Positions 1 to 40,531 of a stretch of DNA of 40,531 nucleotides are shown one piece after another (positions within the stretch are counted from its first letter, which is position 1; the number at the start of each line of letters is the position of its first letter). The stretch comes from a virus. Under the pieces are notes generated by a model. That model did no database searches, was not told the DNA's origin, and saw only the letters and a program-made list of their open reading frames with translations. The translations under genes and the position numbers were made by a program. The stretch lies in IMG/VR virus record IMGVR_UViG_3300022744_000013, positions 1 through 40,531 of that record; one strand, written 5' to 3'.

Positions 1-127
1 CCCTAAACACCCCCATAGGCGACCCCCCACTGCCAGGAAGACCCCCCGGGGGGCACTTGGTAGAGGGGAGAAGGGCAGGAGGAAGGGATTAACCGGATTG
101 GTCCGGGGAGAAGGGTGGAATGAACCA
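1..127. repeat. Left copy of exact 127-bp terminal direct repeat
   Basis: Bases 1-127 are identical to 40405-40531, beginning CCCTAAACACCCCCATAGGC and ending GGAATGAACCA. A length of exactly 127 matches the largest k-mer commonly used by de Bruijn assemblers, so this is most simply the overlap left when a circular or circularly permuted molecule is written as a line. A real short terminal repeat cannot be excluded from sequence alone. Confidence 0.97.
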
Positions 128-1023
128 AATAGGGAAGGGGAGAGGGGGGATAGGTATTGTGCCTTGCAACATTAGCGGGGGCGAATGTAGAACATCGGAA
201 TGAACCGAGGGAGGAGCATTATATTGTTGCGCAAATAGGGGCTTGACTCGATATGAATGTTGCGCGGGAGAGTAATGAAGGGGGTGTGGGAGAGGGGTTA
301 GGCTATGGGAATGTTGCTGGGAACAAAAGGGGTTCAAATCGGGAAAATCCGTTCGAGGGTACCCTAGGGGCCAAAACCCTCCAACGCGCTCTAGGGGGCC
401 TCAGAGGGCATTTTAGGGCATAGGGGGAAATGCGGAGGCGCTGGGCCGATTGGTGCAGTGCAATATTAGGGGCGGGGAATATTCGCCGGGATGGGTGGGC
501 GAGGGGGGTGGGCGGGAACGGGCCGAACCGGGGTAGTGATTGGGGGGCGGATGGGTAGACAGAACCATGGGCAATCGTTCCCCACCCCCTCCCATTGCGG
601 AGAGGTGCAACGCGGGGCAGGATCGTTCGCAATCCACCCCGCTCCCTCGCCGGTCTCATCTCCCAGTTCTTCTTTAAATTTTTTTTTTTAGGTAGTTGCA
701 CGTAGCGAGGCGGGCGAGGGGTTTGAGGCTCCCCGGGGGAGGGGGAGGGGAACGGTTGCGCTCGGCCCTCGCCACCCCTCTAGGGTCATGCGGCACCCAT
801 AGGGGGAACGGGGGCGCGGCCCGCACCGACAGAATAGAGAGAACGGGGGCGCGCGCGCACGCGAGGGGCGGGGGAGGCGCGGGATAGGCCATTCTCGCCA
901 CGGGGAGGGGGGCAGGAACGCGGAGACGGGGAGGGGAGCGGGGGTAGCCTAGGCGCGGGGGATTTTGGCCCTCTAATGGCCGTTTCCGGGCATTTGGATC
1001 AAACCGAGAACAACCTAGGGCAG
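1..1023. other. G-rich non-coding region (main part)
   Basis: No reading frame here looks like a gene: the available frames are Pro/Arg/Gly-rich, lack good ribosome sites and match no family I know. The plus strand is full of G runs (for example 121-150, 490-560, 800-860 and 900-955), so there is a strong strand asymmetry and many potential G-quadruplex tracts. It contains the octamer AATGTTGC at 256-263 and 310-317 and inverted at 166-173, the palindrome TTGCGCAA at 226-233, the repeated string GAACGGGGGCGCG near 805 and 843, and an isolated T-run at about 680-689. With 40151-40404 it forms the longest untranslated stretch of the circle, a candidate origin, packaging or control region. Confidence 0.7.
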
Positions 1024-1055
1024 AAAAAACCCCCTGACGGCGAACCATCCGGGGG
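1024..1055 (-). terminator. Rho-independent terminator with UUCG loop
   Basis: Read on the minus strand, five C residues, a six-base partly paired stem extension, a TTCG tetraloop, and the complementary arm ending in five G are followed by TTTTTT (plus-strand A run 1024-1029). One A-G mismatch and one G-U pair lie in the stem. It follows the 77-aa gene ending at 1081 and closes the small leftward unit before the non-coding region. Confidence 0.85.
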
Positions 1056-1080
1056 CAGGACGCTGGGCAGGAGGGGAGGA

Positions 1081-1314
1081 CTACAACGCGGCGTTCTCTC
1101 GGGCGAGGGCCGCGTCGATAGTGGACTGGCGCGCGGTCGGGGTGCGGAGTATTTTCGTGAGGAACTCACGGCCATTGGCATTGCGGAATTCAGCCTGCTC
1201 GAACGCGACACATTCGCGGTCATGATCCCCGAATTCCACGCCCCACTGCATGAGAGCAGGCTGGGTGTCGTTAGGGGTAGGGCGGCGCCGGATGATGAGG
1301 GTGTAGTAGGTCAT
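1081..1314 (-). CDS. Small hypothetical protein, 77 aa
   Basis: The protein starts MTYYTLIIRRRPTPNDTQPA and I do not recognise it. The reading frame is open upstream to 1368, but the ATG at 1314 is preferred because GGAG lies seven bases before it on the minus strand and because the terminator at 1326-1357 would otherwise lie inside the gene. It follows the 180-aa leftward gene and is followed by the UUCG terminator at 1024-1055, so the two form a short leftward unit separated by a possibly leaky terminator. No membrane segment or metal-binding motif is visible. Confidence 0.7.
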   Translation of the reverse strand: MTYYTLIIRRRPTPNDTQPALMQWGVEFGDHDRECVAFEQAEFRNANGREFLTKILRTPTARQSTIDAALARENAAL

Positions 1315-1325
1315 GGCTGGACTCC

Positions 1326-1357
1326 AAAAAAAAAATGCCGGGGAGCAGTCCCCGGCA
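1326..1357 (-). terminator. Rho-independent terminator, 8-bp perfect stem and T10
   Basis: On the minus strand TGCCGGGG, a six-base loop, and CCCCGGCA are followed by ten T residues (plus-strand A run 1326-1335). It lies directly downstream of the 180-aa gene at 1383-1925 and upstream of the 77-aa gene. Confidence 0.92.
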
Positions 1358-1382
1358 CCTAGATACACGATGATGCTGAGGG

Positions 1383-1925
1383 CTACAACCCCAATTCGCC
1401 CAATAGCGCAGCCGTGTCAATTTTACTGCTCGCCGGGGTGGCGGCCTTCAACGTCTCGATGATCTCCGCGATACGGGGGATGGAGCGGAGAGAGAGTTGC
1501 CCAGCGCGGTCCCGGGCGTCGTAAACCGCGCGGGTTTGTTCAGGGGTTGGGGGGGCGGCCTTTTTCGCGGCGGCGGCCTCCAGGGCGTAGAGATGGAACG
1601 CTCGGTAAATCACTCCGGACACCGGGCTGGCGCCATCGCCGGAACGCTTGACCCAATCCCCGGCAATGAGGCGGTCGGCGACGGCCCGCATGGCGGCGAG
1701 TTTGGTTGCAGCGTCAGTGGCCGGGTCGCCGGACAGGTCCGCCTTGGGGATTGCGGCGGCGTCAGAGATTTTCTGTACTAGGCCATGGGCCATAGCGCGG
1801 GACCGGACATCATCGGACAATGCGGAGAGGGTAAGGGTGATTTCCCCGGCACCGGCGACGGTGAAGAGGATTGCCGTTGCGTCGTCATTGACGGTTGCGG
1901 AAATGACGGAATTTTTCTTGGACAT
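1383..1925 (-). CDS. Conserved phage protein with LLGELGL tail, paralogue of the 6117-6710 product
   Basis: This 180-aa, Ala-rich, soluble protein has no function I can name. It aligns by eye with the 197-aa protein at 6117-6710: AHG-xx-QK (residues 46-51) against AHGAEQK, RLIAGDW (85-91) against RLNAGEW, and a shared C-terminal DTxxLLGELGL (174-180 here). The start ATG at 1925 has GGGGAG eight bases upstream on the minus strand. It faces away from the early arm across the 417-bp control region, so it is transcribed separately. A strong terminator follows at 1326-1357. The identical C-terminal tail suggests docking to a common partner, which is inference. Confidence 0.88.
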   Translation of the reverse strand: MSKKNSVISATVNDDATAILFTVAGAGEITLTLSALSDDVRSRAMAHGLVQKISDAAAIPKADLSGDPATDAATKLAAMRAVADRLIAGDWVKRSGDGASPVSGVIYRAFHLYALEAAAAKKAAPPTPEQTRAVYDARDRAGQLSLRSIPRIAEIIETLKAATPASSKIDTAALLGELGL

Positions 1926-2342
1926 TGTTTCGACTCCCCGGATCGGTGGCGAGGACCTCCCCGCCGGTTGCCATCCGGTCCTCTCTAAATAGGGACGTGG
2001 TTCGGGAATTCAACCCCTGATCTCTCGACAATGGGAGTAAACCCGAACGGTTATGGAGGGGTCAAGAGTCCCTCCCCCGAACCATCCCCCCGAACGATCG
2101 GGAGAGGGTCAAGCCATCACCACCCCCGGTTGATCCCGATCGGTCCCTTGGTCGGATTAGGACTATACTTAAACCAACGGCAGGTTTGGGGGAATTGAAC
2201 TTTTGGTTTGGTTTCTCCCGGGGATATTATGAGTATAACCCCCGGGAGTTATTTCATCCCCTTAAACCCCGGCAACCTAGCCAAATCGAACGGGGTGTGC
2301 TATGGTCGGGACGACCAATAGGGGTCAAGGAGTCGGAATACC
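1926..2342. promoter_or_regulatory. Divergent intergenic control region
   Basis: This 417-bp gap separates the leftward unit (starting 1925) from the rightward early arm (starting 2343) and must hold both promoters. It contains two imperfect 25-bp direct repeats, 2042-2066 and 2089-2113, both beginning CCCGAACG and ending GGGTCAAG (18 of 25 identical), and one CCCCGGGG-pair element at 2215-2248. A possible rightward promoter is TAGCCA at 2278-2283, a 17-bp spacer and TATGGT at 2301-2306, each four of six against the sigma-70 consensus. The string AACCCCGGCAACC at 2265-2277 recurs at 6072-6084 ahead of the paralogue gene. No gene is seen. Confidence 0.6.
2215..2248. repeat. CCCCGGGG-pair element, copy 1
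   Basis: The arms CTCCCGGGG (2215-2223) and CCCCGGGAG (2240-2248) have centres at 2219/2220 and 2243/2244, 24 bp apart, with a TATTAT block next to the left arm. It belongs to a seven-member intergenic family and lies upstream of the first rightward gene. It could be an operator or an RNA hairpin. Confidence 0.85.
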
Positions 2343-2567
2343 ATGTCTGAAGCTTTCACCATCATCAATCCCGAGCCGAACCGGCTTGCTGCCATCGCGG
2401 CGAAGCACGGACTCAAAGCCATCATGAGAGGCTTCCGGCTGAACACAGCCTACACCCCGAAGCGTTGCCGGGAGGTGGCCGAGGCCTTCACCGGGAAGAA
2501 GTTCGCCGCCCGGGACTACGCCGGGATGATCGAAGCCATTGACCTCGAACTCGCGAAGGAGGACTGA
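2343..2567 (+). CDS. Small hypothetical protein, 74 aa (first early gene)
   Basis: This is a basic, mostly helical 74-aa protein beginning MSEAFTIINPEPNRLAAIAA. AAGGAG at 2327-2332 lies ten bases before the ATG. As the first gene of the rightward arm it is probably expressed early, where phages often place host-takeover proteins. I recognise no domain. The next gene begins five bases after its stop. Confidence 0.8.
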   Translation: MSEAFTIINPEPNRLAAIAAKHGLKAIMRGFRLNTAYTPKRCREVAEAFTGKKFAARDYAGMIEAIDLELAKED

Positions 2568-2571
2568 CCCC

Positions 2572-2835
2572 ATGCAAGCACTTATCAATCTCGAACGGGC
2601 CTGGATCAAGGCCAGAACCATTGGGTTCTTCGACCTCAGCGACCGGAGCCGTTACGTCTCGTCGGATGCGGAGCGCTGGGCCTCTCTTCGGTTCCCGAAG
2701 CCGGGGAAGCCAGAGTTCAAGGTCTATTGCCACAGGTTCGACGTGAGGGAACTCCTCCCGACGACCCGGGGCTTCCCCGACCTCGGCTCGGCACTGGATT
2801 ATCTCAACCTCTTTCTCGAAGGCACTCCAGCATGA
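2572..2835 (+). CDS. Small hypothetical protein, 87 aa
   Basis: The start is the ATG at 2572, nine bases after AAGGAGG (2556-2562), which lies inside the end of the preceding gene, indicating tight co-translation. The product is soluble with mixed charge and aromatic residues and no motif I know. Its stop overlaps the ATG of the following 25-codon gene. Confidence 0.78.
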   Translation: MQALINLERAWIKARTIGFFDLSDRSRYVSSDAERWASLRFPKPGKPEFKVYCHRFDVRELLPTTRGFPDLGSALDYLNLFLEGTPA

Positions 2836-2909
2836 AGACCCTGATCTCTTACCTCCCCTATGCAATCGTCGGGCTGCTCATCGGCCTGTCCCTCGCCCTC
2901 TCGGTTTAA
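2832..2909 (+). CDS. Tiny predicted membrane peptide, 25 aa
   Basis: This frame encodes one Lys near the N-terminus followed by an almost unbroken hydrophobic stretch (residues 4-24), a single transmembrane helix. Its ATG overlaps the preceding stop as ATGA, a typical translational coupling junction, and AAGGAAG follows its stop to serve the next gene. Phages often encode such peptides early, but the function here is unknown. Its shortness leaves real doubt that it is made. Confidence 0.5.
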   Translation: MKTLISYLPYAIVGLLIGLSLALSV

Positions 2910-2920
2910 GGAAGTTTCTC

Positions 2921-3112
2921 ATGGAAAGTCTGATCCAGATCTTGGTTCGCCGGGATGGTTACACCGAACTCGAAGCGAAGGAGGAGATCGCGGCTTGTCG
3001 GAAGGCAATGCTGGCTGTAATCGAAGACGGGGATTTCATCTACGCAGAAGAGATCTTCGAGGACTGGTTCAGGCTTGAACCGGACTATATGGATGAAGTT
3101 CTTTTTGGCTAA
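2921..3112 (+). CDS. Small acidic hypothetical protein, 63 aa
   Basis: The protein begins MESLIQILVRRDGYTELEAK and is strongly acidic in its second half. Short acidic phage proteins with a YT-x-x-EA motif are common but uncharacterised. TAAGGAAG lies upstream at normal spacing. A strong terminator (3139-3166) follows, so this is the last gene of the first early transcript block. Confidence 0.8.
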   Translation: MESLIQILVRRDGYTELEAKEEIAACRKAMLAVIEDGDFIYAEEIFEDWFRLEPDYMDEVLFG

Positions 3113-3138
3113 GCCATCGGCCCACCGGCCTCTCACAG

Positions 3139-3166
3139 CCCCCGGGTTCATCCCCCGGGGGTTTTT
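3139..3166 (+). terminator. Rho-independent terminator
   Basis: CCCCCGGG (3139-3146), a seven-base loop and CCCGGGGG (3154-3161) are followed by TTTTT. It ends the 2343-3112 block. The arm spacing is shorter than in the 24-bp element family, so I treat it separately. Confidence 0.88.
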
Positions 3167-3259
3167 CTTTGCCTGAACCTCCCGGGACATTGACCTAGGG
3201 AACGATTGCACCGAGCCTCTAATCGCGCAACATCGCGCGGATATGAAGGACTTCCCCTT

Positions 3260-3442
3260 ATGACTGTCAAATCAACCCCGGCGGCACCGGCTGCCACCCC
3301 GGAAATCGAAACCACCCCGACCGCTCTCCCGGAAACCGGCTTCAACGTCGTCCTCTCCGGCGAGTTCCTCGGGAACTTCGAAACCCAGGCCGATGCCGAA
3401 GCCTACATTGCCGGCCATGTCCCCGAGGCGATTATCGCCTGA
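3260..3442 (+). CDS. Small hypothetical protein, 60 aa
   Basis: It starts MTVKSTPAAPAATPEIETTP: a Pro/Ala/Thr-rich N-terminal half followed by a compact acidic segment ending DAEAYIAGHVPEAIIA. AAGGA lies ten bases before the ATG. It stands alone between the terminator at 3139-3166 and the CCCCGGGG-pair element at 3449-3480. Function unknown. Confidence 0.72.
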   Translation: MTVKSTPAAPAATPEIETTPTALPETGFNVVLSGEFLGNFETQADAEAYIAGHVPEAIIA

Positions 3443-3448
3443 TGTATC

Positions 3449-3480
3449 CCCCGGGGATTGGTCTGGTCTAATCCCCGGGG
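3449..3480. repeat. CCCCGGGG-pair element, copy 2
   Basis: The arms CCCCGGGGATT (3449-3459) and AATCCCCGGGG (3470-3480) are exact reverse complements with a 10-base spacer, and their centres are 24 bp apart. It lies 26 bases before the ATG at 3507. Confidence 0.9.
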
Positions 3481-3506
3481 CTTTCCCCTGCTCTCGGAGT
3501 TCCCCA

Positions 3507-3953
3507 ATGGCACAACCCCCGAAATCCCTTTCCCGCGAGTTCCGTATTTACCTCGCCCTCTGGCGTCGGGCCTACGCCCAGCGGAATACCGATCTCCCAT
3601 CAGTCTCCGTCACCGCGTCGTGTTATGCCTCTGCCCTTGCCATGCGCCGGGGTATGTACCGAGCGATACAGCCCTATCGAGAGGAAGCGATCTTCGACCG
3701 GGAACTCTTCCTCGCGGCCGAGGCCTTCGTCATCGGGGTGGTCAAGCCTGAGGACGAACTCTCCCCGCAGCAAGTCGTCTTTCGTCCCAGAGTCGTGCTC
3801 TCGGAACTGGAAGCGGAACTCGAGGCTCTTGGACTGACAGAGAAAGACCTCCTCCTCCCGGCGGAAGTGAAGATCGAACAGGAGCTGGTGGAGTTGCAAA
3901 CCCCGGGGGCTGAGACCAAGCGAGCGACGCCGTTTTATACCAGGGAAGGATGA
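3507..3953 (+). CDS. Hypothetical protein, 148 aa
   Basis: A soluble, charged, mostly helical protein starting MAQPPKSLSREFRIYLALWR. The ATG at 3507 has CGGAG seven to eight bases upstream. The frame is open upstream to 3393, but that would run through the palindromic element, so the internal start is preferred. The stop overlaps the ATG of the next gene. A Glu-rich segment near residues 105-125 may form a coiled coil. Family unknown. Confidence 0.75.
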   Translation: MAQPPKSLSREFRIYLALWRRAYAQRNTDLPSVSVTASCYASALAMRRGMYRAIQPYREEAIFDRELFLAAEAFVIGVVKPEDELSPQQVVFRPRVVLSELEAELEALGLTEKDLLLPAEVKIEQELVELQTPGAETKRATPFYTREG

Positions 3954-4231
3954 AGGGGATGAATGAGATCAAGCAGACTGCCGAGCCGGTGGCGTGGATG
4001 TATACGTATCCGGGAGACGTGACGCAGTTCCGTGACAGTCGGCCTGCTTGGCCGATCAAGCCGGGCTGGACCGAAACCCCGCTCTATACCCGCCCACCTG
4101 CCACCATGCCCGACGCCGAGATTGTCGAGATGCTGGCGGATGAAATACGCGGGACATTGTTGCCTGTGGATGCTGCGGAGAGGTGTCTAGACGCCCTCCG
4201 CAACGCTGGATTGATCGGAGAAGAACGATGA
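3950..4231 (+). CDS. Ea22-like cassette protein with VAW...ETPLYT motif, 93 aa
   Basis: The N-terminal part carries EPVAWMYTYPGD followed about 20 residues later by WTETPLYT, a pattern shared by many short, modular Ea22-like phage proteins of unknown role. ATGA overlap with the upstream gene sets the start at 3950; a second Met at codon 4 is possible. It begins a run of five small genes joined by stop/start overlaps (to 5628). The C-terminal half is helical and ends LDALRNAGLIGEER. Confidence 0.75.
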   Translation: MKGMNEIKQTAEPVAWMYTYPGDVTQFRDSRPAWPIKPGWTETPLYTRPPATMPDAEIVEMLADEIRGTLLPVDAAERCLDALRNAGLIGEER

Positions 4232-4404
4232 CCGATGAACTACCGACTGCCGAGCCAGCCCGTGGCATCACCCTCCGTGATTGGTTCGCAGGGCAAGCCT
4301 TGAGCGGGCTACTGGCGCACGCATCGGGCCTTCAACAGATGAAGTCGCCCGCAATGGCCTACAAACTCGCCGACGATATGCTTGCAGAAAGGACCAAGCC
4401 ATGA
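4228..4404 (+). CDS. Small phage accessory protein with ITLRDWFAGQAL motif, 58 aa
   Basis: The sequence GITLRDWFAGQALSGLLA resembles a short segment found in many uncharacterised phage and prophage proteins. The ATG at 4228 overlaps the preceding stop, and its own stop overlaps the next ATG at 4401. It is too short for enzyme activity. Its role within the Ea22-like cassette is unknown. Confidence 0.75.
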   Translation: MTDELPTAEPARGITLRDWFAGQALSGLLAHASGLQQMKSPAMAYKLADDMLAERTKP

Positions 4405-4994
4405 CTGACAAGATCGCACTGGCGGATGAGTTCATCAGGCAGGCATGGACGGCTGCATTCGGCCCAAATCTCAGTAACGGGCAGGTAGAGCAGTTCATCG
4501 GCGCACTGCATGCCCTCCGCGCCGAGCCTGTGCCGGATGGGGCGCTTGCGGGGGTGGCCGCCGACCTGATCGAACAGCAGCGGGCGGAGATTGCCGCGTT
4601 ACAGGCCGAGGTGGCGAAGGCCAATGAAACCGTGCGGCGGGTGCAGGCATCGGCGCGAACGATCGACGCGACCCGCAGCGAGATTTACGCCGGGTACGTC
4701 AAGGCTGGAAAGGTCAACACGGAAGCCGTTGCCACGCTGGACAGCGAGCGGGAGGCTAATGCGATCCTGACTGCTGAGAACACCGCCCTCTGCAATCGGG
4801 TCGATGCGCTAAAGGAGTCGATGACACGATATATCGCAGCAGTCGAAGCCCTTGGGAAATCTCCATCACACCGCAAGGACAACTATTTTGAAGCCCCGCT
4901 GTCAGCAGATGGCGCGATAGAACGCTGGCAGGAACTTGACCGGGCCGGAAAACAAGCCCGCACCGTCCTCGCCAAACACATGGAGATGAAGTGA
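4401..4994 (+). CDS. Coiled-coil accessory protein with ALADE/ALRAEP modules, 197 aa
   Basis: The N-terminus (MTDKIALADEFIRQ) and the segment ALRAEP match those of the 130-aa product at 5236-5628, so the two share modules. The middle (about residues 45-140) is Ala/Glu-rich with heptad character, probably a coiled coil, as in Ea22-like proteins. The DNA shares a 15-mer (4415-4429 = 5250-5264) and a 19-mer (4512-4530 = 5440-5458) with that gene. The stop at 4992-4994 overlaps the next ATG. Function unknown. Confidence 0.75.
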   Translation: MTDKIALADEFIRQAWTAAFGPNLSNGQVEQFIGALHALRAEPVPDGALAGVAADLIEQQRAEIAALQAEVAKANETVRRVQASARTIDATRSEIYAGYVKAGKVNTEAVATLDSEREANAILTAENTALCNRVDALKESMTRYIAAVEALGKSPSHRKDNYFEAPLSADGAIERWQELDRAGKQARTVLAKHMEMK

Positions 4995-5236
4995 TGTTTT
5001 GGAACTCAATCCGCTTTGATATTGAACACATCGACGGCCCCAACTGGCACGGCCCGAACCACACCATGCTGGAGCGTGGGTTCAAACTCGTCCGCATGGG
5101 CAGCTACGCCAAGATGTGGAAGCTCTACCGCTATCACGATGGCGGCGGCTGGACCGGGTACACCGTGACCTTCCCTCGGTGGCGGGGGCCGTGGCCAGTT
5201 TCTGCCGCAAACGAACCGCGCAGGGAGATGAAGTGA
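4994..5236 (+). CDS. Small Trp/His-rich hypothetical protein, 80 aa
   Basis: The product begins MFWNSIRFDIEHIDGPNWHG and is rich in Trp, His, Tyr and Gly, giving a compact basic protein. The start ATG at 4994 overlaps the previous stop; a GTG codon lies immediately before it. The junction string GGAGATGAAGTGATG at its start (4982-4996) recurs at its end (5224-5238), as expected for a gene moved in and out by recombination at repeated junctions. No family is recognised. Confidence 0.68.
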   Translation: MFWNSIRFDIEHIDGPNWHGPNHTMLERGFKLVRMGSYAKMWKLYRYHDGGGWTGYTVTFPRWRGPWPVSAANEPRREMK

Positions 5237-5628
5237 TGATCGACCGAACCGCACTGGCGGATGAACTGGAGGATCGGATTGCGCGGCAGGTTTACGAGGC
5301 CACGCCGCACAAGGTCATTTCACAGGCCGCAGCGGACGTTACTGGCCTGCCAATGGGGGCAACTATCCCATACGATACATTCCTCGCGGTGGGCGGGAAA
5401 GATGAGTATCCACGCAAGATCATCGGCATCGTTCTTGCAGCCCTCCGCGCCGAGCCTGCCAAGCCCGTGGATCGAGAGAAGGTGGCAAAAGCGCTTTACT
5501 GCGTGGAAGGCCGAGCCGCTACATGGGACAAACAAGAGGGCGCTCAGTGGGCGCATTACATGGACGAACACCGAGAACACTGGCTCAAACTGGCCGACGC
5601 CGCAATCGCAGTCATGGGAGGCAAGTAA
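5236..5628 (+). CDS. Accessory protein sharing ALADE/ALRAEP modules, 130 aa
   Basis: It begins MIDRTALADELEDRIARQ and contains LAALRAEPAKP, both matching the 197-aa gene at 4401. The C-terminal half (VEGRAATWDKQEGAQWAHYM) differs from that protein. It is joined to the preceding gene by TGATG and ends at TAATG. Its modular relation to the 4401 gene suggests duplication with domain exchange. Function unknown. Confidence 0.75.
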   Translation: MIDRTALADELEDRIARQVYEATPHKVISQAAADVTGLPMGATIPYDTFLAVGGKDEYPRKIIGIVLAALRAEPAKPVDREKVAKALYCVEGRAATWDKQEGAQWAHYMDEHREHWLKLADAAIAVMGGK

Positions 5629-5663
5629 TGGACAACCTCGATCCTTCGGACCACCTCCCATGA
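5628..5663 (+). CDS. Possible 11-codon leader or remnant ORF
   Basis: An ATG overlapping the previous TAA (TAATG) opens eleven codons (MDNLDPSDHLP), and its TGA overlaps the ATG of the next gene at 5660 (ATGA). It could keep ribosomes moving to the next gene, which has no clear Shine-Dalgarno of its own, or be a remnant. Evidence is only the double overlap. Confidence 0.25.
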   Translation: MDNLDPSDHLP

Positions 5664-6010
5664 CCTGGGCCACCCGCGATCCCCGGACCTACCCCGCTCG
5701 CTTCCCCATCCGCCACCGAGAAGCCTGTGCCTCCACCCCTCTCCCGGTCATCTTCGGCGTCTACTCCTCCCAGTCCCAGGCCGAGTCCGAGGCCTTCCTT
5801 CTCCGAAAGTACCGCTACCTCATCCGCTCACAGCCCGGGGTCGATCTCTCTCTAACCCGGCTCTGCTCGGCTTACGACTTCAGGACTAAGATCGAGGTCA
5901 ACTCCTTCGGCGACGCGACACTCCTCCTCCTCGCCAAGCCGAATCCTCTCCGGGAACTGCTCGAACTCAATCCCCAGTTCGCAGACATATACGCCACCGC
6001 GTGTCAATAG
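5660..6010 (+). CDS. Hypothetical protein, 116 aa
   Basis: Begins MTWATRDPRTYPARFPIRHR. It is basic at the N-terminus, with a helical segment rich in Ser, Glu and Leu (about residues 35-70). The ATG is placed by overlap with the 11-codon upstream frame. Codon use returns to the CTC/TCC/GAC-rich style of the rest of the early arm, unlike the 3950-5236 cassette. I recognise no family. Confidence 0.68.
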   Translation: MTWATRDPRTYPARFPIRHREACASTPLPVIFGVYSSQSQAESEAFLLRKYRYLIRSQPGVDLSLTRLCSAYDFRTKIEVNSFGDATLLLLAKPNPLRELLELNPQFADIYATACQ

Positions 6011-6041
6011 GGGAAATTCTCTCACCCGCTGACGATACCTA

Positions 6042-6070
6042 TTGACCGAACCCCTCCCCTCAATCATACC
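6042..6070 (+). promoter_or_regulatory. Candidate promoter for the 6117 gene
   Basis: TTGACC (6042-6047), a 17-bp spacer and CATACC (6065-6070) lie 47 bases before the ATG in a 106-bp gap. The -35 box is good and the -10 box is only fair. The following AACCCCGGCAACC (6072-6084) is also present at 2265-2277 in the main control region. Confidence 0.4.
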
Positions 6071-6116
6071 TAACCCCGGCAACCAACCACAACCCTGCCA
6101 CGAAAGGAATTCTCCC

Positions 6117-6710
6117 ATGACTACCCCGGCCAAGACCACCGAGAAGCTCCCGATCACGATGACTGACGGTCGCGTTGTCGAGTTCAACAAGAAGCAGAAG
6201 CTCGTCAAGACCTCGACCATCGACGAAGCCGCCGGCACCATCTCGACGCGGCTGGACTTCCTCAACGGCGAGTCGCGGACCTTCACCATGCCGGCGAGCC
6301 TGATCCTGCGCTTCGCGGCCCACGGCGCGGAGCAGAAGCTCGGCGACGCCATCGCAGGCGAAACCGACGTGAACGATGCTGTCCTTGCCGTCGATGACCT
6401 GATCACCCGCCTGAACGCCGGCGAGTGGAACATCAAGCGCGAGGCCGGCGCCTTCGCCGGGACTTCGGTCCTGATCCAGGCCCTGGTCGAAGCCTCGGGC
6501 AAGACCGTCGAGGCCATCCGCGCCTTCCTCGCTCCGAAGTCGCAAGCCGAGAAGCTCGCCCTCCGCAAGTCGAACCAGCTCCGCCCGATCATCGAGCGGC
6601 TGGAAGCTGACAAGGCGAAGAACTCGAAGTCCTCGGTCGATACCGACAGCCTGCTCGGCGAACTCGGTCTGGGCGAAGCCCCGGCTCCGGCGGGCAAGAC
6701 CAAGGGCTAA
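6117..6710 (+). CDS. Conserved phage protein with LLGELGL motif, paralogue of the 1383-1925 product
   Basis: This soluble 197-aa protein carries AHGAEQK (68-74), RLNAGEW (98-104) and DTDSLLGELGL (175-185), matching AHGLVQK, RLIAGDW and DTAALLGELGL of the leftward 180-aa protein. Here the tail motif is followed by a 12-residue Pro/Ala/Lys extension. AAAGGA lies about nine bases before the ATG at 6117. It is a single-gene unit: a promoter-like sequence precedes it and a perfect 12-bp terminator follows, so it may be strongly and independently expressed. Base use is very rich in GTC/GCC/AAG codons. A DNA-binding or structural role is possible but unproven. Confidence 0.88.
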   Translation: MTTPAKTTEKLPITMTDGRVVEFNKKQKLVKTSTIDEAAGTISTRLDFLNGESRTFTMPASLILRFAAHGAEQKLGDAIAGETDVNDAVLAVDDLITRLNAGEWNIKREAGAFAGTSVLIQALVEASGKTVEAIRAFLAPKSQAEKLALRKSNQLRPIIERLEADKAKNSKSSVDTDSLLGELGLGEAPAPAGKTKG

Positions 6711-6761
6711 TCCCAGTCCCCTCCGGGGGTAGACTTCGACTCCCTGCTCCCGGCACTAAGG

Positions 6762-6796
6762 CCCCTGACGATCCCCCCGATCGTCAGGGGTTTTTT
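6762..6796 (+). terminator. Rho-independent terminator, 12-bp perfect stem
   Basis: CCCCTGACGATC (6762-6773), a five-C loop and GATCGTCAGGGG (6779-6790) are followed by TTTTTT. It terminates the 6117-6710 gene. Confidence 0.95.
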
Positions 6797-6821
6797 GTTG
6801 CGTGCAGTGAGGGATGCCCTA

Positions 6822-6850
6822 TTGATATTCCCCGGGAATTATGCCATTGT
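6822..6850 (+). promoter_or_regulatory. Weak candidate promoter overlapping element copy 3
   Basis: TTGATA (6822-6827) is followed after 17 bp by CATTGT (6845-6850), a poor -10. It restarts transcription just after a strong terminator, which is the main reason to propose it. The left CCCCGGG arm falls in the spacer, where a bound protein would block polymerase. Confidence 0.3.
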
Positions 6851-6861
6851 AATCCCCGGGG
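6830..6861. repeat. CCCCGGGG-pair element, copy 3
   Basis: CCCCGGGAATT (6830-6840), a 10-base spacer and AATCCCCGGGG (6851-6861); centres are 24 bp apart. It lies between the terminator at 6762-6796 and the GTG start at 6888. Confidence 0.9.
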
Positions 6862-6887
6862 CATTCCCGCCCCTTGGAGTCGAAGCA

Positions 6888-7196
6888 GTGAACATCAACG
6901 ATTTCCTCAAGCCCGAAGTCTCTGACTTCATCCTCACCCAGACAGACCTGCTCGTAGACCAGGGCATGGACCGGCACACAGCGGAGAGGCTGATCACCAA
7001 GATCTCTTCCGTCATCAACGGGGAGTTCTCAGCCCTTCTCGATGCGTTTGAAGACCTGGAAGACCTCGAAGAGCGTGTCTTCTGCAAGACCGGAATGATC
7101 GCGTACCTCAACCAATGGCTTGCCGAACGCCTCGTCCACGCGGCACTGAGCCAGACCCTCTCTTTCGAAGTCATCTGCCGCCGGGGAGAAGCCTGA
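6888..7196 (+). CDS. Hypothetical protein, 102 aa (GTG start)
   Basis: The likely start is GTG at 6888, eight bases after GGAG; the frame is open upstream to 6795 but that would translate the palindromic element. The protein starts MNINDFLKPEVSDFILTQTD and is helical and acidic with a DLEDLEERV stretch. Its stop overlaps the next ATG. It opens the third rightward block (6888-8339). No family is recognised. Confidence 0.75.
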   Translation: MNINDFLKPEVSDFILTQTDLLVDQGMDRHTAERLITKISSVINGEFSALLDAFEDLEDLEERVFCKTGMIAYLNQWLAERLVHAALSQTLSFEVICRRGEA

Positions 7197-7708
7197 TGCT
7201 CGATGATTTCTTCGCATCGCTCAACGCTGAGATCGAAACCGAACTCGCGAAGACCAGAGCCGCTTCCAACGCCGAGGCGCTGAAGAAAAAAGCCCACAAC
7301 ATGCGGCTGGACCCGAAGACCCGAGCAGCCGCCGGGGAGGAGTACAAGGCCATCCAGGCCGGAATCGAAGCCGAACAGTGGATGACAGTCTCCACCACGG
7401 CGCTGTTCACGGAACAAACCTGCGACGGCTGCGGCTCGGTTCATCAGATCTTCCTCCAGTTCATGGAGTGCCAGCAACTCAAGCGTAAGCCCACGACCCA
7501 GCGCTGGGCGCGAGTGACGAAGCCGACATCATGGGACGAACTCCCGAGAAAAACCCTGATCCAGCCCCACCGGACGCATATCTGCTCCGACTGCTGCCAG
7601 GACCATGGGTTTTACCTCTCTGCGGCCGAAGCCCTGCTCCCGGCGACTCAAGTCTCCGTCCCTTCCCTCACCTACACCCAGGAGGATATCAATGCCCCGG
7701 CCTCTTAA
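7196..7708 (+). CDS. Putative zinc-binding protein, 170 aa
   Basis: Residues around 75-80 contain CDGCGS and residues around 135-140 contain CSDCC, giving two CxxC knuckles that could coordinate one zinc. The N-terminal half is helical and Ala/Lys/Glu-rich. The start ATG overlaps the preceding stop (TGATG). The end overlaps the next gene by 17 bases, and the RBS GGAGGA of that gene lies inside it. A DNA- or RNA-binding role is plausible only from the zinc knuckles. Confidence 0.75.
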   Translation: MLDDFFASLNAEIETELAKTRAASNAEALKKKAHNMRLDPKTRAAAGEEYKAIQAGIEAEQWMTVSTTALFTEQTCDGCGSVHQIFLQFMECQQLKRKPTTQRWARVTKPTSWDELPRKTLIQPHRTHICSDCCQDHGFYLSAAEALLPATQVSVPSLTYTQEDINAPAS

Positions 7709-7877
7709 GCTCGACCGCCCGAAGCGAATCGAAATCTACCTCCCGCAGTCGATCTACTCGGCGTTGCAAGAGGAACTCTTCTCCGAACTGGAGGGCAAAG
7801 TCCCCCATGGCCGGGCGAGTGAAGTCGTCACGACGCTGGTTAAGAACTGGCTGGCTTCTCGGGGGGCGATCCTATGA
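7692..7877 (+). CDS. Small putative ribbon-helix-helix-like protein, 61 aa
   Basis: The segment KRIEIYLPQSIYSALQEEL (about residues 11-29) has the alternating strand then helix pattern of CopG/Arc-type ribbon-helix-helix proteins, with a second helix at ASEVVTTLVKNWLA. GGAGGA lies seven bases before the ATG. Such proteins bind short palindromic DNA as dimers of dimers, so it is one candidate to bind the CCCCGGGG elements; this is inference. The stop overlaps the next ATG (7874). Confidence 0.6.
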   Translation: MPRPLKLDRPKRIEIYLPQSIYSALQEELFSELEGKVPHGRASEVVTTLVKNWLASRGAIL

Positions 7878-8134
7878 CAGTGAGCTTCACCTCCCAACCC
7901 CAGCGCTCCGACGGGCGGGCTTACGTCCCATGCGAACCTCACCAAGCCACTTCCTGGGCCGTAGTCAAGACGGAGAAGTTCACTTCCCGGGGAATCAAGC
8001 GTGAAGTCTCCCGGGTCATCACCCGGTGCAAGACCAAGACCGAAGCCGACGGGATGGTTCAATCCAACAACCGCTCCTTCGCCCCGAAGCCGAGGTCGGA
8101 AGTCCGCCAGCTCGGTCGTCGCATCATTCAGTAA
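7874..8134 (+). CDS. Small basic hypothetical protein, 86 aa
   Basis: Starts MTVSFTSQPQRSDGRAYVPC; Lys/Arg-rich, with two short strand-like segments and a basic C-terminus (RSEVRQLGRRIIQ) compatible with nucleic-acid binding. Joined to the preceding gene by ATGA overlap. No family is recognised. Confidence 0.72.
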   Translation: MTVSFTSQPQRSDGRAYVPCEPHQATSWAVVKTEKFTSRGIKREVSRVITRCKTKTEADGMVQSNNRSFAPKPRSEVRQLGRRIIQ

Positions 8135-8150
8135 AGAAAGGTCCCTGCCC

Positions 8151-8339
8151 ATGCCCTACCTCGTGACTTACAAATCCCCGCCGAAGACCGGGGAGATCAA
8201 GACCGAAGGCTCCTCCCGCTTCGAAGATTTCTCCGAAGCCAAGGACTTTGTCGAAGACCTCATTGCCAAGTCCGCGACGAATGTCGAAGTCTGGTCCCTC
8301 TATGCGACCCCCAAGATCATCACCGCTATCGAGTGGTGA
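8151..8339 (+). CDS. Small hypothetical protein, 62 aa
   Basis: Begins MPYLVTYKSPPKTGEIKTEG and ends with an aromatic strand-rich segment; probably a small alpha/beta protein. AAAGAAAGG precedes the ATG at 8151. It lies directly before the helicase gene. Function unknown. Confidence 0.75.
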   Translation: MPYLVTYKSPPKTGEIKTEGSSRFEDFSEAKDFVEDLIAKSATNVEVWSLYATPKIITAIEW

Positions 8340-8382
8340 TACCTCCTGGGCGATAAGCCCTCTATCCGAAAGGAAAACCCCA

Positions 8383-9729
8383 ATGCCGAGTCTTACCCCG
8401 ATCCTCAACGACGAGCCTGAGGAAACCCCTGCCACCTCCATGACGCCTACCCCGGAGCAGTCTGCTGCCCTCGACGGGATGCTGACTTTTCTCAATGACT
8501 GGGAGACGGACAAGTCCGATCCCTTCTTCACCCTCAAGGGCTATGCCGGGACTGGTAAGTCCTACTCGATCACCCTCTTGGCAAAGAAGGAACTCCCTGA
8601 CGGCTCCCGACGGTTTAAGCCCTCCCAGCTGTGCTTCACTGCCCCCACTAACAAAGCTGTTAAGGTGCTCCGGAATTATCTGGACGAAGCCGGACTTACC
8701 TCGTCGCCGAGCAGGACGATTTACTCGTTGCTGGGACTGTCCTTACAAGCCAACGGCGAGGTCAAAGAACTATCTAAGCCCGAGGAACCTGTTGACTTAT
8801 CTGGATATAAAGTCGTCATTGTAGACGAAGCCTCCATGGTCAACCGCTTTCTCATGGATGCCATCCGCGAAGCTTCAGAGAATTGGAACGTCCCCTTCAT
8901 CTTCATGGGCGATCCGGCGCAGCTCCCGCCAGTCGGGGAAACCACCTCCCCCGTCTGGAAGCTATCCCGAGGCGCGGAGCTGACCACCGTCATGCGGTAT
9001 GGGAACTCCATGCTGGATCTCGCAACCTCTATCCGAAAGGTCGTGGACTCTCCTTTCCCGTCGGTCAAGATCGTCACAGCCGCCCCGGTGTATCGCTGGG
9101 GGAAGGCCGACTGGCTCAACCAGATCGAAGCCAACCTCGAACTCTTCAAATCCGGGGATGCGAAGGTCATCGCCTGGCGGAACGTCACCGTCGATCTCCA
9201 CAATAACTTCATCCGGGGTCTGATCTACGGCAAGGCCGAAGCCCGACGCTCCCAATGGCTCGCCGGGGATAAGATCGTCGCCAAGGCCCCTCTCAAGGAC
9301 CTTGAAGACAACACCTTCATGCAGAACGCGGAGGAAGCGACCATCCTCGAAGTCGCCGTCGGAACCCACCCCTTGTTCCGAGAGTTCGAGATCTTCAACC
9401 TCCTGGTCGAACACGAAACCGGCCGGAAGTACACCATCCGAACCCTCACCCCCGCCGGCGGCTTCCACGTCTCCAACCGACTGAACGAACTCTCCATGGA
9501 GGCCAAGGGCGAAAAGCGCTACAAGTGGAAGGAGTTCTGGCAACTCAAGGAAGCCTTCCACGAAGTCCGCCATGCCTATGCCTGGACGAGCCATATGTCC
9601 CAAGGCTCCAGTGTCCAAAAGACGTTCGTGGATTTGGAGGACCTGATGTTGAATAGGAATCGTTCCGAAGCCTTTCGCTCCCTCTACGTCGCGTGCACCA
9701 GGCAACGGGAAGAACTCCATATCGCCTAA
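8383..9729 (+). CDS. SF1B DNA helicase, RecD/Dda-like
   Basis: A 448-aa ATP-dependent DNA helicase of the RecD/Dda type, expected to unwind DNA at the phage replication fork or load recombination proteins. Visible motifs are Walker A GYAGTGKS (53-60), motif II VDEAS (147-151), motif III GDPAQLPPV (176-184), a late HMSQGSSVQKTFVD block (motif V region) and LYVACTRQREELHI (motif VI) near the C-terminus. AAAGGA precedes the ATG at 8383; the frame is open upstream to 8248, overlapping the 8151 gene. The length fits T4 Dda (about 440 aa). A CCCCGGGG element follows in the next gap. Confidence 0.93.
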   Translation: MPSLTPILNDEPEETPATSMTPTPEQSAALDGMLTFLNDWETDKSDPFFTLKGYAGTGKSYSITLLAKKELPDGSRRFKPSQLCFTAPTNKAVKVLRNYLDEAGLTSSPSRTIYSLLGLSLQANGEVKELSKPEEPVDLSGYKVVIVDEASMVNRFLMDAIREASENWNVPFIFMGDPAQLPPVGETTSPVWKLSRGAELTTVMRYGNSMLDLATSIRKVVDSPFPSVKIVTAAPVYRWGKADWLNQIEANLELFKSGDAKVIAWRNVTVDLHNNFIRGLIYGKAEARRSQWLAGDKIVAKAPLKDLEDNTFMQNAEEATILEVAVGTHPLFREFEIFNLLVEHETGRKYTIRTLTPAGGFHVSNRLNELSMEAKGEKRYKWKEFWQLKEAFHEVRHAYAWTSHMSQGSSVQKTFVDLEDLMLNRNRSEAFRSLYVACTRQREELHIA

Positions 9730-9752
9730 TTCCGCGCAGCTAACGGAATGAG

Positions 9753-9782
9753 TTGACCATTTCCCCCCGGGTATTTCATATT
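9753..9782 (+). promoter_or_regulatory. Candidate promoter overlapping element copy 4
   Basis: TTGACC (9753-9758), an 18-bp spacer and CATATT (9777-9782, four of six against TATAAT) precede the ATG at 9822. The left arm of the palindromic pair lies inside the spacer. Confidence 0.4.
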
Positions 9783-9797
9783 CAAATTCCCCGGGGG
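9763..9797. repeat. CCCCGGGG-pair element, copy 4
   Basis: CCCCCCGGG with centre 9768/9769 and CCCCGGGGG with centre 9792/9793, again 24 bp apart, between the helicase stop and the ATG at 9822. Confidence 0.85.
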
Positions 9798-9821
9798 AAA
9801 TCCCCCTCTGGAGCCTACCAA

Positions 9822-10022
9822 ATGACAACCCAAGCCACCATCCTCCGCATTGCCGAACTCCGGCAGAAAGCCCGAGAGAACTCCCTCACCATCGAGGAGA
9901 TGAAGGAGGGCATCGCCTTCCTCCGCCAGGAACGCCTCGCAATGCCCGTGACCTCGGCCAAGCCCCGGACCAAAGCCCCGGCACCGAACGCGGATGATCT
10001 GCTCTCGGAACTCGGACTTTAA
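9822..10022 (+). CDS. Small helical protein with C-terminal LLSELGL, 66 aa
   Basis: Starts MTTQATILRIAELRQKAREN: a charged helical N-terminal half, then a Pro/Ala/Lys linker, and the C-terminus NADDLLSELGL (LLSELGL at 60-66). The same tail ends the 180-aa protein at 1383-1925 and lies near the end of the 197-aa protein at 6117-6710, although the rest of this protein is unrelated to them. The linker-plus-tail organisation resembles a tethered docking peptide. The frame is open upstream to 9753, but the ATG after the element is preferred. It lies between helicase and nuclease genes, suggesting a replication or recombination accessory role. Confidence 0.8.
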   Translation: MTTQATILRIAELRQKARENSLTIEEMKEGIAFLRQERLAMPVTSAKPRTKAPAPNADDLLSELGL

Positions 10023-10052
10023 CCAACCTCCAACGAAGAAGGAACCTGCCCA

Positions 10053-10289
10053 ATGTTTCTCTACCAAATCCACGCAAACCGCTGGTCTGCAACCGCAGCC
10101 CTCTCCGGCTCAATCACCGTGAAGGATGAAGCCACCTCGGTCCAGATCGAACTCACCCCAGACGAAGCCGCGGAGCTCGACGGCTTCGGATCGCGGGTAT
10201 TCGCCCGGCAACAGAACGCCCTCATCGCCCAGATGCGGAAGCCCCTCGAAACGGCGCTGCTCGCCGACTGGTCCGAGGTGTCGGCATGA
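10053..10289 (+). CDS. Small hypothetical protein, 78 aa
   Basis: Begins MFLYQIHANRWSATAALSGS; a strand-rich N-terminal half followed by acidic helices. AAGGAAC lies upstream of the ATG. It overlaps the nuclease gene by ATGA, so it is probably co-translated with it. Family unknown. Confidence 0.75.
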   Translation: MFLYQIHANRWSATAALSGSITVKDEATSVQIELTPDEAAELDGFGSRVFARQQNALIAQMRKPLETALLADWSEVSA

Positions 10290-11227
10290 CCGTCCCCTAC
10301 TTCCCAGTCGCCATCGACTCCACCACCCTTGGTACCTTCCGCTCTTGCCCGCAGAAGATGTATCGAACCTACCTCCAGCATTGGAAGCCCGCCAGTGAAT
10401 CAGTCCACCTCATCGCCGGGGGCGCATTTGCAGAAGGCATTGAACAAGCTCGTCGAAGCTTTTACGAGACCGGACTCTCCGCCCAAGACTCAGTTGCTGC
10501 CGGCCTGGGAGCGCTGTTGCGCAAGTATGGTGATTTTGAGTGTCCGCCCGACAGTGCAAAATCATTGGAACGCACTGCAGGTGCTCTCGAATTTTACTTC
10601 GAGCGTTATCCTCTGGGCGGATCAGGAGCCTCTCCCCTCCGCTTCCCGGATGGACGGACTGGAATTGAGTTCTCTTTCGCTCAGCCTCTCCCGATCAATC
10701 ATCCAGTCACTGGAGACCCTCTACTGTACACTGGCCGAGCCGACATGCTCGCGGAAGCCTACGGCGGGGTCTACGTCGTAGACGAGAAGACGACCTCCTC
10801 CCTCGGGCCTAGCTGGGCGAAGCAGTGGGAAATGCGGAGCCAGTTCACCGGGTACTGCTGGGCGGCGCGGGAGTTCGGCCTGAACCCCGCCGGCGTCATC
10901 ATCCGGGGGGTGTCGATCCTCAAGACCAAGTACGACACGATGGAAGTCCTCTCGTACCGCAGTCCCTATGAAATCGACCGCTGGCTGGACCAGACCTGCC
11001 GCGACATCGAGCGCATGATCCAGTGCTGGAAGGACGGCATCTGGGATTACAACCTTGATCACGCCTGCGCGGAGTACGGCGGTTGTTCCCTCCAGTCCAT
11101 CTGCAAGTCCTCGGACCCGGAAGCCTGGCTCAAGACCTACTTCACCCAGCGGGTCTGGGACCCTCTCGCCCGGGAGGAAGTCACTCTCGAAGCCTACAAC
11201 GCGAAGTTGGCTTCCTTCCATGTCTGA
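10286..11227 (+). CDS. Cas4/AddB-like PD-(D/E)XK nuclease with predicted Fe-S cluster
   Basis: A 313-aa DNA exonuclease-type protein. The catalytic core is visible as RADM (D153), VVDEKTTS (D166, E167, K168) and the QFTGY motif (Q186-Y190). Cys21 (RSCPQK) plus Cys261, Cys267 and Cys273 (CAEYGGCSLQSIC) form the one-plus-three cysteine arrangement of the 4Fe-4S cluster in Cas4 and AddB nucleases. In phages such proteins sit beside Sak4-like ATPases and SSB-like proteins in recombination or end-processing modules, as here. The start overlaps the preceding stop, and the end overlaps the zinc-ribbon gene by eight bases. Confidence 0.9.
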   Translation: MTVPYFPVAIDSTTLGTFRSCPQKMYRTYLQHWKPASESVHLIAGGAFAEGIEQARRSFYETGLSAQDSVAAGLGALLRKYGDFECPPDSAKSLERTAGALEFYFERYPLGGSGASPLRFPDGRTGIEFSFAQPLPINHPVTGDPLLYTGRADMLAEAYGGVYVVDEKTTSSLGPSWAKQWEMRSQFTGYCWAAREFGLNPAGVIIRGVSILKTKYDTMEVLSYRSPYEIDRWLDQTCRDIERMIQCWKDGIWDYNLDHACAEYGGCSLQSICKSSDPEAWLKTYFTQRVWDPLAREEVTLEAYNAKLASFHV

Positions 11228-11567
11228 CTCCTCCTCTTCCCGGGATTGGTGGTTCCAGGGCTACTCCATCACGACCGATCACCCGGCCAAGCCCATGGCC
11301 CGATCGCTCGCTTGGATGTGCATGACCTGTGCCACCCGCTATGCCGTAGTCAAGTCCTGGATCAATGGCCGGCTCCAGCCGTATCAATTCATCCATGGCT
11401 GCTGCCCACATTGCGAGGGGAACAAGTTCCTCATCCCGGGAAGCCTCGAATGCGTGACTCTCGTCGGCTGGGCCATCCCGATCGAAGTCCTCGCGTATCA
11501 GCTGGAATACGAACTCCAGTTCCTCGACTCTCCTCATCACCCGCATAACCAGGAATCTTCCCTATGA
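11220..11567 (+). CDS. Zinc-ribbon protein, 115 aa
   Basis: Two cysteine pairs, CMTC (about residue 35) and CPHC (about residue 63), form a probable zinc ribbon. The ATG at 11220 lies within the end of the nuclease gene; the open frame extends further upstream to 11055 but overlaps the nuclease. Its stop overlaps the ATPase ATG at 11564. Its place between nuclease and recombination ATPase suggests a DNA-binding accessory role, which is inference. Confidence 0.75.
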   Translation: MSDSSSSRDWWFQGYSITTDHPAKPMARSLAWMCMTCATRYAVVKSWINGRLQPYQFIHGCCPHCEGNKFLIPGSLECVTLVGWAIPIEVLAYQLEYELQFLDSPHHPHNQESSL

Positions 11568-12406
11568 CCCTCGAACTCAAGCCACCCTTCACCCTCCCTG
11601 GGGTCAACGTCCTCTTGATGGGGCCTTCTGGCACCGGAAAGACCTACTCCATCGGAACCCTCGTGGACCAAGGGGTAGAGGTCTTCTACCTCGCCTTGGA
11701 GTCCGGCATGGAGTCCCTTCTCGGTTACTGGACCGATCGCGGGCAGCCCATACCCACCAACCTCCACTGGCACAAGGTCGCTGCCCCAACCTCCTCCTTC
11801 GCGGACATGATCCAGAACGCGAAGAATATCAACATGCTGAACCTCGACGCCCTGGCCAAAATGTCGGACCCGAACAAGTCCAAGCACAACCAGTTCGTCT
11901 CCCTTCTCGAAGCTCTCAACAACTTCCCCGACGATCGAACCGGGGAGAAGTTCGGCCCGGTCAATCTCTGGGACCAGACCCGCGTTCTCGTCGTGGACGG
12001 CGCGACTGGCCTGTCCCAGTGCGCCATGGCCCTTGTCGTCGGCGGGAAGGCCGTTCGGAACCAGTCCGACTGGGGCATCGCGCAGGACCAGTTCGAGAAG
12101 CTCGTCCGCATGATGTGTGACAACTGCCCTTGTCACTTCGTCCTCCTCGCCCATGTCGAGCGTGAGACTGACGAAGTCCTTGGTGGGGTGAAGCTCATGG
12201 TCTCGACCTTGGGCAAGAAGCTCGCCCCGAAACTCCCAGCCATGTTCTCCGATGTGATCCTGACCGAGCGGCAAGGTGACAAATGGACCTGGAACACTGC
12301 GTCGGCAATGGCTGACGTCAAAACTCGGAACCTTCCGATCAAGTCCGACAACGTCCCGACGTTCAAGACCATCCTCGAAAAGTGGGCTTCGCGCAATGCT
12401 GCATGA
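11564..12406 (+). CDS. RecA-fold ATPase, Sak4/AAA_24-like
   Basis: A 280-aa P-loop ATPase with Walker A GPSGTGKT (20-27) and Walker B VLVVDGA (D145). Proteins of this size and motif pattern in phage recombination modules are Sak4-like, a minimal RecA core that supports single-strand annealing with a phage SSB. The neighbouring nuclease and DUF669-like protein support this. The start overlaps the preceding stop (ATGA), and its end overlaps the 57-aa gene by 11 bases. It lacks the N- and C-terminal domains of full RecA. Confidence 0.85.
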   Translation: MTLELKPPFTLPGVNVLLMGPSGTGKTYSIGTLVDQGVEVFYLALESGMESLLGYWTDRGQPIPTNLHWHKVAAPTSSFADMIQNAKNINMLNLDALAKMSDPNKSKHNQFVSLLEALNNFPDDRTGEKFGPVNLWDQTRVLVVDGATGLSQCAMALVVGGKAVRNQSDWGIAQDQFEKLVRMMCDNCPCHFVLLAHVERETDEVLGGVKLMVSTLGKKLAPKLPAMFSDVILTERQGDKWTWNTASAMADVKTRNLPIKSDNVPTFKTILEKWASRNAA

Positions 12407-12569
12407 AATCCTCGCCTTCTGCACCAAGCACTCCATCCCCGTCAGCCGCTTCGGCCGGGATGCTTGCAACGACCCCAGGCTCGTCTCGGACCTCCGCCTC
12501 GGCGCTCAGCCCCGACCGGCCAAGATCGCCAAGATCCGCGCCTACATGGCCAATTACGTTTCCAAATAG
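12396..12569 (+). CDS. Small putative DNA-binding protein, 57 aa
   Basis: Starts MLHEILAFCTKHSIPVSRFG and continues RDACNDPRLVSDLRLGAQPR. The pattern of an N-terminal helix, the phrase IPVSRFGRDACNDPRLVSDL and a basic Arg/Lys segment resembles short phage helix-turn-helix proteins that recognise their own DNA. The gene overlaps the end of the ATPase gene. No other family is evident. Confidence 0.68.
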   Translation: MLHEILAFCTKHSIPVSRFGRDACNDPRLVSDLRLGAQPRPAKIAKIRAYMANYVSK

Positions 12570-12640
12570 CCTGCCCAGGGACGACAGGTTATCTCTGCTA
12601 AGTCCCAGAACCAACCAACCTCAATCAAGGAACTACTCTC

Positions 12641-13090
12641 ATGACTTTCGATCCTGCAACCTTCCTCAACACCACCTTCACCGAAGCCAACGACACGAAG
12701 GTCATCCCCGTCCCTGCCGGCGAATACCTCGCCATCTCCGAGAAGGTCGAGATCAAGCCCTGGTCGTCGAAGGACGGCTCGAACTCCGGCATCAAGCTCG
12801 AGATCGTCTGGGACATTCAGGACGAGAATGTCAAGGCCCTGATCGGCCGCGATGTTGTCAAGGTCACCCAGCAGCAGATGCTCGACCTCACCGACACTGG
12901 TGCCCTCGACCTCGGCAAGGGCAAGAACGTCGGCCTCGGGCGCATCCGCGAAGCCCTCGGCCTCAACACCCCGGGCGAACCCTTCGCCTTCGGGATGATC
13001 CAGGGCCGCATGGCCAAGGTCGCTGTGTCCCACCGGACCTACAACGACGAGATCTTCGCGGAGATCAAGAAGATCGCTTCGGCGAACTAA
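12641..13090 (+). CDS. DUF669-like putative ssDNA-binding protein, 149 aa
   Basis: The N-terminus FDPATFLNTTFTEANDTKVI, a strand-rich core and the late KVAVSHRTYNDEIFAEIKKI segment resemble DUF669-type phage proteins that occupy the SSB slot beside Sak4 ATPases and nucleases. AAGGAA lies upstream, and a perfect terminator follows at 13108-13139, ending the recombination block. Direct DNA binding is inferred from context; an acidic SSB-like C-terminal tip is not present. Confidence 0.7.
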   Translation: MTFDPATFLNTTFTEANDTKVIPVPAGEYLAISEKVEIKPWSSKDGSNSGIKLEIVWDIQDENVKALIGRDVVKVTQQQMLDLTDTGALDLGKGKNVGLGRIREALGLNTPGEPFAFGMIQGRMAKVAVSHRTYNDEIFAEIKKIASAN

Positions 13091-13107
13091 TACCCTTCCC
13101 CAACCTT

Positions 13108-13139
13108 GGCCCGGAGTTCCCCCACTCCGGGCCTTTTTT
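13108..13139 (+). terminator. Rho-independent terminator, 10-bp perfect stem
   Basis: GGCCCGGAGT (13108-13117), a six-base loop and ACTCCGGGCC (13124-13133) are followed by TTTTTT. It separates the recombination block from the MazG-like gene. Confidence 0.95.
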
Positions 13140-13157
13140 CCCTTCGGAGTTCCTGCC

Positions 13158-13550
13158 ATGGCCTATGCCCAGTCCACCCTCGACCTCTTCCGCCTCTCCC
13201 TGAACACCGCCACCGAGCAAATCCACGATGCCCAGGTCAAAGCCGGCTGGTACCGCGACCCCAAGACCAGTCGGAAGATCCAGCGCAACGTCATGGAGAT
13301 GCTCATGCTGGTCACGACGGAAATCGCTGAAGCCGCGGAAGGCTATCGCAAGTCCCTCCAGGATGACCATCTCCCCGATCGCCCGATGATCGAAGTTGAA
13401 CTGGCCGACACCCTGATCCGTATCTTCGACCTCGCTGGGTACCTCGACCTTGACCTCGGTGGGGCAGTGGTCGACAAGCTCCTCTACAACCTCACCCGGG
13501 CGGATCATACCGCCGCTGCCCGCTCCGCCCCCGGCGGCAAGTCCTGCTAA
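13158..13550 (+). CDS. MazG-like nucleotide pyrophosphohydrolase, 130 aa
   Basis: The helical core contains TEIAEAAEGYRK followed by VELADTLIRIFDLAG, matching the ExxE...ExxxD magnesium-binding layout of the all-alpha NTP-PPase (MazG) superfamily. Phage enzymes of this type hydrolyse dNTPs or (p)ppGpp-related nucleotides. CGGAG precedes the ATG at 13158, just after the terminator. The neighbours modify or replicate DNA, consistent with nucleotide-pool control. The substrate cannot be told from sequence. Confidence 0.8.
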   Translation: MAYAQSTLDLFRLSLNTATEQIHDAQVKAGWYRDPKTSRKIQRNVMEMLMLVTTEIAEAAEGYRKSLQDDHLPDRPMIEVELADTLIRIFDLAGYLDLDLGGAVVDKLLYNLTRADHTAAARSAPGGKSC

Positions 13551-13565
13551 CTAGGAGATACTACC

Positions 13566-14876
13566 ATGCGATTGATCCCCCGCGATAGCCTCATTATCGC
13601 CCCGAACCGCCAGCGGAGAGAGTTTGAACCGGATGCGTTGACCGACCTCGCTAACTCGATTTCGTCTCGAGGGCTAATGCATCCAATCGTGGTTCGGGAA
13701 ACCCCCGCCGGGCCGGTTCTCGTGGCCGGTGAACGCCGATTGCGCGCTCTCGATACTCTCGCCCTACTCGGTTCGCCAACGCGTTGCAATGGGCTAGAAA
13801 TCGACCCTACGACCATCCCCGTCATCTCCCTTGGCGAACTCTCTCACCTCGAAGCTGAAGAGGCCGAACTCGATGAAAATCTCCGTCGTCAAGATCTCTC
13901 CTGGCAGGAACGGTCGGAAGCCCTTGCGCGTCTGCATCGACTGCGTATTGCTCAAGCCAAAGCTGCCGGGACAACCCACTCGATCGCGGATACGCTTCGT
14001 GAAGTCGAAACGACTGACTATACGACTGACCGCCAGTCGATCCTTCTCGCCGACCACTTGGACAATCCCCTTGTCGCCGGGGCCAAATCTGAAAAAGAAG
14101 CCTTCAAAGCCCTCAAGCGCCAGGAGGACAAAGCCAAGTCTGAACGGCTGGCGGAAGTTGTCGGTGCTTCTTACAACTCATCCGTCCACAACCTTCATCA
14201 CACCGACTGTCTTGATTGGCTGGCCGGATGCCCTGACAATACCTTCGACGTCATTCTCACAGATCCGCCATATGGGATGAATGCCCAGGGCTTTGGCGAT
14301 GGTGGGGGGACGATGGTCAACTCCGAACACCACTACGACGACAGCCCCGAGGCCTGGCGCACCCTCATGACGGCTTTCATCCCCGAGGCTTTCCGCGTCG
14401 CCAAGCCCCAGGCTCACGCCTATGTCTTCTGCGACTTCGACAAGTTCCACGAACTCAAGACCATCATGCAATCCGCTGGGTGGTACGTCTTCCGCACTCC
14501 GCTGATCGTCCACAAGCTCGGCTCCGGTCGAGTCCCTCTTCCTGAACACGGACCTCGTCGCCAGTATGAAACCATCCTCTATGCAATCAAAGGGAACCGT
14601 CCGGTTACTGGTATCTACTCCGACGTTATCTCTTGCCGTCTGGAGGAAAATCTCGGTCATGGCGCAAACAAGCCCGTCGAGCTTTACGTCGATCTCCTTA
14701 AGCGCAGTACCCGGCCCGGCGATACGGTCCTGGACGCGTTCGCTGGTTCCGGCACTATTTTCCCTGCAGCGCATGCGTGCAAGCTATACGCCACAGGACT
14801 GGAAATGAGCGCCGAATACTACGGCATCAGCGTCGCCCGGCTCAACGCCCTCGACGACGAACCGGCTTTCGTCTGA
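13566..14876 (+). CDS. ParB-like domain fused to DNA methyltransferase, 436 aa
   Basis: Residues 1 to about 200 are a ParB/Spo0J-type domain with VAGERRLRAL (53-62), the conserved ParB box. Residues 205-436 are a beta-class amino-methyltransferase: DPPY (233-236) comes first and the SAM-binding DAFAGSG (390-396) last. The predicted reaction is transfer of methyl from S-adenosylmethionine to adenine N6 (or cytosine N4) in DNA, possibly to protect phage DNA from host restriction. The ParB part may supply sequence recognition or CTP binding. ParB-methyltransferase fusions are known in phages and mobile elements. The stop overlaps the next ATG. Confidence 0.9.
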   Translation: MRLIPRDSLIIAPNRQRREFEPDALTDLANSISSRGLMHPIVVRETPAGPVLVAGERRLRALDTLALLGSPTRCNGLEIDPTTIPVISLGELSHLEAEEAELDENLRRQDLSWQERSEALARLHRLRIAQAKAAGTTHSIADTLREVETTDYTTDRQSILLADHLDNPLVAGAKSEKEAFKALKRQEDKAKSERLAEVVGASYNSSVHNLHHTDCLDWLAGCPDNTFDVILTDPPYGMNAQGFGDGGGTMVNSEHHYDDSPEAWRTLMTAFIPEAFRVAKPQAHAYVFCDFDKFHELKTIMQSAGWYVFRTPLIVHKLGSGRVPLPEHGPRRQYETILYAIKGNRPVTGIYSDVISCRLEENLGHGANKPVELYVDLLKRSTRPGDTVLDAFAGSGTIFPAAHACKLYATGLEMSAEYYGISVARLNALDDEPAFV

Positions 14877-15307
14877 TGCGTCGTGTCATCATCGAGTCGC
14901 CCTTCGCCGGCGATACCGTCCGCAACATCGCGTATGCCAGGGCCTGTGTCCGCGACTCCCTCCTTCGCAAAGAATCCCCCTTGGCCTCTCACCTCCTCTA
15001 CACCCAGTCCGGTATCCTCGAAGACCTCGTCCCAGAAGAACGCTCCCTTGGCATCCGGGCTGGTCTCGAATGGTCCTTCCACGCTGACGCCATCATCTTC
15101 TGCCTCGACCACGGCTGGTCCACTGGTATGCACGAAGCCCTTCGCTATCACCGGGGCTTCCACAAGACCATCGAATACCGCTACCTCTATGCCACTTCCC
15201 AGGAGTCTGCCCCTCATGATCCCCTCCGGCCCATCGAACGCCAAACTGATGATAGTCGCGGACTGCGTGTCCTACCGGGATCTTCAGACCAAGACAATCC
15301 TCTGTGA
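14876..15307 (+). CDS. Nucleoside deoxyribosyltransferase/DUF7768-like protein, 143 aa
   Basis: Residues 1 to about 110 resemble phage DUF4406/DUF7768-type Rossmann proteins related to nucleoside 2-deoxyribosyltransferases: VIIESPFAGD at the N-terminus, a helical AYARACVRDSL segment, PEERSLGIRAGLEWSFHADA, and DHGWSTGMHEAL. These are thought to act on nucleotides or their bases. The last 31 residues are low-complexity and overlap the polymerase gene by 92 bases, so the natural stop may have been lost by a frameshift. It begins by TGATG overlap with the methyltransferase gene. Confidence 0.72.
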   Translation: MRRVIIESPFAGDTVRNIAYARACVRDSLLRKESPLASHLLYTQSGILEDLVPEERSLGIRAGLEWSFHADAIIFCLDHGWSTGMHEALRYHRGFHKTIEYRYLYATSQESAPHDPLRPIERQTDDSRGLRVLPGSSDQDNPL

Positions 15308-16892
15308 CCGGGAGTTCGACAAGCTCCTAGCCGAGGCCGGCGTCATCCGGTCGCAAACCTTCGTCACCGCCCTAATCCGGGAGCAAGTCAATGGACAAAC
15401 CTTCGACACCCAGGTCGCACAGACCAAGCGCGAAATCACTCCTGACCACTCCCCTCTTCATGATCGTTACGTCAAGCGTTCTGTCCTGGCTGGTCTTGAT
15501 CTACTCAATCAAGACATTGATCTCGTTCGCCCGAAGATCATCTTGGCTTTGGGGAATGGTCCTCTCTTCGCTCTCTGCGGTCGTTGGGGGATAAAGTCCT
15601 GGCGCGGCTCCATCCTCACCTACACCACACCGAAAGGTCACACCTGCTATGTTATTCCTACTTACCCCCCGAGTTACATCTACGGCGTTTGGAAGGATCG
15701 AAACATCGCTATCCACGATGTACGAAAGGCCTGGACTGCTGCAAACCATGCTCAGCCTCTCCGACCCCCGGAGTACAACTTCATCATCGAACCGTCTTTT
15801 CCCGAGGCTGCTCGCACGCTTCAGTCCCTTCTCACTCGGGTTCGATCGGGACCGGCAAAGCTATCGGTTGACATCGAAACACGCGGCGGGCATATTGCTT
15901 GTCTCGGTTTGGCTTGGTCTGCCACTGACGCGATCTGCATCCCACAGATGAGGGCAGTGGTCCAGGAAATGCCGAACTGGCAAACCCGCATCCACTACTG
16001 GCGGGAAGAGGAGGAAACCTTCCTCACCTACCTCCTCTACCAGCTTCTCACCCATCCGAACTGCCAGGTCATCGGACAGAACTTCATCTACGATGCGCAG
16101 TATATCTACCGACACTTCCACTTCATCCCGAACTTCGCCCGGGACACCATGCTTGCCCAGCACTCCATGTTCTCTTCCATGCAAAAGGGCCTCGATTTCC
16201 TCTCCTCCATGTACACAGACTTCCATGTCTACTGGAAGGACGAGTCTAAAAACTGGGACCCGAAACTCGGAGAACGCCAGCTCTGGATATACAACTGCAA
16301 AGACTGTGTCGTCACTTACGAAATCGACGAGGCCCAGCAATCCGCCATCGACGCTTTCACTGCCACCACCTGGCCCGAACTCCGGGAAGTCCATGACTTC
16401 CAACAATCCCTGTTCTACCCCGTTCTCCAGACCATGATCACTGGCATCCGAACCGACAATGAACGGAAGGCCGAACTCTCAGCCGAACTCCATTCCGCCA
16501 TTCAATCCCGAGAGGCCTGGCTCACCGACCTCCTCGGTTTCCCTCTGAATATCCGATCCCCGAAGCAAATGCAGGATACGTTCTACCGGCTCCTGGGGCA
16601 GAAAGAGGTCAAAAAGCGGAGCAAGAACGGCGCCTCGGTCACTACCGACGACTCGGCTTTGGAAACCATTGCTACCCGCGAACCGCTTCTCAAGCCCCTC
16701 TGTGACGTTATCCGGGAACTCCGAAGCCTCGGGGTCTTCCGCTCGACCTTCCTCGAAGCCCCGGTCGACCACGACCAGCGCATGAGGTGTTCCTTCAACA
16801 TCGCCGGAACGGAAACCTACCGTTTTAGCAGTTCTGAAAACGCCTTTGGCTCGGGCATGAACCTGCAAAACATTCCAAAAGGAGACGATTGA
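15216..16892 (+). CDS. polA: Family A DNA polymerase, N-terminal part: UDG-like + 3'-5' exonuclease + thumb
   Basis: A 558-aa protein. Residues 1-180 follow a uracil-DNA-glycosylase-like fold (KLMIVADC, LALGNGPL, VIPTYPPSYI), but the usual GExPG and HPS motifs are altered, so catalysis is doubtful. The DEDD exonuclease follows with VDIET (218-222), NFIYDAQ (289-295) and YNCKD (359-363), all acidic residues present. The polymerase thumb and the motif GMNLQNIP (547-554) end the protein eight bases before the ATG of the palm/fingers gene. AGGAG lies about ten bases before the ATG at 15216; ATG 15249 is an alternative. A missing single base near 16889-16892 would join the two genes. Confidence 0.85.
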   Translation: MIPSGPSNAKLMIVADCVSYRDLQTKTILCDREFDKLLAEAGVIRSQTFVTALIREQVNGQTFDTQVAQTKREITPDHSPLHDRYVKRSVLAGLDLLNQDIDLVRPKIILALGNGPLFALCGRWGIKSWRGSILTYTTPKGHTCYVIPTYPPSYIYGVWKDRNIAIHDVRKAWTAANHAQPLRPPEYNFIIEPSFPEAARTLQSLLTRVRSGPAKLSVDIETRGGHIACLGLAWSATDAICIPQMRAVVQEMPNWQTRIHYWREEEETFLTYLLYQLLTHPNCQVIGQNFIYDAQYIYRHFHFIPNFARDTMLAQHSMFSSMQKGLDFLSSMYTDFHVYWKDESKNWDPKLGERQLWIYNCKDCVVTYEIDEAQQSAIDAFTATTWPELREVHDFQQSLFYPVLQTMITGIRTDNERKAELSAELHSAIQSREAWLTDLLGFPLNIRSPKQMQDTFYRLLGQKEVKKRSKNGASVTTDDSALETIATREPLLKPLCDVIRELRSLGVFRSTFLEAPVDHDQRMRCSFNIAGTETYRFSSSENAFGSGMNLQNIPKGDD

Positions 16893-17635
16893 TGACCTCC
16901 TCCACCGTCCTCGCCCATCAGGCTCTTCCCAACATCCGCAAGCTCTTCATCCCTGACCCGGGCATGACCTTCTTCGACATCGATCTCGACTCGGCCGACC
17001 TCCGCATCGTTGTCTGGGAGTCAGACTGCGTTGAGATGAAACAAATGTTCGCCGAAGGTCTCAAGCCCTACGTCGAAGTCGCTAAGGAATACTATCGTGA
17101 CCCAACTATCACCAAACACCACCCTTCCTACAAGCTATTCAAAGCCCTCTGTCATGGCACAAACTACCTCGGGACTCCAGCAGGTCTGGCCGGACGAATT
17201 GGCCTCGATGTTGCTGAGACAGAAAAAATCCAGAAGTGGTATTATGAGCATTTCCCGGAAATCAGAACTTGGCAAGACGCTCTCTGCTCTCGTCTCAGGT
17301 CTGATCGCTATGTCGAAAATGTCTTCGGCTACCGCATCTGGTTCTTCGATCGAATGGAAGGCACCATCTTTAACCAAGCTGTTGCTTCAATCCCTCAATC
17401 TACCGTTGCCTGTCTCATCAATCGAGGCTATCGAAATATCCATGATAACGAAGAACAAATTCAAGTTCTCCTTCAGGTTCACGACTCCCTCGCAGGGCAG
17501 TTTCCCACACACCTTCGCGACGAAAGTGTCGATAAGATTGTTAACCACTGCTCTGTTCCGCTACCTTATGCCGAACCCCTAACCATCCCGGTGGGGATCG
17601 TGACGAGTGAACACTCTTGGGGGAGCTGCGGCTAA
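16892..17635 (+). CDS. polA: Family A DNA polymerase, C-terminal part: palm and fingers
   Basis: This 247-aa piece starts at ATG 16892, overlapping the previous TGA, with AAGGAG at 16879-16884. It carries the active site: motif A DLDSADLR (31-38, catalytic Asp31), the O-helix KALCHGTNYLG (84-94) and motif C VHDS (196-199, catalytic Asp198). His88 sits where E. coli Pol I has Phe762, and motif C ends in Ser rather than the usual Glu. Bases 17090-17570 are poorer in GC than their surroundings. The protein could assemble with the N-terminal part as a split enzyme, or the gene may be frameshifted. Confidence 0.85.
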   Translation: MTSSTVLAHQALPNIRKLFIPDPGMTFFDIDLDSADLRIVVWESDCVEMKQMFAEGLKPYVEVAKEYYRDPTITKHHPSYKLFKALCHGTNYLGTPAGLAGRIGLDVAETEKIQKWYYEHFPEIRTWQDALCSRLRSDRYVENVFGYRIWFFDRMEGTIFNQAVASIPQSTVACLINRGYRNIHDNEEQIQVLLQVHDSLAGQFPTHLRDESVDKIVNHCSVPLPYAEPLTIPVGIVTSEHSWGSCG

Positions 17636-18858
17636 TGGCTCGTCGGCATTTTGATAACTGGATCTCGGCATTCATGGACTACGCGTCCTTCTCCGAGGCT
17701 CCGAAGCACATGCACTTCTGGACCGCCGTCTCTACCATCGCCGGGGCACTTCGCCGACGCGTCTGGGTAGACATGGCGTATTTCAAGTGGTATCCGAACT
17801 TCTACGTGATCTTGGTCGCTCCACCCGGCATCGTGTCTAAGTCCACGACCGCTTCCATCGGCATGTCTCTGCTCAAAAAGGTCCCGGATATAAAGTTCGG
17901 CCCAGACGTCGTGACCTGGCAAGCCCTCGTCACTGGCTTCGCCGAGTCCACTATGTCCTACGAGTACGAAGGAGAGTTCCATGCCATGTCTGCCCTCACC
18001 ATTGAGTCGTCCGAGTTTGGAAACCTTCTTAACCCTAAGGACGTGGAGATGGTGGATCTCCTGGTCTCCCTTTGGGACGGGAAGCAAGGATCATTCGAAA
18101 AGAAAACTAAAGGCTCTGGTTGTGATATCGTGGAGAACCCCTGGATCAACCTCATCGCCTGCACGACTCCAGCTTGGATCGCGGGTAATTTTCCTGAGTA
18201 TATGATCGGTGGGGGATTTACCTCCCGCTGCGTCTTTGTCTACGCCGACAAAAAGGCGAAGTACGTGGCCTACCCAGGCCAGCACGTCCCCGACAACATG
18301 CGGCAAATCGCCCAGAACCTCGTCGAGGATCTGTCCTTCATCTCGATCCTGACCGGTCCCTACCGCCTGACCCCAGCAGCCCTCAAATGGGGGAATGACT
18401 GGTATGAAGCCCACTACTCCGCCAAGCACATCCACCTCGACGACGAACGCTTCGGTGGCTACCTCGCACGCAAGCAGACCCATATCCACAAACTCGCCAT
18501 GATCCTCGCCGCTGCTGAATCCGATCGCATGTTCATCGAAGCCGAGCACCTCGCCATCGCCCACCAGATGATTACCGACCTCGAACCCGACATGCAGTTC
18601 GTCTTCTCCAAGATCGGCAAGTCCGAGGATGCTGTCTACGCCGAGCGTCTGATCTGGTACGTCGTCAAGCGCGGCGGGTGCCCGTACTCCGAGGCCTATC
18701 GCTTCGTCCACTCCCACTTCCCGAAGATGCAGGACTTCGAAGCCGTCATCACCGGAGCTGTCCGCACCGGGTACCTCATCCTCCGCCAACAAGGCACCGA
18801 GATGACCCTGCTTCCAGGCCCGGCGGCATTGGCTACAGGGTCTAAGCCCGAGGCATAA
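17635..18858 (+). CDS. DUF3987-type helicase/primase-like ATPase, 407 aa
   Basis: The N-terminal pattern FDNWISAFMDYAS...HFWTAVSTIAGAL...NFYVILVAPPG matches DUF3987-type proteins, usually placed beside phage polymerases as replicative helicase/primase candidates. The P-loop region is APPGIVSKST (62-71): Lys and Ser/Thr are kept but the Gly before Lys is Ser. A Walker B-like ALTIESSEFG lies further on. The ATG at 17635 overlaps the polymerase stop (TAATG), implying coupled synthesis. It is the last rightward gene. No separate zinc-binding primase domain is visible. Confidence 0.75.
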   Translation: MARRHFDNWISAFMDYASFSEAPKHMHFWTAVSTIAGALRRRVWVDMAYFKWYPNFYVILVAPPGIVSKSTTASIGMSLLKKVPDIKFGPDVVTWQALVTGFAESTMSYEYEGEFHAMSALTIESSEFGNLLNPKDVEMVDLLVSLWDGKQGSFEKKTKGSGCDIVENPWINLIACTTPAWIAGNFPEYMIGGGFTSRCVFVYADKKAKYVAYPGQHVPDNMRQIAQNLVEDLSFISILTGPYRLTPAALKWGNDWYEAHYSAKHIHLDDERFGGYLARKQTHIHKLAMILAAAESDRMFIEAEHLAIAHQMITDLEPDMQFVFSKIGKSEDAVYAERLIWYVVKRGGCPYSEAYRFVHSHFPKMQDFEAVITGAVRTGYLILRQQGTEMTLLPGPAALATGSKPEA

Positions 18859-18860
18859 GA

Positions 18861-18900
18861 AAACCCCCGGGGATTATTAAACCGTAATCCCCGGGGGTTT
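18861..18900. terminator. Bidirectional hairpin at the convergent junction; CCCCGGGG-pair element, copy 5
   Basis: AAACCCCCGGGGATTA (18861-18876) and TAATCCCCGGGGGTTT (18885-18900) are exact inverted repeats with an 8-base loop, and the centres of the GC arms are 24 bp apart. It lies between the ends of the rightward and leftward arms. Leftward transcripts would carry TTTTCTT after the stem and rightward ones TTTC, so it can serve as a two-way terminator while belonging to the seven-member family. Confidence 0.85.
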
Positions 18901-18923
18901 CAAATCTTTGAATTTCCGAATTT

Positions 18924-19082
18924 TCAGACTTTCGCAATCCCCTGCCGCAGCGTCACCCCGAGCACCGCCGTGACCGCCAGCTGGATCGCCTCCGACAGAC
19001 TCGCATCACCAGACAGATACTGCCCAACGGCAGTCAGGATCGCCAGCCCGGCGACTATGTAAGTCTTGTATCCGCTAAACAT
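18924..19082 (-). CDS. Small membrane protein, possible lysis accessory, 52 aa
   Basis: The protein begins MFSGYKTYIVAGLAILTAVG and has two hydrophobic segments (about residues 7-24 and 31-46) separated by the short polar stretch GDASLSE. AAGGAG lies nine bases before the ATG at 19082. Similar two-helix proteins are found beside endolysins and are often annotated as holin-like. It is the last gene of the late arm, 15 bases after the endolysin stop. It could be a second holin or antiholin; this is inference from position and topology. Confidence 0.72.
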   Translation of the reverse strand: MFSGYKTYIVAGLAILTAVGQYLSGDASLSEAIQLAVTAVLGVTLRQGIAKV

Positions 19083-19097
19083 TTCCATTCTCCTTCT

Positions 19098-19508
19098 TCA
19101 GATTTTCCCGCCGGCTTGGAAATAACCCAGCGGGTGTCCTCCAGTCATCTGGAAGTGCGGGAGTTCTTTGAACCGCTTCCAGGCCCCGGACCACTCAAAC
19201 CCATGGGAGATGAAGATATCCGCCATCTTCCGCCACTTCGGACTGGTGCCGGACCAATCAATCTTCCCGGCCTCGACCACGTACACATCCAGCGCCACCC
19301 GATACTGGTGAAAGCTCTGCCCGGGTTTCGCCCGGGTGACAATCTTCCCCGGTTTCGTCCGGCCCTGGGCGTACAGCTCCGCCTGCTCTTCCCCGGTCCG
19401 GTAAGTGCAGGTCACCAGGGTGTCGATCCCCAGCCGCTTGCACTCCGCCAAAGCCTCGTTCGCCGCGACTTGCACCGTCGGGAGAAGTTCATGAACCGCT
19501 CTTCCCAT
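19098..19508 (-). CDS. Endolysin, M15-family L,D-peptidase (VanY-like), 136 aa
   Basis: This zinc peptidase cuts peptidoglycan peptide cross-links at the end of infection. Zinc ligands are visible in SFHQYRVALDV (His67, Asp74) and ELPHF (His118), with Glu115 the likely catalytic acid. The N-terminal TYRTGEEQAELYAQGR segment is typical of T5-type L-alanyl-D-glutamate peptidases. AAAGGAG precedes the ATG at 19508, and the frame is open further upstream. There is no signal peptide, so it needs a holin. It overlaps the holin gene by 20 bases. Confidence 0.92.
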   Translation of the reverse strand: MGRAVHELLPTVQVAANEALAECKRLGIDTLVTCTYRTGEEQAELYAQGRTKPGKIVTRAKPGQSFHQYRVALDVYVVEAGKIDWSGTSPKWRKMADIFISHGFEWSGAWKRFKELPHFQMTGGHPLGYFQAGGKI

Positions 19509-19833
19509 CGGGGGTCTCCTTTCCAGTCTTGTTGAACTTCGTCTCGACCCAGCGGACGAAAAGCAGGTCCAGCCCATACGGCCCGAGGTACGCTGCTAGG
19601 ATCGCCGCTGAACTCGTCATTGCCGGGGGGAACTCGAACCAGGTACAAATCCCAAGCGCCATCCACCCCATGCCCAGGGCGATGCACACATCCCAGAAAA
19701 CGGCCCAGTCCAGAGGCTTCACCTGCCCGGACTGGGCCAGCTTCGCTCGGTACATCAGCCTCCCTAGCATACCAGCACCTCCGGTCCAGATATACGGCAC
19801 GAGTTCCTGAGAGTTGAATGGATAGTCAGACAT
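19489..19833 (-). CDS. Putative holin, 114 aa
   Basis: Directly upstream of and overlapping the endolysin gene. The protein has a central hydrophobic helix (about residues 42-65, LDWAVFWDVCIALGMGWMAL), a second hydrophobic stretch (70-90) and a charged Lys-rich C-terminus, as in phage holins that form lesions in the inner membrane. The GGAGMLGRLMYRA segment near residue 18 is common in such small phage membrane proteins. GGGAAC lies upstream of the ATG at 19833. Confidence 0.78.
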   Translation of the reverse strand: MSDYPFNSQELVPYIWTGGAGMLGRLMYRAKLAQSGQVKPLDWAVFWDVCIALGMGWMALGICTWFEFPPAMTSSAAILAAYLGPYGLDLLFVRWVETKFNKTGKETPDGKSGS

Positions 19834-19856
19834 TGAGAGTTCCCCCCAGGGACAGG

Positions 19857-20078
19857 TCAGATATCAGCGGTGGTCCGCTTGCGGGCACGGTGTGGAGGGG
19901 TGGGAACCTCGTCTTCCTCCACAGCTTCAGGCTTCTCCGTCAGCTTCTTGAACACCTCGTACTCCTTCGTGTCCTGTCGAAGGCTCACGACCAGCGCCTC
20001 GACCTCGACCATCGGCCGCTGCATCAGATACGCATACACCCCGTCCAGGGTCTTCGTAGGGACCACACCGAAAGACAT
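19857..20078 (-). CDS. Small hypothetical protein between tail fibre and holin genes, 73 aa
   Basis: Starts MSFGVVPTKTLDGVYAYLMQ and ends in a charged segment rich in Glu, then Arg/Lys. AGGAG lies six bases before the ATG at 20078. It sits between tail fibre and lysis genes, and such proteins are common but uncharacterised. The N-terminal half is helical; no membrane segment. Confidence 0.75.
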   Translation of the reverse strand: MSFGVVPTKTLDGVYAYLMQRPMVEVEALVVSLRQDTKEYEVFKKLTEKPEAVEEDEVPTPPHRARKRTTADI

Positions 20079-20092
20079 AAAAACTCCTGTGA

Positions 20093-21499
20093 TTAAGCCA
20101 AGAACCAGGTCGACGTCCCAGTATCCCAGATCGCCCGAATGACAGTATTCGCTGCGATTGTTCCCGGGAACCCTGAGGTCGTCCCGGTCCAGGTTAGTGT
20201 CGTGATCGCCTTTGTAAAGCAGATATGGCGCAGGTCGCCATCGGCAACGGCGGTGGGGAGGGCCACGGTCAGGGCGGCGAGGGCACCGACGGGGTTGATG
20301 ATCGTCCTGGAGGTAGTCGCACCGAGCGTTACCGTTGCACCATCGGCGGGGGCCACAACGGTTTTGGATAGGGTGATTTCCAGCCCCCCGTAGGCGATAT
20401 TCCCCGCCACGCCCACCCCACCGCCGACACGTACCGCACCGGTGGTCACAGACGTTGCTGATGACGTGGAGGTAGTCGAAACCACGCCATTGCCCCGGAG
20501 CATGAAGTTCGTGATCGAAATGCCGGAGAGGTCAATCCCCTGGCTTACTGTCGGCGTGCCGGCCCCAGTGACCTTCATCACGGTCCCGGTGGTTTCGATC
20601 GGGAAGTGCCCACCGTTGTCGTCGATCTGGAGGCCGTTCAGGAACCCGGTCGTCGAACCAGTCGAGACCCAGAGACCGGCGTCCACCAGCGTCCCATGGA
20701 CCGCGTGATCCGGCCAGGGAAGAGACACCAACGGCGACACGATCAACGGAGCCGTCACAGTCGCTTCGACGCAGACATTCGACTCCAGGCCGATCGACGC
20801 CCGCCAGTAAGTCGCTCCGGGCTTCAACCACGACACAGCCCCGAGGCCATAGAGCGTCCCTGCCGGAGTCCCCAAGACCCCGCCGTCGTTGTAAGCCGTA
20901 TCGGCCACGAAGTATCCAGCCGCATAGTACCGATAGGCGTTTGTTGCGCTGGTCGCTCCGGTCATGTGCAGGTGGGCCGACAGCGCATTCCGCCCATCGT
21001 TCACCGTCGCCCCGCCGAAGTAGTGCGAGACGTTCGAAGCCGAAGGGATCTGATCCCCGGGACTTGCCGTCGAGACCGCTGCATCAGAAGTTAGCCGAAT
21101 GTTTGACGCCAGCCCGTAGAACAGATCCGTCGTATCGACTGGAATCGACCCCGATGCCGCCAAGGTATAAGCATTCCGCACCGTCAGCGTCAGCTTCGCA
21201 TAGTTCGCGGTAATCGCCGCAATGGCTGCGTCCACCGTGTCGATCTCGGCATCGACGTAGAACTTCGTCGCAGCGTCCTGGGGGTTCGTCGGATCAGCCA
21301 CCTCGATCAGCTTATGCGCGTTCAGCGAAATATCTGCCGTGACTGTCGACTGCCCATCCCGGCACAATGCCGTGCTCAGAGCATTCGCCAGATCATTCAC
21401 CGTCGCGTTGAAGTACGTCGAACTGATCGTGTTCCCAGACACTGCCGGGAACGTCGGAGGACTCGGAGGGGAATAAGCCCCAGAACCGTCAAAAGGCAT
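20093..21499 (-). CDS. Tail fibre / receptor-binding protein, 468 aa
   Basis: The N-terminal 80 residues contain an anchor-like block (GSGAYSPPSPPTFPAVSGNT, then TYFNATVNDLANALSTAL) and the repeated phrase DISLNAHKLIEVADPTNPQD typical of phage fibre necks. The rest is Gly/Thr/Ser/Val-rich and strand-forming, ending TWFLA without a chaperone domain. It probably contacts the host surface at adsorption. AGGAG lies upstream of the ATG at 21499, immediately after the large ejection protein gene. Confidence 0.82.
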   Translation of the reverse strand: MPFDGSGAYSPPSPPTFPAVSGNTISSTYFNATVNDLANALSTALCRDGQSTVTADISLNAHKLIEVADPTNPQDAATKFYVDAEIDTVDAAIAAITANYAKLTLTVRNAYTLAASGSIPVDTTDLFYGLASNIRLTSDAAVSTASPGDQIPSASNVSHYFGGATVNDGRNALSAHLHMTGATSATNAYRYYAAGYFVADTAYNDGGVLGTPAGTLYGLGAVSWLKPGATYWRASIGLESNVCVEATVTAPLIVSPLVSLPWPDHAVHGTLVDAGLWVSTGSTTGFLNGLQIDDNGGHFPIETTGTVMKVTGAGTPTVSQGIDLSGISITNFMLRGNGVVSTTSTSSATSVTTGAVRVGGGVGVAGNIAYGGLEITLSKTVVAPADGATVTLGATTSRTIINPVGALAALTVALPTAVADGDLRHICFTKAITTLTWTGTTSGFPGTIAANTVIRAIWDTGTSTWFLA

Positions 21500-21501
21500 T
21501 G

Positions 21502-24500
21502 TTACTTCTCCTGGGCTTTCGCGCGAAGGTACTGGGTGACAAGGTTCTTCAAGGCTGCGGAGGGGAGCTTGGCTCCGGCCTTCTTCAGCTCCGGATCATG
21601 GCGGATATTGGCCAGGATATCATCAGCCGTCGAGCCGATCTTCCCGTCGATCATGGCCTGGGTGATGCGCTTGATCCCCGGGGTATAGGAGAGGATGCCG
21701 GCAGTTCCCAGCAACGCCGGGACAGTCAAGGCCCCGGTCACCCCCGCAGCCGCTCCGCCGAGACCTGTCGCTGCCGCAGCCGTAGCCAGACCCACACCGC
21801 GAAGCGAGCCTTCCCGGTTCGGGCGGTCACCAAGTGTCCTCTCCGCGTCCATTGCGGGTTTCTGATCCAGAGCCTTCCCTCGGGAAAAGTCCCTCGGAAC
21901 CCCGGCGTCTCGCTCAGCCGGCGACATGCGACGGATACCGGAGATGTATTCCTTCGGCGAAGGCACCCCTTCTGCCGCCACTGATGGCCCAGTACCCGAG
22001 GCCACGTCCAGCCGAAGCTGCCGGGCATAGGCTTTATTCAGGTTCTTCAACCTCGCCCCAGCCGCCGGGTTGTTCTTCGCCACGAGGTTATCAGCCTCCC
22101 GGCCAAGCTCCTCGACGATCCGCAAAGCCTTCTGCTCCGCGACTGTCTGGGTTTCGTTATCACCCTTTGCTCCAAGGCTCCGCATGACAGTTCGGAGTTC
22201 TTCGTTAAACTGCCGATAACCCTCGCCGTCGAACTTCCCACCCTTAGTCAGGTAGTCCAGGGCATTCTGGATATTCCCCCAGATAGCAATGCGGTCGTCA
22301 AGCCCCTGGCCGAGGTTCTGAGTCTCCCCGAGGAAGAGATCTCGCAGCGCCTTGACCTTCCCGGTGAACTCCTTACTCACAACCCCTTGGACATGGGGAC
22401 GCAGAGTTTCATACCCTTCCGTCAGTGCCTTATGAACATGATCGTTCATTTCAAACCCAGGTTTGACGTTATCCGGAACGGTCTTTCCGATCAGTGCCAG
22501 AACCTCTGCGGCCTTCTTCTTCGACCATTGCTGGAAAGTTCCTTCCCGAACCCCCCGGACACCCGGAATGTCTTGGAGCAGACCCTCCAAATGGCCGAGA
22601 CCAGCCCGCTGGAATGTCGTTAGGTCGACTGGGGGGATTTCGGCCTTCCCGCCAGTGTTATCCAGACCCAGATGCTTCTCGATCAGTGCAATGCGGGATT
22701 GCAGAACATCGTCCGGCTCATAGGGGCTTTGCTTCAGCTTCGGATTTGCCAAGATAGGCTCTGCCGGCTCAGCCTTCGGCGCGAGTTTCTCCAGCTCCGG
22801 GTGTTTCCGAAGGATACCCTCCCGAGTTGTCGGGAAGTTCTCTTCCCCTATTTGGAGGAGCTTTTGCTGGGCTTCGATTGAGGCCTTCCCAAAGCCCCGA
22901 GCGGAAAGGAGACCCTGCTGGGCCGCTTTGTTCTTCTCCGCGATCGCTGCGATTGCCGCGTCCTGCTTCCCTCGAAGGGCCTCCATCGAACCCTCGGCAT
23001 TCCGCTCGTCCAAGGCATAGTTCGCCTTGGCGTTGCGGTTGGCGGCTTCGATTTCAGCTTCCTTGGCCGCATTCTGGGCACGCAGGGACTCATTCAGCGT
23101 GAGATGCTGTTGGGCCTTTGCCTGAACCTTTCGAAGTCCGGCTTCGTCCAGTCCCTGGAGTTCCACGGGCAGGGCTGCAAGGTTATCTTCCCGAGGAGAG
23201 GGGAGGTCAAATCCCTTCGAATGGAGCAAGTCCTGGATAGCTTGATCTGTTTCGGGGGCGAGGAACCCTCGTGCGCCTTTGATCGCCCCCCGACCGAGAA
23301 GGCTCGCCCCGCCACCAAATGCCACACCCTCCAGGCCAGCTCCCAGGGCATCCTCCGGGTTGGCTTCGTTGAACCCTTTCACCCCCCCGTAAGCCGCATT
23401 CGCCGCTACGTCCGCTCCGACCTTGCCCATGCCTGCCCGAGTCAAGGCCCCTTCCACCCCTGCCGTCGGGGCCAACGACCCGAGGATATCCCCAGCCAGA
23501 GCCGACTTCGGGTTCTCTTCATCCGCGAGGTCTTTGGCAAAGCGCCCTTCCCGACCAGCGAAGAGAGCCGGTAGGCCCGCCGACCCAGCATTACCAGCGT
23601 TCATCAAGAAGGTGCCAACGGGGGACTTAGCGGCATCGGCAGCCATCTGCCCCATACCCTCAAGCTGACGCTCCATCGGTTGCAGGCCCGTGAGCTTGTG
23701 CCCAGCATTGAAATCCGCCACAACCCGATCTGCGCCATAGTCATACTGCGGATCGACGTTGAAGCCCGCTTCCTTATCCGCCTGACGCCGGACGTAGAGA
23801 TACATATCCTTGGTCAGTTTCCCAACCGGAACGGAATTGATTGCCCCGATGACCTTGGCTTCGTACCCTTCCGGATAGGGGATGACCTTCTTCGTTCCAG
23901 AGAGCTTATACCCTTGCTCCGGGGCATCGGGTTCAGCGGACAAGCCCCCGGCACCAACTCCATACATCTGGGGGAACGCCTGCTCCAGATTGCTGAGAGC
24001 TTCCTGAACCTTGACATTCGCCGGCCCCGCGATCGACCGAGCCTTTTGAATCTCTGCCGCCAGTCGAATGGCCTTCGCCCGCTTCGCCGGGGCGTCATCC
24101 GAAGCCGTGGGCACCAGACCGGCTGCCAGGCGCTTGACCTGATCCGCTTGGGCTGCTGCACCAGTGGCAAGATAAATTGTAGACTCCAAGATCGGCCCAT
24201 AGGATTGCTCCACGACCTGCCGCTGTGAGGATTGCAAGGCTCCCTTGTACTGCGAAGGGACCTTATCCCCAAACAGCGCCTCGGCCATTCCGGGTTGTTC
24301 CGCCTTCGGGTCCTTCCTCACCGCTTCCTGGATGATCTTCAGGTTCGTCATCAACGAGATGGCATGGCCAGCGGCAGTTTCGGCCTGGGCAGAAGCATCC
24401 ACCCCCTGGTTCGCCGCGCGGTTCTTGGCCTTGAAGTCAGCTTCCTGCTGTGCAATCGCCTCCCGGCGACGCGCAAGGTCAAGCTCCTCAGCGGCTCGGG

Positions 24501-24672
24501 TATCCTGATTACGACGGATATCCAGCCCGTCCTGCGCCTGCTGATGTGCCTGGACGCGTGCAGGGTTCCCCTGCATAGGGACGGCACCCGGAAAAGGTTG
24601 TGGCTGAACTTGAGGGGCCGGAGGCTGAACCTTCAACCGAGCAAGGACTGCTGGATCAGTGATTTCAGGCAT
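21502..24672 (-). CDS. Large ejection/internal virion protein, 1056 aa
   Basis: The largest protein in the window. It is Ala/Gln/Glu-rich and helical, with a Pro/Gln-rich N-terminus, a Gly/Ala-rich central stretch (about residues 350-470), long coiled-coil segments (about 530-620) and a Gly/Ala-rich hydrophobic segment near 975-1010. Podoviruses inject such proteins to build a DNA conduit across the cell envelope. There is no lysozyme motif I can see. It is the third of a three-gene ejection block, starting adjacent to the 273-aa gene, with the fibre gene after it. Confidence 0.75.
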   Translation of the reverse strand: MPEITDPAVLARLKVQPPAPQVQPQPFPGAVPMQGNPARVQAHQQAQDGLDIRRNQDTRAAEELDLARRREAIAQQEADFKAKNRAANQGVDASAQAETAAGHAISLMTNLKIIQEAVRKDPKAEQPGMAEALFGDKVPSQYKGALQSSQRQVVEQSYGPILESTIYLATGAAAQADQVKRLAAGLVPTASDDAPAKRAKAIRLAAEIQKARSIAGPANVKVQEALSNLEQAFPQMYGVGAGGLSAEPDAPEQGYKLSGTKKVIPYPEGYEAKVIGAINSVPVGKLTKDMYLYVRRQADKEAGFNVDPQYDYGADRVVADFNAGHKLTGLQPMERQLEGMGQMAADAAKSPVGTFLMNAGNAGSAGLPALFAGREGRFAKDLADEENPKSALAGDILGSLAPTAGVEGALTRAGMGKVGADVAANAAYGGVKGFNEANPEDALGAGLEGVAFGGGASLLGRGAIKGARGFLAPETDQAIQDLLHSKGFDLPSPREDNLAALPVELQGLDEAGLRKVQAKAQQHLTLNESLRAQNAAKEAEIEAANRNAKANYALDERNAEGSMEALRGKQDAAIAAIAEKNKAAQQGLLSARGFGKASIEAQQKLLQIGEENFPTTREGILRKHPELEKLAPKAEPAEPILANPKLKQSPYEPDDVLQSRIALIEKHLGLDNTGGKAEIPPVDLTTFQRAGLGHLEGLLQDIPGVRGVREGTFQQWSKKKAAEVLALIGKTVPDNVKPGFEMNDHVHKALTEGYETLRPHVQGVVSKEFTGKVKALRDLFLGETQNLGQGLDDRIAIWGNIQNALDYLTKGGKFDGEGYRQFNEELRTVMRSLGAKGDNETQTVAEQKALRIVEELGREADNLVAKNNPAAGARLKNLNKAYARQLRLDVASGTGPSVAAEGVPSPKEYISGIRRMSPAERDAGVPRDFSRGKALDQKPAMDAERTLGDRPNREGSLRGVGLATAAAATGLGGAAAGVTGALTVPALLGTAGILSYTPGIKRITQAMIDGKIGSTADDILANIRHDPELKKAGAKLPSAALKNLVTQYLRAKAQEK

Positions 24673-25494
24673 TCACTTGCCCTCCGGGTTGTCGAAGATC
24701 CGACCGTTGATGTTGTAGTAAGTCCTTCCAGTCGCGTGATCGTAGATCGGCGCAGCCGTAGTCGCCCCCCTGATCGCTCGGCCTTCTTGCCGAGCGCCTT
24801 CCAGGATCTGCTGTGAGCCTTGAGGGGCCAGCTGACTCTGCATAGCCTGCCGGATACTGTCGTAACTCGGCAGCGGGCGGGAAGTCTGATAAAGAGGTGT
24901 TCCCTTTTCATCGGCCAGGGGGAGGCCCTGGGCCGCCACCTTCCCCGCAATCGCCGGCCCATTCAGGACCAAGTTCTGCCCGGCCTCGTCGGGAACGAGA
25001 GTATCGCTCTGGTAATCCGGGGCCTTCATCTGCCCGGATTGAAGGTCCGAGCCACGAACATGGTAAGGCCCATCCATCATCCAGGTGTTGTTCTGCTGCT
25101 GCTGCCGGGTGATCCCGGCCACGACAGGTTTCAGATCCTCTTCCAGGAGTGGATTGCTTCCGTACTTCGACCAGAGTTCCGTCGACGACATTCCTCCCTG
25201 GAGATCCTTGGCCAATTCCGCCTGGGAGTCTCGATATGCCGCAGTCTGTTGCGCCAAGATATCCGCCTGCTGCTTCGTCGCGTCCTTCTCCATGGACTTT
25301 CCAGCCCAAGCTTGGAAGATCTGTGCGACGGGTTGTAGCCAGGATTTGTAATCATCGTGCTGTGTCAGCGCCTGGCCGAGCATCGTTTCGGCTAGTTTCT
25401 GCCGCATCAGTGCCTCGGCCGTCTGGGCTTCGAACCCCGTCGGCTTCGCCCACTTCTTCGGCGTGATGTTGACGGTTGGAAGAGCGGCAGCCAT
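24673..25494 (-). CDS. Putative ejection/tail protein, 273 aa
   Basis: An Ala/Gln-rich, helical protein that starts MAAALPTVNITPKKWAKPTG and has a tyrosine-rich C-terminal end (YDHATGRTYYNINGRIFDNP). The ATG at 25494 overlaps the preceding TGA (TGATG); a GTG codon just upstream also fits. Lying between the S74-tailed protein and the giant internal protein, it resembles a middle member of a P22-type ejection trio. No enzymatic motif is visible. Confidence 0.7.
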   Translation of the reverse strand: MAAALPTVNITPKKWAKPTGFEAQTAEALMRQKLAETMLGQALTQHDDYKSWLQPVAQIFQAWAGKSMEKDATKQQADILAQQTAAYRDSQAELAKDLQGGMSSTELWSKYGSNPLLEEDLKPVVAGITRQQQQNNTWMMDGPYHVRGSDLQSGQMKAPDYQSDTLVPDEAGQNLVLNGPAIAGKVAAQGLPLADEKGTPLYQTSRPLPSYDSIRQAMQSQLAPQGSQQILEGARQEGRAIRGATTAAPIYDHATGRTYYNINGRIFDNPEGK

Positions 25495-26600
25495 CACAAT
25501 GCTCCGTAGTTGACAGTTTGATACCCGAGAACCACCGGCCCGAGGGCTTCAGGCTTGATCCCCGCAACTTCATCCGCCATGACGCCGACGGAGGGTTCAC
25601 CCCAGAGGTAGTTGTAGGAGTAAATCCCAAGCCCATCATCCCGAACTGCGAGGAGCTGGATATTCTCCTTCAGCCTCCGGTCGGAGAACTTCGTCACAGC
25701 GCTGGCCCCAATCGTGCCAATCGCCCCCAGAGCAGCATTCAATGGGTTCGCAGCCATTTCAGCCTGATACTGCTTCAGCGCCGCGTTGTACTGGTCATTC
25801 GTGGCTTGGTAGACCGGAGCCGCCCCGATCTGCGCCCCAGCAGTCACGTTCCCGAACTGAGGTGTCGTGACTTGGTTCCCAGACCGCAGTGCATTGAGCA
25901 TATTCAGCGGCTGGTTCTTGAAGTAATCCGCTTCCTGAACCGCCTGTTGTTGCGCCTGGTTCTGGAACTGCGCACTCGCCAGCCCACGATTGAAGACGTT
26001 CTGCTGCTCCTGATCCCCGGCAAGCAGCGCCGAAGTCCGTTGGTCGTTCTGGGCTTTGTTCAAGATCTCCTGACTATGCCCATAAGCATCCGAGCCGACT
26101 TGAATGCCCTGGTTCGCCAGCTGGGTGTTCAGCGAGGCCTTGTCGTGGTCCAGATAGGGCTGCAGCCGGTCCATGTACGCCGAGGTGATCTTGTCCCTCA
26201 GAGCCGAGGCATCTGGCGCTAGAGCCAGACCGTTGTTCAGTTTCCCGAACTGGTCTGCCCGCATGGGATTGGCCGAAGCCTGCCCGACGTACCCGATGCC
26301 TTTCAGCGCCAGGTCGTTCAAATCCCCGGAAATGGTGTTGTTCTGATCCAGCAGCCGCTGCTGTGCCGGGTCGAGGGTCGTGGTTGCAGTGACTTGGGGA
26401 ATCCACTGCCCAGTCTGTGGGTCAGTGTATCCGCCGCCATCTTCCTGCGTCCCATAGCTGTATTTCAACGAGCCATAAGGTCCGACTTGGTTCGCCTGGT
26501 TCAGCCGGCTTGTAGCAACCGCAGAGTTGACGTTCGCAACGCCTTGCTTATCCGCCGCTGCTGCGTAGTCAGGTGCTGCCGGAGCGCTGGGTTTTCCCAC
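25494..26600 (-). CDS. Virion protein with C-terminal S74-type intramolecular chaperone, 368 aa
   Basis: The last 65 residues contain KFSDRRLKENI (304-314) and GVMADEVAGIKPEA, the signature of the peptidase S74/endosialidase chaperone domain, which trimerises tail proteins and usually cleaves itself before the Ser. The first 300 residues are Gln/Asn/Ala-rich and look like an ejection or tail-tip protein rather than a spike. It overlaps the acetyltransferase gene by 32 bases and the next gene by one. The chaperone is of the short type. Confidence 0.82.
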   Translation of the reverse strand: MGKPSAPAAPDYAAAADKQGVANVNSAVATSRLNQANQVGPYGSLKYSYGTQEDGGGYTDPQTGQWIPQVTATTTLDPAQQRLLDQNNTISGDLNDLALKGIGYVGQASANPMRADQFGKLNNGLALAPDASALRDKITSAYMDRLQPYLDHDKASLNTQLANQGIQVGSDAYGHSQEILNKAQNDQRTSALLAGDQEQQNVFNRGLASAQFQNQAQQQAVQEADYFKNQPLNMLNALRSGNQVTTPQFGNVTAGAQIGAAPVYQATNDQYNAALKQYQAEMAANPLNAALGAIGTIGASAVTKFSDRRLKENIQLLAVRDDGLGIYSYNYLWGEPSVGVMADEVAGIKPEALGPVVLGYQTVNYGAL

Positions 26601-27027
26601 GATACTTTTCCCTTAGTTGAAGCCATTTACACTGATCCTTCGTGATCGAATAAATCAGCAAATCCCCTTTCGGGGCGGCATCCTTGAGGGTAGCCTCTAG
26701 GGTAAATCCGAAATGTTCGGTCCAGCGGATTGAGTCGAGGTTATCGCTCTCAATCGGTGCGAGGACTTTGGTAACACCGAGTTCTTCGAATGGGTAGTGG
26801 CAAACGTACCAGAGGAACTCACGATTTAGCCAATCGCGGCGGAGGCTGGCGAGGTGAACCATGACACTCGCGCCGTTGAAGCCCTCGAAAAGCACCGCGG
26901 CCACTGGGCCGGTCTTCATATCCATAAGCCCGATGGTCGAGCCCCGTCCGTCGAACCAATTGAAACCAAGCTTCTGGGCAATCCAGGGCCCGAAGAGGTT
27001 ATCACAATTGGCGAGGACTTTCTTCAC
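26569..27027 (-). CDS. GNAT-family N-acetyltransferase, 152 aa (GTG start)
   Basis: The probable start is GTG at 27027 overlapping the upstream stop, with GGCGGA before it; the longer frame to 27186 would overlap the preceding gene by 163 bases. Residues 30-120 show the GNAT order of strands and helices, ending LAPIESDNLDSIRWTEHFGF, the usual acetyl-CoA region and motif B. It would acetylate a small molecule or protein. GNAT genes are often found among podovirus tail genes, with unknown targets. Confidence 0.82.
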   Translation of the reverse strand: MKKVLANCDNLFGPWIAQKLGFNWFDGRGSTIGLMDMKTGPVAAVLFEGFNGASVMVHLASLRRDWLNREFLWYVCHYPFEELGVTKVLAPIESDNLDSIRWTEHFGFTLEATLKDAAPKGDLLIYSITKDQCKWLQLREKYRGKTQRSGST

Positions 27028-28607
27028 AGAGTTCCGCCAGGGATGAAGAGGTAATTCGTCGCGGCCCACTCGGCAGAGGCAGTGCTGGAAATGATCCGAA
27101 TACGGAAGGCGTGGAGGAAGCCAAGGTCGCAAGTCACGGTCATCCAGGTCGGCTTGATCGGAGCAACCCCGAGGGACCACACGCACTGGTCCCAGTCCCC
27201 GGAGTCCCAGATACCTACAGCGCCGTTCGTGACGTAGGTCAGCTGGGAACTGCTATCATACGCCCGGAAGTCCGTGTCGATCGAGTACTGGATCGTCATG
27301 TTGCCTTCGAACGCTAGATGCGGGCGAACGAGGGTGATCTGCTTCTCCGCCGGCATTCCGAACTGGTTGTAAGCTTGGATCACGTCTCCTTGGACCGCAA
27401 CCCCAGAGTCGGAGGTCCCTGTCCAAGCTTGATACACCACCCCAGCGCAGGCATAGAAAAGCTTCCCGCCAACCCCGAGGAAACAGGAAGCGTTCCAGTT
27501 CGTGAACCGACACCAAGCCTTCGTTGTCAGGTTCATGACGAACTGCGTGGAGTAGGTATCTTCGCTATAAGGTAGGTTGATGTAGAGGAAGTTTCCTCCA
27601 CGGAATACCCCAACGCACCAGCCAGCCACGTCCTTATACGCAGACACCATCGGAAGATAGGCCCCCTGGACGAGGAAGCTCAGAGCCGAGGTCCGATCGA
27701 CGATCGTGGACTGGAGGAACTTCGACAAGGGGAACAGCCCGTTCTCGGACAGATAGACCAGGTCCCCGCCGAAGTCCGAGAGAGGTCGGCGGCCCACCGG
27801 CCTTCCAATCTCATAAACCCCGACGAGGCCCCAAGCAGTCGCATCTGCCGGATCGGTGCCCTTATACACCGCGGCTTCCCCAGCGGAGGTAATCGCGACG
27901 AAGTAGTCATCGGCCCCAGAGCCGTTGTCCAGCGTCCAGGACCCCGTCGCAACGAGCTTCCCACCGAGTTTGAACAGCGCTCCAACCGGGAACTCCACAG
28001 CAGCCCCGGCAAAGGAATCTGTCGGGAGGTACCACAGGCTCATGGAGCCTTCCTCCACGAACCATAGGCGCTTTTTGTGCAGGGAGACGTAGGACAAGGT
28101 GTTGGTGGCGACGCCAGTAATCGCCGGAACCGAAACCCCGGTGAGGGCTGCCCAACTCGTCCCGTCGTACTTCAGCAGCGAGTCCGTGCCGTTCACCATG
28201 ATGAGGAAAGAACCCCCCGAGTTGGCGAAGTTCGTGCTGATCCAATCCCCGGAGGTGCAGGCAATGTCCGCAGCCCCGAAAGTCCCGCTGGTCGAGGCGT
28301 TGTAAACCCCAACATTCGTGGAGGCAAAGAGTTTATACCCCCCAGTCCCTTCCCAACCGTGGAGGGACTTGATTGAATCCGAGAGGCCACTGATCCAGGT
28401 ATCTGACCCCTTCCGCAGCATGACGTTGGTGACGTCTGGGAAGACGTTATCCATTGCCACGGCCTGGAGTGGTCGCATATTGGAGAGGTTGCCGTTGGCG
28501 TTCCAGCCTTCGTAGGGAGAAGGGATGGTGGTCTGACGGCCCACCGCCTCGTCCTGGGGGATTGGGCGAGCGCCGGAGCGGGGGGATCGGACTGGCGGGC
28601 CTCTCAT
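27024..28607 (-). CDS. Tail tube / packaged-DNA stabilisation protein (P22 gp10-like), 527 aa
   Basis: The start chosen is ATG 28607, two bases before the upstream stop; the frame is open to 28679. After a basic, Pro-rich 25-residue N-terminus the segment TTIPSPYEGWNANGNLSNMR and later Trp/Tyr-rich strands such as KRLWFVEEGSMSLWYLP match podovirus stabilisation/tail-hub proteins that plug and extend the short tail. It follows the adaptor gene, the normal order. The C-terminus overlaps the acetyltransferase start. Confidence 0.82.
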   Translation of the reverse strand: MRGPPVRSPRSGARPIPQDEAVGRQTTIPSPYEGWNANGNLSNMRPLQAVAMDNVFPDVTNVMLRKGSDTWISGLSDSIKSLHGWEGTGGYKLFASTNVGVYNASTSGTFGAADIACTSGDWISTNFANSGGSFLIMVNGTDSLLKYDGTSWAALTGVSVPAITGVATNTLSYVSLHKKRLWFVEEGSMSLWYLPTDSFAGAAVEFPVGALFKLGGKLVATGSWTLDNGSGADDYFVAITSAGEAAVYKGTDPADATAWGLVGVYEIGRPVGRRPLSDFGGDLVYLSENGLFPLSKFLQSTIVDRTSALSFLVQGAYLPMVSAYKDVAGWCVGVFRGGNFLYINLPYSEDTYSTQFVMNLTTKAWCRFTNWNASCFLGVGGKLFYACAGVVYQAWTGTSDSGVAVQGDVIQAYNQFGMPAEKQITLVRPHLAFEGNMTIQYSIDTDFRAYDSSSQLTYVTNGAVGIWDSGDWDQCVWSLGVAPIKPTWMTVTCDLGFLHAFRIRIISSTASAEWAATNYLFIPGGTL

Positions 28608-28608
28608 C

Positions 28609-29322
28609 TCACTGCATCCAGTTGCCCGAGGGAACAAACACCCCGGGCTTGATGGTCGCCGGAGTCCCCTCGGCGACATTGATCCGGGCTTTGACCTTAT
28701 CCCGGGCGATGTAGTTGTTCAGGAGATTATAGTACTGCGTCTCATCGGCTTGGTACGGCAGACCTTTGATCCGCTTCCAGTAGAACGCCAGACCCTTACG
28801 GAGGATGCGCTCAGGGAACCGGAACAGATCCGTGTCGGCAGTGACGGCAGCCTTCGCTACCCCTGCCGAGTCCGTCACTGCCCAGGAACTCGCATACTCG
28901 AACGCAATGGTGCTGAACGGAGTCGTCGGAGCCGGGTTGATCAGGAGGTGATCCCCCCTGATCCGAAACTTATAAAACGGCCCCGGGTTCGGGAGGGCTT
29001 TGATCTGCTGCCACTCCGTCTCATCCAGTGGGCCATACAGCGGCCGGCGAAGGGTCCGATCGAAGAACGTCTCGAAGTATGCGAACTGATACCCATTCGG
29101 AGCCAAGGTCTGGATCGCTCCCTGATCCTCGTCTGCGATCGAGGTGAAGATCGCCTCTTCCGTCGTGACGTTGAACTTCGACTCGTTCACCATTTCGTCC
29201 AGCAGCTCGTTCAAGATCCCGAAGAGCTGCTGAACCGTCGCATCGAGGCTGCTCACCACGATCGACGGAATGTTCAGCGCATGGATGCGGCAGTGATCCT
29301 GAACGAGGCTGAGAACGGACAT
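28609..29322 (-). CDS. Head-tail adaptor (P22 gp4-like), 237 aa
   Basis: The N-terminal helices (MSVLSLVQDHCRIHALNIPS, then QQLFGILNELLDEM) and the later FYKFRIRGDHLLINPAP segment are typical of adaptor proteins that bind beneath the portal ring in short-tailed phages. The C-terminal FYWKRIKGLPYQADETQYYN segment also fits. AAGGAAC lies upstream of the ATG at 29322. Its position after portal and capsid genes and before the tail hub supports the call. Confidence 0.82.
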   Translation of the reverse strand: MSVLSLVQDHCRIHALNIPSIVVSSLDATVQQLFGILNELLDEMVNESKFNVTTEEAIFTSIADEDQGAIQTLAPNGYQFAYFETFFDRTLRRPLYGPLDETEWQQIKALPNPGPFYKFRIRGDHLLINPAPTTPFSTIAFEYASSWAVTDSAGVAKAAVTADTDLFRFPERILRKGLAFYWKRIKGLPYQADETQYYNLLNNYIARDKVKARINVAEGTPATIKPGVFVPSGNWMQ

Positions 29323-29331
29323 GAGAGTTCC

Positions 29332-29940
29332 TTACTTCCGAGTCCCGTCCGCCGCAGCAAGCCGGGTTTCGAGGTTCTTCATCTGGGTCTGGAGGAGCTT
29401 CAGAGCCTCCTCGGCGGACTTTGCTCGAGCTTCGAAGTCGGTGTTGGCCTGGCGGAGAGCTTCGATCTCACTGGCGGAGACCCCGGTGCCCTTTGCGGCT
29501 TCGAGCCAGGCTTCAGCCTTGGACTTCAGCGCTCGACCGCCCATGCCGAGGCGACCCAGGGCTTCTTCGGTCATTTCGGCGACCTGCTCCACGCTCACGA
29601 TACCACAGTCCAGCAGCATCTTGACCTGCGCCGGGGAGGCGACAGGCCACTCACGGACTGGTGTTCCAATCTCGGGGTTCTCGTGGTTCTTCTCCCAGGC
29701 CTTCAGCCCGGACTTGTAGATATCCACCCAGGCAGCGGGGATGCGCTCCTGGCGGACACCTTCCTCCATGTCCTTGATCCAGTCCTCCGCGACCTTCTCC
29801 ACCCGGTCTTTACTGCCCGCCGGGGTGATGATGGCGTAGATGACGTCCTTGGACACATAGTGCCCGGTTTCGATGGAAGCAGTTCGATCTTCGACAGCAC
29901 GAGTCTCGAAGATAACATACGGGGGATGCGGGTCAGCCAT
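29332..29940 (-). CDS. Conserved structural-region protein with C-terminal coiled coil, 202 aa
   Basis: Residues 1-90 form a mixed domain (PPYVIFETRAVEDRTAS near the start). Residues 105-155 look like helix-hairpin-helix turns (LLDCGIVSVEQVAEM and LGRLGMGGRALKSKAEAWLE), and 155-195 are a coiled coil. It is located between the capsid/decoration genes and the adaptor gene, where many podoviruses carry an uncharacterised gene. A terminator hairpin lies just upstream (29971-30008). A virion assembly role is inferred from position only. Confidence 0.75.
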   Translation of the reverse strand: MADPHPPYVIFETRAVEDRTASIETGHYVSKDVIYAIITPAGSKDRVEKVAEDWIKDMEEGVRQERIPAAWVDIYKSGLKAWEKNHENPEIGTPVREWPVASPAQVKMLLDCGIVSVEQVAEMTEEALGRLGMGGRALKSKAEAWLEAAKGTGVSASEIEALRQANTDFEARAKSAEEALKLLQTQMKNLETRLAAADGTRK

Positions 29941-29970
29941 GGTAAATCTCGCTTGGCAGGGAGGGTAGAA

Positions 29971-30008
29971 ACTCCCCAGGGGCTAGGGTGAGGAAGCCCC
30001 TGGGGAGT
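29971..30008 (-). terminator. Perfect 14-bp hairpin downstream of the capsid genes
   Basis: ACTCCCCAGGGGCT (29971-29984), a 10-base loop and AGCCCCTGGGGAGT (29995-30008) pair without mismatch. On the minus strand only about three T residues follow, so it may be a partial terminator or RNA-processing stem that keeps capsid expression above that of the tail genes. Confidence 0.75.
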
Positions 30009-30022
30009 CCTTTACTCATAGG

Positions 30023-30751
30023 TCAGACGATCTGACCCTGAGCGAAGGGACGGTTGATGTGAGCGATGTTGTAGTACACCGTCGCATTGTTGTACGTCGC
30101 AGTGACGGTCCCCGAGATAGCAGCGGTCGAAACCGCCGACATGGTAACGAGGGTGCCGCTGGGGTCGATGTCCGTGACGGTAGCGCCTGAGGCAACGCCC
30201 GTCCCCGACAGATACGCCCCGGCAAACCAGCCGTCAGCGTTCGACACGCGGAGCTGGGTGCTCCCCGAGTTGTTGACGCAGTTGGTCTTGGCAACGGTCT
30301 GAGTCGCCGCGATGATGACGCGAGCGTTGAGGACCTGCTTGCCGTTGCCCAAGGCACCGCCCTGGCCGGCTGCGGCGATGGCGAAGGTGGTATCCGCAGC
30401 AACCGAGGCCGAGCAGTTGACAGGAACAACCCCGCCGATCTGGACCCAGAGGAAGTTGCCCGAACTCGCCGGAACCATGGCGACACCGAGAGTCCGGCCC
30501 AGGCCGGCGGTGTTCGGGACTTCAGTCGCATTGTACACCACCTGTCCGCTGGCAATGGTCTGAGTGATGACGACAAGGCCGAACTGACGGATCGAACCGT
30601 TGGCCTTGACGTACATGAACTCACCACCACCCCAGTAGGGATCGACGGCATCGACGATGAGGCCCGGAAGCAGGCGAGCCGTGCTGTCCGGGAGGTTGTA
30701 GGGGGTCAGCTGGGGATTGCCCACCGGCCCATTGATCAGGCTGTATGCCAT
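30023..30751 (-). CDS. Putative head decoration/structural protein, 242 aa
   Basis: Directly downstream of the major capsid gene and followed by a hairpin terminator, as expected for a highly made virion protein. The product is Gly/Ala/Thr/Val-rich and strand-forming throughout, with few charged residues. The phrase DGWFAGAYLSGTGVASGATV is typical of beta-rich decoration or Ig-like surface proteins. AAGGAAGC lies upstream of the ATG at 30751. The CCCCGGGG element at 30771-30802 separates it from the capsid gene. Confidence 0.72.
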   Translation of the reverse strand: MAYSLINGPVGNPQLTPYNLPDSTARLLPGLIVDAVDPYWGGGEFMYVKANGSIRQFGLVVITQTIASGQVVYNATEVPNTAGLGRTLGVAMVPASSGNFLWVQIGGVVPVNCSASVAADTTFAIAAAGQGGALGNGKQVLNARVIIAATQTVAKTNCVNNSGSTQLRVSNADGWFAGAYLSGTGVASGATVTDIDPSGTLVTMSAVSTAAISGTVTATYNNATVYYNIAHINRPFAQGQIV

Positions 30752-30770
30752 TGAAGCTTCCTTTCGAAAT

Positions 30771-30802
30771 CCCCGGGGATTATAATTCTCAAACCCCCGG
30801 GG
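30771..30802. repeat. CCCCGGGG-pair element, copy 6
   Basis: CCCCGGGGAT, centre 30774/30775, and CCCCCGGGG, centre 30798/30799, 24 bp apart. It lies in the 63-bp gap between the capsid stop and the decoration-protein start. Read leftward it contains TATAAT beside an arm. Confidence 0.88.
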
Positions 30803-30814
30803 AATTGACCCTCA

Positions 30815-31798
30815 TCAGGCCTTGAGAACGGCCTGCAGCCGGCGATTGGTGACGACCATGTTGCCCATCCAGAGCACCGGGATGACAGTCGCGTCCTGGT
30901 TGTACGGCTGCATCTGATCCTGCACCGAGAGGTTGGCGTCCTTGTGGACAACCAAGTCGATGTAGTCGGTGTTGAGGAAGTACATGTGAGCAGCGGGGAT
31001 GCCGCTGCCGCCGTCGAAGATCACATCGGCGGACTTGTACTTCAGGCTGGTGAAGCCGCCGTTCGCGTCGCCGGAACCGTTGTCAGCGGTGTAGCGCTTG
31101 AACGAGACCTGGCTGGCTTCATAGAACGAGAAGTAGTCGTTCGACGAAACGATCAGATCGGGCTTGTCATCACCACGGACCTGGTTCAGCCACAGGGGCA
31201 GCATCAGGCTCGTCTCGATGGTCGTGGCCGAGGGGGTGACAGCGCCACCACCCTGGAGCGGAGCCGCAGCCGACTGGACCGCCGAGGCCCAGAAGCTCCA
31301 GGTCGACGAGTCGATCCCGCCGACGACACCCGTGCCGGTGTCAGAGACGAGGGCTTGCAGACCACCGATCTGGTTCGGAAGGGTCCCGTCCGAGTACAGA
31401 TCGTAGGAGAAGTTGTTCTTGAACGTCCGCATGGCGTTCTTGATCCGGGCCTTGGCGAGCTTCACGATCGCGCTGGAACCGGAGTTCGTGCGGAGTTCCA
31501 GACCCGAAGCCACGACGTTCAGGGCGATCTGGCGCCACTGGAATTCCGCCGCCGTGATGACGTCGGACTGCTGGATGTTCAGGATATCGTAACCGGAGTA
31601 CCGCTGGTACGTCCCGTTCGAGTTGTAGTCCAGCGGCTGGGCGATGGTCAGACCACCGTCTTCGAGGCGGATTTGCCCCTTGGTCGCGATGCGATTGTAA
31701 AGCGCATTGTTCCGCGAGATGTTGTCCTTCACGTCGGAGGCATGGTTCCGCCAGGTGGTGGCGACCAGCTCGGTGAAGGTGGAACTCGGAGTTGCCAT
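30815..31798 (-). CDS. Major capsid protein, 327 aa
   Basis: It lies after the scaffold gene. The protein starts MATPSSTFTELVATTWRNHA and has an N-terminal arm, then EFQWRQIALNVVASGLELRTNSG, a long helix with KNAMRTFKNNF, and a late VIPVLWMGNMVVTNRRLQAV strand pair, consistent with the HK97-type capsid fold. AAAGGT lies upstream of the ATG at 31798. The size is normal for small podovirus capsids without a cleaved N-terminal domain. Confidence 0.9.
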   Translation of the reverse strand: MATPSSTFTELVATTWRNHASDVKDNISRNNALYNRIATKGQIRLEDGGLTIAQPLDYNSNGTYQRYSGYDILNIQQSDVITAAEFQWRQIALNVVASGLELRTNSGSSAIVKLAKARIKNAMRTFKNNFSYDLYSDGTLPNQIGGLQALVSDTGTGVVGGIDSSTWSFWASAVQSAAAPLQGGGAVTPSATTIETSLMLPLWLNQVRGDDKPDLIVSSNDYFSFYEASQVSFKRYTADNGSGDANGGFTSLKYKSADVIFDGGSGIPAAHMYFLNTDYIDLVVHKDANLSVQDQMQPYNQDATVIPVLWMGNMVVTNRRLQAVLKA

Positions 31799-31818
31799 AG
31801 TTCGTACCTTTCAAGTGT

Positions 31819-32838
31819 TTAGGCGCGGGATGAAATCCGGGCCATGGTTTCGGCGAGCGTGTCATCCATCGAGCCAAGGGGAACCGTTCCGTTTCCAGGC
31901 TTTTGGTGAGACGTTATGTTGGCGGCTTGGGAAGCAGCGAGCCTGGCCTGTTTCGCCTGTTCCTCGGCAGTCTGGGACTGGAGGCGTTCGGCTGTGAGCC
32001 GGTCCAGTTCTTTCTGCCGGGTGGTAGGGTTCAGGTAGACGGCTTTTTCGTAAGCCTCAGACAGGTCTTTGGCCTGTCCGTTTGCAAAGAGCTGGGCGAT
32101 GTCGTCGACCAGATCGTTGAAAAAGGGTTTCGTCGGGTCCGCGGCGAAGGAGACGATCTCTTCGTTGATCTTCGAGAGGGTGGCAGTGCGTTGCTGCTCC
32201 TCAACGGAGGCTTTGACCTGACGGAGTTCACGGTTCTCAGCTTCGAGCTGCGCAATGCGAGGGTCGGCATTGGCGGCTTCACCCATTCGGATGATCAGAT
32301 CCGTTGGGTCGATACCATAGCCAGAGATCAAACTCGCGGCAAGGTCGAGCTTTTGTTCAGGGGTTCCTCGGGACAGGAGATAGTGGTTCGCGGCGAAGGA
32401 TTGGAAGAGCTGAACTGGGTCGATGTTCTCAGCCTGGAGCGCTGGACGGTACGGCTCAATAACCGCATCATAGCGCTGGCCAACTTCCGCTGCTCCCTTG
32501 TATTGGGTGATGCCCTTGAGGAAGTCCTCTTCCCGCTTCAGGATTTCCTGCTGCGCCCGGGGGGAGATCGTCGCCCATTCGGAGAGGGCTTCCTTCGTCC
32601 AGGTCTTCGGGGCGCCGGTGGCCTGGACCTCTTCCGTGGTCTCGGCTTCGGGCTTGTCTTCAGTGGGAGACGGAGCTGGTTCAACGACACTCGGCTCTGC
32701 CGGAACCTTCTCCGCCTCCCCGTTCGTCACCACAGTTTCCCCGTCGCTCCCCCCCTGCCCGAAGAGGTCGGCGGAAATATCGGCTAGTGCCGAAGTGGTG
32801 TCGAAATCATCTTCGTCGATCTGGGGTTGAGTAGCCAT
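31819..32838 (-). CDS. Capsid scaffolding protein, 339 aa
   Basis: An acidic, disordered N-terminus (about residues 1-75, rich in Asp, Glu, Pro and Thr) is followed by WTKEALSEWATISPRAQQEI and a long helical region rich in Gln/Glu/Ala (190-310), a form typical of phage scaffolds that guide capsid assembly and then leave. AAAGGA lies before the ATG at 32838. The order portal, zinc ribbon, scaffold, capsid is common among podoviruses. Confidence 0.87.
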   Translation of the reverse strand: MATQPQIDEDDFDTTSALADISADLFGQGGSDGETVVTNGEAEKVPAEPSVVEPAPSPTEDKPEAETTEEVQATGAPKTWTKEALSEWATISPRAQQEILKREEDFLKGITQYKGAAEVGQRYDAVIEPYRPALQAENIDPVQLFQSFAANHYLLSRGTPEQKLDLAASLISGYGIDPTDLIIRMGEAANADPRIAQLEAENRELRQVKASVEEQQRTATLSKINEEIVSFAADPTKPFFNDLVDDIAQLFANGQAKDLSEAYEKAVYLNPTTRQKELDRLTAERLQSQTAEEQAKQARLAASQAANITSHQKPGNGTVPLGSMDDTLAETMARISSRA

Positions 32839-32850
32839 GGCAGGGGTCCT

Positions 32851-33261
32851 TTATTTCCGAACTACTTCGGCAGTTGCGCCGAACCGAGTTAGTTCGTTGA
32901 AGAGGGATTCCTTCTTGTCGGAAGGGAGGGAGTCGATGGTCTTCTCGACAGTCGCGTCGAGTTTCCGGTCGAGTTCGGCATCAGCGGCCCGGCGGTACTG
33001 GGCAGCGGCTTGGGTCTCTCCGGTTTCGAGGACTCGGCAGCCCTGGCGGGCGAGGTTATCCGAATGCTCCCGACGCGAGCCAATCCACCGATCTGTGACC
33101 GGGCAGGTGTAGCCAATGTCTTCAACCATGAACATAGGCCGAGATATGAGGCGGGTTGCCGGGGCAGTGCAAGTGCAGAATACCAAGTCGTCGAAATTAG
33201 CTAGAGGGATCATCCGTTCAAAGACGTGACCATTGTCACATCGAAGGTCGTACAGCGGCAC
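32851..33261 (-). CDS. FmdB-like zinc-ribbon protein, 136 aa (GTG start)
   Basis: The N-terminus MPLYDLRCDNGHVFERMI with later CTC at about residue 29 is the FmdB-type zinc-ribbon pattern; the usual second CxxC is shortened. The rest is helical and charged. GTG at 33261 is the start, with AAGGAG seven bases upstream inside the HNH gene. Such small proteins commonly lie between podovirus portal and scaffold genes; their role is unknown. Confidence 0.8.
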   Translation of the reverse strand: MPLYDLRCDNGHVFERMIPLANFDDLVFCTCTAPATRLISRPMFMVEDIGYTCPVTDRWIGSRREHSDNLARQGCRVLETGETQAAAQYRRAADAELDRKLDATVEKTIDSLPSDKKESLFNELTRFGATAEVVRK

Positions 33262-33607
33262 GGAGCTTCTCCTTCTTTGTTAGAGTTTTGCGTTCTCCCC
33301 ACTTCCACCCTGGATGTCTCTCATTCCTGTCGCGCATGTTATCAAATTGTGTCCCCCAGTACAAATGATCTGGGTTAACGCAAGCGCCATGGTCGCAGGT
33401 ATGTAGGATCATAAGACCCCCTTCCCGAAACTGCCCGTGCAGCATCAGCATTACTTCTGTTGGAACGTAACGCTTACCATCAAGCATAAAAGATCCACGA
33501 TTTGCCCCGGAAACACAACCCTGCCAGTACCAACAAGTCTCCGTCTTAACAATCTTGTTCCAAAAGGTCTGTAACCTCTCAGCAGTCAGTTGTGGTGATC
33601 TGCCCAT
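33236..33607 (-). CDS. Freestanding HNH homing endonuclease 1, 123 aa
   Basis: The pattern CWYWQGCVSGANRGSFMLDG, followed by LHTCDHGACVNPDHLYWGTQ and DNMRDRNER, is the HNH_3-type homing nuclease layout (His-Asn-His plus Cys pairs). The gene is inserted between portal and FmdB genes: its ATG overlaps the portal TGA by one base, AAGGAG lies within the portal end, and its 3' end covers the next gene's RBS and GTG. Portal reading is intact, so this is not an intron. GC is lower than its neighbours (30 of 60 at 33421-33480). Confidence 0.88.
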   Translation of the reverse strand: MGRSPQLTAERLQTFWNKIVKTETCWYWQGCVSGANRGSFMLDGKRYVPTEVMLMLHGQFREGGLMILHTCDHGACVNPDHLYWGTQFDNMRDRNERHPGWKWGERKTLTKKEKLRAAVRPSM

Positions 33608-35691
33608 CAGTCCGTCTCCTTTTCCTTTGCCTCGTGGGCTTTCGTCTCCGAGGCTTCCTTCTGCATCGCCAGTGTCTGCAACTTCTGCTGGTGGCTGACG
33701 GTCTGGACCTGGAGTTTCATGCCCAAGGCGCGCTCTTGCAGTTGGAGTTCCTGTTTCTTGATCTCCAGCTCCATCTGGTCGAGTTCCATCTGCATCTGGA
33801 GTTTCTGCTTCTCCGCCTCCATCTGCATTTGCAGCATTTGCATATCCATCTGGCCCTTTTGCTGGTCGATCTGGGCCTGTGCCATGATGGCTTGCTGCTT
33901 GGCCTGATCCGCCGGCGAGGGCTGGGAATCAGGTGCCGGGGGCTGCTTCATCGTCCCGATCGCGTCTTCCAGCTGCGGGCCGAAGTTAAACCGGCGACAG
34001 ATGACGAGGAGGACTTCCTTCGCGACCTCGATCGGCATGGCACCTTGCTGGACGAGCGGACCGAGGCCAGTCATGAACTGGCTCATGGCCCCGACCAGTT
34101 CCGCAATGTCCTGTTTGTCCTGGCTGGCCTCAGTGTCGATGGTGGAGTTCGTCTCAATGTCGATCTTGTAGTGAGTTGCCAGGGTGTCTTTCATCGTCCC
34201 CATGATCTCTTCCCAAGTCGGGAGCTGGAGCATGTGGAGGACTTCGATCGGGGGTTCCTGGGGAGGTTGCGGAGGCTGGCCGGTGAGTTGGGCCTGCATC
34301 GCGGCTTGCTGCTGGGCCATCTGCAGCTTCTGCTGGATTTCGACCTTCTGCTGCCCGGTCATATACTGCGCGCCGGTCATCTTCATGAAGGTCTGCTGAT
34401 CGAAGCAGTTGCACGCGATTTCGAGGATGATGGCGAGGGCGTCGCGGCAGTAGCGCTGGACCTCCTTCTGCATCTTCTTGAGTCGGAGGGTACCCCACTG
34501 GTTCTTGATGTTTTGAGCAGTTGCGGTTTCGGAAGCCACCGAGGCCCCTCGGAGAATGTCACTGATCCCAGTGATCTCGTAGATGACTTGCTTGACCTGC
34601 TCGCGCTGCTGGTAGAGCTGCTGGGCCGTCGCAGCCAGCTCATTGATCGGGACGATCCAGAGGAGCTTATCCATGCTCGTACCATCAGGCATGGACTGGA
34701 CGTTCTCGACGGGGACGAGTTCGTTGTCCTCGGCCTTGAGCATCTTCTCGATGCCCTCGACGGCAGCGTTGTAGGCCCCCCGGTACTTGATCGCAGCGAT
34801 AATGGCCTTCAACCGCCGGGTCAGAGTGTTGAGTTCCTGGGCCTGGCTCCGGTAATGCTCATACAGCGGGGTCGGGACCAGCGTCGTGACCTTCCGCATG
34901 AAGTTCAGTGGCCGAGGGACCGGGAAGAAACCAGTCAGATGTAGGGGGTCTTCGACGACCTTCAACGGACCTTTGGGGTACGCGGGGGAAAAGAAGTAGA
35001 CCTTCCGCGTCCGCTTGTCCCAGACCTCGAAGACCTTGGCAAGTTTCACCCCTTGCATGGAGTTGTCGGTCTTAGTGTTGTCAGACTCGGTGGCTTCTGG
35101 GATGGCGGAGAAATCAATCCCTTGAACATCTGGGAAGTTCATCTTCATCTCGTCTGGGTTCATATCCCATTCGAAGCAGATCCAGGGGACCTTCTTCCAG
35201 CTCCGGGCATAGCCGTGGGAGAACTTATCCCAGCGAACGTCCTCTCCATACACACACTGGTGGGAAGTCGAGGCCACGAACTTGAACCGGGTCAGACCGC
35301 GGTTGGTGAGGAGGCCGTTGAGAACCGAGGCCTGGATCAGGTCATCGAAAGCGTCATAGTCCTGACTCTCGGTGTCGATGAGGAACTTCAGCGTCCGAAC
35401 AGAGACGTTGGAAATCTCCTTCCCGAGGGGATCAGCGTCTTTGAACCGGCGCTGGACAATCGGGATTGGCCGAGCGTTGTAGACCGCTGGGGCCAGGGTC
35501 TCGGTGTTGGAGTACAAGATCGCGAACGGGGTGTCGTCGCCCTTCTTCGCTTCGTAGAGGTCCACGACCTTCTGCCCGGCGGAGCGGTAAGCCTTCTCCC
35601 GGGTCAGTGCATCGTCGATCTCGGACTTCCAGGCTCGGTAGAGCTTCAGCCCAGATTCCGCGGTCAGCGTCGGATCGGTTTCAGTACGCAC
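33607..35691 (-). CDS. Portal protein, 694 aa (GTG start)
   Basis: The dodecameric ring at the packaging vertex, of P22-like type. The N-terminal half contains the core helices and strands (for example YNARPIPIVQRRFKDADPLG and later ITGISDILRGASVASETATA), and the C-terminal 150 residues are a Gln/Met-rich helical barrel or coiled coil. The start is GTG at 35691 inside the terminase end, with AGAAGGA upstream; the frame is open to 35733. The stop overlaps the HNH gene ATG. Confidence 0.9.
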   Translation of the reverse strand: MRTETDPTLTAESGLKLYRAWKSEIDDALTREKAYRSAGQKVVDLYEAKKGDDTPFAILYSNTETLAPAVYNARPIPIVQRRFKDADPLGKEISNVSVRTLKFLIDTESQDYDAFDDLIQASVLNGLLTNRGLTRFKFVASTSHQCVYGEDVRWDKFSHGYARSWKKVPWICFEWDMNPDEMKMNFPDVQGIDFSAIPEATESDNTKTDNSMQGVKLAKVFEVWDKRTRKVYFFSPAYPKGPLKVVEDPLHLTGFFPVPRPLNFMRKVTTLVPTPLYEHYRSQAQELNTLTRRLKAIIAAIKYRGAYNAAVEGIEKMLKAEDNELVPVENVQSMPDGTSMDKLLWIVPINELAATAQQLYQQREQVKQVIYEITGISDILRGASVASETATAQNIKNQWGTLRLKKMQKEVQRYCRDALAIILEIACNCFDQQTFMKMTGAQYMTGQQKVEIQQKLQMAQQQAAMQAQLTGQPPQPPQEPPIEVLHMLQLPTWEEIMGTMKDTLATHYKIDIETNSTIDTEASQDKQDIAELVGAMSQFMTGLGPLVQQGAMPIEVAKEVLLVICRRFNFGPQLEDAIGTMKQPPAPDSQPSPADQAKQQAIMAQAQIDQQKGQMDMQMLQMQMEAEKQKLQMQMELDQMELEIKKQELQLQERALGMKLQVQTVSHQQKLQTLAMQKEASETKAHEAKEKETD

Positions 35692-37216
35692 TATCGAGTT
35701 CCTTCTGGAGGCGTTGGGTCTTATTCCGGTCAACGAGCTGGTTGAAAGTCATCTGGCTCGGGAGTGACGGGAGGCGAAGACCCTCGGGCTTCGTGATGAT
35801 CTTAGGTTTCCATGGACGGGACATGCAAGCATATCGGACTTCATCTGCGATATGATCCTCTCCATCGGTGTCGAGGTCTTCCTCGTTGTCATCGTCGTGC
35901 TGGAGGGTCGGCATGGTACGCCAGAAGTCCTCGCACTCGTGGGCCGCGTAGAGCATGGGGAGGCTGGAAGTGACGAGTTGCCCCTCGACCTCTCTTTCTA
36001 CAGGTTCTCCTTGGAGCCGCTGCCGGACCGCTTCCCATCCTGGGAGACGTTTGTTGTCCGCTCGGCGCCAGCGGCATTGCGCCATGCTCTCTGCAATAGA
36101 AGGCCCACCGTTGCGGATAAAGATAGCAGGATCAGCAACAGCGTAGCGAATACGCTCGTTTTTCTCCATTTTGAGGATTTCTCTTGCAACGGTGTCGGCA
36201 GTGGAACCGAGGCCCTTGTTGATGCCACTCGCCCCGTACCATTCCTTGTACCGGAAGATGGCTCCGAAGGGGAGAGGGTTGCCCTTCGGCCAGGTTCCGT
36301 CCGCGATCGCCCACCAACCAACCGAGAAAGGCTTTGCGCTACCCCAGTCAAAGGCACGGAAGCGGACAGTTGAAGGAGGGGCCCAGCGGATGATATCTGC
36401 AGGCCGACCGTGAAGTCCTTCGTCAAGTTCGGAGAAATAGGCTCCGTCGACGATATCCCAGTTTCCTTCGAGCCAGGCCTTGACGAGAGCTTCGGACCCA
36501 GATTGACGGAGACGCAGGACGTAAGTAGGGTCATTGCGAAGCAGGAGCATATTATCCCCGAGCTTCGAAGGGATGAAGACCCGGGAAAGGGAGACTTCGC
36601 GGACTTCCCCGTCGATTTCGACATTGCAGGTCTCCGAAATGATCTTGAACCCTTTCGGGTCTGGGTCGATATAGCGGGCTTTGACCCAGTTGTGGCCTGG
36701 GCCTCCGGGGTTGCCGGTTAGGCGCATTCCGACCGGGACACCAGCGCCTGAACGCAGCGTCGCACGGAGCTTGTCGATCGGTCCCGAGGAAGGGAAGTTC
36801 GTGACTTCCTCCACGTAGACCCTGGTGTAGTTGTGGCCTTGGTACTCTTCAGCATCGGAGTCCCGTTCGAGATAGACGAACTTGAGCCGAGCGCCTCCTG
36901 GCATAAGCCATTCGGCTTTTTGTTCATTGTACTTCCCCCCGAGTTTGGGGAAGATTTGCTTCGTTCGCGCGATGACTTCGGCGAGCTGCTTGAACTTCCG
37001 GCGGACGAAGATGCCGATAGCGTCCTGGCCGTAGAGGGAGGAGTGCTGGAGCCAGTCACCAATCGAGGATTCGGTCTTCCCCCCACCTCGCGCGCCGCCG
37101 TAGAAGACCTCGAATACTGGGCAGGCCAGTAGGGCTGTTTGTGGTCCCTCCTGGGGACTCCAAATAACTGTAGGCTCAGGCACGCCACTTCTCACGACTC
37201 TGAATACGGCAAACAT
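35681..37216 (-). CDS. terL: Terminase large subunit, 511 aa
   Basis: The packaging motor. Walker A GGARGGGKT (40-48) and a Walker B-type RVYVEEV with its acidic pair lie in the ATPase half. The nuclease half shows FRAFDWGS, YAVADPAIF and a late Asp/Glu/His-rich DGEDHIADEVRYACMSRP block. The ATG at 37216 has no clear ribosome site and lies in the HNH gene. GTG at 37183, overlapping the HNH stop with GAGAAG upstream, would give 500 residues and may be the true start. The portal gene follows with an 11-base overlap. Confidence 0.93.
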   Translation of the reverse strand: MFAVFRVVRSGVPEPTVIWSPQEGPQTALLACPVFEVFYGGARGGGKTESSIGDWLQHSSLYGQDAIGIFVRRKFKQLAEVIARTKQIFPKLGGKYNEQKAEWLMPGGARLKFVYLERDSDAEEYQGHNYTRVYVEEVTNFPSSGPIDKLRATLRSGAGVPVGMRLTGNPGGPGHNWVKARYIDPDPKGFKIISETCNVEIDGEVREVSLSRVFIPSKLGDNMLLLRNDPTYVLRLRQSGSEALVKAWLEGNWDIVDGAYFSELDEGLHGRPADIIRWAPPSTVRFRAFDWGSAKPFSVGWWAIADGTWPKGNPLPFGAIFRYKEWYGASGINKGLGSTADTVAREILKMEKNERIRYAVADPAIFIRNGGPSIAESMAQCRWRRADNKRLPGWEAVRQRLQGEPVEREVEGQLVTSSLPMLYAAHECEDFWRTMPTLQHDDDNEEDLDTDGEDHIADEVRYACMSRPWKPKIITKPEGLRLPSLPSQMTFNQLVDRNKTQRLQKELDSAY

Positions 37217-37598
37217 GCGAAGGGCTTATACCGAACTCAGCTCCGAGCTCCTTATTGGTTTTTTGGCCCTTCATAGCACGGATATAATGAACCTCCTCTT
37301 CACAGAGTTTTGTAGCACGAGTATTCCTCGTGTTTTGGCTGCGGGTAGCCCAACGGCAATTTTCTGGGGAATACCCCTGGTCATTGTTAATCCGGTCGAT
37401 TTCCAGACCCTCCGACCAGGAAGAGAACATATCCTGGTAAAAGTTTTCAAACTCCAGCCAAGAAGTTGTTACCTTAATTCCCCGCAGGCCGTAGTGACGA
37501 TAGTTGGCATTGCGCACATTGTAACAGCGTTGTAGCATGTTGTACCAGCAAGCATAGAAAGGGTGAGTAGCTTCGAGGGCATAGTGAACTCTTCGCAT
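37176..37598 (-). CDS. Freestanding HNH/AP2-type homing endonuclease 2, 140 aa
   Basis: The core YGLRGIKVTTSWLEFENFYQ, then LEIDRINNDQGYSPENCRWA and TRSQNTRNTR match phage HNH endonucleases of the type that combine a degenerate HNH with a DNA-binding region; the C-terminal KTNKELGAEFGISPSHVCRI is a helix-turn-helix. AAGGAA lies upstream of the ATG at 37598. It sits immediately before the terminase gene, whose start lies within it. GC is low (26 of 60 at 37261-37320). Confidence 0.88.
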   Translation of the reverse strand: MRRVHYALEATHPFYACWYNMLQRCYNVRNANYRHYGLRGIKVTTSWLEFENFYQDMFSSWSEGLEIDRINNDQGYSPENCRWATRSQNTRNTRATKLCEEEVHYIRAMKGQKTNKELGAEFGISPSHVCRIQSREKWRA

Positions 37599-37699
37599 AA
37601 AAAATTCCTTAGTAAACCGGACACTGGAGGAGTGCAGTTTGGGGGCCTTCTTGGGGGGACCAGAGGACGGATTGGGGGGAAGTGGTCATGAGAGAAGGC

Positions 37700-39049
37700 C
37701 TACAGCAAAATTACCTGTTGAGCGAGGTAAAGCAGCGCATCGCCGTACTTCTGTCCGAAGAAGGCGTGACCTGCCGCATTCGGGTGGACCGTATCACCAG
37801 TACCGGGGAAGTAGGCTGAAGAACCCGTCGCCCCAGCAGGGACCCAATTTGCCCCTGTTGCGCGGGTTCCGTCTAGGAGATACGCTCCGTTCGCAACCCA
37901 AGCTGATTCATTTGCCCCGAATACAGCCTTGAACCCGTTTATCATATCGTCATGCCATGAAGTCCCCTCTCCGTTCTGCGGTGGAGTGGCCCCAAGGGCG
38001 AGAACAATGAGAGCTGTCGGCTGCATTGCCCGGAGACGGGTGAAGTAGTCAGTTACGTCAGCCAACCTCTCGGCATCAAAGGTGACGGAATTGTCGTTGA
38101 TAGATCCGGCTGTAACTACGAAATCCATCGTGCCCATGACCAGTCCCTCTGACAGAGCGTGATCGGCCGGAGCGGGGAGGTCCAAACGATCCTTGAATTT
38201 GCTCTGTACATTCGCTTGGTCATTGCTGAAGCCGTTGGTGCGGAAGCCGTGGTTGCGGATTTGGAGGAAACCTAGGTACTCAGCCATCTGACGAGTCATA
38301 CCCGCCGTAGCTTGCTGCTTATTGGCTGTGTAGATTGCGGCATCATCGGTGCCTTGGCAGAAAATATAGCTGTCACCGAAGCCCGCGCCCAGCGGAATAT
38401 CAGGATCGCTCCAAGCCGCAGGCGTCAGGCCGTTGTCAAAGTTGAACCCGTAGGTCTGGAGGATCTGATCTTCACAAATCACCTCAACTACCCGCGTTGC
38501 GGCACTTCCGAAGTCTACCAAGGCCCAGCTAACCAGCGTAGGGACATGGGGACCGCTCTGCCCCCAAGTCAGGCCGTTGTCGGTTGACCAGCGCAAGGTG
38601 AAGGACTTACCGGAAGTGATGGCGACCTTGAAGTCGAACTTCTGCCCGGTGAAGGTGAAGAGCTTGGAGTTCCCTGGTGCGAAAGTTCGGTTGCTTTCGA
38701 CCTGAACTGAAGGGTCTTTGGTCACAACCCAGCGGCTGTCAGCATTCATCGGACCTGAGGGACCGTCAGGGACGCTCGGGGTAAGAACAATACCGCCTTG
38801 TGCCAGCGTGCGGCCATTGATCGTGCTGACCGCAGTTGAGTTAAGCGTGACCGTCGGGGGGCTGGCGGGCGAGCGATTGACTGTTCGCTTTGCTGCCCAA
38901 ATATCCACAATCTTCTGGGCCGATGGGGTGAAGATGGAGCCTCCGCTGCCGCTGGAAGGCTGGATCGTCCGATAAGCCGAAGACCCGTCAACCATCATGC
39001 CAGAGGCCCACGGGCCGAAGCTCAGTTCCTGGGTGAATGTCCCGGTCAT
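37700..39049 (-). CDS. SGNH/GDSL-type esterase, 449 aa
   Basis: The C-terminal half is an SGNH hydrolase: GFGDSYIF (223-230, nucleophile Ser227), TAGSIND (block III, Asn318) and DTVHPNAAGH (419-428, Asp419 and His422). The first 200 residues are strand-rich and may bind carbohydrate. Such enzymes remove acetyl groups from surface polysaccharides or act as virion depolymerases. It lies between the small and large terminase genes, an unusual place, and its ATG (39049) directly follows the terS stop. No signal peptide is evident. Confidence 0.85.
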   Translation of the reverse strand: MTGTFTQELSFGPWASGMMVDGSSAYRTIQPSSGSGGSIFTPSAQKIVDIWAAKRTVNRSPASPPTVTLNSTAVSTINGRTLAQGGIVLTPSVPDGPSGPMNADSRWVVTKDPSVQVESNRTFAPGNSKLFTFTGQKFDFKVAITSGKSFTLRWSTDNGLTWGQSGPHVPTLVSWALVDFGSAATRVVEVICEDQILQTYGFNFDNGLTPAAWSDPDIPLGAGFGDSYIFCQGTDDAAIYTANKQQATAGMTRQMAEYLGFLQIRNHGFRTNGFSNDQANVQSKFKDRLDLPAPADHALSEGLVMGTMDFVVTAGSINDNSVTFDAERLADVTDYFTRLRAMQPTALIVLALGATPPQNGEGTSWHDDMINGFKAVFGANESAWVANGAYLLDGTRATGANWVPAGATGSSAYFPGTGDTVHPNAAGHAFFGQKYGDALLYLAQQVILL

Positions 39050-39682
39050 TTAGCCCTCGATTTGCTTGATTGGGGAGTGGGTCTGGGCCCAGTGGCTGGC
39101 GTCGATGATCTTCGCCGGCATTTCGACGACGAAGTTGTTCTGGACGTTGGTCTGACCGACATGGCGGGCACCGAACCCGAGGGCTTTGGAGGAGACTTCC
39201 AGGGCCTTCATTGCCACGTCGATGTTCCGGGTCTTTTCGAGGGACTCTGCGATGATCTGGAGCGATTGGTCAGCCAGGCCACGAAAGCGCTCTTCAATCG
39301 TGGCGATCAGAAAAGGGTTGGTAACGTCGTCCCGACGCTTGGCGAGAGCGGCTTGGAACGCATCTGACCCCATGACGACAGAGAGCCAGTTTTCGCTGCG
39401 GTCGAAGCGGCTGGCGAGTTCTCGCTGGGTGATGGTGGGTTCGGCCAGGATCACGTCGATCATGGCTTCGTGGGTGTAGTGGACACGCTGGAGGCGGTTG
39501 TGGGAGTAGTCGTCGCCTTGCTTGTAGCCCTTGGCCGTGGCGATGCCCTGGTAGAGGGGGTCGTTGACCGATCGGGGGATGTAGTTGGCCTTAGCCTGGA
39601 CCGCAGCGGGGTCCGGGTCTGGGGTCGGATCGGGTCCGGGGGGCGAGGTGACGCCGGCTGCGAGGGCTTCGTAGTCGATCAT
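39050..39682 (-). CDS. terS: Terminase small subunit, 210 aa
   Basis: The middle part TITQRELASRFDRSENWLSV (about residues 82-101) is a helix-turn-helix as in TerS DNA-recognition domains. It is followed by a helical region (RLRGLADQSLQ-type segment, 120-170) suitable for ring oligomerisation and a short C-terminal tail that could contact the large subunit. The N-terminus is Pro/Asp-rich. AAGGA lies upstream of the ATG at 39682. It precedes the esterase, HNH and terL genes. Confidence 0.82.
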   Translation of the reverse strand: MIDYEALAAGVTSPPGPDPTPDPDPAAVQAKANYIPRSVNDPLYQGIATAKGYKQGDDYSHNRLQRVHYTHEAMIDVILAEPTITQRELASRFDRSENWLSVVMGSDAFQAALAKRRDDVTNPFLIATIEERFRGLADQSLQIIAESLEKTRNIDVAMKALEVSSKALGFGARHVGQTNVQNNFVVEMPAKIIDASHWAQTHSPIKQIEG

Positions 39683-39721
39683 GGGAGGGGTCCTTGGGCA
39701 GGGAAGGGTGGAGGGCGGGGG

Positions 39722-40150
39722 TTAACGTCGGAGAGGGTCGCCGGGGGCGTATTGGTGGAAGGGGACCTGTTCGCCGAGGATGGGATTCTGAGCCGGTCGG
39801 GTCTGGAGACGGTCGGAGAGGGTCTGAAGCCAGCTGTCGGCCCACCCGGTCGTGGTGTTGGAAGTCGGCACCCCGCGATCGTTGAGGGTCTGGGCCGAAG
39901 AGCGGTTTTGGAGCATCCGCCGCCCGTCGTTGACCAGCATGGTGAAGATCGAACCGGCATCGAGGCCGGCTTTTTGGGCTTCAGGGGTCCGGGAGAGGAT
40001 TTCAGCCTGGGCCTGGAGAGTCGCGTCGTTCGATCGGTTCATGTTATCCACCCGATCAGCGTCAGAATACCCATCCGGGTTCTTCCCCTGGATTCGTGCC
40101 ATGATCGTGGCCATTGTGTTGTCCATGGGTTCGGGGCCAGGGTAGGGCAT
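39722..40150 (-). CDS. Hypothetical first late protein, 142 aa
   Basis: Starts MPYPGPEPMDNTMATIMARI; helical middle part, Asn/Asp/Ser-rich, with a proline-containing C-terminus. It precedes terS by 39 bases, and a putative AGGA lies upstream of the ATG at 40150. The position suggests a packaging or virion role, but no family is recognised. Confidence 0.7.
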   Translation of the reverse strand: MPYPGPEPMDNTMATIMARIQGKNPDGYSDADRVDNMNRSNDATLQAQAEILSRTPEAQKAGLDAGSIFTMLVNDGRRMLQNRSSAQTLNDRGVPTSNTTTGWADSWLQTLSDRLQTRPAQNPILGEQVPFHQYAPGDPLRR

Positions 40151-40404
40151 TTTCGGTCCTCCAGAGGGGGGTTTCGCTCGGAATGAGCCTGGTGGGCCTC
40201 CCGCCGAATGTCAACCCTCTTGCGGCCCGCCTTCCGGCCCTTTTGACCCCCTAAATCCCCGGTTATTATCCCTCCCAAATCCCCGGGGGTTTCCTCCCTC
40301 TTTTTGCCGTATTTTCGCAGGGTTTTGGGGGTCCAGGAGAGGGCAAAAAGGGGAGACACACAGGGAGGGGTTCAAAAAGTGCGCTCTCACAGGAGCGGGT
40401 AATG
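40151..40404. other. Non-coding leader upstream of the late leftward arm
   Basis: No gene is visible between the start of the first late gene at 40150 and the genome junction. The stretch contains one copy of the 24-bp-spaced CCCCGGGG element (40257-40289) and is G-rich on the plus strand, continuous with 1-1023 in the circle. It should hold the promoter and leader of the late operon. An ATAAT-like block lies in the element's spacer on the minus strand, but I could not find a matching -35 box. Confidence 0.6.
40257..40289. repeat. CCCCGGGG-pair element, copy 7
   Basis: CCCCGG, centre 40260/40261, and CCCCGGGGG, centre 40284/40285, 24 bp apart. It lies 107 bases upstream of the first late gene. 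The left arm is the most worn in the family. Confidence 0.75.
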
Positions 40405-40531
40405 CCCTAAACACCCCCATAGGCGACCCCCCACTGCCAGGAAGACCCCCCGGGGGGCACTTGGTAGAGGGGAGAAGGGCAGGAGGAAGGGATTAACCGG
40501 ATTGGTCCGGGGAGAAGGGTGGAATGAACCA
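40405..40531. repeat. Right copy of exact 127-bp terminal direct repeat
   Basis: This is the second copy of the repeat at 1-127. Removing it gives a 40404-bp circle in which the leftward genes at 1081-1925 run into the non-coding region and then the late leftward arm starting at 40150. Confidence 0.97.

Follow-up and report, generated by a model that had tools for sequence, protein, structure and literature searches.

Why would a phage genome repeat one pair of arms, at one spacing, in seven of its gaps between genes, and what reads them? The question is raised by the window considered here, a stretch of viral DNA of 40,531 nucleotides. The original prediction held that seven copies of a paired-arm element mark the boundaries of gene blocks and that the element is either bound by a protein or forms a conserved RNA hairpin. 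Based on the comparison of sequences described below, we think it likely that the copies are DNA operators or stoperator-like sites, not RNA elements, of a putatively self-regulating RHH-like protein of 61 residues encoded at 7692-7877.

Seven dyads at the borders of gene blocks

All seven copies were found, and their arm centres are exactly 24 bp apart (Table 1). When the window was searched with CCCGGGGATT-N10-AATCCCCGGG, allowing up to 3 mismatches, the seven copies alone matched, against an expected 0.01. Pairs of CCCGGG at 24-bp spacing number 7 in the window and 0.015 per shuffle in 200 second-order Markov shuffles, none of which held more than 1; the paired motif is thus far rarer in shuffled sequence than in the window. 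Six of these pairs mark copies 1-3 (2217/2241, 3450/3474, 6831/6855) and copies 4-6 (9766/9790, 18866/18890, 30772/30796), and copy 7 was identified via a CCGG pair (40259/40283). The seventh CCCGGG pair belongs to an extra, degenerate copy within a called gene, which was absent from the earlier listing.

The paired self-complementary arms that had been described are present, but they form parts of a longer unit, a single 34-bp inverted repeat whose 6-bp centre varies, and A/T-rich triplets on either side extend each copy to about 40 bp overall. Both arms agree among the copies of one genome; centres and outer flanks vary. The placement of the copies in non-coding gaps at block borders agrees with the gene calls once a single start is revised: the gene caller's TTG start at 6822 put copy 3 inside a gene, and with the alternative GTG at 6888, which has GGAG 8 nt upstream, copy 3 falls in the leader. 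Copies 2-4 immediately precede plus-strand starts, and the gene that follows copy 7 is the first called late gene of the minus strand.

Table 1. Dyad copies in the window and the features around them
Feature	Positions	Strand	Context
Dyad copy 1	2215-2248		Divergent gap, 1383-1925(-) / 2343-2567(+)
Dyad copy 2	3448-3481		25 nt 5' of the start of 3507-3953(+)
Hairpin followed by T-tract	6762-6790	+	Looks like an ordinary intrinsic terminator; just 5' of copy 3
Dyad copy 3	6829-6862		Heads the gene row with the RHH-like gene; putative autoregulatory operator
First gene of putative RHH operon	6888-7196	+	Putative GTG start, GGAG
170-aa protein, two CxxC motifs	7196-7708	+	Adjoins the RHH-like gene; could be the binder instead, or a partner
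61-aa RHH-like protein	7692-7877	+	Proposed binder; putative DNA-facing strand residues R12, E14, Y16
Possible degenerate eighth copy	7985-8018		CCCGGG pair 24 bp apart, in called gene 7874-8134
Promoter-like TTGACC-N18-CATATT	9753-9782	+	Overlaps copy 4; consensus match only
Dyad copy 4	9764-9797		24 nt 5' of the start of 9822-10022(+)
Dyad copy 5	18864-18897		Convergent junction; AAA/TTT lengthen the repeat to 18861-18900
Dyad copy 6	30770-30803		Between major capsid gene 30815-31798(-) and 30023-30751(-)
Dyad copy 7	40256-40289		105 nt 5' of the start of 39722-40150(-); late-gene leader

A conserved geometry with a spelling of its own in each genome

Do related phages carry the same element? 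At least three dyads were found in 19 of the 25 fetched relatives, with a spelling particular to each genome. The sites number 99 in 18 of 26 records, most genomes having between three and nine copies listed; they are mostly intergenic, but some occupy divergent gaps and 10, copy 3 among them, lie within called genes. What the relatives have in common is the long dyad with its spacing, whereas the self-complementarity of each arm is seen in some of them only. It is the geometry that is conserved and not the letters. Half-site identity is 0.794 within genomes (288 pairs) versus 0.495 between them (6153 pairs) across 20 genomes, and the capsid-junction site was closer to its own genome's sites than to orthologous sites elsewhere in 14 of 14 cases. 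Because the spelling is genome-specific, a scan of IMG/VR that used the window's own letters as the pattern gave 0 matches; an initial structure-only palindrome scan stayed near background among the records listed.

For the capsid junction, 80 loci were reduced to 59 examined, with near-duplicates removed by eye, which together with the window make 60 rows. Pair covariation in 32 capsid-junction sites, picked for having an even-centred dyad, was 0.689, versus 0.203 when shuffled (0/500) and at most 0.172 when slid; loci left out of this alignment although they bear a dyad include L017, L044, L052, L061, L024 and L073. The span was exactly 34 nt in 123 of 125 matches to a model that is gap-free by construction, and the length is not absolutely fixed, since L024 and L073, at least, are odd-centred at the capsid junction.

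A spelling common to the copies within, not between, genomes could also arise from a mobile or gene-converted small repeat that has no specific binder, similar to T4-type promoter/stem-loop cassettes. We regard such an origin as exceedingly improbable, given that centres and outer flanks vary within a genome in which both arms agree, that the length is near constant and that the arms track strand residues of a protein, as described below.

DNA site or RNA hairpin

An RNA hairpin was our first working idea, based on the pair covariation; it was demoted by wobble and loop-asymmetry tests at sites outside the capsid junction. In such a scheme, hairpins in leaders and intercistronic gaps would stabilize, process or regulate transcripts and be bound by a phage RNA-binding protein. 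The covariation is strong, and six of the seven window copies gave RNA folding z scores of -1.85 to -4.73 (copy 7, -0.53); in addition, a start codon follows within 1-37 nt of the end of 49 of 60 co-directional sites. A DNA dyad would, however, give equal covariation, and some dyads are found within called genes or in divergent gaps. A loose hairpin would seldom keep a near-constant length of 34 nt, and Rfam 15 gave 0 gathering-score matches in the window.

Of the 21 distinct upstream sites in loci fetched by the RHH-like protein, 18 entered the wobble and loop tests. Among 63 distinct non-capsid sites there were 29 G-U and 29 A-C mismatches, that is, no wobble bias, and because the two are at parity these sites look like DNA sites. 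At the capsid junction the corresponding counts were 11 and 8 at positions 3-13 (p 0.65) and 26 and 15 at positions 1-14 (p 0.12). Sense-strand GNRA loops are over-represented there (7 of 32 versus 1.5 expected; antisense, 0), but elsewhere the strands do not differ (1 sense versus 1 antisense in 46 sites; 0 versus 0 in 18 sites). Thus, near-constant geometry, a variable centre, genome-specific spelling, G-U/A-C parity at non-capsid sites and the ties to the 61-aa protein described below favour the protein-binding element of the original prediction. Its RNA-hairpin alternative is disfavoured in general and keeps some room after the major capsid gene, where the sense GNRA loops occur; as an account of the dyads as a whole we judge it quite unlikely.

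Promoter and terminator readings of the dyads

Some dyads overlie promoter-like sequences, and others stand at gene ends. At 48 non-capsid co-directional sites, promoter-like scores were higher in sense than in antisense (29 of 48; p 0.0009). Simply counting TTG-type -35 boxes where a promoter should have them showed no clear enrichment, and consensus promoter matches in the half of the window that holds copy 4 were not in excess (4 versus 4.8 in shuffles). A sigma-70 promoter was considered as the sole meaning of the dyad and rejected: the scores support it for a subset of sites and not for those at the capsid junction. A search for a single-subunit RNA polymerase (PF00940) gave no match, yet the control genomes gave none either.

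Could the dyads instead be intrinsic or bidirectional terminators? At copy 5 and at sites in three relatives (G001, G004, G005), the stops of both converging genes are 0-26 nt away, and the flanks are A-rich on the 5' side and T-rich on the 3' side. The T-rich stretch, however, is 3 nt only, with A mirrored opposite, short of a T-tract; hairpins with true T-tracts are separate features, at 3139-3161, 6762-6790 and 13108-13133. Many copies immediately precede start codons, and conserved inner A/T boxes combined with genome-specific letters would be unexpected for terminators. Terminator scans list no window dyad as a stem, a weak argument as they missed 6762-6790 too. We therefore consider termination a very improbable function for the family. 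One terminator-scan call, at 40285, shares sequence with the end of copy 7.

A candidate binder in the row headed by copy 3

If the dyads are protein-binding sites, which protein binds them? The 7692-7877 product, which the original prediction gave as an example for binding tests, is predicted to have an RHH fold; we call it RHH-like only, because the profile matches to RHH families miss the cut-off. Of 22 family members, one had the best Pfam match to RHH_6 (E 0.0014) and one that to RHH_1 (E 0.034), both below the family cut-off, and the window protein itself had no Pfam match. Five PDB profile matches (E 0.44-1.9) were led by an unrelated channel protein, with RHH proteins only some of the five, and Foldseek with the 61-residue monomer model gave 0 structural matches. 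That AF2 monomer (pLDDT 80.9) has helices at 19-29 and 41-56 and no assigned N-terminal strand; residues 12-17 alternate polar and hydrophobic and are followed by P18.

The gene is linked to the dyads by position. In 15 of 22 carriers, the row of genes to which it belongs is headed by a dyad, 582-1523 nt upstream of it. Among 53 new loci fetched by the RHH-like protein alone, 43 had a match (E <=3) to a dyad model built from capsid-junction sites only. Of the 92 dyad matches, 33 fall 500-1500 nt upstream of the gene, an interval that makes up 7.1% of the sequence (p 1.9e-15), although these loci are partly redundant and the distinct upstream sites number 21; 14 of 40 eligible new loci are without an upstream dyad. 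Four of the 22 carriers (G014, G019, G021, G023) had no detected dyad family, and a contrast set of G014, G019-G021, G023 and OP596615 gave 1 dyad match at E <=10 across 251 kb. Conversely, G010 and G017 (contigs of 30.6 and 35.7 kb) have dyads, but no RHH-like homologue was detected in them. No bacterial homologue of the RHH-like protein was confirmed among 54 stretches of bacterial genomes.

The protein is also linked to the spelling. In 37 genomes that each have the RHH-like protein and at least 2 dyads, strand positions 12/14/16 predict site distance (beta 0.295, p 0.0015), and residues 18-56 are not predictive once the strand is included (beta 0.039, p 0.34). The inward-facing positions 13/15/17 are as informative (beta 0.321, p 0.001), a result not foreseen by a model of base contacts only. 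Within residues 1-28, positions 12, 14 and 16 belong to the six that vary most, and P18 is nearly fixed. The N-terminal strand thus appears, from these sequence comparisons, to track dyad spelling with the rest of the protein accounted for, and other proteins correlate with it too.

That last point bears on whether the operators belong to a different binder, be it the 170-aa CxxC protein of 7196-7708, a factor from the host or some further conserved protein. The CxxC protein is encoded in that gene row as well; 19 of the 26 records have a homologue, a distribution similar to that of the RHH-like protein. In simple Mantel tests, which are confounded by ancestry, as is the RHH test, the correlation with the sites was stronger for 5 of 7 other conserved proteins than for the RHH strand (r 0.448 for the 7196-7708 protein and 0.515 and 0.521 for two others, all as whole proteins, versus 0.367). 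A column-by-column test of 25 families did not single out the RHH-like protein: columns 14 and 15 ranked 69th and 73rd of 5064, and the strand window 194th of 3376. The top ranks of that test are owed in large part to a single family in which one genome has a gap. A different binder nonetheless seems somewhat unlikely to us, since in the RHH-like protein the signal is confined to the strand once the rest is included and falls where residues 12, 14 and 16 are highly variable beside a nearly fixed P18; a host factor, we infer, would hardly explain switches of spelling among related phages.

A model for the dyads and the RHH-like protein

We propose that dimers or tetramers of the 7692-7877 protein bind dyad-symmetric sites of about 40 bp and that, when copy 3 is bound, the protein would repress its own operon. 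Where a dyad overlies a sigma-70-like promoter, as at copy 4, the bound protein would exclude RNA polymerase. Dyads without a visible promoter, such as the convergent copy 5 and the capsid copy 6, may be stoperator-like, hindering a passing polymerase or marking the borders of units. In this model, the spelling is private to each phage because changes in the site and in the DNA-facing strand go hand in hand.

We speculate further that this direction-blind, symmetric operator/stoperator network, with its 61-aa RHH-like protein and no detected integrase, acts as a private code, since related phages switch spelling along with the putative DNA-facing strand of the protein; we put this idea forward tentatively and hold it to be possible rather than likely. 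If true, the code would time the gene blocks of the phage that carries it and, where two phages share a cell, could silence or spare rivals according to their spelling, an immunity-like barrier without lysogeny.

Comparison with known systems

Is there a precedent for such a network? As described in the cited passages, Cluster A mycobacteriophages such as L5 and Bxb1 carry many mostly intergenic operator/stoperator copies, most of them outside promoters, whose consensus differs by phage and correlates with a phage-encoded DNA-binding repressor; the sites are 13-bp, asymmetric and in one orientation (24 copies in L5, 34 in Bxb1), the repressor is HTH and the phages are temperate (PMC3029335, PMC6550527). 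The window and its relatives share with that account multiple, mostly intergenic copies, some within promoter-like sequence, and a spelling that varies by phage. They differ from it in having dyads of about 34-40 bp rather than asymmetric sites in a single orientation, fewer copies, an RHH-like protein and no detected integrase (PF00589 had no match in 25 of 26 records, and OP596615 had one match below the cut-off). Of the joint divergence of consensus and repressor, genome-specific spelling and strand-site co-variation are seen here; the candidate binder is proposed and not singled out.

The ESAS of Cluster K, in the cited excerpts, are imperfect inverted repeats just 5' of starts whose consensus differs among subclusters; their 17-bp arms have a spacer of mostly 4-13 bp and accompany a 13-bp SAS, and their authors thought sites for DNA-binding proteins of differing specificity likelier than RNA hairpins, while the excerpts name no binder (PMC3203893, PMC12699233). 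Unlike the ESAS so described, the window dyads have near-constant spacing and a proposed binder. The 13-bp SAS motif, with 2 mismatches, matched the window twice versus 2.06 expected, not above chance.

Arc and Mnt are small RHH repressors; the half-sites of Arc are separated by a linker of about 5 nt, and those of NikR are about two turns apart. In AmrZ, according to the portion of the source cited, N-terminal strand residues 18, 20 and 22 read bases, the protein represses its own gene and the half-sites flank an A/T-rich linker of about 5 nt (PMC3325190). As far as these accounts go, the 7692-7877 protein resembles AmrZ, Arc and Mnt in its small size, alternating residues on a putative N-terminal strand, putative autorepression and two proposed half-sites about an A/T-rich linker, and it differs from AmrZ and Arc in that the arm centres of its proposed sites are 24 bp apart.

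The best-known examples of dispersed repressor sites come from mycobacteriophages that are temperate. A similar logic now appears in a group of uncultured phages, in which the sites are dyads and the candidate regulator is a different and tiny protein, probably as a genome-wide control network whose code changes from phage to phage. The 37 genomes with the protein and at least two dyads form a natural data set on how a beta-strand reader of DNA chooses its sites.

Dyads in the Window and Its Relatives

As originally noted, the window carries seven copies whose arm centres lie 24 bp apart, and the dyad pattern, allowing up to three mismatches, matches only these seven places (0.01 expected). 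Each copy is a single 34-bp inverted repeat with a variable 6-bp centre and A/T-rich triplets on both sides. The self-complementarity noted for the arms is limited to the window and some relatives and is therefore not the conserved feature. Of the paired motif anticipated in relatives, the size carries over, with a same-size dyad behind the major capsid gene in many of them; the letters differ. Judging from its identical end repeats, the 40,531-bp genome would be circular or terminally redundant.

Based on a major capsid protein search of IMG/VR (best 80 of 92 loci taken), we inspected 60 rows, namely, 59 loci and the window, with near-duplicates omitted. Thirty-two of these rows with an even-centred dyad align without gaps. 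Their covariation is 0.689 versus 0.203 when shuffled (no shuffle among 500 reaches it) and no more than 0.172 with partners slid. The way in which rows and centres were chosen biases this alignment toward pairing, and some dyad-bearing rows are missing from it, including the odd-centred loci L024 and L073. A model of these 32 capsid-junction sites yields 125 matches (79 distinct sites) in 57 pieces of 26 records, i.e., 25 relatives and the window. Genome-specific matrices (score of at least 21.5) find 99 sites in 18 of the 26, a count that includes two sites twice because their records carry end repeats: 60 in co-directional gaps, 13 divergent, 8 convergent, 10 in called genes, and 8 at record ends. 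Forty-nine of the 60 co-directional sites stop 1 to 37 nt upstream of the following start codon. A de novo look gives G013 and G015 dyad families of their own, and G006 has six sites once the threshold is lowered. In five relatives, a dyad sits 543 to 624 nt from the start of a gene of ~780 to 810 aa, annotated as DNA polymerase in MW202489; the window lacks a copy at this place.

Spelling is genome specific. Across 20 genomes, half-site identity is 0.794 within a genome (288 pairs) versus 0.495 between genomes (6153 pairs), for sites collected with genome-specific matrices, which biases toward within-genome likeness; the likeness is also present in model matches obtained without such matrices. 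In 14/14 genomes, the capsid-junction site is closer to its own genome's other sites than to its orthologues.

Features of the window and of relatives' records (G numbers and MW202489)
Record	Feature	Position (strand)	Remark
Window	Identical end repeats	1-127; 40405-40531	127 bp
Window	Gene	1383-1925 (-)	C-terminal peptide
Window	Gene	6117-6710 (+)	C-terminal peptide
Window	Copy 3	6829-6862	Counted inside called gene
Window	RHH-like gene	7692-7877 (+)	61 aa
Window	Eighth, degenerate pair	7985-8018	Inside called gene
Window	Promoter-like TTGACC-N18-CATATT	9753-9782	Overlaps copy 4
Window	Gene	9822-10022 (+)	C-terminal peptide
Window	ParB-methyltransferase gene	13566-14876 (+)	
Window	Family A DNA polymerase	14883-17635 (+)	Apparently split over two adjoining frames
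Window	Gene	21502-24672 (-)	1056 aa
G012	Dyad in ~780-810-aa gene	5740	
G017	Dyad in ~780-810-aa gene	4015	
G018	Dyad in ~780-810-aa gene	25517	
G022	Dyad in ~780-810-aa gene	24675	
MW202489	Dyad in ~780-810-aa gene	23991	
Window	Consensus half-site		CCCCCGGGGATTA
G001	Consensus half-site		TCCCCGTAGATTA
G008	Consensus half-site		gCCCGCGGGGATAT
G009	Consensus half-site		CtGGTGCGGGTTAT
G012	Consensus half-site		taTGTGTaGGTTAT

DNA Site or RNA Hairpin

Covariation is expected whether a dyad acts as DNA or pairs as RNA, and two asymmetry tests were applied (G-U versus A-C mismatches and GNRA loops). At positions 3 to 13 of 63 distinct non-capsid sites, the sense strand holds 29 G-U and 29 A-C mismatches, and thus RNA wobble is not preferred; GNRA loops number one sense and one antisense. 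The near-constant span (34 nt in 123 of 125 matches, from a model built gap-free) and the presence of dyads in divergent gaps also fit a DNA site. At the capsid junction, G-U and A-C counts are 11 and 8 at positions 3 to 13 and 26 versus 15 over all 14 positions (p 0.12). Only there are sense GNRA tetraloops over-represented (7/32 versus 1.5 expected; antisense, 0; alignment A1 of the 32 sites), an excess that the DNA reading does not explain, and here the dyad may also act as RNA. The flanks are unlike those of a terminator, the T-rich 3' stretch being just 3 nt, with A in the mirror position at the 5' flank.

For a promoter-like layout with the -35 box at the dyad's left border and the -10 box within it, 48 non-capsid co-directional sites score 6.48 sense versus 4.26 antisense (p 0.0009), and 13 capsid-junction sites show no sense excess (4.59 versus 5.63). 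We therefore distinguish two classes of dyads, those over promoter-like sequences and those at gene ends without one.

A Candidate Binder

The candidate binder is a ribbon-helix-helix (RHH)-like protein with polar/hydrophobic alternation at its N terminus and two predicted helices; it has homologues in 22/26 records and no confirmed homologue in the bacterial genomes searched. The RHH protein AmrZ reads bases with three alternating strand residues and represses its own gene on binding (PMC3325190). In the present family, residues 12, 14, and 16 of the putatively DNA-facing strand have entropies of 2.96, 2.59, and 2.92 bits (52 non-redundant rows), matched by some helix positions, and nearby P18 is nearly fixed.

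In 15 of the 22 carriers, a dyad 582 to 1523 nt upstream of the RHH-like gene heads its gene row, and several of these upstream dyads, copy 3 included, are preceded by a hairpin with a T-tract (judged by eye). The closest listed dyad is >3 kb away in G004, G015, and MW202489, the last with a weaker site 1.3 kb upstream, and none is listed for four carriers.

For an independent check, the RHH-like protein alone served to retrieve 63 loci, 53 from records not previously used. In 13 of the 53, three or more similar dyads cluster de novo, above all 10 shuffles; several of these loci are near-identical, and one (L163) has a cluster unlike the dyad family. The capsid-junction-only model matches (E up to 3) in 43/53, and 33 of the 92 matches fall 500 to 1500 nt upstream of the gene, a zone that makes up 7.1% of all sequence (p 1.9e-15; the upstream sites comprise 21 distinct sequences, L144 being nearly the same virus as G007). 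Such a dyad is present in 26 of the 40 new loci with sufficient upstream sequence. A contrast set (251 kb of six records) gave one match at E up to 10; G020 and OP596615 lack the homologue, and G014, G019, G021, and G023 carry it and are exceptions to the proposed binder.

In a distance-matrix regression on 37 genomes, site divergence follows strand residues 12/14/16 (weight 0.295, p 0.0015) and 13/15/17 (0.321, p 0.001); residues 18 to 56 carry no weight (0.039, p 0.34), although they correlate with the sites when tested alone (r 0.237, p 0.0015), and neither do residues 2 to 11 (-0.101). Counting against the binder, five of seven other proteins exceed the strand in simple Mantel r (up to 18 genomes), and, in a scan of 25 families, columns 14 and 15 rank only 69th and 73rd among 5064 columns and the strand window 194th of 3376. 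Support for the assignment thus comes chiefly from linkage to the operon, the retrieval test, and the contrast within the protein.

Other Genes

Three products without evident relationship have C termini in or near LL(G/S)ELGL, possibly a shared docking tail. A loose regular expression, picked after the peptide was noticed, hits the final 30 aa of 43/1414 called proteins (19/26 records) and 9/8189 internal 30-aa windows. A ParB N-terminal domain fused to an N6/N4 DNA methyltransferase has relatives in 23/26 records. The family A DNA polymerase seems to be split over two adjoining frames and is preceded by a uracil-DNA-glycosylase-like stretch; the Pfam match of its first frame, scanned alone, ends at profile position 133/381. 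The 1056-aa protein has no Pfam or PHROG match and relatives in 8/26 records, the window counted. Tyrosine integrase (PF00589) has no match in 25/26 records, and OP596615 has one sub-cut-off match.

Comparison with Known Systems

Among the papers listed by the literature searches (titles and abstract starts, longer lists capped, with most subscription journals outside), there is no apparent description of this system. Its closest known counterparts come from mycobacteriophages, namely, the Cluster A stoperators and the Cluster K ESAS. The present dyads lack the asymmetric site of stoperators, and the SAS motif of Cluster K is not above chance in the window. Dispersion and phage-specific spelling are common to all; the present system differs in the geometry of its dyads, in the number of copies, and in the candidate protein.

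Follow-up and report, generated by a model that had tools for sequence, protein, structure and literature searches.

The replicative DNA polymerase gene of the virus studied here is divided into two adjacent genes, and these very probably encode two subunits whose translation is coupled and which come together again as a single family A polymerase. The window, that is, the whole 40,531-nucleotide stretch analysed (positions 1 to 40,531 of IMG/VR record IMGVR_UViG_3300022744_000013), contains both genes on its plus strand. Judged from the sequences of its relatives, the split is a real and repeatedly evolved feature rather than a sequencing error, since the polymerase gene is interrupted at an identical position in many related phages, some of which carry entire genes between the two parts.

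The first gene (15,216–16,892; 558 aa) specifies the N subunit, with a UDG-like domain, a 3'-5' exonuclease, the thumb and the first part of the palm, and the second (16,892–17,635; 247 aa) specifies the C subunit, with palm motif A, the fingers carrying motif B, and motif C. Pfam profiles locate a UDG-superfamily domain (PF03167) at 15,237–15,701 (N residues 8–162; 26.9 bits, cut-off 24.3) and a 3'-5' exonuclease domain (PF01612) at 15,819–16,328 (N residues 202–371). PF00476, the DNA_pol_A profile, matches both ORFs above its cut-off, with profile positions 4–133 in N (16,467–16,880) and 139–354 in C, and the two ORFs jointly align to one full-length homologue. The N ORF ends in NLQNIPKGDD*, while the C ORF, in the -1 frame relative to N, begins with MTSSTVLAHQALPNIRKLF; stop and start overlap in a TGATG at 16,890–16,894, which marks the point of fission. 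A Shine-Dalgarno sequence for the C gene, AAGGAG at 16,879–16,884, lies within the K-G codons of PKGDD, with the ATG 7 nt further on. The ORFs, profile matches, overlap and spacing thus confirm the sequence-only reading in its central claim, a family A polymerase divided between LQNIP and motif A.

The catalytic Asp of motif A (D31 of C; 16,982–16,984), which we take to correspond to D705 of E. coli Pol I in Pol I numbering, and the HD of motif C are invariant in the alignments, and the motif A Glu is replaced by Asp. Motif C itself (17,480–17,488) reads HDS instead of HDE, a form invariant in the polymerase family of the window. Profile searches of the 40.5-kb record returned no PolB or PolC family match, and the enzyme encoded by the two genes is the sole DNA polymerase detected in it. 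A split intein of the DnaE type can be ruled out, as neither half carries intein fragments at its end: N stops directly at PKGDD*, and C begins at most 12 residues before PNIRK.

Stop/start coupling also occurs at two further junctions of the polymerase operon. A TGATG at 14,874–14,878 couples a gene in which a ParB N-terminal domain is fused with an N6/N4 DNA methyltransferase (13,566–14,876) to a DUF7768 gene (14,876–15,307, plus strand), which in turn shares 92 nt with the N gene, and a TAATG at 17,633–17,637 couples the C gene to a downstream DUF3987 gene (17,635–18,858, plus strand).

Six close relatives (L004, L005, L006, L017, L032 and the isolated Vibrio phage VS-ABTNL-3) are split after the same PKGD peptide, which is more than chance would produce; in each, the first frame closes behind PKGD(D/E/G) and the second opens ahead of (L/M)PN(I/V)(R/K). 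Identity to the window reaches 75% for N and 83% for C in L004 and is about 33% in VS-ABTNL-3. The layout of stop and start varies among the split relatives (TGATG, TAATG, TGATCATG, TGAAATG), as do the new N-termini. Close relatives with one gene occur as well, namely L018 and L019, and fused relatives 70–78% identical exist alongside the split ones. Further splits were found in L124 and, by a wider scan with the C half of VS-ABTNL-3, in additional loci within L125–L203. Among the matches listed there are 44 distinct split junctions and about 101 fused ones, counts drawn from a non-random sample: the best 80 hits of two alignment queries (of 523 and 512 confirmed IMG/VR relatives), together with the hits of one pattern scan and of two scans led by a single protein, and a small number of phage records, with sequences coming mainly from metagenome assemblies. 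Sixteen of these 44 junctions lack an insert (-8 to +2 nt), 13 hold 43–421 bp and 15 hold 507–2899 bp, so that N and C lie 43–2899 bp apart in 28, mostly with intact genes between them. Bacterial genome contigs yielded only two matches: L205, where a MAG contig carries the fused gene as an open frame, and the distant L206.

The same enzyme is also broken elsewhere in some genomes, as judged from gene layout, at the boundary between the UDG and exonuclease-polymerase domains. In L009 (730–3383) and L014 (3061–5714) the UDG part precedes the exonuclease-polymerase ORF by about 320 bp and lies in another frame, and in Caulobacter phage Kuura (L120, 2977–6381) a UDG-like gene is set apart from the exonuclease-polymerase gene by other, separate genes.

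These junctions bear directly on two readings that would dispense with separate subunits. According to the first, an assembly or sequencing error removed one base near 16,885–16,892, and the gene is single, with a product of about 806 residues. A single base would indeed join the frames, L018 and L019 are fused, and artefacts of this kind are known, for instance in the polymerase of Enterococcus phage GiddyUp, which is broken by a frameshift. Nonetheless, such an error is highly improbable here: independent contigs and one isolated phage share the codon at which the gene is divided, many junctions separate the halves by whole genes, and N ends cleanly in a conserved peptide, unlike the garbled out-of-frame tail of GiddyUp. 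Restoring a single protein would, moreover, create a 12-residue linker, LMTSSTVLAHQA, different from that of the closest fused relatives, which measures 2–4 residues (e.g., KGDE-AFG-LPN and SGDE-SSG-LPN). The GiddyUp locus (L207, 1460–3810, annotated 'DNA polymerase (x2)') was itself considered as a same-site split and left out of the count owing to this garbled N tail; its sequence suggests that the two annotated genes result from a frameshift, either an artefact or a mutation.

According to the second, programmed -1 frameshifting at the AAAAGG run (16,877–16,882) yields a fused polymerase, alone or together with the short product. The C gene does lie in the -1 frame in 13 of the 16 splits without insert among the matches listed, although the TGATG, TAATG and ATGA overlaps impose that frame by construction; in two others (L032 and L125) it lies in the +1 frame and in one (L147) in the same frame as N. 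With C frames of -1, +1 and 0, no single recoding event could fuse the halves, and none could fuse the 28 pairs lying 43–2899 bp apart. The A AAA GGA of the window does not fit an X XXY YYZ heptamer, and the run is not conserved, being replaced by CCG AAG GGT in L005 and CCA AAG GGG in L004. The separated halves in 28 of 44 junctions, the mixed frames and the non-conserved run together rule out both a one-base error and a conserved frameshift as explanations of the split. Frameshifting as the route to the window's polymerase is accordingly very unlikely, though a minor fused product may arise by recoding at this locus alone. Of the three interpretations offered by the sequence-only reading, then, the two subunits stood, while the missing base and the -1 slip did not.

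Both halves are under purifying selection, with dN/dS, where measurable between split pairs, of 0.09–0.16 for N and 0.08–0.17 for C, values to be read in light of many synonymous distances near saturation. It is scarcely conceivable that the halves are decaying pieces of a pseudogene in a phage replicated by the host polymerase, given dN/dS of about 0.08–0.17 in both, invariant catalytic residues and the wide retention of both halves.

Codon usage at the junction points to internal initiation. Compared with alternatives drawn from the same gene, the synonymous codons following QNI rank at a mean percentile of 0.27 for pairing with the 16S 3' end in split genes (n = 44) and 0.52 in fused genes (n = 101), the numbers referring to the matches listed and relatedness being ignored. 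Codon choice in split genes therefore favours a stronger Shine-Dalgarno sequence, and in fused genes it does not. Even so, in fused genes the Shine-Dalgarno-likeness of the junction ranks, at the median, within the top 5.5% of all windows of a gene, and in half of these genes it reaches the top 5%, in a rank test that likewise ignores relatedness. We propose that the PKG(D/G) codons pre-adapt the junction for internal initiation; the Shine-Dalgarno-like character that fused relatives already show at this site may account for the repeated fission there.

An AlphaFold2 model of the closest fused relative, L019 (18 rows, with sequences from phage records left out; pLDDT 87.9, pTM 0.83), gives the structural setting of the break. 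Residues 549–563 are predicted to be mostly coil, with low to middle confidence, ahead of the motif A strand at 574–581. The best PDB matches of the model in Foldseek are Klenow-type Pol I structures, the top one being 8oo6 (Pol I, E 2.4e-28), and a Pol I-like fold is thus predicted for the fused relative. In E. coli Pol I numbering the break presumably lies near residues 681–690, between N678/P680 and D705. On this numbering the thumb and the RxSSS element, with the equivalent of R668, belong to the N chain, and the equivalents of D705, the O-helix and D882 to the C chain, so that neither chain can hold the whole active site.

We infer the following course of synthesis and assembly. The ribosome would finish the N gene, stop at the TGA and restart at the overlapping ATG, aided by the AAGGAG within the PKGD codons, and the two chains would be produced in similar amounts. 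They would then reassemble at the thumb/palm boundary into one active polymerase, to which N would supply the UDG-like, proofreading and thumb parts and C would supply motif A, the fingers and motif C. Recurrent splits, intervening genes, codon choice and selection all lend strong support to two subunits made by coupled translation.

The ORFs between separated halves are ordinary, intact operon genes that differ from lineage to lineage. They include ribonucleotide reductases (L192 and L203, with the Pfam RNR barrel domain), which we read as putative class II enzymes, as well as ThyX (L149), a dUTPase (L176), an RNase_T-type exonuclease (L136), methyltransferases (L132 and L146), MazG-like pyrophosphatases (L155 and L152), HNH endonucleases (L158, L165 and L202) and a Lon_C domain (L172). 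L004 has a 58-aa zinc-ribbon-like ORF at this place and VS-ABTNL-3 a 184-aa gene. DUF7768, the upstream neighbour in the window, is located between the polymerase halves in L130 (by Pfam), and L133 has an ORF that looks similar to it on visual inspection.

The presence of endonuclease genes among this cargo raises the question of whether a group I intron or homing endonuclease once entered beside the motif A codons and was later lost or replaced. Such an account concerns only the origin of the split, not its present working, and it has precedents in T4-like gene 43 and Aeh1 nrdA (PMC2988022). L165 and L178 form an occupied/empty pair, in which the HNH gene (L165, 3068–3508), sitting precisely at the point where the polymerase is divided, is present only in L165; the flanks of the L178 junction (around 3495) are 87% identical in DNA to L165 on one side and 90% on the other. 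The empty L178 is, however, itself already split, which means that the HNH insertion in L165 postdates the split or was lost again in L178. Most junctions are devoid of an endonuclease, the only HNH genes among the relatives being the three named above, and a search for Rfam introns gave no match in 11 loci with separated halves. Stop/start overlaps with an embedded ribosome-binding site, for their part, require no element at all. A mobile-element scar is therefore a rather unlikely origin of the split. In the window the insert at the break is zero, so neither an intron nor a mobile element is present there; a group I intron is ruled out for the window on this ground, along with the negative Rfam result in the 11 relatives.

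Several known systems resemble the one described here in part. For the OM43 phages MEP401 and MEP402, a family A polymerase encoded in two parts on either side of a small ORF has been published, and the authors suggest an intron (PMC10580990). As in the window, a phage family A polymerase with an HDS motif C is divided into two genes near motif A, but the break in MEP401 is shifted by about 13 residues towards the C-terminus, to the end of IKTLFLSRYGE immediately ahead of the motif A strand, and no UDG domain was seen in its N protein. In the T4-like Aeromonas phages 25 and 44RR, the two chains 43A and 43B co-purify with DNA polymerase activity (PMC2988022); this too is a replicative phage polymerase split in two, although it belongs to family B and is associated with a seg endonuclease or intercistronic sequence. 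The NrdA of Aeh1, split by mobE, is fully active (PMC2988022) and likewise represents a phage enzyme in two genes, but it is a ribonucleotide reductase whose splitting element is still present. An isolated counterpart is VS-ABTNL-3 (PVS_29/PVS_28/PVS_27, MF497422), which shares the family and the break, after NLQNLPKGDG*, and differs in the gene between its halves. The UDG-exonuclease-PolA proteins of phage MW202489 and Microcystis phage Mel-JY34 have the same domain order by alignment, in contrast to the window in a single gene; both have a methyltransferase upstream, as the window does, and Mel-JY34 also a DUF3987 gene downstream. The HDS form of motif C is found in a functional polymerase, DpoZ of phiVC8 (S583; PMC8599892). 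Bacillus phage Moonbeam, considered as a same-site split, was rejected: a homing endonuclease lies between its parts, but at an earlier position.

The distribution of split and fused genes suggests repeated change. On a tree of joined N and C proteins from the matches listed (113 proteins, 38 split), the fewest state changes number 14, and well-supported branches force at least nine; with distant outgroups and fewer rows, the corresponding values are 13 and five. In the neighbourhood of the window, 0% of bootstrap trees unite the near splits in one clade, for N only and C only alike. The window, L004, L005 and L017 have (A/Q)HQ(A/P)LPN in common at the start of C, and their splits are therefore probably one event, or one spread by recombination. 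Among divergent lineages, the C subunits of L135, L136, L146, L149, L199, L201 and L202 begin alike, with a sequence resembling MVAKTIxLPN, which may point to an ancient split common to them or to selection on the start peptide. Change in the opposite direction also seems to occur, as in the fused L128, nested in a split clade of Vibrio phages: its linker, YMHRVYGFDC, resembles the starts of split C subunits (SYMEKVYGMDC and SYMEKTYGFDC), so it is likely a re-fusion.

A broader hypothesis, which we consider evenly balanced, concerns a large set of uncultured phages: their replicative family A polymerase would be an obligate enzyme of two chains, and its gene would have passed from fused to split or back, at a single codon, no fewer than nine times, with changes in both directions. 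This hotspot would result from a ready-made ribosome-binding site in the PKG(D/G) codons at a break-tolerant loop, and the gap would then become a landing site for nucleotide-metabolism and homing endonuclease genes.

Split phage enzymes are already known, and split phage polymerases have so far been reported as isolated oddities attributed to introns or homing endonucleases. In the open papers searched, there appears to be no description of a split that recurs at one codon, of a ribosome-binding site embedded there or of such varied cargo: nothing on recurrent polymerase fission was found there, nor any mention of split genes in the portions of a PolA survey (PMC11348598) covered by the search terms. 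A break found so often at one site, both empty and filled with cargo, beside fused relatives 70–78% identical, offers a natural experiment on how an essential enzyme made as one chain comes to be two subunits, what draws fission back to a single codon and which positions in Pol I-type enzymes permit a cut. Permissible cut sites in such enzymes are useful for split-polymerase engineering, and genomes in which the polymerase gene is split will be miscounted by gene callers and by phage surveys that rely on polymerases.
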